A stretch of 64,000 nt of DNA from an uncultured Allobosea sp. (GTDB taxonomy: Bacteria > Pseudomonadota > Alphaproteobacteria > Rhizobiales > Beijerinckiaceae): contig NZ_CAMFKW010000024.1 in the NCBI RefSeq assembly GCF_945957345.1, forward strand, positions 1 through 64,000, written 5' to 3'. The notes beneath the pieces were generated by a model, which was given only the letters and a program-made list of their open reading frames with translations, had not been told where the DNA came from and ran no database searches. A program made the translations under genes and the position numbers. Shown here piece by piece: positions 1 to 64,000 of the stretch. The first letter of the stretch is position 1. Each line of letters opens with the position of its first letter.

Positions 1-71
1 TCGCCAAGGACGCCTACAAGCCGTTCGAAGGCATCGTCTCGAAGGCCGTCCCGGCCGCTCCGAAGGCGTGA
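1..71 (+). CDS. C-terminal tail of a phasin-like protein (5' end outside the window)
   Basis: Only the last 22 codons are present, reading in the third frame to a TGA at 69-71. The tail is Ala/Lys/Pro-rich (ends KAVPAAPKA) and contains KPFEGIVSKAV, which resembles the C-terminus of phasin-family granule-associated proteins of Hyphomicrobiales. A strong terminator follows at once, so this is the end of its transcript. The call rests on a short tail and could be wrong; the gene boundary is firm. Confidence 0.45.
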   Translation, partial: AKDAYKPFEGIVSKAVPAAPKA

Positions 72-127
72 TTTCGGCCGGCGGCCGATAGGCCGCCGAG
101 GCTTTGTGAGTTCAGTTGCGTTTTGAG

Positions 128-154
128 AACCCCGGCCGCGAGGCCGGGGTTTTT
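128..154 (+). terminator. Rho-independent terminator of the phasin-like gene
   Basis: Eight-base GC stem CCCCGGCC / GGCCGGGG with a GCGA loop, extended by two A-T pairs and followed by a T-run (150-154). It lies 57 bases after the stop codon of the upstream gene. Confidence 0.9.
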
Positions 155-324
155 CGTTGGGCGGTGGGTGCGCCGATTGGGACTTGAAGCTCGGGTGGCT
201 TCAGCTTGTAGACGAGAGGTCCTGCTATCGCACTGAGCCGGAGACCGCGTTTTGTTCGAGATCGAGATTGCCGCTTATCCGGCCGTGCCGGCCAAGGCTG
301 CGTGAACCACCGGCCGGATCAAGC

Positions 325-915
325 ATGCTGAAATTCGTGCGCTATGCAGCCTGGGCGCTCGTCCTGATCGTCGGCTTCGTTTCCACTTCGATCCTGATGG
401 GCTGGTGGGTATCGGATCGCTCCCGGACGGAGCTGCCGCCCGCGATCGGGGGCGCGTTCAGCCTGGTCGATCACACCGGCAAGGCGGTGACCGACGCCGA
501 TTTCCGGGGCAGCCCGCTCGCAGTGTTCTTCGGCTTCACTCATTGCCCGGAAGTCTGTCCGACCACGCTGCTGCGATTGAATAATCTGACCCGGCAACTG
601 GGGACGGATGCGGCGCGGTTGAAAATCCTGCTGATCACGGTCGATCCGGAGCGCGACACGCCCGCGCAACTCGCGCTCTATCTGCAATCCTTCGATCCCG
701 TCGTGATCGGTCTCACGGGATCGCAGGCGCAGATCGATGCGGCGCTGCAGGCCTACAAGGCCTATGCGAAGAAGGTCCCTGTCGATGGTGGCTACACCAT
801 GTACCATACGGCCAACGTCTACCTCATGACCGGCGACGGGGCCTACCGCACGATGATCGACTATCACGAGGCCGATTCATCCGCGCTGGCCAAATTGCGG
901 ATGTTGCTGCGCTGA
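325..915 (+). CDS. SCO1/SenC/PrrC family copper chaperone
   Basis: 196-residue, membrane-anchored thioredoxin-like protein of the SCO1/SenC family, which delivers copper to the CuA centre of cytochrome c oxidase on the periplasmic face. An N-terminal transmembrane segment spans about residues 4-28. The copper ligands are visible: CPEVC (Cys74, Cys78) and the distal His161 in MYHTANVYL. The reading frame is open upstream to 157, but the upstream part is Arg/Pro/Cys-rich without signal features, so the ATG at 325, just before the membrane anchor, was chosen. No cytochrome oxidase genes are adjacent. A hairpin terminator follows, shared with the convergent gene. Confidence 0.93.
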   Translation: MLKFVRYAAWALVLIVGFVSTSILMGWWVSDRSRTELPPAIGGAFSLVDHTGKAVTDADFRGSPLAVFFGFTHCPEVCPTTLLRLNNLTRQLGTDAARLKILLITVDPERDTPAQLALYLQSFDPVVIGLTGSQAQIDAALQAYKAYAKKVPVDGGYTMYHTANVYLMTGDGAYRTMIDYHEADSSALAKLRMLLR

Positions 916-944
916 GGGCGATCGTCGAAAGCCTGGTACGACAT

Positions 945-974
945 AAAAAAAGCCCGGTCGGAGACCGGGCTTTC
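945..974. terminator. Bidirectional terminator between convergent genes
   Basis: Stem AAAGCCCGGT / ACCGGGCTTT with a short loop, flanked by an A-run on the left and T's on the right, so it can end transcription from the SCO1 gene (+) and from the L,D-transpeptidase gene (-). Confidence 0.88.
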
Positions 975-1002
975 GGTAGGCTGGTGCAACTCCTCCGCGA
1001 CC

Positions 1003-1680
1003 TCAGGCCGGGAGGACGACGACCTTTGTCTTCACCGGCGTCTGATCGTAGAGATCGATCATGTCTTGGCTGAGCAGGCCGACGCAGCCGCTGGTGATGC
1101 CGGAGCCGATCGATTCCTCATCGCTCGACGCATAGATCGTGTACAGCGTGTACTTGCCGTTCTGGTAGAGATGCAGCGTGCGGGCGCCGAGCGGGTTGTC
1201 GAGCCCGCCCGGCATGCCGCGCGCGTATTTGGCGGCTTCGGGCTGGCGCTTGATCATTTCCGCAGGCGGCGTCCAGGTCGCCCATTCCGACTTGCGCCCG
1301 ACATAGGCATCGCCGCTCCAGCGGAAGCCGTCGCGGCCGACATTGGCGCCGTAGCGGGTGGCGTTGCCGCCGCCCTCAATGCGATAGACGTAGTAATTGG
1401 CGGGATCGACGACGATCGTGCCCGGCTCTTCCTTGCTCTCGTAGCGGACGGTGCGGCGCCAATATTTCCGGTCGACCTTCGTAATGTCGGCGGCGGGAAT
1501 CGCGAATTTCTTGTCGGGCACGGGCCCGTACATCTGCTGCGCTTCGGCGAGGCTCATGCCGTCGCCGGCGCAGCCGGCGAGACCCAACGCGCCGAGGCTG
1601 ACGGCCGAGCCGACCAGAAACGACCGGCGGTCGACAAGGCCCGACCGACGGGCATCGGCATTCCTACCATCGATGATCAT
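1003..1680 (-). CDS. L,D-transpeptidase (YkuD) family Tat lipoprotein with a degenerate active site
   Basis: 225-residue YkuD/ErfK-family protein. N-terminus: twin-arginine motif DRRSFLVG, hydrophobic stretch, then a lipobox LAGC, so probably a Tat-exported lipoprotein. YkuD enzymes cross-link peptidoglycan (3-3 links) or attach proteins to it through a Cys with a conserved His and Arg. Compared with the paralogue encoded at 2237-2956, the nucleophile Cys is kept (TSGCVGL, about residue 199), but the catalytic His is Tyr (TIYASSDE where the paralogue has RIHGTFEP) and the Arg after GC(I/V) is Gly. It may be inactive, use other residues, or have a structural role. The start at 1680 puts the Tat motif near the N-terminus; longer reading frames to 1803 add an unlikely leader. 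Confidence 0.87.
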   Translation of the reverse strand: MIIDGRNADARRSGLVDRRSFLVGSAVSLGALGLAGCAGDGMSLAEAQQMYGPVPDKKFAIPAADITKVDRKYWRRTVRYESKEEPGTIVVDPANYYVYRIEGGGNATRYGANVGRDGFRWSGDAYVGRKSEWATWTPPAEMIKRQPEAAKYARGMPGGLDNPLGARTLHLYQNGKYTLYTIYASSDEESIGSGITSGCVGLLSQDMIDLYDQTPVKTKVVVLPA

Positions 1681-1803
1681 GATCTTGGACTTCCCATGTC
1701 CTGCTGCCCGACGAGGCTCTGCTCCGGCATGCACTGTTTGATGTCTTAACCGGGCGGAGATTGCCGCCAGATGGCCTGGCTGGCAAGCGTGTCTGCCTAT
1801 CAT

Positions 1804-1831
1804 AAAAAGAGCGACGGTTGCCCGTCGCTCT
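1804..1831 (-). terminator. Terminator of the Gly/Pro-rich small protein gene
   Basis: Ten-base stem AGAGCGACGG / CCGTCGCTCT with a 4-base loop. On the minus strand it is followed by a T-run (A's at 1804-1807), directly after the stop codon of the minus-strand gene. Confidence 0.88.
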
Positions 1832-1836
1832 GGGGA

Positions 1837-2148
1837 TTACCACCAGCCGGGGGGCGGCGGGGGAGGAGCATAGTAGCGCGGCGGGGGCGGACCCCAGCCG
1901 GGGCCGGGGCCGTAGCCGGGCGGCGGACCGTAGCCGCGCGGCGGGCCGTAACCGCGGCCATAGCGCTGCTGGCGCATGGTCTCTTCCATGATCATGTGGC
2001 GCCGCTCGGCGGCAGCCGACCAGGAATATTCGGCGGGCGCCTTGTCGAGGCGTTCGGCCAGGCTCTTCGGCAGGGCCTCGGAGGCCATGGCCGGCGCGGC
2101 CAGCGCGCTCCCGGCTGCAATCGTGGCGAAAATCAACAGCTTGCGCAT
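1837..2148 (-). CDS. Small secreted Gly/Pro/Tyr-rich protein
   Basis: 103 residues. A clear Sec signal peptide (MRKLLIFATIAAGSALAAPA, probable cleavage after AMA near residue 22) precedes a short charged segment (about 25-60) and a low-complexity C-terminal half built of GYGPP/PPP-type repeats ending in PGWW. No catalytic motif. Such exported proteins are common in Bosea and relatives and their function is unknown. It has its own terminator and lies between two L,D-transpeptidase genes on the same strand, so a cell-envelope role is plausible but only inferred. An AGGAG-type ribosome site precedes the ATG. Confidence 0.8.
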   Translation of the reverse strand: MRKLLIFATIAAGSALAAPAMASEALPKSLAERLDKAPAEYSWSAAAERRHMIMEETMRQQRYGRGYGPPRGYGPPPGYGPGPGWGPPPPRYYAPPPPPPGWW

Positions 2149-2236
2149 GGCAAACTCCTTTCGATACTCATCAAATCACAGGGATGCTCAACGGAACGTG
2201 AACCGCTTCGTTGTCTGCCGTTCATCTGGGCGGCAG

Positions 2237-2956
2237 TCACACGGGCAGCACCGTCACGGGCGTGCCGAGCGAGACACGTGCATAGAGATGCGCGATGTCC
2301 TGGTTGATCATGCGGATGCAGCCCGACGAGACGTTCGTGCCGACCGTGTAGGGCTCGAAGGTGCCGTGGATGCGATAGCCGAGATCCCGGCCTTCGCCGA
2401 AAAGATACATCGTGCGTGCACCCAGCGGGCTTTTCGAGCCACCGCGCACGCCGAGTCCGCGCGGCGTCTGCTCGAGCTGGGCCCTGATCTCGGGATCGCG
2501 CGCGATCATCTCGGGAGGCGGGACCCAGTCGGCCCAGTCGCGTTTCATGTTGATCCGGGCCGCGCCCGACCAGCCGAAGCCCTCGCGCCCGACGCCGACG
2601 CCGTATTGCGTCGCGACGCGCGGCGATTCGATGAAATAGAGATGATAGCCGGCGGGATCGACCACGATGGAGCCCGGCTTGTCGTCGCGCGGAAAAGCGA
2701 CCGTCTGCCGAAGGAAGCGGGGATCGATGCGCTGATAGTCGATCGCCGAGATCGGAAAGCGCTCGCCGGGATAATCGGCATAGATATCGGCATAGTTCGG
2801 CCGGGCTAGCGTGCGCGTGACGAGGCCCTGCGGCTTTGGGGCGACCGGGCTGGTGTTGAGCTCGGGCAACGCGACGATGCTGCGCGATCCGCAGCCGGCC
2901 AGGCTTGCCGCCGTGAGGGACAGGGCGGGGAAGGTGAACGAGCGGCGCGTCAGCAT
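2237..2956 (-). CDS. L,D-transpeptidase (YkuD family), Tat lipoprotein
   Basis: 239 residues. N-terminus has a twin-arginine motif (LTRRSFTF) and a lipobox (LAGC), then a YkuD domain from about residue 90 to the end. The active-site residues are intact: His197 in RIHGTF, then SSGCIRM with the nucleophile Cys213 and the Arg two residues on. Such enzymes form 3-3 cross-links in periplasmic peptidoglycan or anchor envelope proteins. The ATG at 2956 was chosen because GAGAG lies upstream and the Tat motif then falls at residues 4-5. It is a paralogue of the protein encoded at 1003-1680, with the same overall architecture. Confidence 0.92.
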   Translation of the reverse strand: MLTRRSFTFPALSLTAASLAGCGSRSIVALPELNTSPVAPKPQGLVTRTLARPNYADIYADYPGERFPISAIDYQRIDPRFLRQTVAFPRDDKPGSIVVDPAGYHLYFIESPRVATQYGVGVGREGFGWSGAARINMKRDWADWVPPPEMIARDPEIRAQLEQTPRGLGVRGGSKSPLGARTMYLFGEGRDLGYRIHGTFEPYTVGTNVSSGCIRMINQDIAHLYARVSLGTPVTVLPV

Positions 2957-3169
2957 CGGGTATCTCTCGGGCAGTCCTGAGGAGATACATCGGCTTGGAT
3001 GGTTACTGTTGGGTGAACCCTTGATCCGGGTGCTGGTCACAGATCGTTAAGGGGCGGCGGAGAGAGGCGTTCCAACGGCGGCAAAGGGTCGAAGCGGACA
3101 TGCGGGAGTTGGAAGCCGTTGCGCCGATGTTAGGGCTGTAGGCAGCCTCATCAGCGGCCGGACATGCTT

Positions 3170-3183
3170 TTGATTTGTATCAA
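3170..3183 (+). promoter_or_regulatory. FNR/FixK-type box (TTGAT-N4-ATCAA)
   Basis: The sequence TTGATTTGTATCAA is a perfect dyad matching the Crp/Fnr-family oxygen-response consensus used by FnrN/FixK in Hyphomicrobiales. It lies 58 bases before the start codon of the PilZ gene, a usual position for activation. It is also between that gene and the divergent L,D-transpeptidase. Confidence 0.78.
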
Positions 3184-3241
3184 GGGATGGATGGGCTACC
3201 TTGGGTAATGATCGGCCGGCTTGCCGCGGTGAGTACCCTGC

Positions 3242-4456
3242 ATGAGTCAATCCAACAGCCCAGTTCTTGGCGCCAGCGTCGCGGTGTTTTCGGTCGAAAG
3301 CCAAGCAGGGGCGGAACTGTTGAGCGGTCTTGAAAGGCATGTAGGGACCTTTGCGTCGATCGTCGGCGATCTTCAGGAGTTGGACGCGATCATTAAGCGC
3401 CAACCTCTCGAAGCCATCATTTGCATGGGCGGGAACGCTGAAAGCGCCCTGCCGCTCATCGATGAGGTCCAGTCTTGCGTGGCAGGTCGTGTCCCCATCA
3501 TTCTAGTCGCGCCAAGTCGCCACCAGAATGCCGTGATCCAGGGATTTCGACGCGGCATGAGCGACGTGGTGCTCATGGACGACGCTTGCGTGGCGGAGAT
3601 TGGCGAGGCGATCGAGAGGATCAGAAAAAAACGCGATCTATCCAGCCATCATGCCTCTGACTTTTGGGAGCAGAGTTCGCGACTCCTTTCTCCCCAAGAC
3701 CTACTGCACAAAATCGATGAAAATATGCGCCAATCGAGGGGGACGATCGGCGTTCTTTCCATACAAATCGTCGAGGTCGGCTATTTCGCGCGGAAATTCG
3801 GACTCGCTGCCGTCGAAGAATTGACGCGTGAGTTCGCAAAGCGGCTCCTCCTCGCGATTTCAGAGTCGGGATATTTTTGCCGAAGGCCGGACTCAACATT
3901 CGTGGTCGCGCTGAATGCCGTCGCAACGACTGCCGCGCTCGAAATGAAGATCGGTCAGATCGCAAACGAAGTCAGCTTCTTGGCGACGGTGAGCGATCTC
4001 GATTTTAGAATCGAATGCGTGACCGGGGCTTGCGACCCAAGCATTGCGGAGGAGGCCCTATCCGCCGTGGAACGGGCGGACGCATCGCTCAAGGAAGCAA
4101 TCGCCAGGCAGGTGAGCTACCATATTGGCGGCTCAGGGATCGATGGTTTGCCGCTGCGATATTCGTTGGTTCGTCGCAAGAGGCGGAATGCAGAACGCCG
4201 CGGCGGAGAACGTCAGTCGGTCCATAGGCGAGCCAAGTTCTTCCTGGATCATCTGAATGCATCCGTCGAATGCATTGTCCTTGATGTGTCGCGCAGCGGG
4301 GCCCGGTTGCGGATTACCGATAGCTTGATGCTGCCAGATGAATTCGACCTGCTGCTGTCCTACCAAGGCGAGCGTCAGCGAGTCCGCCTGCGGTGGCGGC
4401 GGCACAAGGACATCGGCGTTGAGTTCATAAAGCCAAGCGCATCTGCGCCGGTCTAG
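3242..4456 (+). CDS. PilZ-domain c-di-GMP effector with degenerate receiver and GGDEF-like regions
   Basis: 404 residues in three parts. Residues about 10-125 look like a response-regulator receiver fold without a clear phospho-acceptor site. Residues about 150-290 resemble a diguanylate-cyclase fold but lack the GGDEF signature (the region reads FCRRPDSTFVVAL), so no cyclase activity is expected. Residues about 308-400 are a PilZ domain: an Arg-rich RxxxR-type segment (ERQSVHRRAKF) and the DVSRSG motif (D/NxSxxG) about 20 residues later, the two c-di-GMP contact sites. It probably reads c-di-GMP rather than making it. The gene is visibly richer in A/T than its neighbours and stands alone behind an FNR/FixK box. 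The ATG at 3242 follows a GGTGAG. Confidence 0.8.
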   Translation: MSQSNSPVLGASVAVFSVESQAGAELLSGLERHVGTFASIVGDLQELDAIIKRQPLEAIICMGGNAESALPLIDEVQSCVAGRVPIILVAPSRHQNAVIQGFRRGMSDVVLMDDACVAEIGEAIERIRKKRDLSSHHASDFWEQSSRLLSPQDLLHKIDENMRQSRGTIGVLSIQIVEVGYFARKFGLAAVEELTREFAKRLLLAISESGYFCRRPDSTFVVALNAVATTAALEMKIGQIANEVSFLATVSDLDFRIECVTGACDPSIAEEALSAVERADASLKEAIARQVSYHIGGSGIDGLPLRYSLVRRKRRNAERRGGERQSVHRRAKFFLDHLNASVECIVLDVSRSGARLRITDSLMLPDEFDLLLSYQGERQRVRLRWRRHKDIGVEFIKPSASAPV

Positions 4457-4748
4457 GTTGCCCGCATCGGCGCTCGATCTCGGAGTCCTCGGCTGCCGCC
4501 CGCGTTGGGGCAGTTTGCCGCACCCTAAGCCGGCGCTTGGGGCGTGCCTTAATTTCCGCCAAGGGTCGAAAGCTGCCGCTGGACTATTCCAGGTGCGAGC
4601 CCGCCCGGCAGCATTGATCCGGCGGGTAATTCCTGCCAACAGGGTCTTCGCTGCTCTGGGCTTGGAGAGCGCTGGTCGGCAGGGTGCCGTTCCTGCCGGC
4701 AGCGCAGAGGCCACTCTCCAGCACAGGCCGTTCGATGACGGGGAGCCC

Positions 4749-5240
4749 ATGAGCCGGCTGGACAGTTTCATTCGTCGCCTCGAAGCGCAGCGCACGATCC
4801 TGAACTGGGCCGCGGCCTCGATCCAGGGGCGGAGCGGGCTTGCGCTCGAACTCGGCCTCGGCAACGGGCGGACATATGACCACCTCCGGGAATTGCTGCC
4901 GGGCCGCGAGATCTACGTGTTCGAGCGCGATCCGCATCCCAACCCGCTGTCGAGGCCGCCCGCACGCTTCCTCGTCGTCGGGGATATGGCGGAGACGCTC
5001 CCCGTCTTCGAAGGCGAGCACGGGGCGGCTGCGGCGTTGATCCATGTCGATGTCACCACCGGCGTTCCCGAACGGGACAAGATCGCATTCGCCTGGCTGC
5101 CGGCCCGCGTCGCGGCGCTGGCGATGCCCGGGGCGATCATCGTGAGCGGCTGGGCATTGGAGCACGACGCGCTGGAAGTGCTTCCCTTGCCCGAAGGCAT
5201 CCCGGAAGGGCGGTATTTCGCCTATCGGCGCGCCGGCTGA
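4749..5240 (+). CDS. Small class I SAM-dependent methyltransferase
   Basis: 163 residues. Residues about 25-60 carry the SAM-binding motif I (LALELGLGNGRTYDHL) followed by an acidic strand end (IYVFERDP), typical of Rossmann methyltransferases. The rest fits the small class I family that takes S-adenosylmethionine; its acceptor is unknown. The ATG at 4749 has GGGAG six bases upstream; the frame is open further upstream to 4458 but that part has no conserved look. The 292 bases between this gene and the PilZ stop codon (4457-4748) show no other gene that I can support. Confidence 0.8.
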   Translation: MSRLDSFIRRLEAQRTILNWAAASIQGRSGLALELGLGNGRTYDHLRELLPGREIYVFERDPHPNPLSRPPARFLVVGDMAETLPVFEGEHGAAAALIHVDVTTGVPERDKIAFAWLPARVAALAMPGAIIVSGWALEHDALEVLPLPEGIPEGRYFAYRRAG

Positions 5241-5443
5241 GAAACCGGCGACGAGCTTCCTTCCCGGAAGCGCGGGCGGCAGCTTTGAGGCGAGGGCGAG
5301 CAGGATCGTATCTGCTTCCTCCGTCCCGTCTTATGATGGCGCATAGCCGTTTCCTGATTTGAACCGATTGAAAATGCGGCCGGTTGGGGGCATCTCTAGG
5401 GCGTGCGCCGCCGTCGCGGCGCCGAGAGGTTCCGGTCCCCGCC

Positions 5444-6973
5444 ATGCTCGACAAGTCCGCGCCGCCCCGCACGCTCAAGCTCAATGCTGCCGACAATGTC
5501 GTCGTCGCCGTCGATCCCGTCGATCTCGGCGTGACCGCGGCCGGCGTCGAGGCGCTGAAACGCATCCCGCGCGGGCACAAGATGGCGATCGCGCCGATCG
5601 CCAAGGACCAGCCTATCCGCAAGTTCGGCCAGATCATCGGCTTCGCGACGGCCGATATCCTGCCGGGTGACTGGGTGCACGAGCATAATACCGGCTTCCA
5701 TGCCTTCGACCGCGACTACGCCTTCGCGCAGGAGGCCAAGCCGGAGTTCGTGCTGCCGGTCGAGCAGCAGGCGACCTTCGAGGGCTTCCGCCGCACCAAT
5801 GGCAAGGCCGGCACGCGCAACTATGTGGGCATCCTGACCTCTGTGAACTGCTCGGCCTCTGCCGCGCGCTTCATGGCCGAGGAGGTGAAGCGCTCCGGGC
5901 TGCTCGCCGATTATCCCAATGTCGACGGCGTGATCGCGCTGACCCACGGCACCGGCTGCGGCATCGACTACAATGGCGAAAGCTTCGAGGTGCTGAAGCG
6001 CACGACCTGGGGCTATGCCTGCAACCCCAACATGGCGGCGGTGCTGGTCGTCGGGCTCGGCTGCGAGGGCTTCCAGATCAGCCGCATGAAGGAAGCCTAT
6101 GGCGTCACCGAGAGCGACGTCTTCCGCACGCTGACGATCCAGGAGACCGGCGGCACCAAGAAGGCCGTCGCCGCCGGCATCGATGCGCTGAAGACCATGC
6201 TACCGATCGCCAACCGGGCGGTGCGTGAGACGGTGCCGGCTTCCGAACTGATGCTGGCCCTTCAATGCGGCGGCTCGGACGGCTATTCCGGCATCACCGC
6301 CAATCCGGCGCTGGGTGCGGCCGTCGACATCCTCGTCGAGCATGGCGGCACGGCGATCCTCTCCGAGACGCCCGAGATTTACGGTGCCGAGCATCTGCTG
6401 ACGCGCCGCGCCGCGACGCGCGAGGTCGGCGAGAAGCTCGTCGGCATCATCAAATGGTGGGAGGATTATACGGAGCGCGCCCGGATGAGCATGAACAACA
6501 ACCCCTCGCCGGGAAACAAGGCGGGCGGGCTCACCACCATCCTGGAGAAGTCGCTGGGCGCGGCGGCGAAGGGCGGCACCAAGACGCTCTCGGCGGTTTA
6601 CCACTATGCCGAGCCGGTGAGGGAGAAGGGTTTCGTCTATATGGACACGCCCGGCTACGATCCCGTCGCGGCGACGGGACAGGTCGCTGGCGGCTCGAAC
6701 ATCCTGGCCTTCACGACCGGCCGCGGCTCGGCCTATGGCTGCAAGCCGACGCCCTCGGTGAAGCTCGCGACCAATACGCCGATCTACGAGAAGATGATCG
6801 ACGACATGGACATCAATTGCGGCGACGTGCTCGACGGCGTCTCGCTGGAGCAGAAGGGCCGCGAGATCTTCGAGAAGCTGCTCAAGGTCGCCTCAGGTGA
6901 GCGGACCAAATCCGAAGAGCTCGGCTATGGCGACGCCGAATACGTGCCTTGGCAGATCGGCGCGACGATGTAG
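5444..6973 (+). CDS. UxaA/GarD family dehydratase (altronate or galactarate dehydratase)
   Basis: 509 residues, the full length of the UxaA family. An N-terminal SAF-like domain (about 12-95) precedes the large catalytic domain with conserved Cys and His (GYACNPNMAAVLVVGLGCEG, THGTGCGIDY). These iron-dependent enzymes dehydrate D-altronate to 2-keto-3-deoxygluconate, or D-galactarate to the 5-keto-4-deoxy acid. Which sugar acid is used here cannot be told from the sequence, and no other uronate genes are near. The ATG at 5444 fits the family N-terminus (MLDKSAPPRTLKLN); a longer frame from 5384 adds an Arg/Pro leader. Confidence 0.88.
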   Translation: MLDKSAPPRTLKLNAADNVVVAVDPVDLGVTAAGVEALKRIPRGHKMAIAPIAKDQPIRKFGQIIGFATADILPGDWVHEHNTGFHAFDRDYAFAQEAKPEFVLPVEQQATFEGFRRTNGKAGTRNYVGILTSVNCSASAARFMAEEVKRSGLLADYPNVDGVIALTHGTGCGIDYNGESFEVLKRTTWGYACNPNMAAVLVVGLGCEGFQISRMKEAYGVTESDVFRTLTIQETGGTKKAVAAGIDALKTMLPIANRAVRETVPASELMLALQCGGSDGYSGITANPALGAAVDILVEHGGTAILSETPEIYGAEHLLTRRAATREVGEKLVGIIKWWEDYTERARMSMNNNPSPGNKAGGLTTILEKSLGAAAKGGTKTLSAVYHYAEPVREKGFVYMDTPGYDPVAATGQVAGGSNILAFTTGRGSAYGCKPTPSVKLATNTPIYEKMIDDMDINCGDVLDGVSLEQKGREIFEKLLKVASGERTKSEELGYGDAEYVPWQIGATM

Positions 6974-7068
6974 TTTTTTAGTGCGCCGGTTGAACCCGGC
7001 GCGCGACCGAGGCGACCAAGGATGGCTCCGGCGCTGCCGGGGCCATTCCTTTATCGGCCCGGATTTCC

Positions 7069-7461
7069 ATGAAGACCTTCTTCCTCGTCACCGTCCCGCG
7101 CGTCCTGCTCGGGGTGATCTTCCTGATCAGCGCCGTCGACGGCTTCTGGTGGCTGGCCACCGGCGCGAACCTGATCCATCCGCCAACCAGCCCGCGCGGC
7201 GTCGTGTTCGAGACGGCTCTGCAGGATTCCGGCTTTCTCTGGCCCTTCATCAAGGCCGTCAACCTCACCGGCGCGCTGAGCCTGATCTCGAATGTCGTGC
7301 CGGCCTTCGGGCTCGCGCTGATCGCCCCGGTCATGGCTGTGATCGTGTTGTTCCACATCACGATCAACCCGCAGGGTCTGCCGGTCGCCGCGATCCTCGT
7401 GGTGCTCGGCTCGATGCTGGTCTGGGCCTATCGCGACCGCTACGCGGCGCTGTTCCGGTAA
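7069..7461 (+). CDS. DoxX-like small membrane protein
   Basis: 130 residues with four hydrophobic segments (about 7-26, 62-80, 84-102, 106-124), the layout of the DoxX/DUF417-like family of inner-membrane proteins. The conserved start MKTFFLVTVPRVLLGVIFL and the ITINPQGLP loop fit this family. Function in the cell is not known. A copy of the 93-base cloverleaf repeat follows 19 bases after the stop codon. Confidence 0.75.
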   Translation: MKTFFLVTVPRVLLGVIFLISAVDGFWWLATGANLIHPPTSPRGVVFETALQDSGFLWPFIKAVNLTGALSLISNVVPAFGLALIAPVMAVIVLFHITINPQGLPVAAILVVLGSMLVWAYRDRYAALFR

Positions 7462-7480
7462 GTCCTGCGGCCCACTCTCG

Positions 7481-7573
7481 CGTCATGGTCGGGCTTGTCC
7501 CGACCATCCACGTCTTCGCTGGTCGGGGCTTGCATTCAAGACGCGGGTGCTCGCCACGAGGGCGAGCATGACG
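7481..7573 (-). repeat. Dispersed cloverleaf repeat, family A, copy 1 (inverted)
   Basis: About 93 bases with outer arms CGTCATG / CATGACG and three internal hairpins: one around GGTCGGGC/GCCCGACC, one around CCACGTCTT/AAGACG, one around GCTCGCC/GGCGAGC. The same unit recurs at 24768, 29895 and 61788, here in the opposite orientation. It sits between the convergent DoxX-like and aminotransferase genes. Confidence 0.85.
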
Positions 7574-7582
7574 GTTTGTCGG

Positions 7583-8767
7583 CTAGAGCGAGAACCCCGT
7601 CAGTCGCTCGCACAGCCCTTCGATCCTGTCCGCCGCGACATTGGCGATGGCGATGCGCAGGTGGTTTTCCTGCCCGGGGCCGAAATAGGGGCCGGGCAGG
7701 GCGAGCACGCCGCAATCCTCGACGAGGCGGCGCGCCACCTCGGCCGCTTTCACGCCTGCGAACGGATGGGCGACATAGGCGAAATAGGCACCGGCCGAGA
7801 GCACGCGCCAGCCGTTGAGCGGCGCCATCGCCTGGCGGAAGAGATCGGCGCGGGCGTTGATCTCGGCGCGGTTACGCTCGCGCCAATCACGGATGCCGTC
7901 GATGCCCCAGGTGACTGCCGCCTGTCCGGCGCGGACCGGGCTGATCTGCACGCAATCGAGCACTTTGCCGATCTGGGCCAGCGCCGGCTCGCCGGCCGTG
8001 ATCGCGCCGAGGCGCCACCCCGGAATCGCATAGGCCTTCGAGAAGCTGTAGAGGCCGATCACCGAATCCTGCCAGCTCGTTGTCGCGAAGACTTCATGCG
8101 GCCTGGCAACGTCAGCGGGCAGGAAATCGCGATAGGTCTCGTCGAGCACGAGCCAGATGCCGCGCCTTGCACAGAGCGCGGCGAAGGCGGCGATGGTCTC
8201 AGGCGGATAGACTGCGCCGGTCGGGTTGTTGGGGGTGACAAGGACGATGGCGCGGGTGCGCTCGTCGATCAGCGCCTCGGCGGTCGCGACATCCGGCACG
8301 AAGCCGGCCTCCGGCGCGCAAGGCAGCGGGCGGGCCTCGATGCCGAGCATGGTCAGCGTCATCTCGTGGTTGAAATACCAGGGCGTCGGCAGCAGCACGT
8401 TGTCGCCGGCCCGCGCCAGCGCCATCATCGTCACGACATAAGCCTGGTTGCAGCCGGAGGTGATCGCGACCTCGGCCGGCTTGAAGGCGGTGCCGTAGAT
8501 GCGGGAGATCTCGGCGGCATAGGCCTCGCGCAGGGCGGTGTCGCCGGTGATGCCGCCATAGCGCGTGCTACCGGGCTCGGCCGCCGCAGTGGCGAGCTTT
8601 TCCAGCAGGGCCGCCGGCGGCGGGGAGCCGGGAACCGCCTGCGACAGGTCGATCAGCGGGCCGCGGGCGCCGCCATAGGCGCGCGCCCAGCCCTGCGCCT
8701 CCGGGATCGGCGGCGTGCCGGTATCGATGAGATCGGGATTGAGGGCGGCTTTGACGGTCGTCGGCAT
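7583..8767 (-). CDS. PLP-dependent class I/II aminotransferase
   Basis: 394 residues, fold type I. Visible landmarks: TSGCNQAYVV (cofactor phosphate loop), NNPTGAVY (conserved Asn), LVLDETYRDF (Asp for the pyridine nitrogen), and YSFSKAYAIPGWRLG with the Schiff-base Lys. It transfers amino groups between an amino acid and a 2-oxo acid; the substrate cannot be assigned. The ATG at 8767 gives the expected N-terminus, although the frame stays open to 9022 through the divergent sirtuin gene. The 106 bases to the sirtuin start would hold both promoters. Confidence 0.88.
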   Translation of the reverse strand: MPTTVKAALNPDLIDTGTPPIPEAQGWARAYGGARGPLIDLSQAVPGSPPPAALLEKLATAAAEPGSTRYGGITGDTALREAYAAEISRIYGTAFKPAEVAITSGCNQAYVVTMMALARAGDNVLLPTPWYFNHEMTLTMLGIEARPLPCAPEAGFVPDVATAEALIDERTRAIVLVTPNNPTGAVYPPETIAAFAALCARRGIWLVLDETYRDFLPADVARPHEVFATTSWQDSVIGLYSFSKAYAIPGWRLGAITAGEPALAQIGKVLDCVQISPVRAGQAAVTWGIDGIRDWRERNRAEINARADLFRQAMAPLNGWRVLSAGAYFAYVAHPFAGVKAAEVARRLVEDCGVLALPGPYFGPGQENHLRIAIANVAADRIEGLCERLTGFSL

Positions 8768-8873
8768 GGTCTGACTGGTTTGCTGCGTGCGGACGTTTGC
8801 GTCAATCGCCTTGGAAGCGCAGCAAACCCGCGCCATATCTGGAGGACTTCCAATCCAGCGATCGGACGGGCGC

Positions 8874-9629
8874 ATGCAGGACGAGACCGAGGATGCCATC
8901 GCAGCGCTGCATGCGCTGCTCGACCGGGCGGACAGCATCATCAGCTTCACCGGCGCCGGCATCTCGACGGAATCGGGCGTGCCGGATTTCCGCACGCCCG
9001 GCTCGCCCTGGATGGTCAACAAGCCGATCCCCTACGACGCCTTCGTCCAGAGCCGCGACGTCCGGATCGAGGCCTGGCGCCGCAAGTTCACGATGGACGA
9101 CCATTACCGCGGGGCGGCGCCCAATAGCGGCCACCGGGCGCTCGCCCGGCTGGTGGCGGAAGGGCGCTCGCCGGCCATCGTCACCCAGAACATCGACGGG
9201 CTGCACCAGGCCTCCGGCGTGCCCGCGGACAAGGTCATCGAACTGCACGGCAACGGCACCTACGCGACCTGCCTGACCTGCGGCTGGCGGCACGAACTGG
9301 ATGCGATCCGGCCCGCCTTCGAGGCGACCGGCGAGCCGCCCGCCTGCATGATTTGCGCCGGGCCGGTGAAGTCGGCGACCATCTCCTTCGGACAGGCGAT
9401 GCCGCAGGAGGCGATGAAGCGGGCGCAGGCGCTGGCGCTGGATTGCGACCTCTTCCTCGTCGTCGGCTCGTCGCTTGTCGTCTATCCGGCGGCGACCCTG
9501 CCGGTGATCGCCAAGCGGCAGGGCGCGAAGCTCGTCATCCTCAACCGCGAACCCACGGAACTCGACCCGATCGCCGATCTCGTCATCCGCGCCGAGAGCG
9601 GGGCGGTTCTGGGGGCTTTGCCGGGTTAG
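8874..9629 (+). CDS. Sir2 family NAD-dependent protein deacylase
   Basis: 251 residues with all sirtuin landmarks: FTGAGISTESGVPDFR (NAD site, about 28-43), TQNIDGLH, the catalytic His in ELHGNG, two Cys pairs CLTC and CMIC for the structural zinc, and VVGSSLVVYP. It removes acyl groups from lysine using NAD. The ATG at 8874 follows GGACGGGC; the frame is open to 8787. It is divergent from the aminotransferase gene, and its stop codon overlaps that of the convergent LysE gene. Confidence 0.93.
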   Translation: MQDETEDAIAALHALLDRADSIISFTGAGISTESGVPDFRTPGSPWMVNKPIPYDAFVQSRDVRIEAWRRKFTMDDHYRGAAPNSGHRALARLVAEGRSPAIVTQNIDGLHQASGVPADKVIELHGNGTYATCLTCGWRHELDAIRPAFEATGEPPACMICAGPVKSATISFGQAMPQEAMKRAQALALDCDLFLVVGSSLVVYPAATLPVIAKRQGAKLVILNREPTELDPIADLVIRAESGAVLGALPG

Positions 9630-10255
9630 CCCCGCGAGGCCAGCGCCAGCCTGATTGCGAGGCCGCCGAACACCGCGCCCATCAAGCGCTGCGGTAGGCG
9701 CGCCAGCGCTGGACGGTTCGCCAGCGCCTGGCCGATGCGGCTCGCCGCGAGGATGACGATGCCGTTCATCAGGAAACCCATGGCGTTCAGGATCGTCGCG
9801 AGAACGACGACCTGAAGTGCGATCGAGCCCTGTTCCGGCTTCAGGAATTGCGGCAGCAGCGCCAGCATGAAGAGCGCCATCTTGGGGTTCAGCAGGTTGG
9901 TCCAGAGACCTTGCAGAAAGATGCGCCGCAGCGGGACGGCAGGCACTTGGCCGGGCGCGAAGAGCGGCGTCTGCGAGCGCAAGGTCGTCCAGGCGAGATA
10001 GGCGAGATAAGCTGCGCCCAGCCAGCGTAAGGCGTCATAGGCCGTCGGCACGAGAATGAAGAGCTGCGACAGGCCGAAAGCTGCGGCGAAGGCCTGCAGG
10101 TAGCTGCCGACTGCGATGCCGGCATAGGTGAGGAGGCCCGCCATCCGCCCTTGGCTGAGGCTGCGCGAAGCGATCAGCAGCATGTCCGGACCCGGCGTGG
10201 CCGTGAGGACCGCCGCCGCGGCGGTGAAGAGCGCGAGCGTGGGCAGGTCGAGCAT
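9626..10255 (-). CDS. LysE/RhtB family amino-acid exporter
   Basis: 209 residues, hydrophobic, with about six membrane segments. The family signature is at the N-terminus (TATPGPDMLLIASRSLSQG) and the NPK region is present (TNLLNPKMALFMLALLPQF). Members export amino acids such as homoserine, threonine or lysine across the inner membrane; the substrate is not inferable. It ends overlapping the sirtuin stop codon by a few bases. Confidence 0.9.
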   Translation of the reverse strand: MLDLPTLALFTAAAAVLTATPGPDMLLIASRSLSQGRMAGLLTYAGIAVGSYLQAFAAAFGLSQLFILVPTAYDALRWLGAAYLAYLAWTTLRSQTPLFAPGQVPAVPLRRIFLQGLWTNLLNPKMALFMLALLPQFLKPEQGSIALQVVVLATILNAMGFLMNGIVILAASRIGQALANRPALARLPQRLMGAVFGGLAIRLALASRG

Positions 10256-10457
10256 GGCGAATCCTGTTCAGGAGGAGTTCCGCCAGCATGCCATGCTTCG
10301 GGGGCGCGACCCCCATGCTTCTCCCGAAGGGGCGGTCCGCTCGGCTGATCGGCCCGCCATGATGATGTGGACGAATTTTTGGGGGCTGTATCCTGAATCG
10401 GCAGCAATGGTATCGTGACAATGCGAATCAAGCGTTGCGCGTGGGGGTGAGCGGCAC

Positions 10458-11075
10458 ATGTCCGACGAATTCGGTGAGAGCGGGCGGCCACCGATGGGTC
10501 CCATCCAGTCACTCAATCGAGTCATGCGGCTCGATGGACCGGGTAGCCACGCGTCGGAAGTGCCGGTGGAGGTCACCGGCTACGTCAAGTGGTTCGATGT
10601 CTCGAAGGGCTACGGCTTCGTCGTCCCGGAGGCGGGCGGCGCTGATGTCTTGCTCCACGTCACGATCCTGAAGCGCGACGGATTCAACACGATAGCCGAA
10701 GGGGCTCGCATCGTGCTTGAAGCCGTCGAGAAGTCGCGGGGCCGCCAAGCCGTGCGCGTGCTCTCGATCGACACGACATCCGGCCGCCACCCGTCCGAGA
10801 TGCCGATGGCGCGCACCAATGTCGCGGTTTCGCCGACCAGCGGGCTCGAGCGCATGGTGGTGAAGTGGTTCAATCGCCTGCGCGGCTTCGGCTTCGTCTC
10901 GAAGGGCGAGGGGGCGCCCGACATCTTCGTGCATATGGAGACGCTGCGCCGCTACGGCCTCGTCGAGCTGGTGCCGGGGCAGACCGTGCTGGTGCGCTAC
11001 GGGCCGGGACCGAAGGGGCTGATGGCTGCTGAAATCCACCTGGAGCAGGGTGGCGGAGCTACCGTCGCGCACTGA
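10458..11075 (+). CDS. Double cold-shock-domain protein
   Basis: 205 residues with two cold-shock domains at about 40-105 and 133-200. Each carries the nucleic-acid-binding motifs: [15 protein letters not shown] then VLLHVTIL in the first, [15 protein letters not shown] then IFVHMETL in the second. The first domain has a divergent RNP2 (DVLLHV). These proteins bind single-stranded RNA/DNA and act as RNA chaperones; two-domain forms are usual in alphaproteobacteria. A GGGGGTGAG ribosome site precedes the ATG. Confidence 0.93.
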
Positions 11076-11219
11076 CTGACCGCGACTTGTGCCGAAGGCG
11101 GCATCGTCGCGGACATTGAGCTAAGTCAGTTTTGCAAACATGCGCCCGGATTTCGGCACCGGGCTTTACGCTTCTTCAACTCGCTCGCTTATGATTGAGG
11201 CTTCTTCGGAGGCCTCGTC

Positions 11220-12332
11220 ATCGTTCTTCTGTTCAGTGACCACGACGAACGCCGTCAGGCGCTGCAGCGGATTCTCTCTGTCTGGGGTCCGTGCGCGGCG
11301 TTGTCGCTCGGCGGTAACGGCGGCGCTCCCTATGCGGCCGGTCGTCTTCTCGTCGTCGATCTCGATCTTTCCGAACGTCTGAACATCGAGGCGGCCCGCG
11401 CGGCGCTTGCGCCGCACCGGCAGGCCGGCTTGCACTGCATCTTCCTGCTCCGCGACATGTCGAGCCGTTGCCAGATTCAGGCTAATGCTCTCGGCGCGAC
11501 GGAGATCCTGCCGGCCGATGTCTCGACCGCCGTGCTGCTCGACAGGGTCGGATTGTTGCTGGCCCCGCCGAGCCAGTCCGAGGATGCGGCGGCCTTCGGG
11601 CGGCGCTTCGTGGCCGCCTCTGCAGCGCTTTCGGATCTGATGGGGGCGGCTGAGGCCGGCGCCGGATTGCCGTTGCAGGCGATCGAGGACAGCGTCACCG
11701 CCCTCAATCGCGCGGCCGATGGCGGCGATCTCAATGCCTGGCTCGACATGGTCTGGCGCCATGACGATGCGACCTATCAGCATTGCCTGCTCGTCTCCGG
11801 CCTGGCCGCGGCCTTCGCCCAGCGCCTCGGCTTCCGCGAGGCCGACCGGCGGCTGATCGCCGAGGCGGCGGTTCTGCACGATATCGGCAAGGTTCAAATT
11901 CCCCTCGAAATCCTGCGCAAGCCCGAGAGCCTGTCGCCGGCGGAGCGGGAGGTCATGCGCCGGCATCCGGGGATCGGCCATGACATGCTGGTCGCGCAAG
12001 GGGGCTTCGCCCCGATCGTCCTGACCGCGGTGCTCTCGCATCACGAATATCTCGACGGCTCGGGCTATCCGCATGGGCTGAGCGGCGACGGCATCCCCGA
12101 TGTGGTGCGGATCATCACCATCTGCGACGTCTATGCCGCGCTGATCGAGCGGCGCAGCTACAAGCCGCCCATGCCGCCCGGCGACGCCTATGCGGCGCTC
12201 GTCGCTATGGGCGGGAAGTTGGATCGCGATCTCGTCAGGGTCTTTGGGGAGGTTGTGCTCGATTCCGAGATCATGCGGCTCGGCCAGTACGGCAGGCCGA
12301 TCCTGAAGCGTGCAGCCGGGCATGCCGCCTGA
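11220..12332 (+). CDS. HD-GYP domain protein with N-terminal receiver-like domain; probable non-AUG (AUC) start
   Basis: C-terminal half (about residues 165-345) is an HD-GYP domain: AVLHDIGKVQIP gives the HD pair and HHEYLDGSGYPHGL the GYP signature, expected for hydrolysis of cyclic di-GMP. The N-terminal about 125 residues form a receiver-like alternating fold. The first canonical start is a TTG at 11301, which would cut off the first strand and acidic pair (VIVLLFSDHDERR). The frame is open from a stop at 11196-11198 with no ATG, GTG or TTG before 11301, but GGAGG at 11208-11212 lies exactly 7 bases before ATC at 11220. I therefore favour ATC. If wrong, the gene is 11301-12332. Confidence 0.82.
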   Translation: MVLLFSDHDERRQALQRILSVWGPCAALSLGGNGGAPYAAGRLLVVDLDLSERLNIEAARAALAPHRQAGLHCIFLLRDMSSRCQIQANALGATEILPADVSTAVLLDRVGLLLAPPSQSEDAAAFGRRFVAASAALSDLMGAAEAGAGLPLQAIEDSVTALNRAADGGDLNAWLDMVWRHDDATYQHCLLVSGLAAAFAQRLGFREADRRLIAEAAVLHDIGKVQIPLEILRKPESLSPAEREVMRRHPGIGHDMLVAQGGFAPIVLTAVLSHHEYLDGSGYPHGLSGDGIPDVVRIITICDVYAALIERRSYKPPMPPGDAYAALVAMGGKLDRDLVRVFGEVVLDSEIMRLGQYGRPILKRAAGHAA

Positions 12333-12376
12333 CACCGCCGGTGCTTCGGGCAGGAAATCGCCTGCCGAGCCGAAGG

Positions 12377-12727
12377 CTAGACCGCGAAAGACGTCCCGCA
12401 GCCGCAGGAGCTGGTCGCGTTCGGGTTGGTGATGCGGAAGGATTGGCCGATCAGGTCGTCGACGAAATCGATCGTGCAGCCTTCGAGCAGGTCGAGCGAT
12501 GTCTCGTCGATCAGCACGGTCGCGCCGTCGCGCTCGATGACGAGATCGTCCGGCGCCTTTTCCTGGTCGACGTCGAAAATATACTGGAAGCCGGAGCAGC
12601 CGCCGCCGGCGACGCTGACGCGCAGCATCGAGCCCGGCGGCTCCTTCGCCATCACCGAGAGAATGCGCTTTGCGGCATTTGCGGTCACCGCGATGCCGCG
12701 CGGGTTGACCGCAAGATCGGTCGACAT
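12377..12727 (-). CDS. erpA: ErpA/IscA-type iron-sulfur cluster insertion protein
   Basis: 116 residues of the HesB/IscA/ErpA A-type carrier family, which receives Fe-S clusters from the scaffold and hands them to target enzymes. The three cluster-binding cysteines are visible in GGGCSGFQY and in the C-terminal SCGCG. Length is standard. The gene is divergent from the dNTP triphosphohydrolase gene and convergent with the HD-GYP gene, whose stop codon is 44 bases away. The ATG at 12727 follows AAGGAGCA. Confidence 0.92.
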   Translation of the reverse strand: MSTDLAVNPRGIAVTANAAKRILSVMAKEPPGSMLRVSVAGGGCSGFQYIFDVDQEKAPDDLVIERDGATVLIDETSLDLLEGCTIDFVDDLIGQSFRITNPNATSSCGCGTSFAV

Positions 12728-12813
12728 GGGCAGATGCTCCTTGCACCCTGGTTACCCGGGAAGGTAATGGCCCGGCAGCGCCTCCACAAGGATAGGCGCG
12801 CGACGGGGCAGCC

Positions 12814-14067
12814 ATGCCGCATCCACAGAACTCGCCTTCCGGCTTTTCCTTCGCACCCGGCGCCGAGCCGGGCGAGCGCTGGCGCGCGCCCTATGCCTGC
12901 CGCTCGACGACGAGTCGCGGCCGCCTCGTGGCGGAGCCGGCCTCGGCGACGCGCGGCGAATTCCAGCGCGACCGCGATCGCATCATCCATTCGACCGCCT
13001 TTCGGCGGCTCAAGCACAAGACGCAGGTCTTCGTCTCGCATGAGGGCGATCATTACCGGACGCGGCTGACCCATACGATCGAGGTGGCGCAGATCGCCCG
13101 TGCTTTGGCGCGCGCGCTCGGCCTCGACGAGGATCTCGCCGAGGCGCTGGCGCTGGCGCATGACCTTGGCCACACGCCCTTCGGCCATACCGGCGAGGAT
13201 GCACTGGAAGAGTGCATGGCCGGGTTCGGCGGCTTCGACCACAATGCCCAGACGCTCCGGATCGTGACGCGGCTGGAGCGGCGCTATGCCGATTTCGACG
13301 GACTCAACCTGAGCTGGGAGACGCTGGAGGGGTTGGTCAAGCATAACGGCCCGCTGCTCGACCACGAGGGCCGGCCGACGGCGCGTTACGCGAAGAGCGG
13401 CATTCCCGTCGCGATCGTCGAATATCAGCAGCGCCAGGATCTCTGGCTCGACAGCTACGCCTCGGCTGAGGCGCAGGCCGCGGCTCTGGCCGACGACATC
13501 GCCTATAACGCCCATGACATCGATGATGGGTTGCGGGCCGGGCTGTTCGGCCATGCCGAGCTGCGGGCCGTGCCCTTCCTGGCCGAACTGCTCGACGAGA
13601 TCGAGCGGCTGCATCCGGGCCTGGAGCGGTCGCGCGCCACCAACGAGCTGGTGCGGCGGGTGATCACGCGTTTCGTCGAGGACGTGATCATGGAATCGCA
13701 GCGACGCCTGACGGCGCTGGCGCCAGATGATGCCGATGCGATCCGGCGGGCGGACGCGCCCGTTATTGCCTTCTCGCCGGCGATCGAGGCGGCCGACCGC
13801 GACATCAAGGGCTTCCTCTATCCCAACATGTATCGCCACCCGCGGATCGCGCCGATCCGGGCCGATGCCGCACAGGTGGTGCGCGATCTGTTCCAGCGCT
13901 TCAGCGCCGATCCGACGGCGATGCCGGAGGAGTGGGCGGCGGGTTGCGATCCGCTCGACGAGCACCGCCGCGCCCGGCGCATTGCCGACTATATCGCGGG
14001 GATGACCGACTGGTACGCGCTCGACGAGCATCGCCGCCTGTTTGACGCCACCCCCTCGCTGCGATAG
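12814..14067 (+). CDS. Deoxyguanosinetriphosphate triphosphohydrolase-like protein
   Basis: 417 residues, type 2 dGTPase-like family of HD hydrolases, which split dNTPs to deoxynucleosides and triphosphate. HD metal ligands are in [15 protein letters not shown] and [17 protein letters not shown]; the family motif [17 protein letters not shown] precedes them, and a late conserved [10 protein letters not shown]-like stretch ([13 protein letters not shown]) follows. It starts the conserved block dgt - argS - SPOR - nagZ - scpAB; 35 bases separate it from argS. Confidence 0.92.
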
Positions 14068-14102
14068 GGCCGGGCGGCTTTCCATCCGCAATCGTGGCCG
14101 CA

Positions 14103-15869
14103 ATGAACCTGTTCGAGATCTATTCCGCCCGTCTTCATGCCGCGCTCTCAGGCCTCGCCGAGCGAGGCGCGCTCCCGGCCGGCCTCAATCTCGCGCGCGT
14201 CGTGGTCGAGCCGACCAAGGACCCGGCCCATGGCGATCTCGCCACCAATGCCGCGATGGTGCTGGCCAAGGATGCCGGCACGAACCCGCGCGCGCTTGCC
14301 GCGCTGCTGGTCGAGGAGTTGTCGAAGGACCCGGAGATCACCAAGGCGGAGATCGCTGGCCCCGGCTTCATCAACCTGACGCTGCAGCCGGCCGTGTTCA
14401 CGGCGGTCCTGAAGGCGGCGATCGAGGCGGGGCTGGATTACGGGCGCGGCACGCCGAAGCCCGAGCCCCGGGTGAATGTCGAGTATGTCTCGGCCAATCC
14501 GACCGGGCCGATGCATGTCGGTCATGGCCGCGGCGCCGTGTTCGGCGATGCGCTGGCGAGCCTGCTCGCCTTCGCCGGTCATGACGTCACCCGCGAGTAC
14601 TACATCAACGATGCCGGGGCGCAGGTCGATGTGCTCGCCCGCTCCGCCTTCCTGCGCTATCGCGAGGCGCTGGGCGAGGATATGGGCGCGATTCCCGAGG
14701 GGCTCTATCCCGGCGACTACCTGGTCTCGGTCGGCAAGGCGCTAGCCGAGCAGTATGGCGATAGCTTGCGCGACAAGGCCGAATGGGACTGGCTGCCGCT
14801 CGTCCGGCAGGCGGCGATCGACGGCATGATGGCGATGATCCGCGACGATCTCGCTGCGCTCGGCGTCGTCCACGAGCTCTTCTTCTCGGAGCGTTCGCTG
14901 CAGGGGCGGGACGGCAATTCCAACGCCGTGCACCAGACCATCGAGGATCTGCGCGCGCGCGACCTCGTCTATGAAGGTCGCCTGCCACCGCCGAAGGGCC
15001 AGAAGGACGAGGACTGGGAGGATCGCGAGCAGACCCTGTTCCGGGCCACCAGGTTCGGTGACGATGTCGACCGGCCGCTGCTGAAGTCGGACGGCAGCTA
15101 CACTTATTTCGCCAACGACATCGCCTATCATCGCTCCAAGTTCATGCGCGGCTTCCCGGAGATGATCGACGTCTGGGGCGCCGACCATGGCGGCTATGTC
15201 AAGCGCATGCAGGCGGCCGTGAAGGCCGTCACGAACGGGCAGGGCTCGCTCGACGTCAAGCTGTGCCAGCTCGTGCGCCTGCTGCGCAATGGCGAGCAGG
15301 TGCGCATGTCCAAGCGCTCGGGCGATTTCGTCACGCTGCGCGAGGTCATCGACGAGGTCGGCCGCGACGCGGTGCGCTTCATGATGATCTTCCGCAAGAA
15401 CGACGCGACGCTGGATTTCGACCTCGGCAAGGTCGTCGAGCAGTCGAAGGACAACCCAGTCTTCTACGTCCAGTACGCGCATGCGCGCTGCGCCTCGATC
15501 TTCCGACAGGCGCGCGAGGCGTTCCCCGATCTCGATCTGTCGACGCCGGCGCTGGCCGGTGCAGACCTTTCGATCCTGACCGACGAGGCCGAAGTCGGCA
15601 TCGTCAAGATGCTCGCTTCCTATCCGCGAATCATCGAGGGCGCGGCGGCGGCGCATGAGCCGCATCGCGTGGCCTTCTTCGTGCATGAGCTGGCGAGCGC
15701 CTTCCATTCGCTCTGGAACAAGGGCAAAGACTCGCCGCAATTACGGTTCGTTAATCAAACTGATCGAAAGTCGACCTTGGCGAGATTGGCGTTCGTGCAC
15801 GCGGTGCGCAGCGTCCTTGCTTCCGGTCTGGCTGTCGCCGGAGTTGCGGCGCCGGAAGAGATGCGCTGA
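14103..15869 (+). CDS. argS: Arginyl-tRNA synthetase
   Basis: 588 residues, class I synthetase that attaches arginine to tRNA-Arg. N-terminal Arg-specific domain (about 1-110), then the HIGH-type motif in [12 protein letters not shown], the late motif [12 protein letters not shown] (KMSKS equivalent), and the C-terminal DALR anticodon-binding domain. The ATG at 14103 gives [15 protein letters not shown], the usual start; a GTG three codons upstream (14094) is possible. Confidence 0.96.
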
Positions 15870-15959
15870 CGGAAAAAGGATTTCCGGCGGCGCGCACAAG
15901 GTCAGGTTGACCGCACAGAGTTCCCGGTTCTTCCATAGGAGGAAGCGGCTTGTGCTGGA

Positions 15960-17546
15960 ATGGATCGTACCATGAGTGAGCCAGCTAGGAACCGTTTCGC
16001 GCTCGATCTCGAAGATCTCGAGCGCCAGCTGCGCGGAGCAGGGCAGGCGCCCCGCCCGGGGCAGCAGGCCGACCCGCTTGCGGAATTGACCCGCATCGTC
16101 GGGCAGGACGATCCGCTCAAGGATATCTTCGCCGAGCGGCGCCAGCCGTCGCGCCCGGCCATGCGTCAGGAGCCGAGCTTCGAGGTGGTGCCGCAGCAGC
16201 CGGCGCCGGCCGTCCCCGAAGTAAGCCAGCCGCCGGCCGAGATGCGCGGGGCGCTCGACGAGTTCGAGGCGCTGCTCCGCCGCACCGAGCCGCGCCGGGC
16301 CGAAGCTCCGACGCCGGTGCAGGCGCGGCCTGCGCCCCAGCCCGCATTCGAGCCCGATTACGATCTGCCGGAGCCGCTGCCCTATTCCCGCCCGGCGGCG
16401 ATCCAGGGCGCTGCCCCGCCGCGCGACCTCGACGAGGGCGCGCAGTATCGCCAGGCCCCGGCCGCCTACGCGACGGAAGAGCCTGCCTATGATTACGGCC
16501 ATGCCCAGCAGGCGATGCAGGCGCCCGAATACGGCGAAGAGGAGATGCCGGATCTGGAGCCGCGCCGTTCGCGCAAGGGGCTCTGGGCTGCCGCTGCGGT
16601 CATCGCCGTCGGGCTTGTCGGCGTCGGCGCGGCTTTCACCCTGCGCGGCGGCACCACCACGAAGGACGGGCAGCCACCGATGATCGCGGCCGATTCCGGC
16701 CCGGTCAAGGTCGCTCCCGCCAATCCGGGCGGCGCGGAAATCCCGAACCAGAACAAGCAGATCTACGAGCGCAGCCCCGACACGCCGACGGCACCGACCA
16801 AGGTCGTAAACAACGAGGAGCAGCCGGTCGACGTCCAGCAGGCCGCCCGCTCGATGGCGCCGCGCGTCGTCGCGCCCGGTCCGAATTCCGGCGGCGGCAC
16901 GGCTCTCGCCGCCGCGCCGAGCGCACCCGAGCGCAGCATCGTTCCGCCGGAGCCCGGCCTGACGCCGATGCCGCCCGTGCCGGGCCTCGGCGAGCCGCGC
17001 AAGGTTCGCACCGTCGCGATCCGTCCGGACGGCACGCCGGCGCAGAATCCCGTCGCCGTCGACAGCAACCAGCCGATCGCGACCGGTTCGGCGCCCACCC
17101 GCTCGCTTGCCAACCAGGCGGCGAACGTGGCCCTGTCGCGCCCGATGCAGCTCCCCTCGGCCGCTCCGAAGGCCGAGGCGCGCGCCACCACACCGCCGGC
17201 AGCGACCACGCCGGCCGCGCCGACCCGTGTCGCCAGCGCAGCGCCGGCTCCCGCCGCTGCGCCTTCGGCCCCTGCTGCGGCTGCAGTCCGTGCCGGTACC
17301 GGCGACTTCGTGGTGCAGCTCGGCGCTCCCGGCAGCGAAGCCGAAGCCCGCGCCACCTTTGCGGCGCTCCAGCGCAAGTACCCGCAGCAACTCGGCGGCC
17401 AGGCGCCGATCGTCCGCAAGACCGAGCTTGCCGGCGGCAAGACCGTCTTCCGCCTCCGCGTCGGGCCTTATTCCCGCGAGGATGCGACCTCGATGTGCTC
17501 GGGGCTGCAGGCGGCCGGCGGGCAGTGCTTCATCGCCAAGAACTGA
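15960..17546 (+). CDS. SPOR-domain membrane protein
   Basis: 528 residues. A long Pro/Glu-rich N-terminal cytoplasmic part (about 1-200) leads to one transmembrane segment (about 205-228, [20 protein letters not shown]), a disordered Ala/Pro-rich periplasmic linker, and a C-terminal SPOR domain (about 445-528, DFVVQLGAPGSEAEARATFA). SPOR domains bind denuded peptidoglycan at the division septum. The position after argS and before nagZ is typical of Hyphomicrobiales. The ATG at 15960 or the one four codons later (15972) may be the start; the nearest AGGAGG is at 15937-15942, rather far. A terminator follows. Confidence 0.88.
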   Translation: MDRTMSEPARNRFALDLEDLERQLRGAGQAPRPGQQADPLAELTRIVGQDDPLKDIFAERRQPSRPAMRQEPSFEVVPQQPAPAVPEVSQPPAEMRGALDEFEALLRRTEPRRAEAPTPVQARPAPQPAFEPDYDLPEPLPYSRPAAIQGAAPPRDLDEGAQYRQAPAAYATEEPAYDYGHAQQAMQAPEYGEEEMPDLEPRRSRKGLWAAAAVIAVGLVGVGAAFTLRGGTTTKDGQPPMIAADSGPVKVAPANPGGAEIPNQNKQIYERSPDTPTAPTKVVNNEEQPVDVQQAARSMAPRVVAPGPNSGGGTALAAAPSAPERSIVPPEPGLTPMPPVPGLGEPRKVRTVAIRPDGTPAQNPVAVDSNQPIATGSAPTRSLANQAANVALSRPMQLPSAAPKAEARATTPPAATTPAAPTRVASAAPAPAAAPSAPAAAAVRAGTGDFVVQLGAPGSEAEARATFAALQRKYPQQLGGQAPIVRKTELAGGKTVFRLRVGPYSREDATSMCSGLQAAGGQCFIAKN

Positions 17547-17572
17547 TCTCCCGGCCATTGCCGGTCTGATCG

Positions 17573-17600
17573 AACGGCGGTCCCTCGGGGCCGCCGTTTT
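17573..17600 (+). terminator. Terminator after the SPOR-protein gene
   Basis: Stem AACGGCGG / CCGCCGTT with a 10-base loop and a following TTTT, 27 bases after the stop codon. Confidence 0.82.
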
Positions 17601-17702
17601 CGCATTGTGGTTGGTGCATAGGCGCGCGAGATGCGCCCGGTTCCGCTGCTGCGCATCTGCCTGTAGCCTGCCGCGCGAATCGTGGGCGATATTGCCCGCG
17701 GA

Positions 17703-17728
17703 CCTTGTGCCGTTCGAACGGCACAAGG
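17703..17728. promoter_or_regulatory. 26-bp perfect palindrome upstream of the TRAP receptor gene
   Basis: Half-site CCTTGTGCCGTTC followed by its exact reverse complement GAACGGCACAAGG, with no spacer. It is 49 bases before the start codon of the TRAP solute-binding gene. No T-run follows, so it is a better candidate for an operator than for a terminator. Confidence 0.6.
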
Positions 17729-17776
17729 CGTGAATTCGCTCCGGGCAAAGTACCCGGGCCAGCAGGAGGTAACCCC

Positions 17777-18871
17777 ATGGATCGCCGCAGTTTCGTCAAG
17801 GTCGCCGGTGCCGGTGCCGCCGGCAGCGCCGTCATCGCTGCGCCCGCCGTCGCGCAGTCGCAGCCGAAGATCAACTGGCGCCTGACCTCCAGCTACCCCA
17901 AGAGCCTCGACACGCTCTATGGCATCTCGACCCATGTCGCGAAGCGCGTGGCCGAGGCGACCGACAACAATTTCCAGATCCAGGTCTTCGCGCCGGGCGA
18001 GATCGTGCCGGCGCTCCAGGCGCTCGATGCCGTGCAGAACGGCACCGTCGAGTGCAGCCACACGCTGTCGAGCTTCTATATCGGCAAGGACCCGGCCTTT
18101 GCTTTCGAGACCTCGCTGCCGTTCGGCTTCAACACGCGGCAGCAGAATGCCTGGCTTTATCAGGGCGGCGGGCTCGAGCTCTGCCGCGCCTTCATGAAGA
18201 CCTACAACATCCACACGATTCCCTCGGGCAATACCGGCGCGCAGATGGGCGGCTGGTTCCGCAAGGAGATCAAGTCGCTGGAGGACCTGAAGGGCCTGAA
18301 GTTCCGCATCGCCGGCCTCGGCGGCCGGATCATGGCGCGGCTGGGCGTCGTGCCGCAGACCATCGGCGGCGGCGACATCTATCCGGCGCTCGAGCGCGGC
18401 ACGCTCGACGCGGTCGAGTTCTCCGGCCCCTATGACGACGAGAAGCTCGGCTTCGTGAAGGTCGCCAAGTACTACTATTATCCCGGCTTCTGGGAGGGGA
18501 ATGCCAATGTCAGCTTCCTCGCCAACCAGGACAAGTGGAACGAGCTGCCGGCCTCCTACAAGGCGATCGTGGAAGCGGCCTGCGCCGAGGCCAACATGCT
18601 CTGCGTGGCCAAATACGACCACAACAATCCCGACGCGCTGATTCGCCTCGCCGGCACCGGCGCGGAGCTGCGGCCCTTCCCGCAGGAGGTGATGGCGGCG
18701 GCGTTCAAGGAGGCCTTCGCGATGTATGGCGAGCTCGCCGCCAGCAACGCCAATTTCAAGACCTTCTACGATTCCTTCCTGCCGTACTGGAAGAAGGAGC
18801 AGCTCTGGTTCCGCATCGCCGAGCTGCCCTTCGACGCGTTCAACGCGCAGAACTACCAGCAGGTGAAGTAA
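17777..18871 (+). CDS. TRAP transporter substrate-binding protein (DctP family)
   Basis: 364 residues. Twin-arginine signal MDRRSFVKVAGAG, then a periplasmic solute-receptor domain of the DctP/TakP type. The conserved arginine that binds the substrate carboxylate is in LKGLKFRIAGLGG, and ALERGTLDAVEFSGPYDD is a family signature. Related receptors bind 2-oxo acids or lactate. No DctQ or DctM membrane genes are adjacent, so the membrane partners must be elsewhere. AGGAGGT lies 7 bases before the ATG. It interrupts the otherwise conserved SPOR - nagZ neighbourhood and has its own palindrome upstream and terminator downstream. Confidence 0.92.
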   Translation: MDRRSFVKVAGAGAAGSAVIAAPAVAQSQPKINWRLTSSYPKSLDTLYGISTHVAKRVAEATDNNFQIQVFAPGEIVPALQALDAVQNGTVECSHTLSSFYIGKDPAFAFETSLPFGFNTRQQNAWLYQGGGLELCRAFMKTYNIHTIPSGNTGAQMGGWFRKEIKSLEDLKGLKFRIAGLGGRIMARLGVVPQTIGGGDIYPALERGTLDAVEFSGPYDDEKLGFVKVAKYYYYPGFWEGNANVSFLANQDKWNELPASYKAIVEAACAEANMLCVAKYDHNNPDALIRLAGTGAELRPFPQEVMAAAFKEAFAMYGELAASNANFKTFYDSFLPYWKKEQLWFRIAELPFDAFNAQNYQQVK

Positions 18872-18879
18872 CGCAATGA

Positions 18880-18920
18880 GCGGGCGCGGATCGTTCTTGA
18901 CCGCGCCCGCGCCGCTTTTT
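18880..18920 (+). terminator. Terminator of the TRAP receptor gene
   Basis: Ten-base stem GCGGGCGCGG / CCGCGCCCGC with an 11-base loop, then GCCGCTTTTT. Confidence 0.87.
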
Positions 18921-18988
18921 GTGTTCTCGCATCGGCCTTGTCCGAAAACCGCATTTCCCTTTTTGGGCCGATGCCGTAACCCCATACG

Positions 18989-19999
18989 ATGACATCGCGC
19001 GCCTTCATCGCCGGCTGCCTCGGCACGAGCCTCACTGCGGACGAGCGGGCCTTCTTCCGCGATGCCCGGCCCTGGGGCTTCATCGTCTTCAAGCGTAACA
19101 CGCAGTCGCCCGAGCAGGTCGCGGCGCTGACCGCCGAGATGCGCGAGACCGTCGGCTGGCACGCGCCGATCCTGATCGACCAGGAGGGCGGGCGGGTCCA
19201 GCGCATGGGGCCGCCGAACTGGCCGAAATACCCGTCGGCGCACGCCTTCCTCGGCATCAACGATCCCATCCGCCAGCGCGAGATCGTCCGGCTCTCGGCC
19301 CGCCTGATGGCGCATGACCTGAAGAGCGTGGGCATCGATGTCGACTGCCTGCCGGTGCTCGACGTGCCGGTCGCCGGCAGCCATGACGTGATCGGCGATC
19401 GCGCCTATGCCCATGATCCCGATCAGGTGGCGCGGCTTGGCCGTGCTGCGGCCGAGGGGCTGATCGCCGGCGGCGTGCTGCCGGTCGTCAAGCATATGCC
19501 TGGCCATGGCCGGGCGCGGGCCGACAGCCATCACGACCTGCCGATCGTCGACGCGTCGCTGGACGAGCTCCGGGTGCATGATTTCCGGCCGTTCCGGCAT
19601 CTCGCAGACATGCCGCTGGCGATGACCGCGCATCTCGTCTTCACCGCGCTCGATCCGAAGAATCCCGCGACGATCTCCCGCAAGATCGTACGCGAGATTA
19701 TGCGCGGCGAGCTCGGATTCGATGGGCTGATCATGACCGACGACATCTCGATGAAGGCGCTGTCGGGTTCTTTCGAGGCCAAATCGCGCGCCGCGATCCG
19801 GGCCGGCGTCGACGTCGTCCTGCATTGCCACGGCATCATGGAAGAGATGATCGCCGTTGCGGGGGCCGTGCCGGAGATGACGGGCGCGCGTGCGCGTCGT
19901 GCCAACGCCGCGCTTGGCCGCATCCGGCATGAGCCGGAGCCGGTCGATCTGGAGGCCGCCCGCGCCGAGATCGCGGCCGCGCTTGCTTTGCAGGGCTGA
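18989..19999 (+). CDS. nagZ: Beta-N-acetylhexosaminidase NagZ (GH3)
   Basis: 336 residues, the usual length of NagZ, the cytoplasmic enzyme that removes N-acetylglucosamine from recycled anhydro-muropeptides. The flexible catalytic loop is clear (KHMPGHGRARADSHHDLP) and the nucleophile Asp is in GLIMTDDISMKALSG. IDQEGGRVQRM is the family signature. It is followed by scpA after 48 bases, the standard alphaproteobacterial arrangement. Confidence 0.95.
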   Translation: MTSRAFIAGCLGTSLTADERAFFRDARPWGFIVFKRNTQSPEQVAALTAEMRETVGWHAPILIDQEGGRVQRMGPPNWPKYPSAHAFLGINDPIRQREIVRLSARLMAHDLKSVGIDVDCLPVLDVPVAGSHDVIGDRAYAHDPDQVARLGRAAAEGLIAGGVLPVVKHMPGHGRARADSHHDLPIVDASLDELRVHDFRPFRHLADMPLAMTAHLVFTALDPKNPATISRKIVREIMRGELGFDGLIMTDDISMKALSGSFEAKSRAAIRAGVDVVLHCHGIMEEMIAVAGAVPEMTGARARRANAALGRIRHEPEPVDLEAARAEIAAALALQG

Positions 20000-20047
20000 A
20001 CGGCCGAATCTGCGCCTTCGGGGATGACAGGTGGGGCAGGGCCTTCA

Positions 20048-20878
20048 ATGACGGCCGAATTGCCATTCGAGGAAGACCGCGCGGAGCGTGCGGGCGAGCC
20101 TTCGCTCGTCGTCGATGTCGACGGCTATGAAGGGCCGCTCGACCTGCTGCTCGATCTCGCGCGCCGGCAGAAGGTCGATCTGCACCGCATCTCCATCCTG
20201 GCGCTGGCCGAGCAATACCTGTCCTTCGTCGAGGAAGCGCGGGCGCTGCGGCTGGAACTCGCCGCCGATTACCTCGTGATGGCGGCCTGGCTGGCCTATC
20301 TCAAGTCGCGCCTGCTGCTGCCGGAGCCGCCGAAGGGCGAGGAGCCGAGCGCCGCCGATCTCGCGACAGCGCTCGCGCTCCGTCTGCGTCGGCTGGAAGC
20401 GATCCGCGCCGCGGCGAACAAGCTCTCGGCGCGCGAGCGGCTGGGGCTCGATGTCTTCGCGCGTGGCGCGCCTGAGGAGATCGTCGCCGGCGCCCGGCCG
20501 GTCTGGGAGGCGGAGCTTTACGATCTGCTCGCGGCCTATGCCCAGCAGCGTCAGAAGCGGGTGCAGGGCCATATCTCGGTCGGCCATCGCGCCGTCTGGT
20601 CGCTGGTCGAAGCGCGCGAGGCCTTGCAACGGCTCGTTGGGGAAGCCGGTGACTGGACCGAACTCGATGATTATCTCACGCAATACATGGCCTCGCACGG
20701 CCTGCCGGCGCGGGAAATGCGGGCGACGGTCCGGGCCTCCGCGCTTTCGGCTATGCTGGAGATGGTGCGGGAAGGTGTGATCGATCTTAGACAGGACGAA
20801 GCTTTCGCGCCGATCCAGGTGCGCCGCCGCTCGGCCCGGCCTGAAGGCTTGCCCTTCGCCGCCAAGGACGCTTCATGA
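20048..20878 (+). CDS. scpA: Segregation and condensation protein A
   Basis: 276 residues. ScpA is the kleisin that links SMC heads and binds ScpB in the condensin complex. The N-terminal kleisin signature is visible: YEGPLDLLLDLARRQKVDLHRISILALAEQY begins at about residue 25 and the C-terminal winged-helix (AMLEMVREGVIDLRQDEAFAPI) ends the protein. The ATG at 20048 has GGGGCAGGG upstream; the earlier ATG at 20024 has poor spacing. Its stop overlaps the scpB start (ATGA). Confidence 0.94.
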   Translation: MTAELPFEEDRAERAGEPSLVVDVDGYEGPLDLLLDLARRQKVDLHRISILALAEQYLSFVEEARALRLELAADYLVMAAWLAYLKSRLLLPEPPKGEEPSAADLATALALRLRRLEAIRAAANKLSARERLGLDVFARGAPEEIVAGARPVWEAELYDLLAAYAQQRQKRVQGHISVGHRAVWSLVEAREALQRLVGEAGDWTELDDYLTQYMASHGLPAREMRATVRASALSAMLEMVREGVIDLRQDEAFAPIQVRRRSARPEGLPFAAKDAS

Positions 20879-21570
20879 CCGGGACGGCGGCTGAACCCGA
20901 GGACATCGAGGCTGATGGCGGGGCGGAAGCCTTTTCGCAAGCGCTGCGCGTCGTCGAGGCGCTGTTGTTTGCATCTGCCGTGCCGCTGACAGCGGAGGCG
21001 CTCAGTCGCGCCATTCCCGCCGGCATCGCGGTCGAACAGGTGCTGGCCCGGCTGGTCGAGAGCTATGCCTTGCGCGGGGTCAACCTGCGCCAGGTTGCCG
21101 GCGGCTGGGCTTTCCGGACGGCACCTGATCTGGGCTATCTGCTTGCGGCCGAGGCGGAGCCGCCGCGGCGCCTGTCGCGGGCGGCGCTCGAAGTGCTGTC
21201 GATCATCGCCTATCATCAGCCGGTGACGCGGGCCGAGATCGAGGAGATCCGGGGCGTCGCCACCGCCAAGGGCACGCTCGACATCCTGCTGGAGGCAGGT
21301 TGGGTGCGGCTGCGCGGGCGGCGACGCTCGCCGGGGCGGCCGATCACCTATGGCACGACGCCGGGCTTCCTCGACCATTTCGGGCTGGACCGCATCGACG
21401 ACCTGCCGGGGCTGGAGGAACTGAAGGGAACGGGCTTCATCGAAGGACGCCTGACGCGCGACTTGGCCGTTCCGGTTCCCGACGACGATCCGGGCTTGCG
21501 CGACGACGAAGACCCGCTCGGCGATCTGTTCGGCCCGCTTGACGACGGCGAGGGCGGACCGCAGGGGTGA
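20875..21570 (+). CDS. scpB: Segregation and condensation protein B
   Basis: 231 residues with two winged-helix domains (about 20-95 and 105-180), including the signature RAALEVLSIIAYHQPVTRAE. It dimerises and binds ScpA of the SMC condensin. The acidic C-terminal tail (about 195-231) is Asp-rich. Translationally coupled to scpA by a 4-base overlap. Confidence 0.94.
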   Translation: MTGTAAEPEDIEADGGAEAFSQALRVVEALLFASAVPLTAEALSRAIPAGIAVEQVLARLVESYALRGVNLRQVAGGWAFRTAPDLGYLLAAEAEPPRRLSRAALEVLSIIAYHQPVTRAEIEEIRGVATAKGTLDILLEAGWVRLRGRRRSPGRPITYGTTPGFLDHFGLDRIDDLPGLEELKGTGFIEGRLTRDLAVPVPDDDPGLRDDEDPLGDLFGPLDDGEGGPQG

Positions 21571-21608
21571 GGGGCGAGCTTCCGGGGCTGCTGCCGGTTC
21601 CTCCGCGG

Positions 21609-21718
21609 GTCATCCCGGACAAGCCCCGAGGCGGCGCCGATCCGGGATCCATGCCCGAGCCTTTGCCGGATGAGCTCCGGCATGGTTCCGGGTCTCCCTT
21701 CGGTCGCCCGGGATGACG
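21609..21718. repeat. Dispersed palindromic repeat, family B, copy 1
   Basis: About 110 bases bounded by GTCATCCCGG and CCCGGGATGAC, with inner inverted segments (CCGGATGAGCTCCGG). Related units lie at 39671, 59579 and 61742. It fills most of the scpB - ABC ATPase gap. Confidence 0.8.
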
Positions 21719-21732
21719 GCGCATAGTTGGAC

Positions 21733-22860
21733 ATGTGGAGTACGGAATTGGCGCAGAGCGAGACCAAAGCAGGATGGCTCGGCTGGGGCCGGCGCGGCAC
21801 GGCCGGTGCGGCGATCCCGATGGCGCTCGGCTTCGAGAACGTGACGCAGCGCTTCGGTTCTGTAACGGCGCTGTCCGATGTCTCCCTCTCAGTCAAACCC
21901 GGCGAGATCGTCGCGTTGCTCGGCCAATCCGGCTGCGGCAAGACGACGCTGCTCAGGCTTGCCGCCGGGGTCGAGCGGCCGAGCGGGGGCCGCATCCTTC
22001 TGGAAGGGCGCGACGTTTCGGCGGCCGAGCGCTTCGTCGAGCCGGAGCATCGCGGCGTCGGCTTCGTCTTCCAGGATTACGCGCTGTTTCCGCATCTTTC
22101 CGTGCGCGATAATGTCCGCTTCGGCCTACGCGGCCAGGCGCCGGCAGCGGCCGATGCGACCGCCCTGCGGGCCTTGGCGCGGGTCGGGCTTGCCGATCTC
22201 GCCGATTCCTACCCGCATATGCTTTCGGGCGGCGAGCAGCAGCGTGTGGCGCTGGCACGCGCGATCGCGCCGCGGCCCGGTGTTCTCCTGATGGACGAAC
22301 CCTTTTCCAATCTCGACCGGCGATTGCGCGACGTGGTGCGCGACGAGACCGCCGCGCTTTTGGAAGAGACCGGCGCCACCTCGATCATCGTCACGCATGA
22401 TCCCGAGGACGCGATGCGCATCGCCGACCGGATCGTGTTGATGCGCGCCGGGCGGATCGTCCAGATCGGCACGGGCGAAGAGCTTTACCGACGGCCCAAC
22501 AGCCTCTTTGCCGCCCGATTTTTCTGCGATCTAACCGAGATCGAGGGCCGGGTTTCGGGCGGGGCGGTCGAGACGCCGTTCGGCAGTTTCGCGGCGCCGG
22601 GGATCGCTGAAGGCGCGGCAGCCGTCGCCTGCATCCGGCCGCATCGCGTCCGCATCGTGCCGAAGGGTTATTATCTACGTGGGCGATTGACGGGACGGCG
22701 CTTCCTGGGGGAGGCCGACCATCTGCAGGTGATGGTGGACGGCTTCGACAGGGCGCTTTCGGTTCGCGCACCGCTTTCCGACGAGATCGCAGTGGGCGAT
22801 GAAGTCGGTGTCGAGATTCCGTCGGACGAAGTCCTTGTGTTTCCCGCTGCGGATCAATAG
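21733..22860 (+). CDS. ABC transporter ATP-binding protein (FbpC/PotA-like), without neighbouring permease
   Basis: 375 residues from the ATG at 21733. ATPase domain: Walker A GQSGCGKTT, Q-loop FVFQDYALFPHL, signature LSGGEQQRVALARA, Walker B VLLMDEPFSNLD, His in VTHDPEDAM. The C-terminal part (about 265-375) is a TOBE-like regulatory domain, as in iron(III), spermidine/putrescine or molybdate importers. The domain itself starts at an ATG at 21820 (MALGFENVTQRFG), which may be the true start, since neither site has a good ribosome site. No permease or receptor gene is adjacent. It separates scpB from tatA, which are normally neighbours. Confidence 0.88.
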   Translation: MWSTELAQSETKAGWLGWGRRGTAGAAIPMALGFENVTQRFGSVTALSDVSLSVKPGEIVALLGQSGCGKTTLLRLAAGVERPSGGRILLEGRDVSAAERFVEPEHRGVGFVFQDYALFPHLSVRDNVRFGLRGQAPAAADATALRALARVGLADLADSYPHMLSGGEQQRVALARAIAPRPGVLLMDEPFSNLDRRLRDVVRDETAALLEETGATSIIVTHDPEDAMRIADRIVLMRAGRIVQIGTGEELYRRPNSLFAARFFCDLTEIEGRVSGGAVETPFGSFAAPGIAEGAAAVACIRPHRVRIVPKGYYLRGRLTGRRFLGEADHLQVMVDGFDRALSVRAPLSDEIAVGDEVGVEIPSDEVLVFPAADQ

Positions 22861-22941
22861 GTTCCGCCGCCGAACAAGCGACCGGGCAAGGATTTGGTTG
22901 GGGCCATTCCCCGGTCGCCGCAATTTCGGAGGAGTTTCGCC

Positions 22942-23187
22942 ATGGGTGGCGTGAGCATTTGGCACTGGATCGTCGTCGGCGTCATCGTGATGCTGCTGTT
23001 CGGGCGCGGCAAGGTTTCCGAGCTGATGGGCGATGTCGCCAAGGGCATCAAATCGTTCAAGAAGGGCATGGCCGAGGATGACGAGCCGGCGCCGACCGCT
23101 GGCAATGTCGATCCCAAGGTGATCGACCAGACCAAGGCCGACAACGCCGCCGCCCAGGCCCAGGCCAAGGCCGAGCACAAGGCCTGA
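22942..23187 (+). CDS. tatA: Sec-independent translocase subunit TatA
   Basis: 81 residues: a transmembrane helix at about 5-20 ([16 protein letters not shown]), the GRGK hinge, an amphipathic helix ([18 protein letters not shown]) and an acidic/polar tail. TatA forms the pore for folded proteins that carry twin-arginine signals, several of which are encoded in this window. GGAGG precedes the ATG at 22942 by 9 bases. Confidence 0.95.
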
Positions 23188-23193
23188 TGCCCT

Positions 23194-23211
23194 GGTGCCC
23201 TTCGGGGCACC
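23194..23211 (+). other. UUCG-tetraloop hairpin between tatA and tatB
   Basis: GGTGCCC-TTCG-GGGCACC gives a seven-base-pair stem closed by C(UUCG)G, an extra-stable RNA tetraloop. It starts 6 bases after the tatA stop codon and has no T-run, so it is more likely an mRNA-stability or partial-attenuation element than a terminator. Confidence 0.78.
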
Positions 23212-23233
23212 GGCTTGAGAGGACGAGCCGTCG

Positions 23234-23950
23234 ATGTTCGACATCGCCTGGAGCGAGATGGTGCTGATCGGCGCGGTGGCGCTGGTCGTGATCGGCCCGA
23301 AGGACCTGCCCAAGGCCCTGCGCACGGTCGGCCAGACGGTCGGCCGTATCCGGCGCATGGCCTCGGAGTTCCAGGGCCAGTTCAACGAGGCGATGCGCGA
23401 GGCCGAGCTCGCCGACCTGAAGAAGCAGGTCGAGGATGTCGGCGGATCGGTGTCGAGCGCGCTGAACAACGATTTCAAGCCGATCGATACGCCCAAGGAT
23501 TTCGATCCCGCCAAGCCGGACGCTTCGAAGCCTGAGGAGGCCGCGCTGAAGGAGGCCGAGGCGAAGCTTGCCTCGCTGCCGCCGCCCGAGCCGCTGCCGC
23601 CGGTCAACATTGCAGCCGAGGCGCCGAAGCCCACCGAGAAGCCGAAGCGGGCACGTAAGGCCGCCATCGAGCCCGCTCCCGCGGTCGTTGAGGCGCCCGT
23701 CGCCCCGGTTACCGTGGCTGAGCCACCCCCGGCGAGACCTGTCCGCAAGCGTAGCACCAAGGCTGCCGAAGCGCCGGCTGCCTTGGCAGCGCCGGCTCCG
23801 GCGCCTGCTGCGGCCGCGCCGGTCAAGGCTGCGAAAGCTCCTGCTGCTGCGCGCAAGCCCAAGACCGCGGTTGCTGCCGCATCGGCTGAAGCCGCCAAGC
23901 CCGTCGCCCGCAAGCGCAAGACCGCCAAGGGCGAGGAGAATTCCGCATGA
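23234..23950 (+). CDS. tatB: Sec-independent translocase subunit TatB
   Basis: 238 residues. N-terminal membrane helix and hinge ([20 protein letters not shown] then [13 protein letters not shown]), amphipathic helix to about residue 75, then a long Ala/Pro/Lys-rich tail, which is usual in this order. TatB recognises twin-arginine precursors together with TatC. Its stop overlaps the tatC start (ATGA). Confidence 0.94.
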
Positions 23951-24759
23951 GCGTCGCCAATCCTCGCGAGGGCGAGGACGAGATCGAGGCCTCGCGCGCG
24001 CCGCTCCTCGAGCATCTGATCGAGTTGCGGGCGCGGCTGATCAAGTCGCTGATCGCCTTCCTGATCATGTTCTTCATCTGCTTCGGCTTCTCGACGCAGA
24101 TCTACAACATCCTGGTGAAGCCCTATGTCTGGGCCGCCGGCAGCGCCGCCAATGCGCAGTTGATCTATACCGGCCCGCTCGAGCTGCTCTTCACCCATAT
24201 CAAGGTGGCGGCCTTCGGCGCCGGCTTCTTCGCCTTTCCGGTGATCGCGACGCAGATCTACAAGTTCGTTGCGCCCGGCCTCTACAAGAACGAGAAGGCG
24301 GCTTTCGCGCCCTATCTGGTGGCGACCCCGGTGTTCTTCACGCTCGGCGCGCTCTTGGTCTTCTTCTTCGCCATGCCGGTGCTGATGAAGTTCTCGCTCG
24401 GCATGCAGCAGGCCGCGACCGAGACCCAGGCCGGCATCGCGCTCCTGCCGAAGGTCAGCGAGTACCTCTCGCTGATCATGACGCTGATCTTCGCCTTCGG
24501 CATCGCCTTTCAGCTGCCGGTGATCCTGACCCTGCTCGGGCAGGCCGGCATCATCGATTCGAAGTTCCTCAAGGAAAAGCGGCGCTACGCCATCGTCTTC
24601 GTCTTCGTGGTGGCGGCCGTGCTGACCCCGCCGGACGTGATCTCGCAGCTCATGCTCGCGGTCCCGATGCTGCTGCTCTACGAACTCTCGATCTTCTCGG
24701 TGCGCCGGGTCGAGAAGAAGAGCGAGGCCGCGAAGGCCGAAGAGGATGCGGCGGAGTAG
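23947..24759 (+). CDS. tatC: Sec-independent translocase subunit TatC
   Basis: 270 residues with six membrane helices. The N-terminal signature [15 protein letters not shown] is in place, followed by the periplasmic loops of the receptor subunit that binds the twin-arginine motif. The C-terminus is a short Lys/Glu-rich cytoplasmic tail. Confidence 0.96.
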
Positions 24760-24767
24760 GGCGTTGC

Positions 24768-24859
24768 CGTCATGCTCGCCCTTGTGGCGAGCATCCACGT
24801 CTTGAGCGCCACGCTCGATGGGCGAAGACGTTATGGTCGGGACAGGCCCGACCATGACG
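24768..24859 (+). repeat. Dispersed cloverleaf repeat, family A, copy 2
   Basis: Outer arms CGTCATG / CATGACG, hairpin 1 ATGCTCGCC / GGCGAGCAT, middle segment CCACGTCTT with GAAGACGT, hairpin 3 ATGGTCGGG / CCCGACCAT. It begins 9 bases after the tatC stop codon. Confidence 0.85.
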
Positions 24860-24961
24860 TTGTCGGGCCTTCAAATGCCTATAACGGTGGTTCCCTCGCG
24901 CGCGATCCCGGTCTAGAGCATCCAACGCTGCATTCCGCAGCGATGGCATGGCCGGACGACG

Positions 24962-26383
24962 ATGTACGACATCAGATGGATTCGCGAGAACGCCGCGGCG
25001 TTCGACAAGGGGCTTGAGCGCAGGGGCCTGGCGCCGCTGTCGTCCTCGCTGCTCGAACTCGACGATGTCCGCCGCTCGTCGATCGCCAAGGCGCAGGCCA
25101 CCCAGGAGCGCCGCAACGCGCTCTCCAAGGACATCGGCAAGGCGATGGGCGCGAAGGATGTCGCGCTCGCCGACACGCTGAAGGCCGAGGTCGCAGCGCT
25201 CAAGGAGCAGCAGCCGGCGCTTGAGGCCGAGGAGAAGGCCGCCAAGGACGCGCTCGACGAAAAGCTCGCCGCGATCCCGAACACGCCCTTCGACGATGTG
25301 CCCGATGGCGCCGACGAGCACGGCAATGTCGTGCTGCATGTCCATGGTGTGAAGCCGGAAGAGCGTGGGCTGCTCAAGGGCGTCAACGACCCCAAGCAGC
25401 ATTTCGAGCTGGGCGAGGCGCTCGGCCAGATGGATTTCGAGAAGGCGGCGAAGCTCTCCGGCTCGCGCTTCGTCGTGCTGCAGAGTCAGGTCGCGCGGCT
25501 CAGCCGGGCGATCGGGCAGTTCATGCTCGACACGCACACGGAAGAGCACGGCTATACCGAGATAATGCCGCCTTTGATGGTGCGTGACGAAGTCATGTTC
25601 GGGACGGCGCAATTGCCGAAGTTCCGCGATGACCAGTTCATGGCGGCGGACATGGAGTGGCGCGGTAATCGCCTGAACGAGATTCTGAAGGACCTCGATA
25701 AGGCGATTCCTCAGGGCGGCTCCGCGTTCGATACCGTTCAGAAGCTGGTCGAGGAAGCAGAGACCAGCGAGCAGTTCTGGCTGATCCCGACCGCCGAAGT
25801 GCCGCTGACCAATCTGGCAAGGGAATCAATCCTCTCCGAGGAGGAGCTGCCGCTTCGATTCACCGCGCTCACGCCTTGCTTCCGCGCAGAAGCGGGCTCG
25901 GCCGGTCGCGACACGCGCGGCATGCTGCGCCAGCACCAGTTCGAGAAGGTCGAGCTCGTCTCGATCACGGCGCCGGAGAAGTCGCGCGAGGAGCATGAGC
26001 GCATGCTCGCCTGCGCCGAGGCGGTGCTGAAGAAGCTCGACCTGCATTATCGCGTGATGACTTTGTGCACCGGCGATATGGGCTTCGCCTCGCAGAAGAC
26101 CTGGGACATCGAAGCCTGGCTGCCCGGCCAGAAGACCTATCGCGAAATCTCGTCCTGCTCGGTCTGCGGTGATTTCCAGGCGCGCCGGATGAACGCTCGC
26201 TACAAGACCAGGGACGGCAAGGGGCCGTTCTTCGTGCACACGCTCAACGGCTCGGGCACGGCGGTGGGCCGCGCGCTGATCGCGGTGATGGAGAACTACC
26301 AGAACGCGGACGGCTCGATCACCGTGCCGGACGTGCTGGTGCCCTATATGCGCGGCGTGACGCGGATCGAGAAGGCGGCCTGA
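24962..26383 (+). CDS. serS: Seryl-tRNA synthetase with an internal insertion
   Basis: 473 residues against about 430 in E. coli. N-terminal coiled-coil tRNA-binding arm (about 1-110), then class II motif 1 to 3 including [24 protein letters not shown] and the C-terminal [19 protein letters not shown]. Between KFRDDQF and [13 protein letters not shown] (about residues 225-265) there are roughly 30 extra residues relative to E. coli. It charges tRNA-Ser (and tRNA-Sec where present). 3 bases separate its stop codon from surE. Confidence 0.95.
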
Positions 26384-26386
26384 GAC

Positions 26387-27148
26387 ATGCGTATCCTCGT
26401 CACCAATGATGACGGCATCCATGCCGAGGGGCTCGCCGTGCTGGAGCGCATCGCGCGCCAGCTCTCCGACGATGTCTGGGTCGTGGCGCCCGAGACCGAC
26501 CAGTCGGGCGTCGCGCATTCGCTGTCGCTGTCCAACCCCTTGCGCCTGCGCCAGATCGACGAGAAGCGCTTCGCAGTGCAGGGTACGCCGACCGATTGCG
26601 TGATCATGGCGGTCCGCGCGGTCATGAAGGAGGCGCGGCCCGATCTCGTGCTCTCGGGCGTCAACCGGGGCTCGAATGTCGCGGAGGACGTGACCTATTC
26701 CGGCACGATCGCGGCCGCGATGGAAGGCACGTTGCTCGGCGTGCCCTCGATCGCGGTGAGCCAGGCCTATATGCCGGGCAATCGCGACTCGATCCGCTGG
26801 GACTGCGCCGAGAGCCATGCGCCGGGGATCATCCGGCGCCTGCTGGAGGAGGGCATTCCGGAGGGCGTGCTGTTCAACCTCAACTTCCCGAATGCCGGGC
26901 CGGACGAGGTCGAGGGCGTCGCCGTCACCGTGCAGGGGCGGCGTGACCAGGAGATCGTGCAGCTCGAACCGCGCAAGGACGGCCGCGGCAATCCCTATTA
27001 CTGGATCGCCTTCCAGCGCAGCGGCAAGGAACCGGCGAACGGCACCGACCTGAAGGCGCTGGCGGAAAAGCGCATCTCGATCACGCCGCTGGAACTCGAC
27101 CTGACGCATGAGCCGACGCTGACGCGCTTCGCGCGGCTGTTCGCCTGA
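26387..27148 (+). CDS. surE: 5'-nucleotidase SurE
   Basis: 253 residues. N-terminal [16 protein letters not shown] carries the metal-binding Asp pair; [23 protein letters not shown] and [19 protein letters not shown] are family signatures. SurE is a metal-dependent nucleotidase (and exopolyphosphatase in some species). It is coupled to serS upstream and followed by pcm after 19 bases, the surE - pcm - nlpD order seen in many proteobacteria. Confidence 0.95.
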
Positions 27149-27167
27149 GCGGGAAGCGGGGAGGGGC

Positions 27168-27830
27168 ATGAGCGAGGACGCGCCGGCCAGCGAGGGCGAG
27201 CGTACCGTCGCCTTCCTGCTTTCGCTCCGCGCGCGCGGCGTGCGCGATCTCGCGCTGCTGCGCGCGATGGAGCGCGTGCCGCGCGACCGCTTCGCGCCCG
27301 CCCGCTTCGCCGATCTCGCCCGGCAGGACGTGTCCGTGCCGCTGCCCTGCGGCCAGACGATGACGGCACCGCATACGGTCGCCAACCTGCTCGTCGCGCT
27401 CGACCTGCAGCCCGGCGCGCGGGTGCTCGAGGTCGGGACCGGCTCGGGCTATGTCTCGGCGCTGCTTGCCGCGATGGGAGCCGAGGTCGTTTCGCTGGAG
27501 CGTTATCGGTCGCTGGCGCTGGCCGCGCATGAGCGCGTCTCCGACAGCGGTTTCGGCGGGGTCGTCGACCTGCGCCATGCCGATGGGTTTCAGCCGGACC
27601 GGACGCTCGGCCGGTTCGACCGCATCCTCGTCAACGGCGTCACCCAGGCGGTGCCGGAGGCGCTGCTGGCACGGCTCTTGCCCGGCGGGCGCCTCGTCGG
27701 GGCGTTGCGGGTGGAGGGCGCGGCGCGGCGGGTGGTGGTCACGCATCTCGAAGACGGGCAGTTCGACCACGCCACCGGGCCGGCGCTACGCCTGCCGCCC
27801 TTGATTCCGGGGCGCTCGCGCGCCTTGTGA
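27168..27830 (+). CDS. pcm: Protein-L-isoaspartate O-methyltransferase
   Basis: 220 residues. Signatures: VPRDRFAPARFADLARQD, PLPCGQTMTAPHTVA and the SAM motif VLEVGTGSGYVSALLA. It methylates L-isoaspartyl residues to start repair of aged proteins. The C-terminus ends PLIPGRSRAL, as usual. The ATG follows GGGGAGGGGC. Confidence 0.94.
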   Translation: MSEDAPASEGERTVAFLLSLRARGVRDLALLRAMERVPRDRFAPARFADLARQDVSVPLPCGQTMTAPHTVANLLVALDLQPGARVLEVGTGSGYVSALLAAMGAEVVSLERYRSLALAAHERVSDSGFGGVVDLRHADGFQPDRTLGRFDRILVNGVTQAVPEALLARLLPGGRLVGALRVEGAARRVVVTHLEDGQFDHATGPALRLPPLIPGRSRAL

Positions 27831-27878
27831 GGCCGTGCGGCGAAGCGTTATCGCCGCGAGATCCAGCGTCGGGCTTGC

Positions 27879-28193
27879 CTACCGGCGATGCAGGATTTCG
27901 GAATCGGGAATGCCATCGCCCGTCAGGCGAAGCTCGTTCCGATCGAAGAGGCCGATGAAGCGCTTGCGGCCGATCTCGAAGACGATCATCCGGCCGGAGA
28001 TATTCCGCAGAGTGAGCGCGTCACGCTGGAACGGCCGGGTGTCATCCGTATTGCCAAGCATCCTCTCCGTGTCGATCAGAATCCGTCGATTTTCCGACCG
28101 CCACGTGCCGTGCATCTGCTTCAGGATCGGCTCGGCCGACCGGGCCTGCGAACCGAAAGCGAGTACGAGACAGGCCAAAGCCAAGCGGAGCAT
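27879..28193 (-). CDS. Small exported hypothetical protein
   Basis: 104 residues with a Sec signal peptide (MLRLALACLVLAFGSQARSA, probable cleavage after ARSA). The mature 84 residues have no motif that I recognise; GTWRSENRRILIDTERML and LRLTGDGIPDSEIL suggest a small lipocalin- or beta-type fold. It lies on the opposite strand inside the surE - pcm - nlpD cluster. Function unknown. Confidence 0.72.
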   Translation of the reverse strand: MLRLALACLVLAFGSQARSAEPILKQMHGTWRSENRRILIDTERMLGNTDDTRPFQRDALTLRNISGRMIVFEIGRKRFIGLFDRNELRLTGDGIPDSEILHRR

Positions 28194-28389
28194 GACGCTG
28201 CGTTAACGTATGCGGAATGTGCCTGCAACCGGATGCGTCCCAGCGAAAACGGCTCTCGTGATCCGCCGGAGTCCGGCGATCGCGCCGTGAGCAGCTCTTA
28301 CCAAGTTTCTGAGGTCGTTTACGCGAAATTAAGCTCAACGGGACTTTAATCGCGTTCATCGAGTTGCGTCGTTCGCGAGTACTCAGTTC

Positions 28390-29781
28390 ATGCGTAGCCA
28401 AGCCGGATCGATCAATCCCCGCGCTCTCCGTCGTTTGTCGACGGTGTGCCTGTTCGCTCTCAGCGTCAGTGCCTGCTCGTCGGATGCGATGCGTTTCACC
28501 GAGACGCCCTTCGACAGTCCCTTCAAATCCGCCCAGGCGCCAGCTCCTGTTCGCGATCCGGTCACGACCGGCTCGATCGGGCAGGTTTCGAGCGCGCCGC
28601 TGCAGCCGGTGGCCTCTGCGCCTCTGGTTCGCTCCCAGCCTCTGCCGGCGCCGCAATCGTCCGTCGCGCTGAGCGCGCCGCCGCGGCAGCCCGTTTCGGG
28701 CAGCTCCGCCGGCTGGTCGGCCCAGGGCGGCACTCCGGTCGTGCTGGCTCAGGGCGAGACGCTTGATACGATCTCCTCGCGCTACGGCGTGCCGCGCGCC
28801 GCCATCATGTCGGCGAACGGGCTGAACAACGCGAACGTGGCGCCCGGCACACGTATCACCATCCCCGTCTATAACGCTGCTGCCGCTTCCTCGCCGGCTG
28901 CTCCTGCCGCTGCGCCGGCTCCGGTGCGCCAGGCTGCCCAGGCGCCGGTCGAAACGCAGCGCTTCGTCGCCGGCCCGTCCGCTGCCCCGCGTCCCGCGGC
29001 GCCGGCTGCCGTCGATCCGAGGGCGCAGGCCAGGGCTGCTGCCGAGGCGAAGACTGCTGCGGCCGCCGAGGCCAAGGCGAAGGCCGCCGCTGACGCTCAG
29101 GCCATGAAGGAATCCCGCGCCCGCTTCGCTGCCGAAGCCAAGGCCAAGGCGGATGCCCGCAAGACCGCGGCCCTGCCGACGCCGGCCGCCAAGCCTGCCG
29201 CGGCGCCGGTTGCTGCCGTGAAGCCTGTGCCGGAAGCGAAGCCGGTCAGGACTGCTGCGCCCGCCGCCCAGCCGGCGAAGCCCGTCGTCGTCGCGAGCGC
29301 TCCGGCCGCCGAGCCGAAGCCCACCGCGATCCCGAAGGCCGATCCCGCTCCGGAGCCGAAGACCACGGCGAGCATCCCGAAGCAGGAAGAAGAGGCAGCC
29401 TCTTCGGCCGACAAGGCGGATTTCCGCTGGCCGGCCCGCGGCCGCGTCATCTCCGGCTATAGCGGCAAGGGTGGCAACGAGGGCATCAACATTGCGGTTC
29501 CCGAGGGCACGCCGGTCAAGGCGGCCGAGGGCGGCACGGTGGCCTATGCCGGCAGCGAGCTGAAGGGTTACGGCAATCTCGTCCTGATCCGCCACCCCAA
29601 TGGCTACGTCTCGGCCTATGCCCATAACGGCGATCTCAAGGTGAAGCGCGGCGATGTCGTGAAGCGTGGCCAGGTCGTCGCCAACTCCGGCCAGAGCGGC
29701 AACGTCTCCTCGCCGCAGCTCCATTTCGAGCTGCGCAAGGGCTCGGCGCCGGTCGATCCGACGCCCTACCTGAACAACTGA
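28390..29781 (+). CDS. NlpD-like LysM / LytM (M23) lipoprotein
   Basis: 463 residues. Lipoprotein signal (lipobox VSAC near residue 29), a LysM peptidoglycan-binding domain at about 117-160 (LAQGETLDTISSRYGVP), a long Ala/Lys/Pro-rich linker, and a C-terminal LytM/M23 domain (about 345-463). The metal-binding His and Asp of active M23 peptidases are replaced by Asn (GGNEGINIAVPEG), while AYAHN and LHFEL keep the later His. E. coli NlpD has the same loss and works by activating amidases. With surE - pcm upstream, this is the NlpD position. It should act at septal peptidoglycan. Confidence 0.9.
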   Translation: MRSQAGSINPRALRRLSTVCLFALSVSACSSDAMRFTETPFDSPFKSAQAPAPVRDPVTTGSIGQVSSAPLQPVASAPLVRSQPLPAPQSSVALSAPPRQPVSGSSAGWSAQGGTPVVLAQGETLDTISSRYGVPRAAIMSANGLNNANVAPGTRITIPVYNAAAASSPAAPAAAPAPVRQAAQAPVETQRFVAGPSAAPRPAAPAAVDPRAQARAAAEAKTAAAAEAKAKAAADAQAMKESRARFAAEAKAKADARKTAALPTPAAKPAAAPVAAVKPVPEAKPVRTAAPAAQPAKPVVVASAPAAEPKPTAIPKADPAPEPKTTASIPKQEEEAASSADKADFRWPARGRVISGYSGKGGNEGINIAVPEGTPVKAAEGGTVAYAGSELKGYGNLVLIRHPNGYVSAYAHNGDLKVKRGDVVKRGQVVANSGQSGNVSSPQLHFELRKGSAPVDPTPYLNN

Positions 29782-29844
29782 TACCGGAGCCGCGGACGAG
29801 GTTTCACCCTTCGATCGGTTCCGCGAGACCCTCCCGATCGAAAA

Positions 29845-29885
29845 GAACGGGGCTGCCCCAGAAAAGGGCGGCCCCGTTTTCGTTT
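29845..29885 (+). terminator. Terminator of the NlpD-like gene
   Basis: Stem AACGGGGC with GCCCCGTT, extended by GCCCC/GGGC pairs around an AGAAAA loop, followed by TTTTCGTTT. Confidence 0.85.
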
Positions 29886-29894
29886 GTGATACCT

Positions 29895-29987
29895 CGTCAT
29901 GCTCGCCCTTGTGGCGAGCATCCACGTCTTGAATGCGACCTTCGATCGGCGAAGACGTGGATGGTCGGGACAAGCCCGACCATGACG
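29895..29987 (+). repeat. Dispersed cloverleaf repeat, family A, copy 3
   Basis: Same architecture as the copy at 24768: CGTCATG / CATGACG outer arms, GCTCGCC hairpin, CCACGTCTT / AAGACGTGG hairpin, GGTCGGG / CCCGACC hairpin. It lies between a terminator and the stop codon of the convergent DUF815 gene. Confidence 0.87.
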
Positions 29988-29994
29988 TGGAGGT

Positions 29995-30879
29995 CTACCC
30001 CTCCAGCTTCCTGCCCAGCCGGCCGGCCAGGTCCTGGATGTACTGCCAGGCGGTGCGGCCGGAGCGGGAGCCGCGGGTCGTCGACCATTCCAGCGCGTCG
30101 CGGCGCAGCTCTTCCGGCGCCACGTTCAGTCCGAAATGGCCGGCATAGCCGTTGATCATCTCCAGGTACTCGTCCTGGCTGCATTTGTGGAAGCCGAGCC
30201 AGAGGCCGAAGCGGTCGGAGAGCGAGACCTTCTCCTCGATTGCCTCGCCCGGATTGATCGAGGTCGAGCGCTCGTTGTCCATCATGTCGCGCGGCAGCAG
30301 GTGGCGGCGATTCGAGGTGGCGTAGAACACCACATTGTCCGGCCGCCCCTCGACGCCGCCGTCGAGCACTGCCTTCAGCGACTTATAGGAGGTGTCGTCG
30401 CTGTCGAAGGACAGATCGTCACAGAAGACGATGGCGCGGTGCGGGTCGTTGCGCAGCAGGCTCATCAGCGGGGGCAGGCTCTCGATGTCCTCGCGGTGGA
30501 TCTCGATGAGCTTCAGCGGCAGTGCGTCCTTGGCGAGGCGCAGATTGGTGTCGGCATGCACAGCCTTGACCAGCGAGGACTTGCCCATGCCGCGTGCGCC
30601 CCAGAGCAGCACGTTATTCGCCGGCAGGCCCTTGGCGAAGCGCTCGGTATTCTCGGCCAGCGTGTCGCGGACGCGGTCGACGCCGCGCAAAAGCGAGAGG
30701 GCGACGCGGTTGACCTTCGGCACGGGCACCAGTTCGGAACCCGCAGCCTGCCAGACGAAGGCATCGGCGACCTTGAGGTCGGCGGCCTTGCGGCGGGGCG
30801 GGGCGATGCGGTCCAGTGCATCGGCGATGCGCAGTAGCGTGGCCAGTGTCTGGTCGGGGGCGGTCTCGGTCGTGGTCAT
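29995..30879 (-). CDS. DUF815 family AAA-type ATP-binding protein
   Basis: 294 residues. Walker A GARGMGKSS at about residue 94, Walker B with VFCDDLSF, and sensor TSNRRHLLP fit the DUF815 branch of AAA ATPases. The N-terminal about 60 residues are helical. No experimental role is known to me; the gene is widespread next to yajC-secDF in Hyphomicrobiales, here divergent from yajC. The ATG at 30879 starts MTTTETAPDQ. Confidence 0.88.
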   Translation of the reverse strand: MTTTETAPDQTLATLLRIADALDRIAPPRRKAADLKVADAFVWQAAGSELVPVPKVNRVALSLLRGVDRVRDTLAENTERFAKGLPANNVLLWGARGMGKSSLVKAVHADTNLRLAKDALPLKLIEIHREDIESLPPLMSLLRNDPHRAIVFCDDLSFDSDDTSYKSLKAVLDGGVEGRPDNVVFYATSNRRHLLPRDMMDNERSTSINPGEAIEEKVSLSDRFGLWLGFHKCSQDEYLEMINGYAGHFGLNVAPEELRRDALEWSTTRGSRSGRTAWQYIQDLAGRLGRKLEG

Positions 30880-30907
30880 GGCGGCGGGGCCTTCGTTTCG
30901 TCCTGTC

Positions 30908-30936
30908 GAACCGTACCGTACCGTCCGGTACGGTTC
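30908..30936. promoter_or_regulatory. 11-bp inverted repeat in the DUF815 - yajC intergenic region
   Basis: GAACCGTACCG and CGGTACGGTTC are exact reverse complements separated by 7 bases (TACCGTC), with GTACC repeated in tandem in the left arm. It is 29 bases from the DUF815 start codon, in the region of its promoter. The arrangement suits a TetR-type operator; no TetR gene is nearby. Confidence 0.55.
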
Positions 30937-31169
30937 AGGGCGCTAGCTAAACCGCGTCGTGGATGGTGCGCAAGAGGCATTGCGCGAATGGCAGCCAGCC
31001 CATAGGTGAGGGATCGCGCATGGGCGACCGGGCGCGTCCGATTGATTTCACGGCGTTGCTGGCTATAGTCCGCGCGATTTTGCGGCCGGGCGATGGTTTT
31101 GGCCTTACGTCTTTCAACCAGAGATTCGCGGTCGGCGGCGTGCCGCCGCCGTACCAGAGGAGCGTCTTC

Positions 31170-31496
31170 GTGATCACCCCCGCTTTCGCCCAGGCCACGG
31201 GAGCCGGTGGCGGCGCCGACATGCTGATCCAGCTTGTGCCGTTCCTGCTGATTTTCGTCATCATGTGGTTCCTGATCATCCGGCCGCAGCAGCGCCGGGC
31301 CAAGAGCCATCAGGAGCTGATCAAGAACGTGCGCCGTGGCGACACCGTCGTTACCTCGGGCGGCCTGATCGCGAAGGTCTCGAAGGTCGTCGATGACGCC
31401 GAACTGGAAGTCGAGATCGCCGACGGCGTGCGCGTGCGCATCGTGCGCGGCATGATCCAGGACGTCCGCTCCAAGAGCGAGCCGGTCAAGAACTGA
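31170..31496 (+). CDS. yajC: Preprotein translocase subunit YajC
   Basis: 108 residues from a GTG start at 31170 with GAGGAG 8 bases upstream; this gives VITPAFAQA, a typical start. One membrane segment (MLIQLVPFLLIFVIMWFLII, about 19-38) is followed by the RPQQRRAKSHQE signature and a small cytoplasmic SH3-like domain. YajC associates with SecDF and YidC. The frame is open to 30963 but the upstream part is not conserved-looking. Confidence 0.93.
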   Translation: MITPAFAQATGAGGGADMLIQLVPFLLIFVIMWFLIIRPQQRRAKSHQELIKNVRRGDTVVTSGGLIAKVSKVVDDAELEVEIADGVRVRIVRGMIQDVRSKSEPVKN

Positions 31497-31559
31497 GAAT
31501 GCGGCGGCTAGGGCTCCCGACGCGGGAGCCCGGGCACGACAACAAGGCTGTTCACGCAT

Positions 31560-33170
31560 ATGCTTCGTCTCCAGGCCCGCAAGGTCATCCTCGTCCTGCT
31601 CGTGCTGTTCATCGGCTGCGGGCTCGCCGTGCCGAACCTCTTGTCGCCCGAGACGCGCAAGGCCATCGAAACCAACGCACCGTCCTGGATTCCGCGGGCT
31701 TTCCTGCCGATCCATGCGGTGGTGCTCGGCCTCGACCTGCAGGGCGGCTCGCACGTCCTGCTCGAGATCGACCGGGCCGAGCTGGTGCGCAGCCAGGTCG
31801 TCCAGCTGCGTGACGACGTCCGCCGTATCCTGCGCGACGAGCGCGCCGCGCCGCAGGGGGGCATCCAGACGCTGCCCCGTGGTGTGCAGGTGCGCGTTCC
31901 CGACGCTGTCGAGCGGGCGCGCGTGATGCCGAAGCTGCGCGAGCTCGCGCAGCCAATCGGGACACTTGGCGCCTTCGGGCCATCCGGCAACCAGTCGATT
32001 GCCATTGCCGAGCAGCCTGACGGGCTGATCCAGCTCACGGTCACCGAAGCCGGCTCGAACGAGCGCATCCGTCGCGCTGTCGAGCAGGCGATGGAAGTGC
32101 TGCGCCGTCGCGTCGATGCGTTGGGCACGACCGAGCCCAACATCCAGCGCCAGGGCCTCGACCGCATCCTGGTGCAGGTGCCGGGCCTGCAGGACCCGCA
32201 ACGCCTGAAGCAGATCCTCGGCGATACGGCCAAGCTCGAATTCCGCCTCGTTGGCGACGCCAACAGCAGCGATGTCGACATGCTGCCCTCGCAGGATGCC
32301 GGCGGACAGACGGTGCCGGTGCTGCGCCAGCCCGTCGTGGATGGTGCCGACCTGATCGACGCGCAGCCGGCCTTCGATTCGCGCTCGGGCCAGCCGATCG
32401 TGAACTTCCGATTCAACATCCGCGGCGCCCAGCGCTTCGGCCAGATCACCACCGAGAATCTCGGCCGCCCGCTGGCGATCGTGCTCGACAACAAGGTGAT
32501 CTCGTCGCCGGTCATCCAGTCGCCGATCACCGGCGGCTCGGGCCAGATCTCCGGCAATTTCACGGTCGAGCAGGTCAATAACCTGTCGATCCTGCTGCGT
32601 GCCGGCGCGCTGCCCGCCAAGATGACCATCGTGGAAGAGCGTACCGTCGGCCCCGGCCTCGGCGCCGACTCGATTCATGCCGGCAAGATGGCGACCCTGA
32701 TCGCGACCGTGCTGGTCGTGATCTACATGCTCGCGACCTACGGCGTCTTCGGGATGATCGCGAGCATCGCGCTCGTCGTCCATGTCGGCCTGATCTTCGG
32801 CCTGATGTCGTTCCTCGGCGCGACGATGACGCTGCCCGGCATCGCCGGCATCGTGTTGACCATCGGCACCGCGGTCGATTCGAACGTGCTGATCTATGAG
32901 CGCATGCGCGAAGAGGAGCACCAGGGCCGCAGCCTCGTCTCGGCGCTCGAAGCGGGCTTCCAGCGCGCCTTCGCCACGATCATCGACTCCAACGTCACCA
33001 TGCTGATCGCGGCGGTCGCGCTGTTCTCGCTCGGCTCCGGCCCGGTGCGGGGCTTCGCGGTCGTGTTCATCCTGGGCATCCTCACCACCGTCATCACGGC
33101 GGTGACGCTGACCCGGATGCTGATCGCGATCTGGTATCGCTGGGCCAAGCCCAAGCACCTTCCGTTCTGA
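31560..33170 (+). CDS. secD: Protein translocase subunit SecD
   Basis: 536 residues: N-terminal membrane helix (about 5-22), LGLDLQGGSHVLLEID at the start of the large periplasmic P1 domain, and five C-terminal helices with the RND-type motif IGTAVDSNVLIYERMREE. SecD uses the proton gradient to pull exported proteins through. Order yajC - secD - secF. Confidence 0.96.
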   Translation: MLRLQARKVILVLLVLFIGCGLAVPNLLSPETRKAIETNAPSWIPRAFLPIHAVVLGLDLQGGSHVLLEIDRAELVRSQVVQLRDDVRRILRDERAAPQGGIQTLPRGVQVRVPDAVERARVMPKLRELAQPIGTLGAFGPSGNQSIAIAEQPDGLIQLTVTEAGSNERIRRAVEQAMEVLRRRVDALGTTEPNIQRQGLDRILVQVPGLQDPQRLKQILGDTAKLEFRLVGDANSSDVDMLPSQDAGGQTVPVLRQPVVDGADLIDAQPAFDSRSGQPIVNFRFNIRGAQRFGQITTENLGRPLAIVLDNKVISSPVIQSPITGGSGQISGNFTVEQVNNLSILLRAGALPAKMTIVEERTVGPGLGADSIHAGKMATLIATVLVVIYMLATYGVFGMIASIALVVHVGLIFGLMSFLGATMTLPGIAGIVLTIGTAVDSNVLIYERMREEEHQGRSLVSALEAGFQRAFATIIDSNVTMLIAAVALFSLGSGPVRGFAVVFILGILTTVITAVTLTRMLIAIWYRWAKPKHLPF

Positions 33171-33197
33171 CGCTGCCAACCCCTCAGGAGATTGGCC

Positions 33198-34163
33198 ATG
33201 CGCATGCGCCTGCTTCGTATCGTTCCCGATAACACCAAGTTCAAATTCGTCTGGTTCCGCCGCTTCAGCTATCCGCTGTCGGCTGCCTATTCGATCCTCG
33301 TGCTCACGCTCTTCCTGACAGTCGGCCTGAATTTCGGCATCGACTTCAAGGGCGGCACGCTGATCGAGATGCAGACGAAGGGCGTGGCGGTCGATATCGG
33401 CCAGATCCGCCATACGGCCAACGGGCTCGGCTTCGGCGAGGCCGAGGTGCAGGAGTTCGGTTCCGGCGGCGAGGTCTCGATGCGCTTCGGCATGCAGCCG
33501 GGCGGCGAGACGGCGCAGCAGGCGGTCGTCGTCAAGGCGCGCGAGGCCTTCGCCGCGACCTATGATTTCCGCCGTGTCGAGACGGTCGGCCCGCGCGTTT
33601 CCGGCGAGCTCGTGCAGGCCGGCACGCTCGGCGTCGTGCTCGCGATCGTCGGCGTGCTGATCTATCTCTGGTTCCGCTTCGAGATGCCGCTGGCGATCGG
33701 CGCGATCCTCGGCACGCTGCACGACATCGTGCTGACCATCGGCTTCTTCCTGATCACGCAGCTCGAGTTCAACCTGACCTCGATTGCGGCGATCCTGACC
33801 ATCGTCGGCTATTCGCTGAACGAGACGGTCGTGGTGTTCGATCGGACGCGCGAACTGCTGCGCCGCTACAAGACCATGCCGGTGGCCGAGCTCCTCGACC
33901 TCTCCGTGAACTCGACCCTTTCGCGCACGGCGATGACGGCGACCACGACGTTCCTGTCGCTGCTGGCGCTCGTGCTGTTCGGCGGCACGGCGATCGAGGG
34001 CTTCGCGCTGGTGATGCTGTTCGGCGTCGTGGTCTGCACCTATTCGGCGATGTTCATCTCAACGCCTGTGCTGCTCTACATGGATGTCCGCTCGGCTGGC
34101 GCCCGTGAGGAGGCGCAGGAGGCGGCGCGAGCCAAGTCTTCCGCCGCCAAGGCCAAGGCCTGA
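33198..34163 (+). CDS. secF: Protein translocase subunit SecF
   Basis: 321 residues from the ATG at 33198, with CAGGAG 7 bases upstream (a TTG two codons before it is open). Membrane helices flank a periplasmic loop starting GIDFKGGTLIEMQT; VGYSLNETVVVFDRTREL is the family signature near helix 4. Partner of SecD in the translocon. 21-31 bases separate it from its neighbours on each side. Confidence 0.96.
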   Translation: MRMRLLRIVPDNTKFKFVWFRRFSYPLSAAYSILVLTLFLTVGLNFGIDFKGGTLIEMQTKGVAVDIGQIRHTANGLGFGEAEVQEFGSGGEVSMRFGMQPGGETAQQAVVVKAREAFAATYDFRRVETVGPRVSGELVQAGTLGVVLAIVGVLIYLWFRFEMPLAIGAILGTLHDIVLTIGFFLITQLEFNLTSIAAILTIVGYSLNETVVVFDRTRELLRRYKTMPVAELLDLSVNSTLSRTAMTATTTFLSLLALVLFGGTAIEGFALVMLFGVVVCTYSAMFISTPVLLYMDVRSAGAREEAQEAARAKSSAAKAKA

Positions 34164-34186
34164 TCGCGGCCAGAGTTGCCAGTCAT

Positions 34187-34564
34187 ATGCCGCGCTTCGA
34201 GGGCTTCATTCCCGGTCGCTATCCGCTCGATGCCATCGGTGCGGGCGGGTTCCGCTTCGCCGAGATGAGCCACAAGGGCTCGATCATTGCGACGCCGGCC
34301 GGCATCCGCATCTGGCCCGTGACGCGGTTTTCCGAGGTGACCATCGAGAGCCTGCAGCCGGTGCTCGACGAGGCCGGGACGATCGATTTCCTGCTGATCG
34401 GGACGGGGCCGGATATCGCCTTCATTCCGCCCGCTCTGCGTGATCCCTTGAAGCAGGTCGGGATCGCGGTCGAGGGCATGGCAACCGGCGCTGCGGCGCG
34501 GACCTATAACGTGCTCGTCGGCGAGGATCGTCGCGTGGCCGCGGCTCTGATCGCGGTCGACTAG
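34187..34564 (+). CDS. Mth938-like (NDUFAF3-type) protein
   Basis: 125 residues with the Mth938 beta-alpha fold: SIIATPAGIRIWPV, DFLLIGTGPDIAFIP and TGAAARTYNVLVGEDRRVAAALI are the typical blocks. The mitochondrial homologue NDUFAF3 is a complex I assembly factor, and the bacterial gene is known to lie next to secF in alphaproteobacteria. Here it is 23 bases after secF. Confidence 0.88.
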   Translation: MPRFEGFIPGRYPLDAIGAGGFRFAEMSHKGSIIATPAGIRIWPVTRFSEVTIESLQPVLDEAGTIDFLLIGTGPDIAFIPPALRDPLKQVGIAVEGMATGAAARTYNVLVGEDRRVAAALIAVD

Positions 34565-34629
34565 ATGCCGGCCATGCCGGCTATACGTAGCGGGGGCAGG
34601 GCGCTTGCCCTAAGATTGGAAACGGCCGC

Positions 34630-35541
34630 ATGACGACGGGCCGAGGCGGGACGATGCCGCAGACCAATACCGACGACCGCAAGGATATCGCGCCGGCGCG
34701 CCTGCCGGAGGCTTACGCCCATTGCGCCGAACTCGTCCGCGAGCAGGACCAGGATCGCTATATCGCCGGGCTCTACGCGCCCGAGGACCGTCGCGCGGCG
34801 CTCTACGCGCTCTACGCCTTCAGCCTGGAGATCGCGCGGGTGAGGGCGCTTGTCAGCGAGCCGCTGCCGGGCGAGGTGCGGCTGCAATGGTGGCGCGACG
34901 TGCTGGAGGGGCAGGCCAGCGGCGAGACCCAAGGACACCCGGTCGCGGCGGCGCTGCTTGATACGATCAAGCGCTACCGGCTACCGGTCGCGCCGCTGAC
35001 GGCGCTGATCGATGCGCGCATCTTCGACCTCTATGACGACCCGATGCCTTCTCTGCGCGATCTGGAGGGCTATGCCGGCGAAACCGCGAGCGCTGTGATC
35101 CGGCTCGCCTGCATCATCCTGGCCGGCGGGCGCGACCCCGGCGGTGCGACGGCCTGCGGCCATGCCGGCGTCGCCTATGCGCTGACCGGGCTGATGCGCG
35201 CCTTTCCCTGGCATGCGGCCGAGGGGCAGGTCTATCTGCCGGCCGATATCCTCGCCCGCAACGGCGTGACCCGCGACGACATCGTGCGCGGGCGCGGCGG
35301 GCCGGGCGTGCTCTATACGCTGAAGGAGTTGCGCGAGATCGCGCGCGGGCATTTGAAGAAGCTGACCAGCCTCAGCGAGACGATTCCCTCCGGCCTGAAG
35401 CCGGCCTTCCTGCCGGTGGCGCTGGTGGAGCCTTATCTCAAGCGGATGGAGGCGAGGGGATACGATCCCTACCGCACCATCATCACGCTGCCGGCCTGGC
35501 GCCGGCAGTGGCTGCTGTGGCGGGCGTCGCGGAAACGCTGA
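34630..35541 (+). CDS. Squalene/phytoene-synthase-like protein (NDUFAF6-type)
   Basis: 303 residues. Alpha-helical squalene/phytoene synthase fold, with YALYAFSLEIARVRALVSEP and LRLQWWRD-type (VRLQWWRDVLEG) blocks. The two Asp-rich catalytic motifs of true synthases are not clearly intact, and no isoprenoid genes are near. The adjacent Mth938 gene suggests the bacterial counterpart of complex I assembly factor NDUFAF6. ATG at 34630 or 34654. Confidence 0.8.
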   Translation: MTTGRGGTMPQTNTDDRKDIAPARLPEAYAHCAELVREQDQDRYIAGLYAPEDRRAALYALYAFSLEIARVRALVSEPLPGEVRLQWWRDVLEGQASGETQGHPVAAALLDTIKRYRLPVAPLTALIDARIFDLYDDPMPSLRDLEGYAGETASAVIRLACIILAGGRDPGGATACGHAGVAYALTGLMRAFPWHAAEGQVYLPADILARNGVTRDDIVRGRGGPGVLYTLKELREIARGHLKKLTSLSETIPSGLKPAFLPVALVEPYLKRMEARGYDPYRTIITLPAWRRQWLLWRASRKR

Positions 35542-35559
35542 CCGCGACGCCATTCGTCA

Positions 35560-36870
35560 TCAGACGTGGACCGAGCGGCTCCTGATGATCAGGATGGCGA
35601 TGATCGAGAGCACGCAGCAGGCGATGATATAGAGCGCGACATAGGTCGGCCGTCCGTTGGCGGCGCCGACCAGTGCCTGCGCTATGAACGGTGTCGGGCC
35701 CGCGACGAGCACGCCGTTGAGCTCGCGCGACATCGCCAGCCCCGAGAACCGGTAGCGCGTCGGGAACAGGTTGGTGAGGAATGCTCCCTGCGCGCCGGAT
35801 GTCGAGCCGAAGCCGAGGCCGTAGCCCAGCGCGATGCCGACCGTGCACCAGAGCAGACTGCCGGTGTCGAACAGCCAGAACAGCGGGAAGGCGAGGACGC
35901 CGATCACCAGCGAGCCGAAGATGTAGACGGCCGCCGCCCCGATCTTGTCGGCGAGCGCGCCCATGAAGCCGACGCCGACGATGCCGAAGAGCGAGCCGAT
36001 GGTGACGGCGATCAGCCCGTCCGTCCGGCTCATGCCCACCGTGTTGATCATGTAGCTCAGCGAGAAGGCGCTGAGGATATAGGCGTTGGCGTTGTGGGCG
36101 GTCACCGACAGGAAGCCGAACAGCACTTCCTTCGGGCTCTCGCGGAAGAGCTCGCCGATCGGCACCTGCTGCTCATGTCGGCGCTGCTCGGCGCGGGCCA
36201 TCGCCTCGACATATTCCGGCGTCTCGTCGAGATGCTTGCGGATATAGAGCGCGACGAAGAACAGCACGCCGGAGAGCAGGAAGGGCACACGCCAGGCCCA
36301 GCCGAGCAGGGTCTGTTCCGGCAGGTAGGAGATGGCCAGGAAGGACAGCGTCGCCAGCATGATGCCGACGAGCGTCGCGGCATTCGGCAGGCCGGTATAG
36401 AAGGCGCGCTTCTCGGGCGGCGCGTATTCGGCCACCAGCACGATGGCGCCGGCGAGCTCGGCGCCTGCGCCGAAGCCCTGGATCAAACGCATCAGGACCA
36501 GCAGGACTGGCGCCATCAGGCCGATCGTCTCATAGGTCGGCAACAGGCCCATCAGCACGGTGGCGAGACCCATCAGCGTGATGGTGAGGATCAGCGCCGG
36601 CTTGCGGCCGAACTTGTCGCCGATATGCGAGATCACGATGCCGCCGACGGGCCGGGCGAAATAGCCGACGGCGAAGGTCGCGAAGGCAGCGAGCACGCCG
36701 GTCGTGGGCGAGAGGTTCGGGAAGAACAGCTTGTTGATGATCAGGCCGGAGGCCGCGCCATAGAGTGCGTAGTCGTACCATTCGATCACGGTGCCGACCG
36801 TCGCCGCGGTCACCGCCTTGCGGATATTCGCCTGGCTTGAAGCGCCGGGCGTTATATTCGTCGTAGCCAT
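35560..36870 (-). CDS. MFS transporter of the metabolite:H+ symporter (MHS) type
   Basis: 436 residues with twelve membrane segments. MHS signatures: TVIEWYDYALYGAASGLI at the start, GYFARPVGGIVISHIGDKFGRK between helices 2 and 3, RLIQGFGAGAELAGAIVLVAEY in helix 5. Relatives take up shikimate, proline/betaine or dicarboxylates with protons. GGAGG precedes the ATG by 10 bases. It is not in an operon with trmFO, which ends 123 bases upstream. Confidence 0.9.
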   Translation of the reverse strand: MATTNITPGASSQANIRKAVTAATVGTVIEWYDYALYGAASGLIINKLFFPNLSPTTGVLAAFATFAVGYFARPVGGIVISHIGDKFGRKPALILTITLMGLATVLMGLLPTYETIGLMAPVLLVLMRLIQGFGAGAELAGAIVLVAEYAPPEKRAFYTGLPNAATLVGIMLATLSFLAISYLPEQTLLGWAWRVPFLLSGVLFFVALYIRKHLDETPEYVEAMARAEQRRHEQQVPIGELFRESPKEVLFGFLSVTAHNANAYILSAFSLSYMINTVGMSRTDGLIAVTIGSLFGIVGVGFMGALADKIGAAAVYIFGSLVIGVLAFPLFWLFDTGSLLWCTVGIALGYGLGFGSTSGAQGAFLTNLFPTRYRFSGLAMSRELNGVLVAGPTPFIAQALVGAANGRPTYVALYIIACCVLSIIAILIIRSRSVHV

Positions 36871-36890
36871 TATCCTTGAGCCTCCGGATT

Positions 36891-36916
36891 ATTGTCCAAA
36901 AGCTGTAATCGACAAT
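36891..36916. promoter_or_regulatory. ATTGTC / GACAAT inverted repeat upstream of the MHS gene
   Basis: ATTGTC (36891-36896) and GACAAT (36911-36916) are exact reverse complements separated by 14 bases, beginning 21 bases before the start codon of the minus-strand MHS gene. Candidate operator; no regulator gene is adjacent. Confidence 0.4.
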
Positions 36917-36993
36917 GGCGGTGCGACCCATGCTCGCTGAGCGTGGCGTCTATGCGAAAGGTCTTCCGGCGTTCGCTAAGCGCATGACGCCCA

Positions 36994-38400
36994 TCAGGCG
37001 GCGGCTGTCGCTTCCGGCTGGGCAGCCCAGCGCTCCATTTCGGCCTTGGCGCGCGCCGTCAGGGCCTGCTTGCGGGCAAGGCTCTTGGCCGGGCCTTTCA
37101 GGCGCTTGCCGTCGGGGCCGACGGTCGCCACGCCCTCGATCAGCGGGAACAGACCGAAATTGATGTTCATCGGCTGGAACGAGCGCGGCCCCTCGTCGAT
37201 CGTGACGATATGGCCGCCGGTGATGTGGTTGACCAGCGCGCCGAGCGCTGTCGTCGCGGGCGGCAGGGGCAGATCGCGACCGAGCCGCTCGGCAGCGGCC
37301 ATGCGGCCGGCGAGCAGGCCTGTCGCGGCGCTTTCGACATAGCCTTCGCAGCCGGTGATCTGGCCGGCGAAGCGCAGGCGCGTATCGGCCTTGAGGCGCA
37401 GGCGCTCGTCGAGCAGCTTCGGCGAGTTCAGATAGGTGTTGCGGTGGATGCCGCCGAGCCGGGCGAACTCGGCATTCTGCAAGCCGGGGATCATCCGGAA
37501 GATCGCGGCCTGCTCGCCATATTTCAGCTTGGTCTGGAAGCCGGTCATGTTGAACAGCGTGCCGAGCGCATTGTCCTGCCGGAGCTGGACCACGGCATAG
37601 GCCTTCACGGTCGGGTTGTGCTTGTTGGTGAGGCCGACCGGCTTCATCGGGCCCCAGCGCAGTGTCTCGCGGCCGCGCTCGGCCATGACCTCGATCGGCA
37701 GGCAGCCGTCGAAATAGGGCGTGCCCTCCCATTCCTTGAACTCGGTCTTCTCGGCGGCGAGCAGCGCGTCGATGAAGGCTTCGTACTGATCGCGGTCGAG
37801 CGGGCAGTTGATGTAGTCGGCGCCGGTGCCGCCGGGCCCGGCCTTGTCGTAGCGCGACTGGAACCAGGCCTGATCCATGTCGACCGAATCGAAATGGACG
37901 ATCGGCGCGATCGCATCGAAGAAGGCGAGCGAATCCTCGGATGTCAGAGACTGCAGGCCTGCGGCCAGTGCCGGCGAAGTCAGCGGGCCGGTGGCGATGA
38001 TGACATTGTCCCAATCGGCGGGAGGGAGACCCGCGATCTCGCCGCGATCGATGGTGACGAGCGGATGGGCTTCGAGCGCTGCGGTGACGGCCTGCGAGAA
38101 GCCGTCGCGGTCGACCGCGAGCGCACCGCCGGCCGGGACCTGATGGGCGTCGCCCTTGGCCATGATCAGCGAGCTCAGCCGACGCATCTCCCAATGGAGC
38201 TGGCCCACGGCATTGCTGGAGGAATCGTCGGAACGGAAGGAGTTCGAGCAGACGAGTTCGGCGAGCCCTTCGGTCTTGTGGGCGTCGGTGCCGCGCACGG
38301 GGCGCATCTCGTGGATGGTAACGGGGACGCCGGCCTGCGCGACCTGCCAGGCGGCTTCGGAGCCGGCGAGACCGCCGCCGATGATATGAACGGGTTCCAT
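36994..38400 (-). CDS. trmFO: tRNA (uracil-54-C5)-methyltransferase, folate/FAD dependent
   Basis: 468 residues. FAD-binding motif at the N-terminus ([16 protein letters not shown]), then [14 protein letters not shown] and [11 protein letters not shown], all signatures of TrmFO, which makes ribothymidine at position 54 of tRNAs using methylene-tetrahydrofolate and NAD(P)H. The ATG at 38400 is right before the FAD fold; the frame is open to 38436. Confidence 0.96.
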
Positions 38401-38455
38401 GGCTGGGGATGTGTCCGCAGCCGGGCCGCAGGTCAAGCGAAAGGCAGCCTGAAAT

Positions 38456-38483
38456 GCAAAATGCCCGCCGTGAGGCGGGCATT
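38456..38483 (-). terminator. Terminator of the DUF1127 gene
   Basis: Ten-base stem AATGCCCGCC / GGCGGGCATT with a 4-base loop, then TTGCATTT on the minus strand. Confidence 0.85.
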
Positions 38484-38584
38484 CGCTCTTCGACCGAGGC
38501 TCGAGGGGAGGGGAAACACGAGCCTCAGGAGAAACTACCTGGAACGCGCCGCGCCCGATGCGCGGCGGTTCTCATTCGAAGCCT

Positions 38585-38740
38585 TCAGGCCGCAGCGTGC
38601 GAGCGGGCGATGAAGGAGATCTCCGAGCGCGACAGGCCGAGATCGTCGAGCTCGCGGTCGGTCAGACGGGAGAGCTCGCGAACGGTCTCGCGATAGCGGA
38701 GGTAGGCGCGGATTTTAGCGGCGATCATGGTGACGAACAT
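38585..38740 (-). CDS. DUF1127 small Arg-rich protein
   Basis: 51 residues from the ATG at 38740 with GGAAG upstream. The core RETVRELSRLTDRELDDLGL and IRAYLRYRET are the DUF1127 (YjiS-like) signature, a family of small basic helical proteins, often highly expressed and growth-phase controlled. A longer frame (to 38872) lacks ribosome sites. It has its own terminator. Confidence 0.9.
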   Translation of the reverse strand: MFVTMIAAKIRAYLRYRETVRELSRLTDRELDDLGLSRSEISFIARSHAAA

Positions 38741-39296
38741 GGTGGTCTTCCTTGCGAGTATTCCGGAGCGGGACGGTGCCCACAGCGACAATTTCGTTGT
38801 GCACTGCATATAAACCGGACAGCCTGCTTCCAACAGGGGCACGCGATCAGCTCCGACATGCGCATGACGCATGACGAGTTAAGATTCCGGTCATTTTCAT
38901 AGGATCGTTCTGCGCTGAACGTAACGCTTGCGGCAAAAGTGAGGAAATTAGCTGCCTGCCATTTGTGCAGATGGTTCGCTTTGGAAACCGGCTTGGAGTA
39001 ATTGCCTGCATGGTAGGCATGTTGCAGTTGCTAAATAGCGAGTATGGGCGACGAGGCAATTTCGCGTTGCAGCATCCGGGCATTTTCCGCGGATCCTGTG
39101 GGCTGCCGGTCTGCCTCAAGAGGTGCGTGGCGATTCGAATCCGGCAGCGTTTGCCGGGCAGATCTTGCCGGATTCGCTTGCCGCTATAGCTCCGAATCGC
39201 ATGGTCCTTCCGGCAAGTCTCTGATTTTCGGGTGGTTTTGCGAGATGGGGGCGGCGGCCCGGAGCTTGCCTGCCGGTTTGCTCAAAGGAGCAAGCC
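38741..39296. other. 556-base intergenic region, A/T-rich, with structured segments
   Basis: No gene supported. Holds the DUF1127 promoter on the minus strand. 38860-39060 is clearly richer in A/T than the rest of the window. An 11-bp inverted repeat CGAATCCGGCA (39136-39146) / TGCCGGATTCG (39166-39176) can form a hairpin. Near 39264-39295 two alternative hairpins involve the ribosome site of the next gene. Reading frames here (for example from 39044) look spurious. Confidence 0.6.
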
Positions 39297-39650
39297 ATGT
39301 CGAACCCGATCACGAACCGGCCGATCAGCCTGCCATTCACGACGCCGGTGAAGCCGGCCACGCAGAACGATACCAGCACCGACACCGGCAGCAGCGCCAC
39401 GGCTGCCACCTCGACGACCTCGCCCTCGGCCGAGGACGAATTCCTGAAGATCGCGCGGATGTCGCCGGAGGAGCGCGTTCAGGCCGCGATCCTCGCGAAG
39501 CTCGGCATGACCGAAGAGCAGTTCAACAAGCTCGACTCGAAGGCGAAGGCCGACGTGATGAGCAAGATCCGCGACGAGATGCTGAAGCAGATGCAGGCGA
39601 AGGGCGAGGGCCAGAGCAAGACCGGCGCGCTCGCCGATATTCGGGTCTGA
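39297..39650 (+). CDS. Small hypothetical protein
   Basis: 117 residues. The N-terminal about 45 residues are Thr/Ser/Ala/Pro-rich and probably disordered; the C-terminal half is helical and charged (EDEFLKIARMSPEERVQAAI, LGMTEEQFNKLDSKAKADV). No signal peptide. AAGGAG lies 6 bases before the ATG. I do not recognise the family; the second half looks conserved, the first does not. Confidence 0.75.
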   Translation: MSNPITNRPISLPFTTPVKPATQNDTSTDTGSSATAATSTTSPSAEDEFLKIARMSPEERVQAAILAKLGMTEEQFNKLDSKAKADVMSKIRDEMLKQMQAKGEGQSKTGALADIRV

Positions 39651-39670
39651 GACGCGTTTCGAACCACCTT

Positions 39671-39799
39671 GTCATTCCGGGATGCGCCGCAGGCGCGAAC
39701 CCGAAACCCACGACCAGGTGCGACTGCATTGTTCAGTTGCAAGCGGCTCGCCTGGTCGTGGGTTCCGGGTTCTTCGCTACGCGAAGCCCCGGAATGACA
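39671..39799. repeat. Dispersed palindromic repeat, family B, copy 2
   Basis: About 129 bases bounded by GTCATTCCGGG and CCCCGGAATGAC, with an inner inverted pair CCCACGACCAGG / CCTGGTCGTGGG and GAACCCG / CGGGTTC. Lies between convergent genes. Confidence 0.83.
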
Positions 39800-39816
39800 A
39801 CTGTGTGGCGCTACCG

Positions 39817-42210
39817 TCAGCCCGCCTTGCTCGCGTCGAAGCGCAGCAGCCGCAATGCATTGGCGGTGACGATCACGGTCGCGCCGGTATCGGCGAGGAT
39901 AGCGACCCAGAGGCCGGTATAGCCGAGCACGCTGGTGACGAGGAACACCGCCTTCAATCCGAGCGCGATGGCGATATTCGTGCGGATGTTGCCCATCGCC
40001 GCCCGCGCCAGCCGGATCATCGCCGCGACATCGCGCACGCGGCTCTTCAAGACGGCACCGTCGGCCGTCTCCAGCGCGACATCGGTACCCGAGCCCATGG
40101 CGATGCCGATGCTGGCCGCCGCGAGGGCCGGCGCATCGTTGATGCCGTCGCCGACCATCATCACCGCGGTCTCGCCGGAGAAGGCCTTGATGGCCGCTAC
40201 CTTGTCGTCCGGCATCAGCTCCGCCTTGTGCTCCATGCCGAGGCCCGCCGCGATGGCCGCGCCGGTGCGGGCATTGTCGCCGGTCAGCATGGTCGAGCGG
40301 ATGCCCATGGCCTTGAGTTCGGCGATTGTGGCGGCGGCGTCCTCGCGCGGCTCGTCGCGCAGGGCGATGAAGCCGGCGAGCGCGCCATCGACGACGACGG
40401 CGGCGACCGTCTTGCCGGCAGCCTCAAGCTCTTCGGCCGCCATCCGCGCTCGCTTGTCGAAGGGCGCGCGGCTCTCGGCATGGCGCGGGGCGCCGACGAA
40501 GACTGCGCGGCCGTCGACCTTGCCGGTGACGCCCTGGCCGGCCAGCGCGGCCGCCTCGGCCGCCGGCTTGTAGGCGATGCCGTCCGTGCGGGTGCGCTCC
40601 AGCACGGCCTCGGCGAGCGGGTGCGCCGAGCCGTGCTCGACTGCGGCGGCGTAGGTCAGGACGTCGGTTTCGCTGCCGGTGAGCGCCACGACATCGGTGA
40701 CACCAGGCTTGCCCTGGGTGAGGGTACCCGTCTTGTCGAAGGCGACGAGGCCGGTCTTGGCGGCGGTCTCGATGACGACGCCGCCCTTCATCAGCAGGCC
40801 CTGGCGAGCGCCGGCCGAGAGGGCGGCGGCGATAGCCGCGGGAACAGAGATGACGAGCGCGCAGGGGCAGCCGATCAGCAGCAGCGCCAACGCCCGGTAG
40901 ATCCAGACCGGCCATTCGGCGCCGAGCAGGAGCGGGGGCACCAGCGCAACCAGCACGGCGAGCCCGACGATCGCCGGCATGTACCAGCGCGAGAAGCGGT
41001 CGATGAAGCGCTCGGTCGGGGCGCGGGCCTCCTGCGCTTCCTCGACCAGGCGGATGATGCGGGCGATGGTGTTGTCTTCAGCCGCCTTGTCGACGCGCAC
41101 GCGCAACGCCGCCTCCCGATTGACCGAGCCGGCGTAGACGGTTTCGCCGATGCCCTTGGTCTTGGGCACGGATTCGCCGGTGACCGGGCTCTCGTCGATG
41201 CCGGATGTGCCGTCGGTGATCTCGCCATCGGCGGGGATGCGATCGCCGGGGCGGACGAGCACGGTCTGGCCGATCCTGAGGCTCGCGGCATCGACCTGCC
41301 GGGTCGCGCCGTTTTCCTCGACGATGGCCGTCTTGGGGACGAGATCGCCGAGCGCACGGATCGAGGCGCGGGCCCGGTCGGCCGCGACGCCTTCGAGAAC
41401 TTCGCCGACCGCGAAAAGGAAGACGACCAGCGCCGCCTCCTCCGCCGCGCCGATGAAGAGCGCTCCGATGGCGGCGATCGTCATCAACATTTCGATGGTG
41501 AAGGGGATGCCGGCGCGGGCCGCGGCGAAGGCGCGCTTCGCCACAGGCGCGACGCCGACGATGCAAGCCAGGATGAAGGCCCAGTGGCCGATGCCGGGCC
41601 AGATCAGGCCGGCAGCATAAGCGGCACCGAGGAACAGGCCGGTCGCGATGACGAGCCGGCCCTTATTAGTCTGGTACCAGCTTGCGTCGTCCGGCGTGGC
41701 CTCATGGACATGGCCGGGGAGGCCGTGGCCGTGATCCTTCTCCTTCGCAACGGCGGCGCCGGCGGCCTTCGAGCCATGGGAATGGCCGGCATGCTCGTGG
41801 CCGGAATGATCATGGTCGTGCTTGTGATCGTGATCATGGCCCGCGCCGCAGGCATCGCCGTGCTCATGCTTGCCGTGATCATGAGCATGGTCGTGCGAAT
41901 GGCCGCCGTGGTCATGATCGTGACCGCAGCCGCAAGCGTCCTGCTTGGCCGCCGGCCGCTGGGCGGCCGGCGCAGCCAATGCAGCGGTGGTGTAGCCGAG
42001 CCCGTTGACGCGCTTCTCGATCGCTTCGGGTGTTGTTGGGCCGGTATCGAGTGCGAGCGTCAGCGTCTCCGACATCACCGAGAGCTTGACGTCGCTGACG
42101 CCGGGCAGACGCTCAACCGCGCCGCGAATCTTCGACGCGCAGCTCGCGCAATCCATGCCGCCGACCTTCCAGGACAGGGTCTGGGCTGTGGTTTCGGGGC
42201 GGGCGGCCAT
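39817..42210 (-). CDS. Heavy-metal P1B-type ATPase (ZntA/CadA-like) with a His-rich loop
   Basis: 797 residues. N-terminal heavy-metal-associated domain with GMDCASC (about 19-25), then a strongly His/Asp-rich segment (about residues 92-165, many HDHDH units), a second His-rich patch, and the catalytic core: TGES, CPCAL in the ion-path helix, DKTGT with the phosphorylated Asp, GSAHPLAEAV, and the hinge GDGINDAPAL. It exports Zn(II), Cd(II), Pb(II) or a related divalent metal; the CPC motif and histidines favour zinc. The ATG at 42210 has GGAG upstream. The promoter at 42246-42276 is of the MerR type. Confidence 0.93.
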   Translation of the reverse strand: MAARPETTAQTLSWKVGGMDCASCASKIRGAVERLPGVSDVKLSVMSETLTLALDTGPTTPEAIEKRVNGLGYTTAALAAPAAQRPAAKQDACGCGHDHDHGGHSHDHAHDHGKHEHGDACGAGHDHDHKHDHDHSGHEHAGHSHGSKAAGAAVAKEKDHGHGLPGHVHEATPDDASWYQTNKGRLVIATGLFLGAAYAAGLIWPGIGHWAFILACIVGVAPVAKRAFAAARAGIPFTIEMLMTIAAIGALFIGAAEEAALVVFLFAVGEVLEGVAADRARASIRALGDLVPKTAIVEENGATRQVDAASLRIGQTVLVRPGDRIPADGEITDGTSGIDESPVTGESVPKTKGIGETVYAGSVNREAALRVRVDKAAEDNTIARIIRLVEEAQEARAPTERFIDRFSRWYMPAIVGLAVLVALVPPLLLGAEWPVWIYRALALLLIGCPCALVISVPAAIAAALSAGARQGLLMKGGVVIETAAKTGLVAFDKTGTLTQGKPGVTDVVALTGSETDVLTYAAAVEHGSAHPLAEAVLERTRTDGIAYKPAAEAAALAGQGVTGKVDGRAVFVGAPRHAESRAPFDKRARMAAEELEAAGKTVAAVVVDGALAGFIALRDEPREDAAATIAELKAMGIRSTMLTGDNARTGAAIAAGLGMEHKAELMPDDKVAAIKAFSGETAVMMVGDGINDAPALAAASIGIAMGSGTDVALETADGAVLKSRVRDVAAMIRLARAAMGNIRTNIAIALGLKAVFLVTSVLGYTGLWVAILADTGATVIVTANALRLLRFDASKAG

Positions 42211-42245
42211 GACGTGTCTCCGTCTCTCTTTCGCTACGGGACATC

Positions 42246-42276
42246 TCTCTACAAGCTGTAGCCACTTCAGGTTCAA
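42246..42276 (-). promoter_or_regulatory. MerR-family-type promoter of the metal ATPase
   Basis: On the minus strand: -35 TTGAAC (42276-42271), a 19-bp spacer containing the dyad CTGAAGTGGCTACAG, and -10 TAGAGA (42251-42246). A 19-20 bp spacer with a dyad of this type is the mark of metal-responsive MerR regulators (CadR/PbrR/ZntR). Gene start 35 bases downstream. Confidence 0.72.
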
Positions 42277-42339
42277 GAGGGAAAATCAGTTCTCTGCATG
42301 CGGCGGGCTCAGAGCCGCCATGCCGCATGCCGACGTCGT

Positions 42340-43824
42340 TCAATCCAGCGGATAAACCGGCCGGCGCAGGCGTTTGTAGGGCAGGCCGGCGATTCGGCTG
42401 GTGCAGGGGCCGGGCGTCGTCACGGTGAAGCTGCCCTTGGCGATCTTGTCATAGGCGCGCCTATGCGCGACCGCAGCCTTCACGCCGATCGCCTTCAGCG
42501 TCTCTGGTTGGATACCCTGCGAGCGGAGCTGGCCGAGATCGAAGGGCGGGGTCTTGCGGCTGCTCAGCAGCACGGTGACGCCCTCGACCTGCACAACCAC
42601 GCAAGGACCCATGCTGAAATGCGAGCCTTGCGACGCCGCGAGGTGGCTGTTGAGGTCTTCCAGCGCGAATTCGCCGTCGCTGGCACTGACGAAGCTGGCT
42701 TCGATTTCGACCGGGCCCTCGGCGATGGCGCTGCCCTTGCCGCCGATCGAGAGCCTGCGGATCTCGCCTTGTTTCGCGCCGGCCATCGCGGCGACGGCGG
42801 CCGGATCAGCGATGGCGACCGCGCAATTCCCGACGCCGTGGCGCAGGAAGGCGCGCAGCACCGAGGTGGCGTCGCCCGGCGCCCCGCCGCCGATATTGTC
42901 CGCCGGCTCGACCACGATATAGGGCCCGCCGGAGGAGCGCAGGATTTCAGCGACGGCTTCGTCGATGTCCCGTTCGGTCGGCAGGCCGAACTCGCGTAAT
43001 TCGGTGGTGGTTGCGGTCAGGCGCTCCAGCGCATTGCGGGCCGCCGCTTCCGGGCCGGTGAAGGCGACTGCGAAGGCGACGCCGGCTTCGGGTACATCCG
43101 AGAACGAATAGCCGCCGACGACATTGGCGACCCAGATATCCGGGTTCTCCTGTTCTATCCGGCGGGCCAGAGCCTCTAGGTCGCGCATCGGCCGGTCGGC
43201 CGTGCCGGTGCCGGTCGGCGGCCAGATCACGGGCGCGTTGCAGGAGAGCATATGCGGCAGCTCGCCACTATCGAGCGATCGCGCCAACAGCTTCGCCGAG
43301 CGGACAGCGGATTCGCGGGCGTCCGTATGTGGGTTCTCGCGATAAGCGACGAGGGCGTTGGCATTTCGGGCCATGGCCGCTGTGAAATTGGCGTGCAGGT
43401 CGAAGACGCCGAAGACCGGGAGCGTCTCGCAGCCCGGTACCGAGCGGATATGAGCGAGCAGCATGCCCTCCGGATCGCAGCAGCGGGTGGTGACCATGGC
43501 GCCGTGCAGGGCGAGCCAGATGCCGTCGAGCCTGCCATTCGCCAGGGCGTCTTTCAGTCCGGCGTCGAATTCGGCGAGGAAGCGCTGGAACACGGCATGG
43601 TCGACCGTGCCGGCGGGCAGGGCGGAGTAGTCCACCGTCGGCAGGACCTCCCAGCCTTCGGTTTCCGCCACTTCGAGAAAGCCGTCGACCGTCGAGCCGT
43701 CGCCGCGGCGGGCCAGCAATTCCGCGCCCCTGCGGATGGTGAAGTCGGCAAGCGTCGTCTCCTCGTCGACGAAACTATGGGTCTCGTGGAAGAGCGATCC
43801 GAGCAGGATGCGGTGGCTGGACAT
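42340..43824 (-). CDS. M81 family metallopeptidase (MlrC-like), paralogue 1
   Basis: 494 residues, full-length M81/MlrC fold. Putative metal and active-site blocks: GSLFHETHSF (near residue 13), LALHGAMVTT, VFGVFDLHANFT and YRENPHTDARE; C-terminal RRPVYPLD is a family mark. The type member, MlrC, hydrolyses the linearised products of microcystin. It is transcribed away from the paralogue at 44005, and the two genes share one operator (43897-43915). Substrate here unknown. Confidence 0.92.
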   Translation of the reverse strand: MSSHRILLGSLFHETHSFVDEETTLADFTIRRGAELLARRGDGSTVDGFLEVAETEGWEVLPTVDYSALPAGTVDHAVFQRFLAEFDAGLKDALANGRLDGIWLALHGAMVTTRCCDPEGMLLAHIRSVPGCETLPVFGVFDLHANFTAAMARNANALVAYRENPHTDARESAVRSAKLLARSLDSGELPHMLSCNAPVIWPPTGTGTADRPMRDLEALARRIEQENPDIWVANVVGGYSFSDVPEAGVAFAVAFTGPEAAARNALERLTATTTELREFGLPTERDIDEAVAEILRSSGGPYIVVEPADNIGGGAPGDATSVLRAFLRHGVGNCAVAIADPAAVAAMAGAKQGEIRRLSIGGKGSAIAEGPVEIEASFVSASDGEFALEDLNSHLAASQGSHFSMGPCVVVQVEGVTVLLSSRKTPPFDLGQLRSQGIQPETLKAIGVKAAVAHRRAYDKIAKGSFTVTTPGPCTSRIAGLPYKRLRRPVYPLD

Positions 43825-43882
43825 GACCGATTGTAGCTCCAGGCTTGCGAGGCCTATCCATCTCCGCCGCCGATCTGTTCCG

Positions 43883-43929
43883 GATCAAGCCTGCATTGTT
43901 TCGTCTAAGGGAACGCGGGTGCTTTGACA
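43883..43929. promoter_or_regulatory. Divergent promoter pair with a shared TGTTTC-N7-GGAACG operator
   Basis: Operator TGTTTC-GTCTAAG-GGAACG at 43897-43915. Exactly 8 bp to its right is TTGACA (43924-43929), a -35 for the plus-strand M81 gene; exactly 8 bp to its left, on the minus strand, is TTGATC (43888-43883), a -35 for the minus-strand M81 gene. The same operator and 8-bp gap recur at 46781 and 52187. Confidence 0.72.
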
Positions 43930-44004
43930 GGCTGCGCCTCGACCTCGTTTCATGGCACGGGCAGGCAGTCCGAAGAGGCGGCTGCTGCGCCTGATCGAGA
44001 GAGC

Positions 44005-45471
44005 ATGCGGATGCGCGTTTTCACTGCGTCGCTGGCGACGGAAACCAATACCTTCGCGCCGCTCTTCGTCGATCGCAGCGCCTTCGAGGGCGGCTTCTAC
44101 TGCCCGCCCGGCACGCATCCGGACACGCCGACGCTCTGCTCGGCGCCGACCGTCGCGGCGCGCCGCCGCGCCGCCAGCGAAGGCTACGAACTGGTCGAGG
44201 GCACGGCGACCTGGGCCGAGCCGGCGGGCCTCGTCTCGCAGGAGGGGTATGAGAGCCTGCGCGACGAAATCCTCGACCAGCTCAAGGCGGCGCTGCCGGT
44301 CGATGTCGTGCTGCTCGGCCTGCATGGCGCGATGGTTGCGCGCGGCTATGACGATTGCGAGGGCGACCTGATCGCGCGGGTGAGGGCGCTGGCCGGGCCG
44401 GATTGCGTTATCGGGGCCGAGCTCGACATGCATTGCCATCTGACGGCTGAGATGGTCGCGGGCGCCGACATCATCGTCGCCTTCAAGGAGTTCCCGCATA
44501 CGGATTTCCTGGCGCGGGCCGAGGACCTGCTGGAACTCTGCCTAAGGACTGCGCGCAAGCAGGTGAAACCGGTCAGTGCGGTGTTCGATTGCCGCGGGCT
44601 TGCCGCCTTCATGACCAGCCGGGAGCCCGGCCGTAGCTTCGTCGATCGACTTTTGGCGATGGAGGGTCGGGACGGCATCCTCTCGATCTCGGTCGCGCAT
44701 GGCTTCCAGGCGGCGGATGTCGCCGATGTCGGGACCAAGGTGCTGGTGATCGCCGATGGCGACGAGGCCAAGGCGGCGACATTGGCGAAGCAGCTCGGCC
44801 TCGAAATCCTGCGCTGGGGGCAGGGCGCTTCGCCGAAGCACCACAAGCCGGAGGAGGGCATCGCGGCCGCTCTCCAACTGGCGCAGCCCGGCAAGCCGGT
44901 GGTGCTGGCGGATCGCTGGGACAATCCGGGCGGCGGCGTCGCCGGCGATTCCTCGGTGATGGTCGAGGCGTTGCTGCGGCATCCCGAGGTGCCGGCGGCG
45001 ATCGGGGCGATGTGGGACCCGGTGGCGGTCAGCCTGTGCCGGGCGGCCGGCGTCGGTGCCGAGATTCCCTTGCGCTTCATCGGCAAGGCCGCCCCGTCAT
45101 CGGGACGGCCGATCGATGCGGTGGTGACGGTCACCGGCATGACCGCGGACCTGCTCATTCCCTTCGAGCAGAGCTGGGTTTCACTGGGGCCTGCCGCGGC
45201 GATCCGGATCGGCCAGTTCGATATCGTGCTGGCCTCGACGCGAGCGCAGACATTCAGCCCGCCGGTCTTCACCAATCTCGGCATCGATCTGAGCACCAAG
45301 AAGGTGGTGGTGGTGAAATCCTCCAACCATTTCCACGCCGCCTTCGCGCCGATCGCGGCACAGGTTCTTTATCTCGACAGTGGTGGACCCTATCCGCCCG
45401 ATGCGAGCAAGATCCCCTATACCAAGGTGAAACGCCCCTTCTCTCCGCTGGACCCGAATCCATGGCTGTGA
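44005..45471 (+). CDS. M81 family metallopeptidase (MlrC-like), paralogue 2
   Basis: 488 residues. Family blocks: ASLATETNTFAPL near the N-terminus, LLGLHGAMVARG, GAELDMHCHLT, FKEFPHTDFL, and DRWDNPGGGVAGDSSV. C-terminal VKRPFSPLD matches the YPLD-type end. The ATG at 44005 (or 44011) with GAGAG upstream was chosen; the frame is open to 43924. It overlaps the following lyase gene by 10 bases, so both act together. Confidence 0.9.
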   Translation: MRMRVFTASLATETNTFAPLFVDRSAFEGGFYCPPGTHPDTPTLCSAPTVAARRRAASEGYELVEGTATWAEPAGLVSQEGYESLRDEILDQLKAALPVDVVLLGLHGAMVARGYDDCEGDLIARVRALAGPDCVIGAELDMHCHLTAEMVAGADIIVAFKEFPHTDFLARAEDLLELCLRTARKQVKPVSAVFDCRGLAAFMTSREPGRSFVDRLLAMEGRDGILSISVAHGFQAADVADVGTKVLVIADGDEAKAATLAKQLGLEILRWGQGASPKHHKPEEGIAAALQLAQPGKPVVLADRWDNPGGGVAGDSSVMVEALLRHPEVPAAIGAMWDPVAVSLCRAAGVGAEIPLRFIGKAAPSSGRPIDAVVTVTGMTADLLIPFEQSWVSLGPAAAIRIGQFDIVLASTRAQTFSPPVFTNLGIDLSTKKVVVVKSSNHFHAAFAPIAAQVLYLDSGGPYPPDASKIPYTKVKRPFSPLDPNPWL

Positions 45472-46766
45472 CTGCTTCCGCCCCGCTCCCGCGCCTCTCG
45501 CTCGAAGAGATCGAGCACCAGCGCCTCGATGTGCTGGTGAAGGGTCTGCCGCCGGGTGCGTCGCTCAGGCTCGGCGATGTCGGCAAGCAGGGCTGGAACG
45601 TGCTCGCCGGCGACATGCCGATGCCGCTCGCGGTGATCCGCGAAAGCGTGCTCAAGGCCAACAGCGCCTGGATGAGCGCCTTCAGCGCCGTGAATGGTCT
45701 GCTGATCGCGCCGCATGGCAAGACCACGATGGCGCCGCAGCTCTTCGACCTGCAGATCGCCGATGGCGCCTGGGCGATCACCGTCGCGACGATGCAGCAA
45801 CTGGCTGTCGCCCGGCATTTTGGCGTCAAGCGCGTCATCCTCGCCAACCAGCCGATCGGGCGGCAGGAAATCACGGCCTGTTTCGAGGCGCTGCGCGAGC
45901 CGGGCTTCGAGCTCTATTGTCTCGCGGACAGCGTCGCCGGGGTTGGCCTGCTGGCGGAGGCGGCGAAGGGGCATGCGGGTGCCAATCCGCTGCGCATTTT
46001 CGTCGAAATCGGCTTCATGGGTGGACGCACGGGTGCGCGGACTCGTGAGGAGGCGCTGGCCGTGGCGCGGACCGTCGCGGGCGCGCCGGGCCTGCGGCTC
46101 GCCGGATTCGAATGTTTCGAGGGCCTGCATAGCGACACGGCCGGCGCCGATCGATTGCTCGGCGAGGTCGTCGCGGTTGCGGCGGCTGCGGAGGGCGAGG
46201 GGTTGTTGGGGCCGGAGCCGATGGTGCTCTCCGCCGGCGGAACCTCGCTGTTCGACCGGGTCGGCGAGGCGTTCAACGCCGCCGCCTTCAAGCGGCCGAT
46301 CGTCAAGGTGCTGCGCTCCGGCTGCTACTTGACCCATGATTCGACGGCCTATTCGGCAGCATTTCGGCGGATCACGCTGGAGACCAGCCTGAAGCTGCCT
46401 TCGGGCGGGCTGGAGCCGGCGCTCGAAGTCTGGGCCTATGTCCAGTCGCGGCCTGAGCGCGGGCGCAGCCTGCTCACTGTCGGCAAGCGCGACATCTCGT
46501 TCGATTCCGGCATGCCGGTGCCCTTGCGCTGGTATCGGCCGGGTGGGGTGATGAAGCGGCCGGAGCCGATGCCGGCCGGCCATACCGTGCTCGGGCTCAA
46601 CGACCAGCATTGCCATCTCGGCACGCCTGAGGAGAGCCCGCTGCAGGTCGGCGACATGGTCGCCTTCGGCATCGGCCATCCCTGCACGACTTTCGACAAA
46701 TGGGCGGTGCTGATGCTGGTCGACGACGACTGGACCGTCACCGGCGCAATTCGGACCTTCTTCTGA
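45462..46766 (+). CDS. PLP-dependent D-amino-acid deaminase / D-threonine aldolase-like enzyme
   Basis: 434 residues, fold type III (alanine-racemase-like barrel then a C-terminal D-serine-dehydratase-like domain). The Schiff-base Lys is in IAPHGKTTMAPQLFD (about residue 88). The C-terminal metal site is clear: NDQHCHLG, and GHPCTTFDKW. Enzymes of this group deaminate or cleave D-serine, D-threonine and related amino acids. It overlaps the end of the M81 gene by 10 bases, which suggests that peptide cleavage feeds this enzyme. Confidence 0.85.
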   Translation: MAVTASAPLPRLSLEEIEHQRLDVLVKGLPPGASLRLGDVGKQGWNVLAGDMPMPLAVIRESVLKANSAWMSAFSAVNGLLIAPHGKTTMAPQLFDLQIADGAWAITVATMQQLAVARHFGVKRVILANQPIGRQEITACFEALREPGFELYCLADSVAGVGLLAEAAKGHAGANPLRIFVEIGFMGGRTGARTREEALAVARTVAGAPGLRLAGFECFEGLHSDTAGADRLLGEVVAVAAAAEGEGLLGPEPMVLSAGGTSLFDRVGEAFNAAAFKRPIVKVLRSGCYLTHDSTAYSAAFRRITLETSLKLPSGGLEPALEVWAYVQSRPERGRSLLTVGKRDISFDSGMPVPLRWYRPGGVMKRPEPMPAGHTVLGLNDQHCHLGTPEESPLQVGDMVAFGIGHPCTTFDKWAVLMLVDDDWTVTGAIRTFF

Positions 46767-46780
46767 CGCGCTTCCGAATC

Positions 46781-46836
46781 TGTTCCTTCTGGTGAAACCT
46801 GCAATCCTTGACGTGAATTCAGGCCGTTCCTAGCCT
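46781..46836 (+). promoter_or_regulatory. Operator TGTTCC-N7-GAAACC with -35 TTGACG, upstream of the first peptide ABC operon
   Basis: Operator 46781-46799; 8 bases (TGCAATCC) later -35 TTGACG at 46808-46813; weak -10 TAGCCT at 46831-46836 with a 17-bp spacer. The 33 bases from the operator to the -35 are nearly the same as at 52187. Confidence 0.75.
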
Positions 46837-46981
46837 GCATCTCACAGAGGGAAGGCCCGCCATCCGCGGCGCGGACGAGACGGGCCAAGCGGCGATGACG
46901 GGAAGCACGGCGAAAGCCGGCTCCGGTTTCGCGCGAAATCGGCCAGCTTGGCCGGCAAGCAGGATGCTGGGAGGATCGTTC

Positions 46982-48577
46982 GTGACGACACCGCCATTGC
47001 CCATGGCCGACGAAACCGATGTCGCTGAAGGCCTATGCCGGCGCAGCCTGCTGCAACTGCTGACGGTGGGCGGCGCGGCGTTGTTGGCGCCCGGCCTGTG
47101 GAGCAGCCTGGCTCAGGCTCAGGCCCCGGTTGCGGGTGGCACGCTGACGATCGGTGCCGATGCCGACCCGATCGGGCTCGACCCGGTCACGGTCAACGCC
47201 TTCTCGTCCTACGATTTCACCAGCCTGCTCTATACCGGCCTGCTGCGCTGGAACGCCCAGATGAAGGTCGAGCCCGATCTGGCGGCGGGCTACGAGCAGC
47301 CCGATGCGAAGACCTATGTCTTCAAGCTCAGGCAGGGCGTGAAATTCCATAACGGAAAGGATTTCTCCGCCGCCGATGTGAAGCATACCTTCGACCGGAT
47401 CATGAACCCGGCGACGGGCAGCCGGCTCAAGGCGCTCTATTCCAGCGTCGAGTCGGTGACGGTGGTCGATCCTTTCACGGTGAAGTTCCAGCTCAACGCG
47501 ACCGATGCGGCCTTCCTCGGCAATCTCGCCAGCAACCCGAACGGCGCCATCGTGCCGGCCGGCGTCGAGAACCTCGCGACCCAGCCGGTCGGTACAGGGC
47601 CTTTCGCTTTCGAGGCCTATCAGCCGAACCAGCAATTCTCGCTGACGCGCTTCGACGGCTATTACGAGAAGGGCGAACCCTATCTCGCGAAGGTGGTCTT
47701 CAAGTTCTACAAGGATCAGGCGACGCTGACCTCGGCGCTGCGCTCGCGCGCCATCGACATGACCTGGGTGAAGGACCCGAAGGTCGCGACCGCGATCGCG
47801 CGGGCCTCGCAGAATTTCGTTTCGGCGCCCGGCCAGACCTCGCGGACCTTCCCGATCTGGCTGAACATGAAGGCCAAGCCCCTGAACGACGTGAAGGTGC
47901 GTCGCGCGCTCAGCCTCGCGACCGATCGCAAGGCCTGCCTCGACACCGTGCTCGGCGGCGCCGGCAAGGTTGGTGCGATGATCCCGGAAAGCCAGGTCGG
48001 CGGCTATGACGGCGTGAGCGAACTGCCCTATTACAAGCACGACCCGGCGGCGGCGAAGGCGCTGCTGGCCGAGGCCGGCTATCCCAACGGGATCGATCTC
48101 GGCGACTATATCGTCGTCGCGGCCAATCCTCTGGACGTTGCCTGCGCGCAGATCCTGCAGCAGCAATGGCAGGCGGCCGGCATCACCGTGAAGCTGGTGC
48201 CGATGGAGACCGCGCCGCTCCTGGCCAAATGGGCGAGCGGCGACTGGCCGACGCTGCTCTCGGTCGCGCTGTCCTGGACGCCCGATCCGGATGGCATTTT
48301 CCAGTACATCACCTCGACCAGCGGCTACGGCAAGGCGATGGGCTCGAATGATCCCGAACTGGACAAGATGATCGCCGAGGCACGGTCCGAGCTCGACGTG
48401 CCCAAGCGCGCAGCCAAGAACCAGGCGATCCAGAAACGCATCGCCGAGAACGCCTATGTCATCCAGATCTACCAGTATCCGCTGCGCTGGGAGATCTGGT
48501 GGAACTACGTTCAGGGCTATGTGCCCCTCGCCGCGAATATCCGCTCTTTCGTGCGTACGACATGGCTGAAGAAATAG
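46982..48577 (+). CDS. Peptide/dipeptide ABC transporter substrate-binding protein 1
   Basis: 531 residues from a GTG at 46982 that has GGGAGG 8 bases upstream. Twin-arginine signal (LCRRSLLQLLTVGG, about 18-32) then a family 5 solute-binding fold: GGTLTIGADADPIGLDPV, DAKTYVFKLRQGVKFHNGKD, GTGPFAFEAYQPNQQF. It binds oligopeptides or similar solutes in the periplasm. First gene of a five-gene import operon (receptor, two permeases, two ATPases). Confidence 0.92.
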   Translation: MTTPPLPMADETDVAEGLCRRSLLQLLTVGGAALLAPGLWSSLAQAQAPVAGGTLTIGADADPIGLDPVTVNAFSSYDFTSLLYTGLLRWNAQMKVEPDLAAGYEQPDAKTYVFKLRQGVKFHNGKDFSAADVKHTFDRIMNPATGSRLKALYSSVESVTVVDPFTVKFQLNATDAAFLGNLASNPNGAIVPAGVENLATQPVGTGPFAFEAYQPNQQFSLTRFDGYYEKGEPYLAKVVFKFYKDQATLTSALRSRAIDMTWVKDPKVATAIARASQNFVSAPGQTSRTFPIWLNMKAKPLNDVKVRRALSLATDRKACLDTVLGGAGKVGAMIPESQVGGYDGVSELPYYKHDPAAAKALLAEAGYPNGIDLGDYIVVAANPLDVACAQILQQQWQAAGITVKLVPMETAPLLAKWASGDWPTLLSVALSWTPDPDGIFQYITSTSGYGKAMGSNDPELDKMIAEARSELDVPKRAAKNQAIQKRIAENAYVIQIYQYPLRWEIWWNYVQGYVPLAANIRSFVRTTWLKK

Positions 48578-48611
48578 GTTCGGCCTGCCGCCTCACGGCG
48601 GAGCTCTGTCG

Positions 48612-49553
48612 ATGACGCGCTTCGTCCTCGGGCGTCTCGCCTGGATGGCCGCGATCCTGCTCGGTGTCTCCTTCGTCGCCTTCATGCTGATGCGGGCCAT
48701 CCCCGGCGATTTCGCCATCGCCGCGGCAGGCTCGCAGAGTGTCGCGCCCGAAGTCCTGGCGACGATCCGGCGCGACCTCGGTCTCGATCAGCCGCTGATG
48801 GCGCAATACCTGCACTGGCTCGGGTCTGCGCTGACCGGCGATTTCGGGAGGTCCTTCGTCACCAGGCAGCCGGTGCTCGGGGAATTGCTCAGCCGGCTTG
48901 CCGTCACCGTCCAGCTCACGCTGCTCGCCGCGGTCATTGCCGCCGTGATGGGCGTCGCTTCCGGGCTCGCGGCGGCGCGCTTGCGCGGCGCGGCCGACTG
49001 GCTTGTCCGGCTCTGGAACGGGCTGATGCTGGCGGTGCCGAACTATGTCGTGGCGACGCTGATCGTGCTGCTTTTCGGGCTTTATTTCCCGGAGATCACG
49101 GTGCTCGGCTACACGCCCTTTCTTGAGAGCCCGCTCGGCAATCTCGCCAGCCTGCTGCTGCCGGCCTTCGCGTTGGCGCTCGCGGTCTCGGTAACGATCG
49201 CCGAGAACACGCGGGCTGCCGTGCTCGAGGTCGCCAGCCAGGATTTCGTCATGGTCGCCCGCGCCAAGGGCCTGACGCCGGCCGCGATCCTGCGCGACTA
49301 CCTGATGCGCAACGCGCTGACGCCGGTCATCACGGCCGCCGGCCTCAAGATCGCGGCGCTGCTCGGCGGCAGCATTCTGGTCGAGACCATCTTCGCCATT
49401 CCCGGCATGGGCCAGTACCTGTTCGATTCCATCAACAACCGCGACTATCCGGTGATCCAGGCGATCGTGCTGGTCGCGGCCGGCATCGTCGTCCTCGTCA
49501 ATACGATGATCGACATCGCCTATGCCCGCGTCGACGCACGGGTGCAGATGTGA
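48612..49553 (+). CDS. Dipeptide-type ABC transporter permease (DppB family) 1
   Basis: 313 residues with six membrane segments; the first segment and the RAIPGDFAI-type loop are typical of DppB/OppB, and the coupling motif EVASQDFVMVARAKGLTPAAIL is present. The stop overlaps the next gene's GTG start (GTGA). Confidence 0.92.
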   Translation: MTRFVLGRLAWMAAILLGVSFVAFMLMRAIPGDFAIAAAGSQSVAPEVLATIRRDLGLDQPLMAQYLHWLGSALTGDFGRSFVTRQPVLGELLSRLAVTVQLTLLAAVIAAVMGVASGLAAARLRGAADWLVRLWNGLMLAVPNYVVATLIVLLFGLYFPEITVLGYTPFLESPLGNLASLLLPAFALALAVSVTIAENTRAAVLEVASQDFVMVARAKGLTPAAILRDYLMRNALTPVITAAGLKIAALLGGSILVETIFAIPGMGQYLFDSINNRDYPVIQAIVLVAAGIVVLVNTMIDIAYARVDARVQM

Positions 49554-50416
49554 GCGGGGCCATGCAGGACAGCGTGTCGGTCGTGGCGGCGCGCAAGCGG
49601 GCAGGGATCACGCAGGGCTGGCTGCTGCTCGGGCTTGGTCTCGCCATGCTGGCAGCGATGCTGGTGTTGACGATCTTCGCGCCGCTCCTCGCGCCCTACA
49701 GTCCTTCGGCCACCTCGCCGGATTCATTGGCGCCGGCCAGTGCTGCGCATTGGCTCGGCACGGATTCGATCGGGCGCGATGTGTTGAGCCGCCTGATCGT
49801 CGGCGGCCGGACGACGCTGCTCATCACGGTCTCGGCCGTGCTGGTCGCGCTGGTGGCTGGGCTGATCCTCGGGCTCGCGGCCGGCTATCTCGGCGGGCGC
49901 ATCGACGATATCATCATGCGCCTGCTCGATGTCGTCTTCGCCTTCCCGGTTCTGCTGCTGGCGATCGCGGTGGTGGCGGCGCTGGGGCCGACCGTGCCCA
50001 ACCTGATCCTGACCATCGCCATCGTCTACACGCCGGCCATGGCGCGGGTGGTCAGGGCGCCGGTGCTCAGCGTCAAGCAATGGGACCATGTCGAGGCGGC
50101 GCGCAGCGTCGGCATGAGCGAGATGCGGCTTGTGCTGCGCCATATCCTGCCGATCGTGGTCTCGCCGATCCTCGTCGCGACGAGCCTGACGTTGTCGCAG
50201 ACGATCTTCACGGTGACGGCGCTCTCCTTCCTCGGCCTCGGCCCGCCGCCGCCCGATCCGAACTGGGGCGGCATGCTCTCGGAAGCGCGTCAGTTCATGG
50301 AGCTCGCGCCCTTGACGGTGGTCGGGCCGGCGCTGGCGATCGTCTTCGCGACGCTGACCTTCATCATCATCGCCAATGGCTTGCGCGAGGTTCTCGATGT
50401 GGGGAGCGTGCGATGA
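49550..50416 (+). CDS. Dipeptide-type ABC transporter permease (DppC family) 1
   Basis: 288 residues. HWLGTDSIGRDVLSRLIVGG is the DppC signature; the coupling loop reads KQWDHVEAARSVGMSEM. Start is the GTG at 49550, overlapping the previous stop; an ATG at 49562 is possible. It overlaps the next gene by 4 bases. Confidence 0.92.
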   Translation: MSGAMQDSVSVVAARKRAGITQGWLLLGLGLAMLAAMLVLTIFAPLLAPYSPSATSPDSLAPASAAHWLGTDSIGRDVLSRLIVGGRTTLLITVSAVLVALVAGLILGLAAGYLGGRIDDIIMRLLDVVFAFPVLLLAIAVVAALGPTVPNLILTIAIVYTPAMARVVRAPVLSVKQWDHVEAARSVGMSEMRLVLRHILPIVVSPILVATSLTLSQTIFTVTALSFLGLGPPPPDPNWGGMLSEARQFMELAPLTVVGPALAIVFATLTFIIIANGLREVLDVGSVR

Positions 50417-51225
50417 CCTCCCCGCTGCTCAGGGTGCGCGACCTCACCGCGACCGTGACCACCCGCCGCGAGGTGATCCAGGCGGTGCGCGGCATCTCCT
50501 TCGACATCAATGCCGACGAGGCGGTCGGCTTCGTCGGCGAATCCGGCTGCGGCAAGAGCGTCACCGCCAAGGCGCTGATGCGGCTCGCGCCCGAGGGGGC
50601 CTCGATCGGGCTCGGCGGTTCCGTCGCCTTCTGGGGGCAGGAGCTGCTCGGGCTCGGCGAGGACGAGATGCGCGACCTGCGCGGCCGGCGCATCGCCATG
50701 GTCTTCCAGGACCCGATGACCTCGCTCAACCCCGTGATGAGCATCGGCGCGCAGATGGGCGACATGCTGCGCCGCCATCTCGGCTTGTCGGGGAAGGAGG
50801 CGCGTGAGCGCAGCATCGAATTGCTCGCTCTCGTCGGCATTCCCGATCCGGCACGGCGGATCGACGATTTCCCGCATCAGTTTTCGGGCGGGCAGCGCCA
50901 GCGCGTGCTGATCGCCATCGCGATCTCCTGCGAACCGGACCTGCTGATCGCCGACGAGCCGACGACGGCGCTCGACGTCACCGTGCAGGCGCAGATCCTG
51001 CGCCTGCTGATGCGGTTGCGGGAGGAGCGTGGCATGGCGCTGATGCTGATCACCCATGATTTCGGCGTCGTTGCCGGCATGGTCGACCGGGTGAACGTGA
51101 TGTATCGCGGCGAGATCGTCGAGGCCGGGCCGGTCGACACCGTTTTCGCCGAGCCGCAGCATGCCTATACGCGGGCGCTGCTTGATGCGGTGCCACGGCT
51201 GCAAGGAGCGGGGGCGGCGCGATGA
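50413..51225 (+). CDS. Peptide ABC transporter ATPase (DppD family)
   Basis: 270 residues. Walker [10 protein letters not shown], signature [15 protein letters not shown], Walker [13 protein letters not shown], His in [11 protein letters not shown]. It lacks most of the C-terminal extension with the Cys cluster, ending at LQGAGAAR. Four-base overlaps at both ends show tight coupling. Confidence 0.92.
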
Positions 51226-52181
51226 CGGAGCCGCTGCTTCAGGTTCGCGATCTCTCGGTGCTGTTCCCGGCGCGGCGCGGGGCGCCGCCGGTCAAGGCGG
51301 TCGAGCGCCTCTCCTTCGAGATCGCGCCGGGCCAGACGCTCGGACTCGTCGGCCAGTCCGGCTCGGGTAAGACCACGGCCGGGCGCGCCATCCTCCAGCT
51401 CCAGAAGGCGAGCGAGGGCTCGGTCAGGCTGTTGGGACAGGAGCTGATGGCGATGCGCTCCGGTGAGTTGCGCCGGATGCGCCGGCATATGCAGTTCGTG
51501 TTGCAGAACCCTTATTCCAGCCTGCATCCGCGCATGACGATCGGGCAGATCCTGAGCGAGCCCTTGCAGGTTCATCGCTCGGTGCCGGCAAACCGCATCC
51601 GCGAGCGCGTCAAAGAGCTACTGGAGCTGGTCAATCTCGACCCAGCGATGATGCAGCGCTATCCGCACGAGTTCTCCGGCGGGCAGCGTCAGCGCGTCGT
51701 TATCGCCCGCGCGCTCGCGGTCAATCCCGATTTCGTCGTCTGCGACGAGCCGGTCTCGGCGCTGGATGTGCGCACGCAGGCGCAGATCGTCGCGCTCCTG
51801 CAATCGCTGCAGGAGAAGCTCGGCCTGTCCTATCTCTTCATCGCGCATGACCTCGCGATCGTCCGCGAGATGGCGCATCGCGTCGCCGTGATGTTCCGTG
51901 GGCGCATCGTCGAGATGGGCAGCGCAGCGCAGGTCTATGACAGCCCGGCGCACCCTTACACGCAGCTCCTGCTCGACGCTGTGCCGGTGCCCGATCCCGT
52001 GCTCCAGCGGGGGCGGTTGCGGCGGCCGCCGCCCGATCTGCGCTTTCTCGATGGCGATGGCGGCTCTTGCATTCATGGTGCCGATCATGCGCGGGATGGG
52101 ACGCCCGAATGGCATGAGGTCGCGCCGGGGCACGGTATCTCCTGCCGGTACTGGCCGAAGGAGCGAAGCGCGGCTGTGTGA
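51222..52181 (+). CDS. Peptide ABC transporter ATPase (DppF/OppF family)
   Basis: 319 residues. Walker A GQSGSGKTT, signature [15 protein letters not shown], Walker B FVVCDEPVSALD. The C-terminal oligopeptide-transporter region is present (HPYTQLLLDAVPVPDP, then a region with Cys residues near 290-310). Final gene of the first import operon; it may also serve the second system, which has no ATPases. Confidence 0.92.
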   Translation: MTEPLLQVRDLSVLFPARRGAPPVKAVERLSFEIAPGQTLGLVGQSGSGKTTAGRAILQLQKASEGSVRLLGQELMAMRSGELRRMRRHMQFVLQNPYSSLHPRMTIGQILSEPLQVHRSVPANRIRERVKELLELVNLDPAMMQRYPHEFSGGQRQRVVIARALAVNPDFVVCDEPVSALDVRTQAQIVALLQSLQEKLGLSYLFIAHDLAIVREMAHRVAVMFRGRIVEMGSAAQVYDSPAHPYTQLLLDAVPVPDPVLQRGRLRRPPPDLRFLDGDGGSCIHGADHARDGTPEWHEVAPGHGISCRYWPKERSAAV

Positions 52182-52186
52182 CTGGA

Positions 52187-52243
52187 TGTTCCTTCAGGTG
52201 GAACATGCAATCCTTGACGCGAAATATTTGACGCAACTACGCT
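52187..52243 (+). promoter_or_regulatory. Operator TGTTCC-N7-GGAACA with -35 TTGACG, upstream of the second import operon
   Basis: Perfect dyad at 52187-52205, 8 bases (TGCAATCC), then -35 TTGACG at 52214-52219 and a weak -10 (TACGCT, 52238-52243). The best match of the set. It starts 6 bases after the stop codon of the ATPase gene. Confidence 0.78.
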
Positions 52244-52348
52244 TTTGACGATGAGGCCGGGCTGAAGAAGTGGCCCGGAACGATGCCCTGAAGTCCGACA
52301 AACCGCTTTGCCCGGCATCTGCCGGAGCAGCGGTCGCAATCCGGGAGG

Positions 52349-53863
52349 ATGTCTGTGCGTCTGGCGCTGATCCACATCGTTCAGGAGACGAACGACTTCA
52401 ATCCGCTACTGACGACGCTCGCCGATTTCGAGGCGTTCGGCCTCGTCGAGGGCGAGGAGATCGCCCGGCAGTTCGGCGAGATCGGCCAGATCGGCGGGCA
52501 TTACGCGGCGGTGAAGGAGAGCGGGCTCGACATCGAGACGATCCCGATCATCCGGGCCTGGGCCGTGGCGGGCGGGCGCATCTCGCGCGAGGCCTTCGAC
52601 TTCTTCCAGGCGAAGATACGGGCGGGGCTGAATACGGCAGGGCCGATCGACGGACTCGTCCTGCATTTGCACGGGGCCTGTGCGGCCGAGGGCATCGACG
52701 ATGTCGAAGGCGAGCAGATCGAGCTTTGCCGCAAGATTCTTGGGCGGGATGTGCCGATCCTGCTCGTGCTCGATCACCATGCCAACGTCACCCACAAGAT
52801 CATGGCCAACTCCACGGCCGTCGTTGGGTACCGCACGCAACCGCATGACGTGTTCGACGCTGGCAAGGTCGGGACCGAGGTGCTGCTGCGCATCCTCACA
52901 GAGAAGTCCAGGCCGGTGATGGCGTGGCGCAAGATCCCGCTGCTCTCGCATCAGGAACAGTTCCTGACCTCGAAGGGGCCGATGAAGATCTGGTTCGACA
53001 GGGCCCGCGCCATCGAGGCCGACCGGCGCGTCCTGCAAGCCTCGAACTATCCGATGCAGCCCTGGCTCGATGTGGCCGAGGGCGGCTGGTCGACCATCGT
53101 CGTCACCGATGGTGACCAGGCGCTGGCCGAGAAACTGGCGGATGAACTCGCCGATCTCGCCTGGTCGATGCGCGACGACTTCCAGGTGCGCGAGGCCGTC
53201 TCTATCGACGATGCCGTGCGCAAGGCCGATACGGCCGAGCGCGGCATGGTCGTGGTCAGCGATACCGGCGACACCGTCTTCGGCGGAGCGGCTGGCGACA
53301 GCAACCTGCTGCTGGAATCGATGCTGCGGCTTGGCATCAAGAGCAAGGCGCTGATCCCGTTGATTTCGCCGAAGGCCGTCGCGACGCTGACTGCGGCGGG
53401 CGAGGGCGCCGAGGTGACGCTGCCGCTCGGTGGCGACGCGGCGACGGCCTTCTTCAAGCCGCTGACCGTGACGGGCAAGGTCAGGAAGCTCGGCGGCGGC
53501 TCGATCCCGCTGAACTTCAACCATCAGCCGGAGGTCGACATGGGCCGAGTCGCGGTCTTCGATGTCGGGCCGGTGACTCTGCTGATCTCGGAACTGCGCG
53601 GCGTCGCGGGCAATGTGCCCGATGTCTACGAGGCCTTCGGCATCGACCTTTCCGACTACAAGATGGCCGTGCTCAAGACGGCCTCGAACTTCCAGTATTT
53701 CGACCGCATCGCCTCCGGGCTCGTCCGCGCCGATACGCGCGGGCCGGGGCAATCGGACGTGTTCACCCTGCCGTGGCAGCGGATTCCGCGCCCGGTCTAT
53801 CCGTTGGAGACAATAAGCGACTGGCGGGCACACTCGTCCCAGCCGGGAGCGGGGAAGAGCTGA
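52349..53863 (+). CDS. M81 family metallopeptidase (MlrC-like), paralogue 3
   Basis: 504 residues. Blocks: ALIHIVQETNDFNPL near the N-terminus, LVLHLHGACAAEG, LLVLDHHANVTHK, GYRTQPHDVFDAG, and DTGDTVFGGAAGDSNLLLE; the C-terminus has RPVYPLE. Divergent from the other two paralogues. GGAGG abuts the ATG at 52349 with no spacer, so the GTG at 52355 (6 bases from GGAGG) may be the true start. It leads an operon with a second peptide receptor and two permeases. Confidence 0.92.
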   Translation: MSVRLALIHIVQETNDFNPLLTTLADFEAFGLVEGEEIARQFGEIGQIGGHYAAVKESGLDIETIPIIRAWAVAGGRISREAFDFFQAKIRAGLNTAGPIDGLVLHLHGACAAEGIDDVEGEQIELCRKILGRDVPILLVLDHHANVTHKIMANSTAVVGYRTQPHDVFDAGKVGTEVLLRILTEKSRPVMAWRKIPLLSHQEQFLTSKGPMKIWFDRARAIEADRRVLQASNYPMQPWLDVAEGGWSTIVVTDGDQALAEKLADELADLAWSMRDDFQVREAVSIDDAVRKADTAERGMVVVSDTGDTVFGGAAGDSNLLLESMLRLGIKSKALIPLISPKAVATLTAAGEGAEVTLPLGGDAATAFFKPLTVTGKVRKLGGGSIPLNFNHQPEVDMGRVAVFDVGPVTLLISELRGVAGNVPDVYEAFGIDLSDYKMAVLKTASNFQYFDRIASGLVRADTRGPGQSDVFTLPWQRIPRPVYPLETISDWRAHSSQPGAGKS

Positions 53864-53895
53864 GACGAAACCAAAGCAAAACAAAGGGGAAAGCC

Positions 53896-55434
53896 ATGAC
53901 AAAGCTGTCGCGACGTCAATTCGGCATGGCCAGCCTCGCGCTGGCGGGCGCGTCCCTGGCGGGAGCGTTGCCGGCCTCCGCCCAGCAGCTCAAGGGCGGG
54001 AGGCTGCGCGTCGCCGTGCTGAGCGAGCTGGCGAATTACGATCCGCAGCAGCTCTCGACGGTGAATTTCCACGTCATCAAGAACCTCTATGACAGCCTGA
54101 TCGAATACACGCCGGAAGGGAAGCCGGAGCCGAGCCTGGCGACTGAATGGACGATCGCGCCCGACAAGACCTCGGTGACGCTGAAGCTGCGCAGTGGCGT
54201 GACCTTCCATAGCGGCACGCCGTTCAAATCGGATTCCGTGCTGGCAACCCTGCAGAAGGGCGCCGATCCCAAGCGCGGCAAGAACGTGTTCGCGACGATG
54301 TCGATCGTCAAGGACTGGTCTGCGCCGGACGATGCGACGGTGACGATCAACTTCAAGGCGCCGGTGCCGGAGCGGCAGATCCTCGACCTGCTGCAGTTCC
54401 TGCTGCCGATCGATCCCAAGGGCATCGACACCGTCGAGACCGTGCCGGCCGGCACGGGCGCATATACGCTGGTCAACCGCGCGGTTGGTCAGAGCCTGAC
54501 ACTCAAGGCCAATCCGAAATACTGGCGCGAGAAGCAGCCGATCGCGCAGGATCTCGTCTTCACGGTGTTCAGCGAGGACGCCTCGGCGAGCGCGGCGTTG
54601 GAATCGGGCGCGGTCGACATCGTCTATAACGGCTCGTCGCGCAGCGCGGTCCGGCTCAAGAATGCCGGCTTCCAGGTCTTCGCCGGACCCGGGCCGCTGG
54701 TGCAGGTCTTCCGCATCAACTCGACGCGCGGACCGTTCCGCAACAAGGCGTTCCGGCAGGCCTTCAACTTCCTGATGGACCGGGCGAGCATCCTGCGCGT
54801 CGGCTATGCCGGCATGGGCAAGGTCGTGGCACTGCCCTGGGCGCCGGCGAGCCCGGCCTATGACGAGAGCTACACCAAGACCTATGCCTATGATCTCGAT
54901 AAGGCGAAGAAGCTGATCGCGGATTCCGGCCTCTCCGCCGACGAGATGAAGAACTGGAAGTTGCTGGTCAACGGCAGCGACGAGCCGTCCGTCGCGATCA
55001 GCCAGATCGTGCAGGGCTCGCTGCAGAAGGTCGGCATCCCCATCGAGCTCGACATGCGGCAGGGCGCGGAATACGTCACTGCGCTGCTCGGCGGCGATTT
55101 CGCGGCAACCTTCGGCGCCGTCGGCAATGTCCAGAAATTCCCGTCGCGCGTCGCCACCAACTCGATCTACCGCACCTCGGGCAACCCAATCCTGAAGGAC
55201 CCGCATCCGCATCCCGACTATGTCGCGGCGATCGCCAGGGTCGATAGCGCCTCGGGCGGAGTGGCCGAGGTCAAGGCGGCCTATGACAATCTCAACAAGG
55301 TCATGGTCGCAGAGGCCTTCGGCATCCCCACCAATTCCTACGATGTCGGCCTGATCGTCGCCTCCGACAAGGTTGGCGGCGTGACGCTCGATATCGACAA
55401 CCTCTTCGTCGCCCGCACCATCGGCTTCAAATGA
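53896..55434 (+). CDS. Peptide/dipeptide ABC transporter substrate-binding protein 2
   Basis: 512 residues. Twin-arginine signal (LSRRQFGMASLALAGASLAG), then the family 5 receptor fold: GGRLRVAVLSELANYDPQ, TLKLRSGVTFHSGTPF, AGTGAYTLVNRAVGQ. AAGGGGA lies before the ATG at 53896. Follows the M81 gene by 32 bases, so receptor and peptidase are co-transcribed. Confidence 0.92.
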   Translation: MTKLSRRQFGMASLALAGASLAGALPASAQQLKGGRLRVAVLSELANYDPQQLSTVNFHVIKNLYDSLIEYTPEGKPEPSLATEWTIAPDKTSVTLKLRSGVTFHSGTPFKSDSVLATLQKGADPKRGKNVFATMSIVKDWSAPDDATVTINFKAPVPERQILDLLQFLLPIDPKGIDTVETVPAGTGAYTLVNRAVGQSLTLKANPKYWREKQPIAQDLVFTVFSEDASASAALESGAVDIVYNGSSRSAVRLKNAGFQVFAGPGPLVQVFRINSTRGPFRNKAFRQAFNFLMDRASILRVGYAGMGKVVALPWAPASPAYDESYTKTYAYDLDKAKKLIADSGLSADEMKNWKLLVNGSDEPSVAISQIVQGSLQKVGIPIELDMRQGAEYVTALLGGDFAATFGAVGNVQKFPSRVATNSIYRTSGNPILKDPHPHPDYVAAIARVDSASGGVAEVKAAYDNLNKVMVAEAFGIPTNSYDVGLIVASDKVGGVTLDIDNLFVARTIGFK

Positions 55435-55474
55435 CGCTGCGTGGCGAGGCCGGGCGCCAGCACGGCGGCCGGCG

Positions 55475-56353
55475 ATGACGGAGACGCTTGCCCGGCTGAA
55501 AGGCCTGCTGGGCCGGCTGCTGGCCCGGCGCGGTGCGGCCCTGGGGCTCGGCTTCCTCGCGCTGGTGGCGCTTGCGGCGGCTTTCGCAACCGTGCTGCCC
55601 TTCGATCCGCTCTCGCAGAGCGTCGCCGCCTCGTTGCTGCCGCCCTCGGCCGAGAACTGGTTCGGCACCGACGAGCTCGGCCGCGATATCCTGGCCCGTG
55701 TCATCTACGGCGCGCGGACCTCGCTGCTGACGGCGGTCGGCGCGGTCGTGATCGCGGCGCTCGTCGGCGTGCCGATCGGGCTTGCCGCCGGCTTCTATGG
55801 CGACTGGCGCGATTCCCTGCTGATGCGCTGCATCGACGTGTTGCTCGCGCTGCCGAACATCCTGTTCGCGATGGCGCTGATCGCCGTGCTCGGCCGCAGC
55901 CAGGGGGCGGCGCTGATCGCGGTCGGCATTGCCGGCATTCCGGGCTTCGCGCGCATCGCGCGGGCGCAGGTCATGGCCCTGCGCCAGCTCGATTTCGTCA
56001 CGGCCGTGCGCGGCTTTGGCGGCAGCCCCGGCTACATCATGTTTCGAACGATCCTGCCCAACGCCTTGAGCCCGTTGGTGGTTCAAGCGATCGTGCTGGC
56101 CTCGATCGCGATCCTGCTGGAGGCGGCGCTGGCCTTCTTGGGGGTCGGCGTGCCGCCGCCGACGCCAAGCTGGGGCGAGATGCTGCGCACCGGCAAATCC
56201 TATCTCTACGAGGCGCCGACCTATGCGGTGCTGCCCGGAATCGTGCTGACGCTGACGATCCTCTCGCTCGACACGATCGGCCGGGCGCTGACCGCGATCC
56301 TCGACCGCGACGAGACCGATGCCAGCGGCGAGACGATCGGGGGCCGGCGATGA
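55475..56353 (+). CDS. Dipeptide-type ABC transporter permease (DppC family) 2
   Basis: 292 residues. ENWFGTDELGRDILARVIYGA is the DppC mark; the coupling loop reads LRQLDFVTAVRGFGGSPGY. The order DppC then DppB is the reverse of the first system. Its stop overlaps the next start by 4 bases. Confidence 0.92.
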   Translation: MTETLARLKGLLGRLLARRGAALGLGFLALVALAAAFATVLPFDPLSQSVAASLLPPSAENWFGTDELGRDILARVIYGARTSLLTAVGAVVIAALVGVPIGLAAGFYGDWRDSLLMRCIDVLLALPNILFAMALIAVLGRSQGAALIAVGIAGIPGFARIARAQVMALRQLDFVTAVRGFGGSPGYIMFRTILPNALSPLVVQAIVLASIAILLEAALAFLGVGVPPPTPSWGEMLRTGKSYLYEAPTYAVLPGIVLTLTILSLDTIGRALTAILDRDETDASGETIGGRR

Positions 56354-57297
56354 CGGCCTATGTCCTGCGCCGCCTGTTTCAGATGCTGCCGGTGCTGCTC
56401 GTCGCCTCCTTCGCGATCTTCGCGATGATCTATGCGGTGCCCGGCGGGCCGGTCGCGGTGATCGTCGGCGAGAATGCCGGGCCGGAGGAGATCGCGGCCG
56501 CGATCCAGCGCTACGGGCTCGACCGGCCGATGGTGGTGCAATACGCGGACTGGCTCGGGCGGGCCATGACGGGCGATTTTGGGCTCTCGCTGCACAGCCG
56601 CCAGCCGGTGTTGCAACTGATCGGCGAGCGTTTGCCGGCGACGCTGCAACTGGCGTTCGCGGCGATCATCGTCGCGCTCGTCATCGGTATTCCCGTCGCG
56701 ATTGCGAGCGCGGTCAAGCCAAATTCCTGGCTCGACCGGTTGCTCAGCGGCTGGAGCGCCTTGGCGCTGGGGGTGCCGACCTTCTGGCTCGGCATCCTCT
56801 TGATCCTGCTCTTCGCGGTGGAATTGCGCTGGCTGCCATCGGCCTCGCGCCACGTCCCGCTCTGGGAGTCGCCGCTCGATGCGCTGCGCAGCCTGGCGCT
56901 GCCAGCGATCACGCTCGGGACCTATGTCTCCGGCATTCTGGCGCGCTTCCTGCGGGCCTCGCTCATCGGCGAGGCGCGAGCCGATTACGTCCGCACCGCG
57001 CGCGCCAAGGGCGTGCCGGAGAACCGCATCGTCGGCCTGCACATCATGCGCAATGCGCTCCTGCCCTTCGTCACCGTCGTCGGTTTGATGATGGCGAATT
57101 TCATCGGCGGGGCCGTGGTGACCGAGGCGGTCTTCACCTATCCGGGACTCGGGCGCCTGCTGATCCAGGCGATCAGCACCCGTGACTACCCGCTGCTCCA
57201 GGGCTGCATCCTGGTGATCCTCGTCGCTTACATGCTGATCAACCTCACGGTCGACATGCTCTACGCCTGGATCGACCCGCGGATCGAATACCGATGA
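56350..57297 (+). CDS. Dipeptide-type ABC transporter permease (DppB family) 2
   Basis: 315 residues from an ATG at 56350. MTAYVLRRLFQMLPVLLVAS and YAVPGGPVAVIVGENAGPE are typical of DppB; coupling loop EARADYVRTARAKGVPENRIV. No ATPase gene follows; the next gene is a convergent regulator 5 bases away. Confidence 0.92.
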   Translation: MTAYVLRRLFQMLPVLLVASFAIFAMIYAVPGGPVAVIVGENAGPEEIAAAIQRYGLDRPMVVQYADWLGRAMTGDFGLSLHSRQPVLQLIGERLPATLQLAFAAIIVALVIGIPVAIASAVKPNSWLDRLLSGWSALALGVPTFWLGILLILLFAVELRWLPSASRHVPLWESPLDALRSLALPAITLGTYVSGILARFLRASLIGEARADYVRTARAKGVPENRIVGLHIMRNALLPFVTVVGLMMANFIGGAVVTEAVFTYPGLGRLLIQAISTRDYPLLQGCILVILVAYMLINLTVDMLYAWIDPRIEYR

Positions 57298-57302
57298 GCG
57301 CC

Positions 57303-58094
57303 CTAGCGCAGATCGGCGGTCGGGCGCGAGCCGAGATGGGTCGAGATACCGGCCGCGACCTCGCGCAGCCGCGTGCCGACCTTGGCGGCAAGCGAATGCG
57401 GCATCCGCATCAAGGGCGCCGAGACGCTGAGCGCCGCGACGGGGTAGCCGTCCTCGTCGAGGATCGGCACGCCGACGCACATGGCTCCGTCCTCGTTCTC
57501 GCCCATCTCGGTGGCATAGCCGGTGCGGGCGACCTGCCGAAGCTGCCTCTCGATCTCCTCGCGTTCCAGCAGCGTGCGTCCGGTGCGCTCGGTGAGCGGC
57601 AGGTCGAGCTGCCTTTGCCGCTCCGCCTCGGGCAGGAAGGCGAGGATCGCCTTGCCGAGCGCGGTCGAATGCATCGGGTGGCTCTCGCCGATACGGGCCT
57701 GCATGCGCAGCGAGCGGTTGGCCTCAATCAGGTCGATATAGACGACGGTGCCGTTGCCCTTCACGGCGAGGTTCACGGTCTCGTTGAACTCCTGCATCAG
57801 CTCGATCATGGCCGGACGGGCGAGTTCGCGGACCTTGCTGACGCTGGCATCGGCGCGGGCGATGGCGCGCAGTTGCGGCCCGAGATTGTAGCGATCCGTC
57901 GCTCGGTTGTGATCGAGGAAGCCGGCGGCAGTCAGCGTCTGCAGATAGCGGAAGGTCGTCGTCTTCGGGATTCGCAATTCCTTGCTGACGGCGGTGAGCG
58001 CGATCTCGTGGCCGTGGCGCGCGACCAGCTCCAGCACCTTCAGCGCCTTCATCACCGGCTGCACGACATAGGGGTTGTCGGTTTTCCTGGGCAT
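57303..58094 (-). CDS. IclR family transcriptional regulator
   Basis: 263 residues: N-terminal winged helix-turn-helix (about 18-75, LTAVSKELRIPKTTTFRYLQT), then the IclR effector-binding GAF-like domain (about 90-255, with SLRMQARIGESHPMHSTALGKAILAF). The ATG at 58094 was chosen; the frame is open to 58298. It ends 5 bases from the convergent permease gene and is divergent from the aminotransferase. It is the only regulator in the island and the best candidate to bind the shared operator. Confidence 0.92.
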   Translation of the reverse strand: MPRKTDNPYVVQPVMKALKVLELVARHGHEIALTAVSKELRIPKTTTFRYLQTLTAAGFLDHNRATDRYNLGPQLRAIARADASVSKVRELARPAMIELMQEFNETVNLAVKGNGTVVYIDLIEANRSLRMQARIGESHPMHSTALGKAILAFLPEAERQRQLDLPLTERTGRTLLEREEIERQLRQVARTGYATEMGENEDGAMCVGVPILDEDGYPVAALSVSAPLMRMPHSLAAKVGTRLREVAAGISTHLGSRPTADLR

Positions 58095-58167
58095 TGCCGC
58101 TCCGCTGGTCGGGCCTTCTTGAGAGCCAGAATGACCAAGGCAAACGAATTCCGCAAGGCGAAACCCC

Positions 58168-58186
58168 TGTTCCTTTACGCGGAGCG
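58168..58186. promoter_or_regulatory. Weaker operator-like site between the regulator and aminotransferase genes
   Basis: TGTTCC-TTTACGC-GGAGCG: the left half matches the island operator, the right half 4 of 6. No TTGACR -35 at the 8-bp distance. Possibly an autoregulatory site. Confidence 0.4.
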
Positions 58187-58228
58187 AACGGTCTGGTCTG
58201 GTCGAACGCAACAGCAGGAGGCAACGCA

Positions 58229-59545
58229 GTGACAGGCAATAGCAGCCAGCAGGCGGGAGCCCTGCGCTTCGACGAATCTGCCCGGCAGATCGCGGCAAAT
58301 GCGCGTTTCATCGCAGGCGGCGTGAACAGCAATTTCCGGCTGGGCATGCAGCCCGGGCCGCTCGTCTTCGAGCGCGGCGAGGGCGCCTATCTGATCGATG
58401 CCGATGGCAACCGGATCATCGATTATTACTGCGGCATGGGCGCGACGGTGCTCGGCCATACGCCCGCGCCGGTGATCGAAGCGGTGAAGCGTCAGGCCGA
58501 GAAGGGCATCCTCTTCGCCGGCCAGATGCCGGTCGAGGCGGAAGCCGCGCAACTGATCTGCGAGCGCATCCCCTCGGCGGAGCGCCTGCGTTTCGGCTCG
58601 TCGGGCTCGGAGGTGGCACAAGCGGCGATGCGATTGGCGCGCGCCGCAACGGGCAAGCGCACCATCGTCAAGTTCGAGGGGCATTATCACGGCTGGTTCG
58701 ACAACATCCTGTGGTCGACCGCTCCGGGACTGAACGCGGCGGGGCCGGAAGAGGCGCCGACGCCGGTGATCGGCAGCAAGGGCCAGGACCCGGAAGCGGG
58801 CGAGGGGCTCTCGATCCTTGGCTGGAACGATCTCGCAGCGCTCGAAGCGCGGCTCGCCAAGGGCGATGTCGCGGCCGTGCTGATGGAGCCGGCGATGTGC
58901 AACCAGGGCGCCATCGCGCCCGCGCCGGGCTATCTGGAAGGCGCGCTCGCCGCCTGCCGCAAGCATGGCGCGATCCTGATCTTCGACGAGGTCATCACCG
59001 GCTTTCGGCTCGGGCGGGGCGGGGCGCAGGAGCGCTTTGGCGTTACGCCCGATCTCACCCTGATGGCGAAGGCGATCGCCAACGGCTTCCCGGTCGCGGC
59101 GATCGCGGGCCGGGCCGACCTGCTCGACCTCTTCGCCGACGGCGTGCTGCATGGCGGCACCTTCAACGCCCAGCCGGTCGCGATGGCGGCGCTTGTCGCG
59201 ACCCAGAAGGCGCTGACGCCGGAGCATTACGAGCGCAGTTCGGCCCAGGGCCAGCGCCTGCAGGACGGTATTCGCACCATCCTGAAGGAAACGGGCATCA
59301 AGGCACAGGTCGTGGGCTTCCCGCTGATGTTCCACGTCGCCTTCGGGCTCGACGTACCGGCGCGGAACTACCGGGAGGTCGCGCGCGCGGACAAGGCCGC
59401 CTATAGCCGCTTCGCCCATGAACTGCTCAAGCGCGGCGTGCGCGTGCTGGAGCGCGGTGCGTGGTTCGTGTCGTCGGAGCACGATGCGGCGGTGGTCGAT
59501 GCGACGTTTGCCGCGGTGCGGGACGCGGCGCGGGCGGTGGCTTAG
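58229..59545 (+). CDS. Class III PLP aminotransferase (glutamate-1-semialdehyde aminomutase-like)
   Basis: 438 residues from a GTG at 58229 with AGGAGG 7 bases upstream. Signatures: RFIAGGVNSNFRLG, GSSGSEVAQAAMRLARAATG, IFDEVITGFRLGRGG, and the Schiff-base Lys in TLMAKAIANGFPVAAIAG. Not the heme-pathway enzyme by context; relatives transaminate beta-amino acids or omega-amino compounds. Divergent from the IclR gene. Confidence 0.9.
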   Translation: MTGNSSQQAGALRFDESARQIAANARFIAGGVNSNFRLGMQPGPLVFERGEGAYLIDADGNRIIDYYCGMGATVLGHTPAPVIEAVKRQAEKGILFAGQMPVEAEAAQLICERIPSAERLRFGSSGSEVAQAAMRLARAATGKRTIVKFEGHYHGWFDNILWSTAPGLNAAGPEEAPTPVIGSKGQDPEAGEGLSILGWNDLAALEARLAKGDVAAVLMEPAMCNQGAIAPAPGYLEGALAACRKHGAILIFDEVITGFRLGRGGAQERFGVTPDLTLMAKAIANGFPVAAIAGRADLLDLFADGVLHGGTFNAQPVAMAALVATQKALTPEHYERSSAQGQRLQDGIRTILKETGIKAQVVGFPLMFHVAFGLDVPARNYREVARADKAAYSRFAHELLKRGVRVLERGAWFVSSEHDAAVVDATFAAVRDAARAVA

Positions 59546-59578
59546 ACGCTCGCTCGCCGGTTTCGAGCTTCTTCCTTT

Positions 59579-59619
59579 GTCATTCCGGGTTCGCGCCTAT
59601 GGCGCGCCCCGGAATGACA
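59579..59619. repeat. Dispersed palindromic repeat, family B, copy 3 (short)
   Basis: GTCATTCCGGG and CCCCGGAATGAC around a small GCGC-rich hairpin, 41 bases in all. Confidence 0.8.
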
Positions 59620-59697
59620 AGGCTGGTCGTCATGCGCTCCACTCCTGCATGCAGCATGCGCGCTGCCATTGACCGCGCCGCGCGCCGTACCGGATAG

Positions 59698-59718
59698 TTC
59701 GCTCCGAGAGGGAGCGAA
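59698..59718 (+). other. Hairpin covering the ribosome site of the CoA-transferase gene
   Basis: TTCGCTCC / GGAGCGAA, 8-bp stem with a 5-base loop, 5 bases before the ATG. The GGGAG ribosome site is in the right arm. Confidence 0.6.
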
Positions 59719-59723
59719 GATCG

Positions 59724-60917
59724 ATGCCGCAGCCGAGACCGTCCACCGCGCTTGCCGGGCTTAAGGTGCTGGACCTGACGCGGGTGCGGGCCGGGCCGAC
59801 CTGCGTGCGCGTCTTCGCCGATTTCGGGGCCGACGTGATCAAGGTCGAGAGCCCGCCGGGGTTCGATCCCAACGAGAACATGAGCGGGCCGCGCCTCGGC
59901 TACGACATGCAGAACCTCCACCGCAACAAGCGCTCGCTGGCGATCAACCTCAAGACACCAGAGGGCAAGGCGATCCTGATGAAGCTCGTCGACGAGGCTG
60001 ATCTCGTCGTCGAGAATTTCCGGCCCGACGTGAAGGAGCGGCTCGGCCTCGATTTCGAGACGCTGCATGCGCGCAATCCGCGCCTGATCCTGGTCTCGAT
60101 CTCCGGCTTCGGCCAGTCCGGCCCCTACCGGACGCGCGCGGGCTTCGACCAGATCGCGCAGGGCATGGGCGGGATGATGGCGGTGACCGGGCTGCCGGGG
60201 CAGGGGCCGGTGCGGGCCGGGATCGCGCTCGCCGATTCCTCGGCCGGGCTCTATGGCGCGGTCGGCGCGTTGGTCGCGCTGCAGGAGCGGGCGGTTTCGG
60301 GGCGGGGGCAGTGGGTGCAGACCTCGCTGCTCGAAGCCCAGATCGCGATGATGGATTTCCAGGCCGCGCGCTATCTCGTCGAGGGCTCGGTACCGCCGCA
60401 GGCCGGCAACGATCATCCCTATCATACGCCGATGGGCGTCTACCGAACGCGCGACGGGGCGATCAATCTCGGCGTCGGCGGCGAGGAGCAGTGGCGCTCG
60501 TTCTGCCGCGCGATCGGGCGGCCGGAATGGGGCACGGATGCGCGCTATGACAACAAGGAAAAGCGCTTCGCCCGCCGTCCGGAACTGCGCGATATGATCG
60601 AGGAGATTTTCGCGGCTGCCGACAGCGCGCATTGGCTGGAGGCAATGGAGCGCAACAGCGTCCCGGCCGGGCCGATCTATGCGGTCGACGAGATGTTCGA
60701 GGACCCGCAGGTGCGCCATCTTGGTATCGCCAAGCCTTTGAGCCATCCCGAGCTCGGCGATATCCGCCTGATCGGCCAGCCGGTGACGCTGTCGCGCACG
60801 CCTGCCGATGTCGCGACGCCGACGCCTGCGGCCGGCGCGCATAACGACGAGATCCTGGCAGATCTCGGCTATGACGAAGCCGGGCTCGTGCGCTTGCGGG
60901 CCGAAGGCGTGATCTGA
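59724..60917 (+). CDS. Family III CoA-transferase (CaiB/BaiF)
   Basis: 397 residues. Signatures: LKVLDLTRVRAGPTCVRVFADFGADVIKVE, NLHRNKRSLAINLKTPEGKA, VENFRPDVKERLG (with the catalytic Asp of the family). It moves CoA between carboxylic acids. Followed after 12 bases by a crotonase gene, so an acid is probably activated and then hydrated. Confidence 0.92.
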   Translation: MPQPRPSTALAGLKVLDLTRVRAGPTCVRVFADFGADVIKVESPPGFDPNENMSGPRLGYDMQNLHRNKRSLAINLKTPEGKAILMKLVDEADLVVENFRPDVKERLGLDFETLHARNPRLILVSISGFGQSGPYRTRAGFDQIAQGMGGMMAVTGLPGQGPVRAGIALADSSAGLYGAVGALVALQERAVSGRGQWVQTSLLEAQIAMMDFQAARYLVEGSVPPQAGNDHPYHTPMGVYRTRDGAINLGVGGEEQWRSFCRAIGRPEWGTDARYDNKEKRFARRPELRDMIEEIFAAADSAHWLEAMERNSVPAGPIYAVDEMFEDPQVRHLGIAKPLSHPELGDIRLIGQPVTLSRTPADVATPTPAAGAHNDEILADLGYDEAGLVRLRAEGVI

Positions 60918-60929
60918 CGGAGAGCCTGC

Positions 60930-61712
60930 GTGAACGACGAAATCCTGTATGCGGTCGAGGGCGGGGTCGGCACGATCACGCTCAACCGGCCCCAGGCGCG
61001 CAACGCGCTGACCTTCGCCATGTACGAGCGCATCGCCGATATCTGCCGCGACCCCGCCGCGCATGGCGATCCGCGCGTCATCGTCATGACCGGGGCTGGC
61101 GACAAGGCCTTCGCGGCCGGCACCGACATCGCGCAGTTCCGCTCGTTCTCCAGCGCCGAGGATGCGCTCGCCTATGAGGAGCGGATCGAGACTGTGATCC
61201 AGACGATCGAGAGCTGTCCGATCCCGACGATCGCCGCGATCTCCGGGGCCTTCACCGGCGGCGGGGCTGCGATCGGGCTCGCCTGCGACCTGCGTATCGC
61301 GACCACGAGCGCGCGTTTCGGCTTCCCGATCGCACGCACGCTCGGCAACTGTCTGTCGATGGAGAACTACGGGCGGCTCTACGCCATTCTCGGCCCGGCG
61401 CGGGTCAAGGATATCGTGTTCACCGCCCGGCTGGTCGAGGCAGAGGAGGGCGCACGGATCGGGCTCTATAACGAGCTGGTGCCGGATCACGAGGCGCTGA
61501 TGCGCCGCGCCCGCGAGCTGGCGGAGATCATCGCCGGCCATGCGCCGTTGACGATGCGCGCGACCAAGGAGGCGATGCGCCGCCTGACCGCTGCGACCGC
61601 CGCAGGCATCGACGGCCATGATCTCGTGACGCTCTGCTACACCAGCGCCGATTTTCGCGAAGGCATGGAAGCCTTCCTCGGCAAGCGGATGCCGAACTGG
61701 AAGGGGCGGTAG
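60930..61712 (+). CDS. Enoyl-CoA hydratase/isomerase family protein
   Basis: 260 residues from a GTG at 60930 with GGAGAG upstream. Crotonase oxyanion-hole blocks AAGTDIAQFRSF and ISGAFTGGGAAIGLACDLRIA. The usual catalytic Glu positions are close to MENYGRLYAILG and AEEGARIGLYN. It should act on the acyl-CoA made by the upstream CoA-transferase; reaction not assignable. Confidence 0.9.
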   Translation: MNDEILYAVEGGVGTITLNRPQARNALTFAMYERIADICRDPAAHGDPRVIVMTGAGDKAFAAGTDIAQFRSFSSAEDALAYEERIETVIQTIESCPIPTIAAISGAFTGGGAAIGLACDLRIATTSARFGFPIARTLGNCLSMENYGRLYAILGPARVKDIVFTARLVEAEEGARIGLYNELVPDHEALMRRARELAEIIAGHAPLTMRATKEAMRRLTAATAAGIDGHDLVTLCYTSADFREGMEAFLGKRMPNWKGR

Positions 61713-61741
61713 CGCTCCCCGGTTTTCCACCGGAACCACGT

Positions 61742-61771
61742 CGTCATCCCGGGGCTTGCCCCGGGATGACG
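61742..61771. repeat. Dispersed palindromic repeat, family B, copy 4 (minimal)
   Basis: CGTCATCCCGGGG-CTTG-CCCCGGGATGACG, nearly perfect. It may also serve as terminator of the CoA-transferase/crotonase operon. Confidence 0.82.
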
Positions 61772-61787
61772 GCGATTTTGCTTTGCG

Positions 61788-61881
61788 CGTCATGCTCGCC
61801 CTCGTGGCGAGCATCCACGTCTTGAGCACAGCTCTTTGAAGAGCGAAGACGTGGATGGTCGGGACGAGCCCGACCATGACG
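61788..61881 (+). repeat. Dispersed cloverleaf repeat, family A, copy 4
   Basis: Same elements as the copies at 24768 and 29895, with a longer AGCTCTTTGAAGAGC inner loop. Immediately next to a family B repeat, between convergent genes. Confidence 0.87.
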
Positions 61882-61898
61882 ACAACGTGGCGATAGCC

Positions 61899-63278
61899 TC
61901 AGCCCTGCTTCCCCAACTGCCCGAGTTCGTGGAGCAGGGCCGCGCCTGTGCGCAGGCCGCTATAGAAGCAGTCCAGCGTCATGTTCTCGTTAGGGGCGTG
62001 GTTGGCCTCGTCGTGATTGGCGTAGGGCGTGACGAAGGCCGGGATGCCGAGCATCTTGGTGAAGACGTAGTTCGGCAGGCTGCCGAAGCCGGCCGGGATC
62101 AGCAGGGGCTCCTCGCCCTGGGCCGCCACGAAGGCACGGCGCAGCGGTGCGGTATAGGGCGAGGCGATCGAGGTCTTGGAGGGCTGCATGCCCTTTTCCT
62201 CGCAGATGAACTCGACTTCGGGCGCGTGCTTTTCGACGTGAGCCCGGACCTTGCGCAGGATGTCCTCCGGGTCCTGCGCCTCGACGAGGCGGATATCGCA
62301 TTTCACCAGCGCTTCGTTCGGCAGCACGGTCTTGGTGCCCGGCCCGCCATAGCCGCCATGGAAGCCGTTGATCGTCAGCGTCGGGCGGAAGCAGAGGCGC
62401 TCGTAGAACGGGCGATCCGCCGGCGCGTCGAGGCGGGTGAGACCGACGCCCTTCTTGAAGGCCTCGATGTCGAGCGGCAGGCGCGCGACCGCTTCCAGCT
62501 CCTCCGCCGTCGGCGGTTCGACGGCATCGTGCAGGCCCTCGATCGTGATTTCGCCTTCGGGATTCTTCATTGTTGCGAGCAGATGGACCAGCGTCCAGAT
62601 CGGGTTCGGCACGACGCCGCCGAAATTGCCGGAATGGACGTCGCGGCTGGCATGGCGGCAGCGCAGGTCGAAGGAGACGACGCCGCGGGAGCCGAACTTG
62701 ATCGAGGGCGCGCCGCTGGCATGGCGCGGCCCGTCGGCGGTGACGGCGAGGTCGGCCTTGAGCAGATGCGGGTTGGCGCGGACGAAGCCGGCGATATTCG
62801 GGCTGCCGATCTCCTCCTCGCCTTCCAGCACGAGGATGACGTTGCAGGGCAGCTCGCCATGGACCTTGAGATGGGATTCGATCGCGAGGATCTGGGCGAA
62901 ATGCTGGCCCTTGTTGTCGCCGACGCCGCGCGCATAGAGTCGGCCGTCGCGGATCGTCGGCTCGAACGGGGGCGAGACCCACTTGTCCAGCGGGTCCGGC
63001 GGCTGCACGTCGTAATGGCCGTAGAGCAGAACTGTCGGCTTGCCCGGCGCCTTCTCCCAGCGCGCGACGACGACCGGATGGCCTTCGGTCGGGACAAGGC
63101 TGGTTTCCAGGCCGATCCCGGTGAGCATGTCGACGAGCAGCAGGCCGACCTCGGCGATGCCGATATTCTCTGCGCTGATGCTGGGATGGCGCAGATACGC
63201 GATGAGGCGGTCGAGAAAGGCGCTGCGGTTGGTCTCGATATGGTCGAAGACCGCGGCGAGTGCGTCTGAGGAAGCCAT
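61899..63278 (-). CDS. M20 family dipeptidase
   Basis: 459 residues. Metal-binding blocks: YGHYDVQPPDPLDKW, ARGVGDNKGQHFAQ, VLEGEEEIGSPN (catalytic Glu) and the late HDEANHAPNE. The dimerisation domain is at about 200-330. M20 enzymes of this type cleave dipeptides and similar amides in the cytoplasm. Convergent with the crotonase gene. The ATG at 63278 was chosen; the frame is open to 63329. Confidence 0.92.
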   Translation of the reverse strand: MASSDALAAVFDHIETNRSAFLDRLIAYLRHPSISAENIGIAEVGLLLVDMLTGIGLETSLVPTEGHPVVVARWEKAPGKPTVLLYGHYDVQPPDPLDKWVSPPFEPTIRDGRLYARGVGDNKGQHFAQILAIESHLKVHGELPCNVILVLEGEEEIGSPNIAGFVRANPHLLKADLAVTADGPRHASGAPSIKFGSRGVVSFDLRCRHASRDVHSGNFGGVVPNPIWTLVHLLATMKNPEGEITIEGLHDAVEPPTAEELEAVARLPLDIEAFKKGVGLTRLDAPADRPFYERLCFRPTLTINGFHGGYGGPGTKTVLPNEALVKCDIRLVEAQDPEDILRKVRAHVEKHAPEVEFICEEKGMQPSKTSIASPYTAPLRRAFVAAQGEEPLLIPAGFGSLPNYVFTKMLGIPAFVTPYANHDEANHAPNENMTLDCFYSGLRTGAALLHELGQLGKQG

Positions 63279-63452
63279 GACGATGCCTGACAGGAGGGAA
63301 ACCGGGCCTCCCGCCGGGCGGGGGCGCAAGCGGAGGCCGTGCGGCCGCCAAGGGCAGCCTAGCCGTGGGGCCTGCGGCGCTCAAGCGCAGGCAGGGTGGT
63401 TGGGATAACTGGCTGCCTTGCGATTTTCGCTGGTCGGATGGGGGTTTGTATT

Positions 63453-63467
63453 GTTCTTGTTTTGTTC
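63453..63467 (+). promoter_or_regulatory. LexA (SOS) box, alphaproteobacterial type
   Basis: GTTC-TTGTTTT-GTTC is a perfect match to the alphaproteobacterial LexA consensus (GTTC-N7-GTTC). It ends 11 bases before the GTG start of the downstream gene, where bound repressor would block the promoter. Confidence 0.8.
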
Positions 63468-63478
63468 TATCATGGGAT

Positions 63479-64000
63479 GTGCAGCTCGTTCTCGACCTCG
63501 ACGGTGGGCGAGAGTTTCGGCCGCGAGAAGGCCACCGCCCGCCCCGCTATTTCTTCGCGCTCCTTCCGGATGCGGAAGCCAGAGCGCGGATCGACACGCT
63601 GGCGCGTGACTTGAGAGCGCGGCTTCGCGCCTCGGGCAAGTTTCGCGGGCCGGACAAATATCATGTGACCTTGCGCGGCATCGCCGTCCCCGATGGGCCG
63701 TTCGGGCAGAGCATCGCAATGGCGCGCTTGGTCGCCGCTGCGATCCGGAGGACATCCTTCGCCGTCATGTTCAATCAGGCCGGGAGCTTCGGAAAGCCGC
63801 CTAAATACGCATTTTCGTTGACGACGCGGGCGGATTTGCTCGCTGCCAACAGTTTGTCCGCCACGCTCCTTCATGAGTTACGGCATGCCGGACTCAAGGT
63901 CGATGGGTCGAGCTTCCAGCCGCATGTGACGCTGTTCTACGAAGGGCAACGTCGGGAGCCAATCGATGTGCCGGAACTGCGCTGGCAGGTGAGCGAGTTC
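63479..64000 (+). CDS. 2'-5' RNA ligase family (2H phosphoesterase) protein, 3' end outside the window
   Basis: 174 codons to the window edge. The two HxT motifs of 2H phosphoesterases are present: KYHVTLRGI at about 59-67 and FQPHVTLFYE at about 146-155; RYFFALLPDAEARARI is a typical start. Enzymes of this family join or open 2'-5' RNA bonds or cyclic phosphates. The GTG at 63479 is the likely start (VQLVLDLDGGREFR), though no strong ribosome site is seen. The LexA box lies just upstream. Confidence 0.85.
   Translation, partial: MQLVLDLDGGREFRPREGHRPPRYFFALLPDAEARARIDTLARDLRARLRASGKFRGPDKYHVTLRGIAVPDGPFGQSIAMARLVAAAIRRTSFAVMFNQAGSFGKPPKYAFSLTTRADLLAANSLSATLLHELRHAGLKVDGSSFQPHVTLFYEGQRREPIDVPELRWQVSEF

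Follow-up and report, generated by a model that had tools for sequence, protein, structure and literature searches.

Genes for three M81 metallohydrolases, a fold-type III PLP lyase, two ABC importers and a class III aminotransferase probably form a single regulon in this DNA, since their four promoters have an element in common and this element recurs outside Bosea. The regulon may serve to catabolise an imported amide-bonded compound, and we suggest, at slightly under an even chance, that M81b deacylates a D-2-amino-3-hydroxy acid, likely an N-acylated amino-sugar acid, and that the lyase (LYA) deaminates the product. The DNA examined (the window) is a stretch of 64,000 nt from contig NZ_CAMFKW010000024.1, in which the feature under study lies at 42340..63278 and includes the following genes and elements.

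42340-43824, minus strand: M81a, M81 metallohydrolase clade a, PF07364+PF07171
43898..43929, plus strand: shared promoter element 1, GTTTC-N7-GGAAC-N9-TTGACA, 75 bases 5' of M81b, in the divergent M81a/M81b region
44005-45471, plus strand: M81b, M81 metallohydrolase clade b, 42% identity to microcystinase MlrC (7YLQ)
45462..46766, plus strand: LYA, fold-type III PLP lyase, D-ser_dehydrat + Ala_racemase_N, with Lys87 and His406-x-Cys408
46782..46813, plus strand: shared promoter element 2, 81 bases 5' of SBP1
46895..48577, plus strand: SBP1, family 5 solute-binding protein, importer 1
48612..49553, plus strand: PB1, DppB/OppB-type permease, importer 1
49550..50416, plus strand: PC1, DppC/OppC-type permease, importer 1
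50413..51225, plus strand: ATD1, DppD/OppD-type ATPase, importer 1
51222..52181, plus strand: ATF1, DppF/OppF-type ATPase, importer 1
52188..52219, plus strand: shared promoter element 3, 129 bases 5' of M81c
52349-53863, plus strand: M81c, M81 metallohydrolase clade c
53896..55434, plus strand: SBP2, family 5 solute-binding protein, importer 2
55475..56353, plus strand: PC2, DppC/OppC-type permease, importer 2
56350..57297, plus strand: PB2, DppB/OppB-type permease, importer 2
57303..58094, minus strand: IclR-family regulator, start inferred (open frame extends to 58298), candidate regulator of the element
58148..58179, plus strand: shared promoter element 4, ATTCC-N7-GAAAC-N9-TTTACG, 49 bases 5' of AT3
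58229..59545, plus strand: AT3, class III aminotransferase resembling GSA aminomutase but scoring under the HemL cut-off, start inferred

All of the genes that a preliminary description of this DNA had named are found where it placed them, with their families confirmed by a Pfam scan of 17 window proteins; genes for a CoA-transferase (CAIB), a crotonase (ECH) and an M20 dipeptidase are likewise present at the locus. Importer 1 is indeed a complete five-gene system, of the Opp type (46895-52181). Importer 2 (53896-57297) has genes for one receptor and two permeases, and no ATPase gene adjoins them; its proposed co-transcription with M81c fits the short gaps from M81c to SBP2 (32 bases), SBP2 to PC2 (40) and PC2 to PB2 (-4). 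The solute-binding proteins belong to PF00496 and the two importers to the Opp/Dpp type, with SBP1 (140.4 bits) and SBP2 (61.3 bits) below the DppA equivalog cut-off of 1005 bits.

The promoter element, RTTYC-N7-GRAAC-N9-TTKACR, precedes M81b-lyase, importer 1, M81c-importer 2 and the aminotransferase. The genome of the organism (5.2 Mb) has four exact matches to it, all at this locus, and a reversed-pattern control gave no match; the pattern was itself derived from these four sites, which match it of necessity. Six same-genus genomes without the cluster have no exact match each. A scan of other genomes, using a matrix made from the four window sites alone and a score threshold of at least 22, found 20 sites in 13 of 27 non-Bosea stretches, while the best of 59 control stretches scored 18.8. 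These sites lie mostly 5' of M81c/importer 2 or the aminotransferase, one of them (L110:3575) precedes no recognised cluster gene, and outside Bosea the element stands before M81b only in Chelatococcus-like genomes. It is retained by an unlinked importer-1 operon in genome G189, and by the importer adjoining IclR-AT3-M81 in three Chelatococcus-like genomes inspected. The case for a regulon is weakened by the absence of the element from 14 of the 27 non-Bosea stretches and, in the matrix scan, from the importer-1 operons of G122, Microvirga lotononidis and G059. The adjacent IclR protein is the candidate regulator, and probably runs the regulon.

The preliminary description had read the whole neighbourhood as a pathway that imports and dismantles an unusual peptide or amide. 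For the core this view is supported, as M81, lyase and importer genes occur together in related genomes, which that description had set as its test, and the element is shared. All three M81 orthologs were found in 10 of 199 family genomes, nine of which also have the lyase, and the Fisher values for co-occurrence treat related genomes as independent. Three M81s are present in 30 of 43 loci, a set that includes near-copies (e.g. L049 and L056) and loci cut by contig ends and in which orthologs were called by identity limits set by the analyst. The CoA-transferase (2 of 43 loci), crotonase (4) and M20 dipeptidase (2) were rejected as pathway members because they are seen only in near relatives and have no element ahead of them, though many loci end before that point. 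These three look like mere neighbours, as they would if catabolic genes without a common role had come together by chance in a GC-rich genome; for the core, such an explanation is refuted by the co-occurrence, the shared element and a gene order common to Bosea, Chelatococcus, Microvirga, Devosia, Nitratireductor and Acuticoccus, and we give it practically no weight. The retention of zinc ligands in the M81s, the dN/dS values from comparison with three Bosea relatives (M81s 0.11-0.17, LYA 0.12-0.20) and the recurrence in other genera also argue that these genes are more than a chance assembly. The host is described as a soil bacterium, and the gene set is found in several related genera. Cultured strains with the cluster include Bosea robiniae DSM 26672 (L030) and Bosea thiooxidans DSM 9653 (L042). 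A plasmid-borne island was rejected as the rule, since a search of the plasmid collection at 1e-80 found no M81c; a cluster with M81d and without M81c lies on one Microvirga lotononidis plasmid.

Several Bosea clusters lack importer 1, two clusters that keep M81a, M81b and M81c (L108 and L140) lack the lyase, and separate modules occur, with importer 1 and M81a in G059 (L117) and M81c, importer 2 and AT3 in L116 and L138. This separation in evolution would suit a general scavenging regulator acting on several amide substrates, with no single linear pathway, but the same element precedes all four transcription units in Bosea and several elsewhere, and the three loci with M81d all lack M81c, so that we regard this arrangement as quite unlikely.

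The M81 family is DUF1485 in Pfam, and it is present in 37 of 96 sampled genomes of the class to which the window belongs. PF07364 and PF07171 are both above cut-off in M81a, M81b and M81c, which are, as had been noted earlier, mutually divergent (identity a-b 25.9%, a-c 28.8%, b-c 29.2%); rows of the M81 tree were labelled a, b or c beforehand by identity of at least 55%. The zinc ligands E39, D167, H169 and H191, given for MlrC in the available text of PMC9982164, are kept in all three in the alignment. At an E value of 0.001 or better, the predicted model of M81c (mean pLDDT 75.9) matched no structures other than the two known for M81, 3IUU and 7YLQ. The analogy to microcystin degradation that had been drawn for these enzymes proved weak. 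Ten substrate-site residues of MlrC were compared (N41, W59, F67, E70, F96, D341, S392, Q468, S485 and R492), among which M81a keeps D341, M81b keeps N41, D341, S392 and S485, and M81c keeps N41 and D341; all three lack W59, F67, E70, F96, Q468 and R492 in the alignment. The NCBIfam NF041767 microcystinase cut-off of 999 bits is well above the scores of M81a (87.7), M81b (394.7) and M81c (125.8), and the 17 window proteins scanned include no Pfam family of an MlrA-type CAAX protease or MlrB-type serine hydrolase. Microcystin or other mlr-type degradation was therefore rejected. As far as the available parts of PMC9982164, PMC12474180 and PMC4810221 describe MlrC (7YLQ) and its cluster, the M81 fold and zinc ligands are common to both systems, whereas the six residues and the transporter type differ.

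MlrC was the one M81 enzyme for which we found an activity in the literature, and it is described in the available text of PMC12474180 as a cytosolic peptidase cleaving the Adda-Glu bond. M81b is the nearest of the three to this peptidase and keeps four of the ten residues, and both importers are of the oligopeptide type, which favour the main rival to an amino-sugar acid: an unusual peptide of D- or beta-amino acids, with the M81s as serial peptidases, the lyase removing D-serine or D-threonine, and AT3 acting on a beta- or D-amino acid. D-phenylglycine and beta-phenylalanine aminotransferases are weaker relatives of AT3. M81b relatives (50-62%) in L123, L151 and L152 adjoin Opp-type importers and have no RidA or lyase match nearby, and four of the five other M81 stretches examined in the genome of the window also adjoin such an importer. 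A survey of 40 M81 neighbourhoods, a biased sample drawn from high up the list of matches ranked by E-value, found Opp-type importer genes in six; an importer permease was found in none of 19 random control stretches, one of which has a 35-bit receptor fragment at its edge. The absence of the six pocket residues from all three M81s counts against a peptide, as does the finding that several M81b and lyase relatives have sugar importers, hexosaminidase, SMP-30, aldolases or RpiR as neighbours, and we consider it a somewhat unlikely substrate.

The start of LYA (45462) overlaps the stop of M81b by 10 bases, as first reported, and an ATG stands at this same overlap in 26 of the 31 loci, window included, in which M81b precedes the lyase; three of the other five have an ATG at a 4-base overlap. 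Lys87 would be the PLP lysine, judging from the alignment and knowledge of the family, and this lysine and the His-x-Cys motif are kept in all 94 aligned lyase rows. A His/Cys metal pair marks D-serine dehydratases and a His/Asp pair D-threonine aldolases (available text of PMC4401734), and LYA has the former. A D-threonine aldolase or BhcC aldolase was rejected for LYA, as Cys replaces Asp and the score of 68.6 bits compares with an NCBIfam BhcC cut-off of 690. The nearest solved relative is 3GWQ, whose entry name is D-serine deaminase, and LYA resembles its family (3GWQ, 3ANU, 4V15) in domains and PLP lysine but differs in having an M81 as operon partner.

A system that also pairs an amide hydrolase with a fold-III PLP deaminase annotated as a D-serine/D-amino-acid deaminase is the ong cluster of Pseudoalteromonas prydzensis, which acts on oxidised chitin and, in the available text of PMC9537276, comprises OngA, the OngB deacetylase, the OngC fold-III deaminase, the OngD RidA and KdgK. 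OngC, which we liken to LYA by description, deaminates glucosaminate and also D-Ser and D-Thr, the latter two suiting a peptide as well, and the pathway needs its RidA gene (PMC9537276, same portion). RidA is present in most non-Bosea clusters. The ong cluster has a D-aminoacylase-like OngB and an SSS symporter where M81 zinc hydrolases and ABC importers are found here, and the present locus has two further M81s, a class III aminotransferase and an IclR gene, and no kinase. No ong marker (hexosaminidase OngA, D-aminoacylase-like OngB or KDG kinase) is among the 17 window proteins.

The following observations support an amino-sugar acid. A NagA-like deacetylase is found in 4 of 10 loci without M81b and in 0 of 33 loci with it, a replacement that rests on about two lineages. 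M81b relatives occur, at 1e-40, in 354 plasmid records; 40 of these were listed, 11 of them had an annotated M81, and in seven annotated rhizobial regions from among the 11 we found RidA (7), SDR (7), MurR/RpiR (7), sugar-ABC genes (6), a D-TA fold-III PLP enzyme (4) and beta-N-acetylhexosaminidase (3), the last shared with ong and found in L233, L234 and L237. These regions thus appear to hold much of the oxidised-chitin kit, with M81 in the place of the deacetylase. Elsewhere, M81b relatives lie directly 3' of a lyase relative in L064, L065 and L102. The amino-sugar-acid reading is weakened by the absence of hexosaminidase, kinase and aldolase from the 17 window proteins (Pfam) and of any RidA match in the window at 1e-12, by the peptide-type importers, also beside M81b relatives, and by the lyase-free clusters. 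It is further weakened by M17 aminopeptidases near lyase relatives (3 of 105 neighbours, hand-picked from 178 predicted proteins) and by the rhizobial PLP partner, a D-TA-type relative with 26-29% identity to LYA and no ortholog of it. We found no literature linking D-glucosaminate, dehydratase and D-threonine aldolase.

If an amino-sugar acid is the substrate, the two family-5 (Opp/Dpp-type) importers would bring the amide compound into the cell, where cytosolic M81 zinc hydrolases (a, b and c, or a and b with the substitute d) would cut its amide bonds. M81b would deacylate the amino group of a D-2-amino-3-hydroxy acid, most likely of the N-acetylglucosaminate kind, and LYA would then dehydrate and deaminate the freed acid to a 2-oxo-3-deoxy acid and ammonia, with RidA, where encoded, clearing the imine. 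AT3 may take a second amino group; glutamate-1-semialdehyde aminomutase (HemL) was rejected for it at 335.1 bits against a TIGR00713 cut-off of 527.3, and its predicted structure is poor (mean pLDDT 59.1). An SDR and an Ldh_2 dehydrogenase, found in the clusters of some genera, could finish the carbon skeleton there.

A gene group of similar listed types is found in Paraburkholderia phymatum, which lies outside the Alphaproteobacteria. Its genes Bphy_7644-7651 likewise comprise an ABC importer, an M81 and a class III aminotransferase, and a table of nifA-dependent expression in nodules lists them as jointly lowered (available part of PMC8305402).

M81 is widespread, and the family is named after one microcystin peptidase. 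The gene set described here puts its true function within reach of a test. As this set comes with a defined promoter element, a regulator candidate and a lyase whose chemistry can be predicted, the question of M81 function is reduced to a few assays. We can imagine, as an unlikely but wider proposal, that many M81 members work beside fold-III PLP deaminases as N-deacylases, acting on amino-sugar acids or other D-2-amino-3-hydroxy acids, and that in this regulon three such enzymes act one after another on a substrate that has three amide bonds. If the amino-sugar reading is true, rhizobia and their relatives would have a route for amino-sugar acids with a deacylase of a new family.

The gene set reported in the preliminary description, including the 10-base overlap between M81b and the fold-type III PLP lyase gene, was correct in the points checked against window ORFs and Pfam (17 ORFs, 42340-63329). 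By its lyase, the nearest named locus is that of Bosea sp. 47.2.35 (L028; 96% identity), and the window genome is Bosea-like. At 39682-42276, a plus-strand ORF of 859 aa, probably a GC-rich artefact, is antisense to an 819-aa ORF whose product by eye resembles a metal-transporting P-type ATPase, its N-terminal part being His-rich.

The three M81 metallohydrolases (M81a, M81b and M81c) are indeed mutually divergent, with pairwise identities of 25.9-29.2%. In a quick-search tree of 78 proteins with several long branches, the a, b and c rows (labels set by identity of at least 55%) are each set apart by a single branch (support 100 for the 22 a rows, 98 for the 20 b rows and 99 for the 19 c rows), so that the split predates the genera that carry these genes; the microcystinase MlrC lies on the b side. 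The MlrC zinc ligands E39, D167, H169 and H191 are present in all three proteins, as are H133, D332, D341 and K464. Ten residues of MlrC reported to bind substrate (PMC9982164) were also compared: M81a retains one (D341), M81c two (N41, D341) and M81b four (N41, D341, S392, S485), while W59, F67, E70, F96, Q468 and R492 are aligned with a matching residue in none. Against three Bosea relatives, the M81 genes have dN/dS values of 0.11-0.17 and the lyase gene values of 0.12-0.20. The M81 N-terminal family has ten matches in the genome, one of them a fragment, and three of the ten are in the island. Four further M81 genes on other contigs (loci L123, L125, L126 and L127) each adjoin an Opp/Dpp-type importer, and one of these also adjoins a class III aminotransferase. 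In a genome of another family with 18 M81 matches (G254, contig C39), a three-M81 group adjoins an Opp-type importer (L188:8420-14981); two of its M81s are about 50% identical to M81b and one 33% to M81c.

The expectation that these genes recur together was borne out: of 199 genomes of the family, taken as a single fixed sample, 10 have M81a, M81b and M81c jointly, and nine of these also have the lyase. Orthologs numbered 13, 11, 11 and 12 for M81a, M81b (at least 65% identity), M81c and the lyase (at least 58%), and Fisher values for the six pairs ran from 1e-11 to 2e-16, with related genomes counted as independent. When the best 80 of 113 lyase-relative loci from named genomes were fetched and laid out, Devosia (L044, L045) showed the fullest form, with class III aminotransferase (AT3)-RidA-M81a on one strand, M81b-lyase-IclR-M81c-SBP2-two ATPases-PC2-PB2-SDR-Ldh_2 on the other, and an additional IclR gene separating M81a from M81b. 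Across 43 cluster-type loci, the window included and some cut by contig ends, M81 genes of clades a-d number three in 30, four in one, two in four, one in six and none in two; M81c and its substitute M81d are mutually exclusive (35 with c, three with d, five with neither). Importer 1, the five-gene Opp-type system, is absent from several Bosea clusters, adjoins PB2 in genome G122 and Microvirga lotononidis, and runs into M81a in genome G059. The CoA-transferase, crotonase and M20 dipeptidase, previously counted in the set, probably fall outside it; they were seen in 2, 4 and 2 loci of the 43, although many of these loci stop short of that position. The 178 bases between AT3 and the CoA-transferase gene contain a long inverted repeat (GTCATTCCGGG...CCCGGAATGAC, window ~59578-59618), possibly a terminator or repeat element.

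Reading the intergenic regions revealed a shared element, RTTYC-N7-GRAAC-N9-TTKACR, in which an imperfect palindrome of 17 bases is followed, after nine bases, by a -35-like box. The pattern was derived from the four window sites themselves, and the informative matches are those elsewhere. The window has four occurrences, against a mean of 0.00 over 100 shuffles; the whole genome also has four, all in the island, and none of the backward pattern. Matches came from 45 of 223 loci. Each of the 45 has the layout of a cluster locus, and nine are additional copies of the window sites. A matrix built from the four window sites alone gave, at a score of at least 22, 20 sites in 13 of 27 non-Bosea stretches (L041, L043, L044, L045, L047, L048, L050, L052, L054, L055, L110, L114, L217), the best score in 59 control stretches (981 kb) being 18.8. 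These sites lie 5' of M81b (L041, L114), of M81c, or SBP2 in M81d clusters, and of AT3; L110:3575 precedes no recognised cluster gene. No site at this threshold was found in the other 14 stretches, including G109, G131 (L059), G059, L138, L140 and L142, or in the operons that encode importer 1 in G122, Microvirga lotononidis and G059. Whole-genome searches gave one to three exact matches in 8 of 11 genomes carrying cluster genes and none in six same-genus genomes without them; the backward pattern gave two in all 17. In genome G189 the element precedes an importer-1 operon on another contig (SBP1 87%). Next after this operon comes a gene of the mandelate-racemase/muconate-lactonising superfamily (L226:14795-15982), a possible extra pathway enzyme. 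In G015, G055 and G112 the element precedes an importer adjoining IclR (51-54%), AT3 (67-68%) and a further M81, and the whole-genome matches include a fourth such out-of-cluster site, in G087. The M81 tree places G015 with L041, a named Chelatococcus locus, and on this ground we call these four genomes Chelatococcus-like. By its shared element the gene set is probably one regulon, and we infer that the adjacent IclR protein binds the element.

The lyase (434 aa; Ala_racemase_N and D-ser_dehydrat domains; nearest solved protein 3GWQ) has Lys87 and His406-x-Cys408 kept in 94 of 94 rows. A His/Cys metal pair belongs to D-serine dehydratase and His/Asp to D-threonine aldolase (PMC4401734). In the oxidised-chitin (ong) pathway a deacetylase acts first and a fold-III enzyme, OngC, then deaminates glucosaminate; D-Ser and D-Thr are also deaminated by OngC, and growth requires the RidA gene ongD (PMC9537276). 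Going by the description of that enzyme, the lyase may be OngC-like. Among 105 proteins picked of 178, neighbours of M81-free lyase relatives include SMP-30/gluconolactonase (8), SDR (7), RidA (3), M17 aminopeptidase (3) and SBP_bac_5 (3), and two annotated plasmids carry a lyase relative with RidA, a citrate-lyase-type aldolase, SDR and SMP-30. In locus L155, genes for an importer, an SDR and an RraA-type aldolase precede a close lyase relative (67%) on the same strand. Four of the 10 loci without M81b have a NagA-like deacetylase, versus 0 of 33 with M81b (p 0.0017; about two lineages), that of L048 scoring 205.8 bits, below its 225.65 cut-off. In L049 (~7500) the NagA-like gene was counted as two pieces, perhaps through a frameshift or assembly error.

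M81b relatives also occur on plasmids (354 records at 1e-40), and those of rhizobia, at 53-54% identity, occupy a recurrent cluster. We examined seven of the 11 regions with an annotated M81 among 40 rows listed of the 354 records; an eighth, H74, is unannotated. RidA, SDR and MurR/RpiR genes are in all seven, carbohydrate-ABC genes in six (in H72 the ATPase alone is in view; the H48 region ends with its plasmid) and a D-TA fold-III PLP enzyme in four. Three (L233, L234, L237) have a beta-N-acetylhexosaminidase gene, named family 20 in two, together with two divergent M81s, RidA, an RpiR-type regulator and, in two of the three, a sugar importer. Since much of the ong kit is thus present with an M81 at the deacetylase's place, M81b is read as an N-deacylase that would feed the lyase, an amino-sugar acid being the likeliest substrate. 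Several observations count against this reading: Pfam found no hexosaminidase, kinase or aldolase among the 17 window genes, the window did not match a RidA query at 1e-12, L108 and L140 retain M81a, M81b and M81c without the lyase, and the scheme gives no step to M81a, M81c or AT3. The window importers are of peptide type, and M81b relatives (50-62%) in L123, from the same genome, L151 and L152 adjoin Opp-type importers with no RidA or lyase match beside them, as would fit M81 peptidases acting on a peptide, a reading that we hold to be somewhat less likely. Full-text searches, with most subscription journals outside their scope, returned no title or abstract start describing this cluster or giving an M81 an amino-sugar role; a nodule transcriptome table (PMC8305402) has genes of these general kinds (ABC importer, M81 and class III aminotransferase) lowered together.
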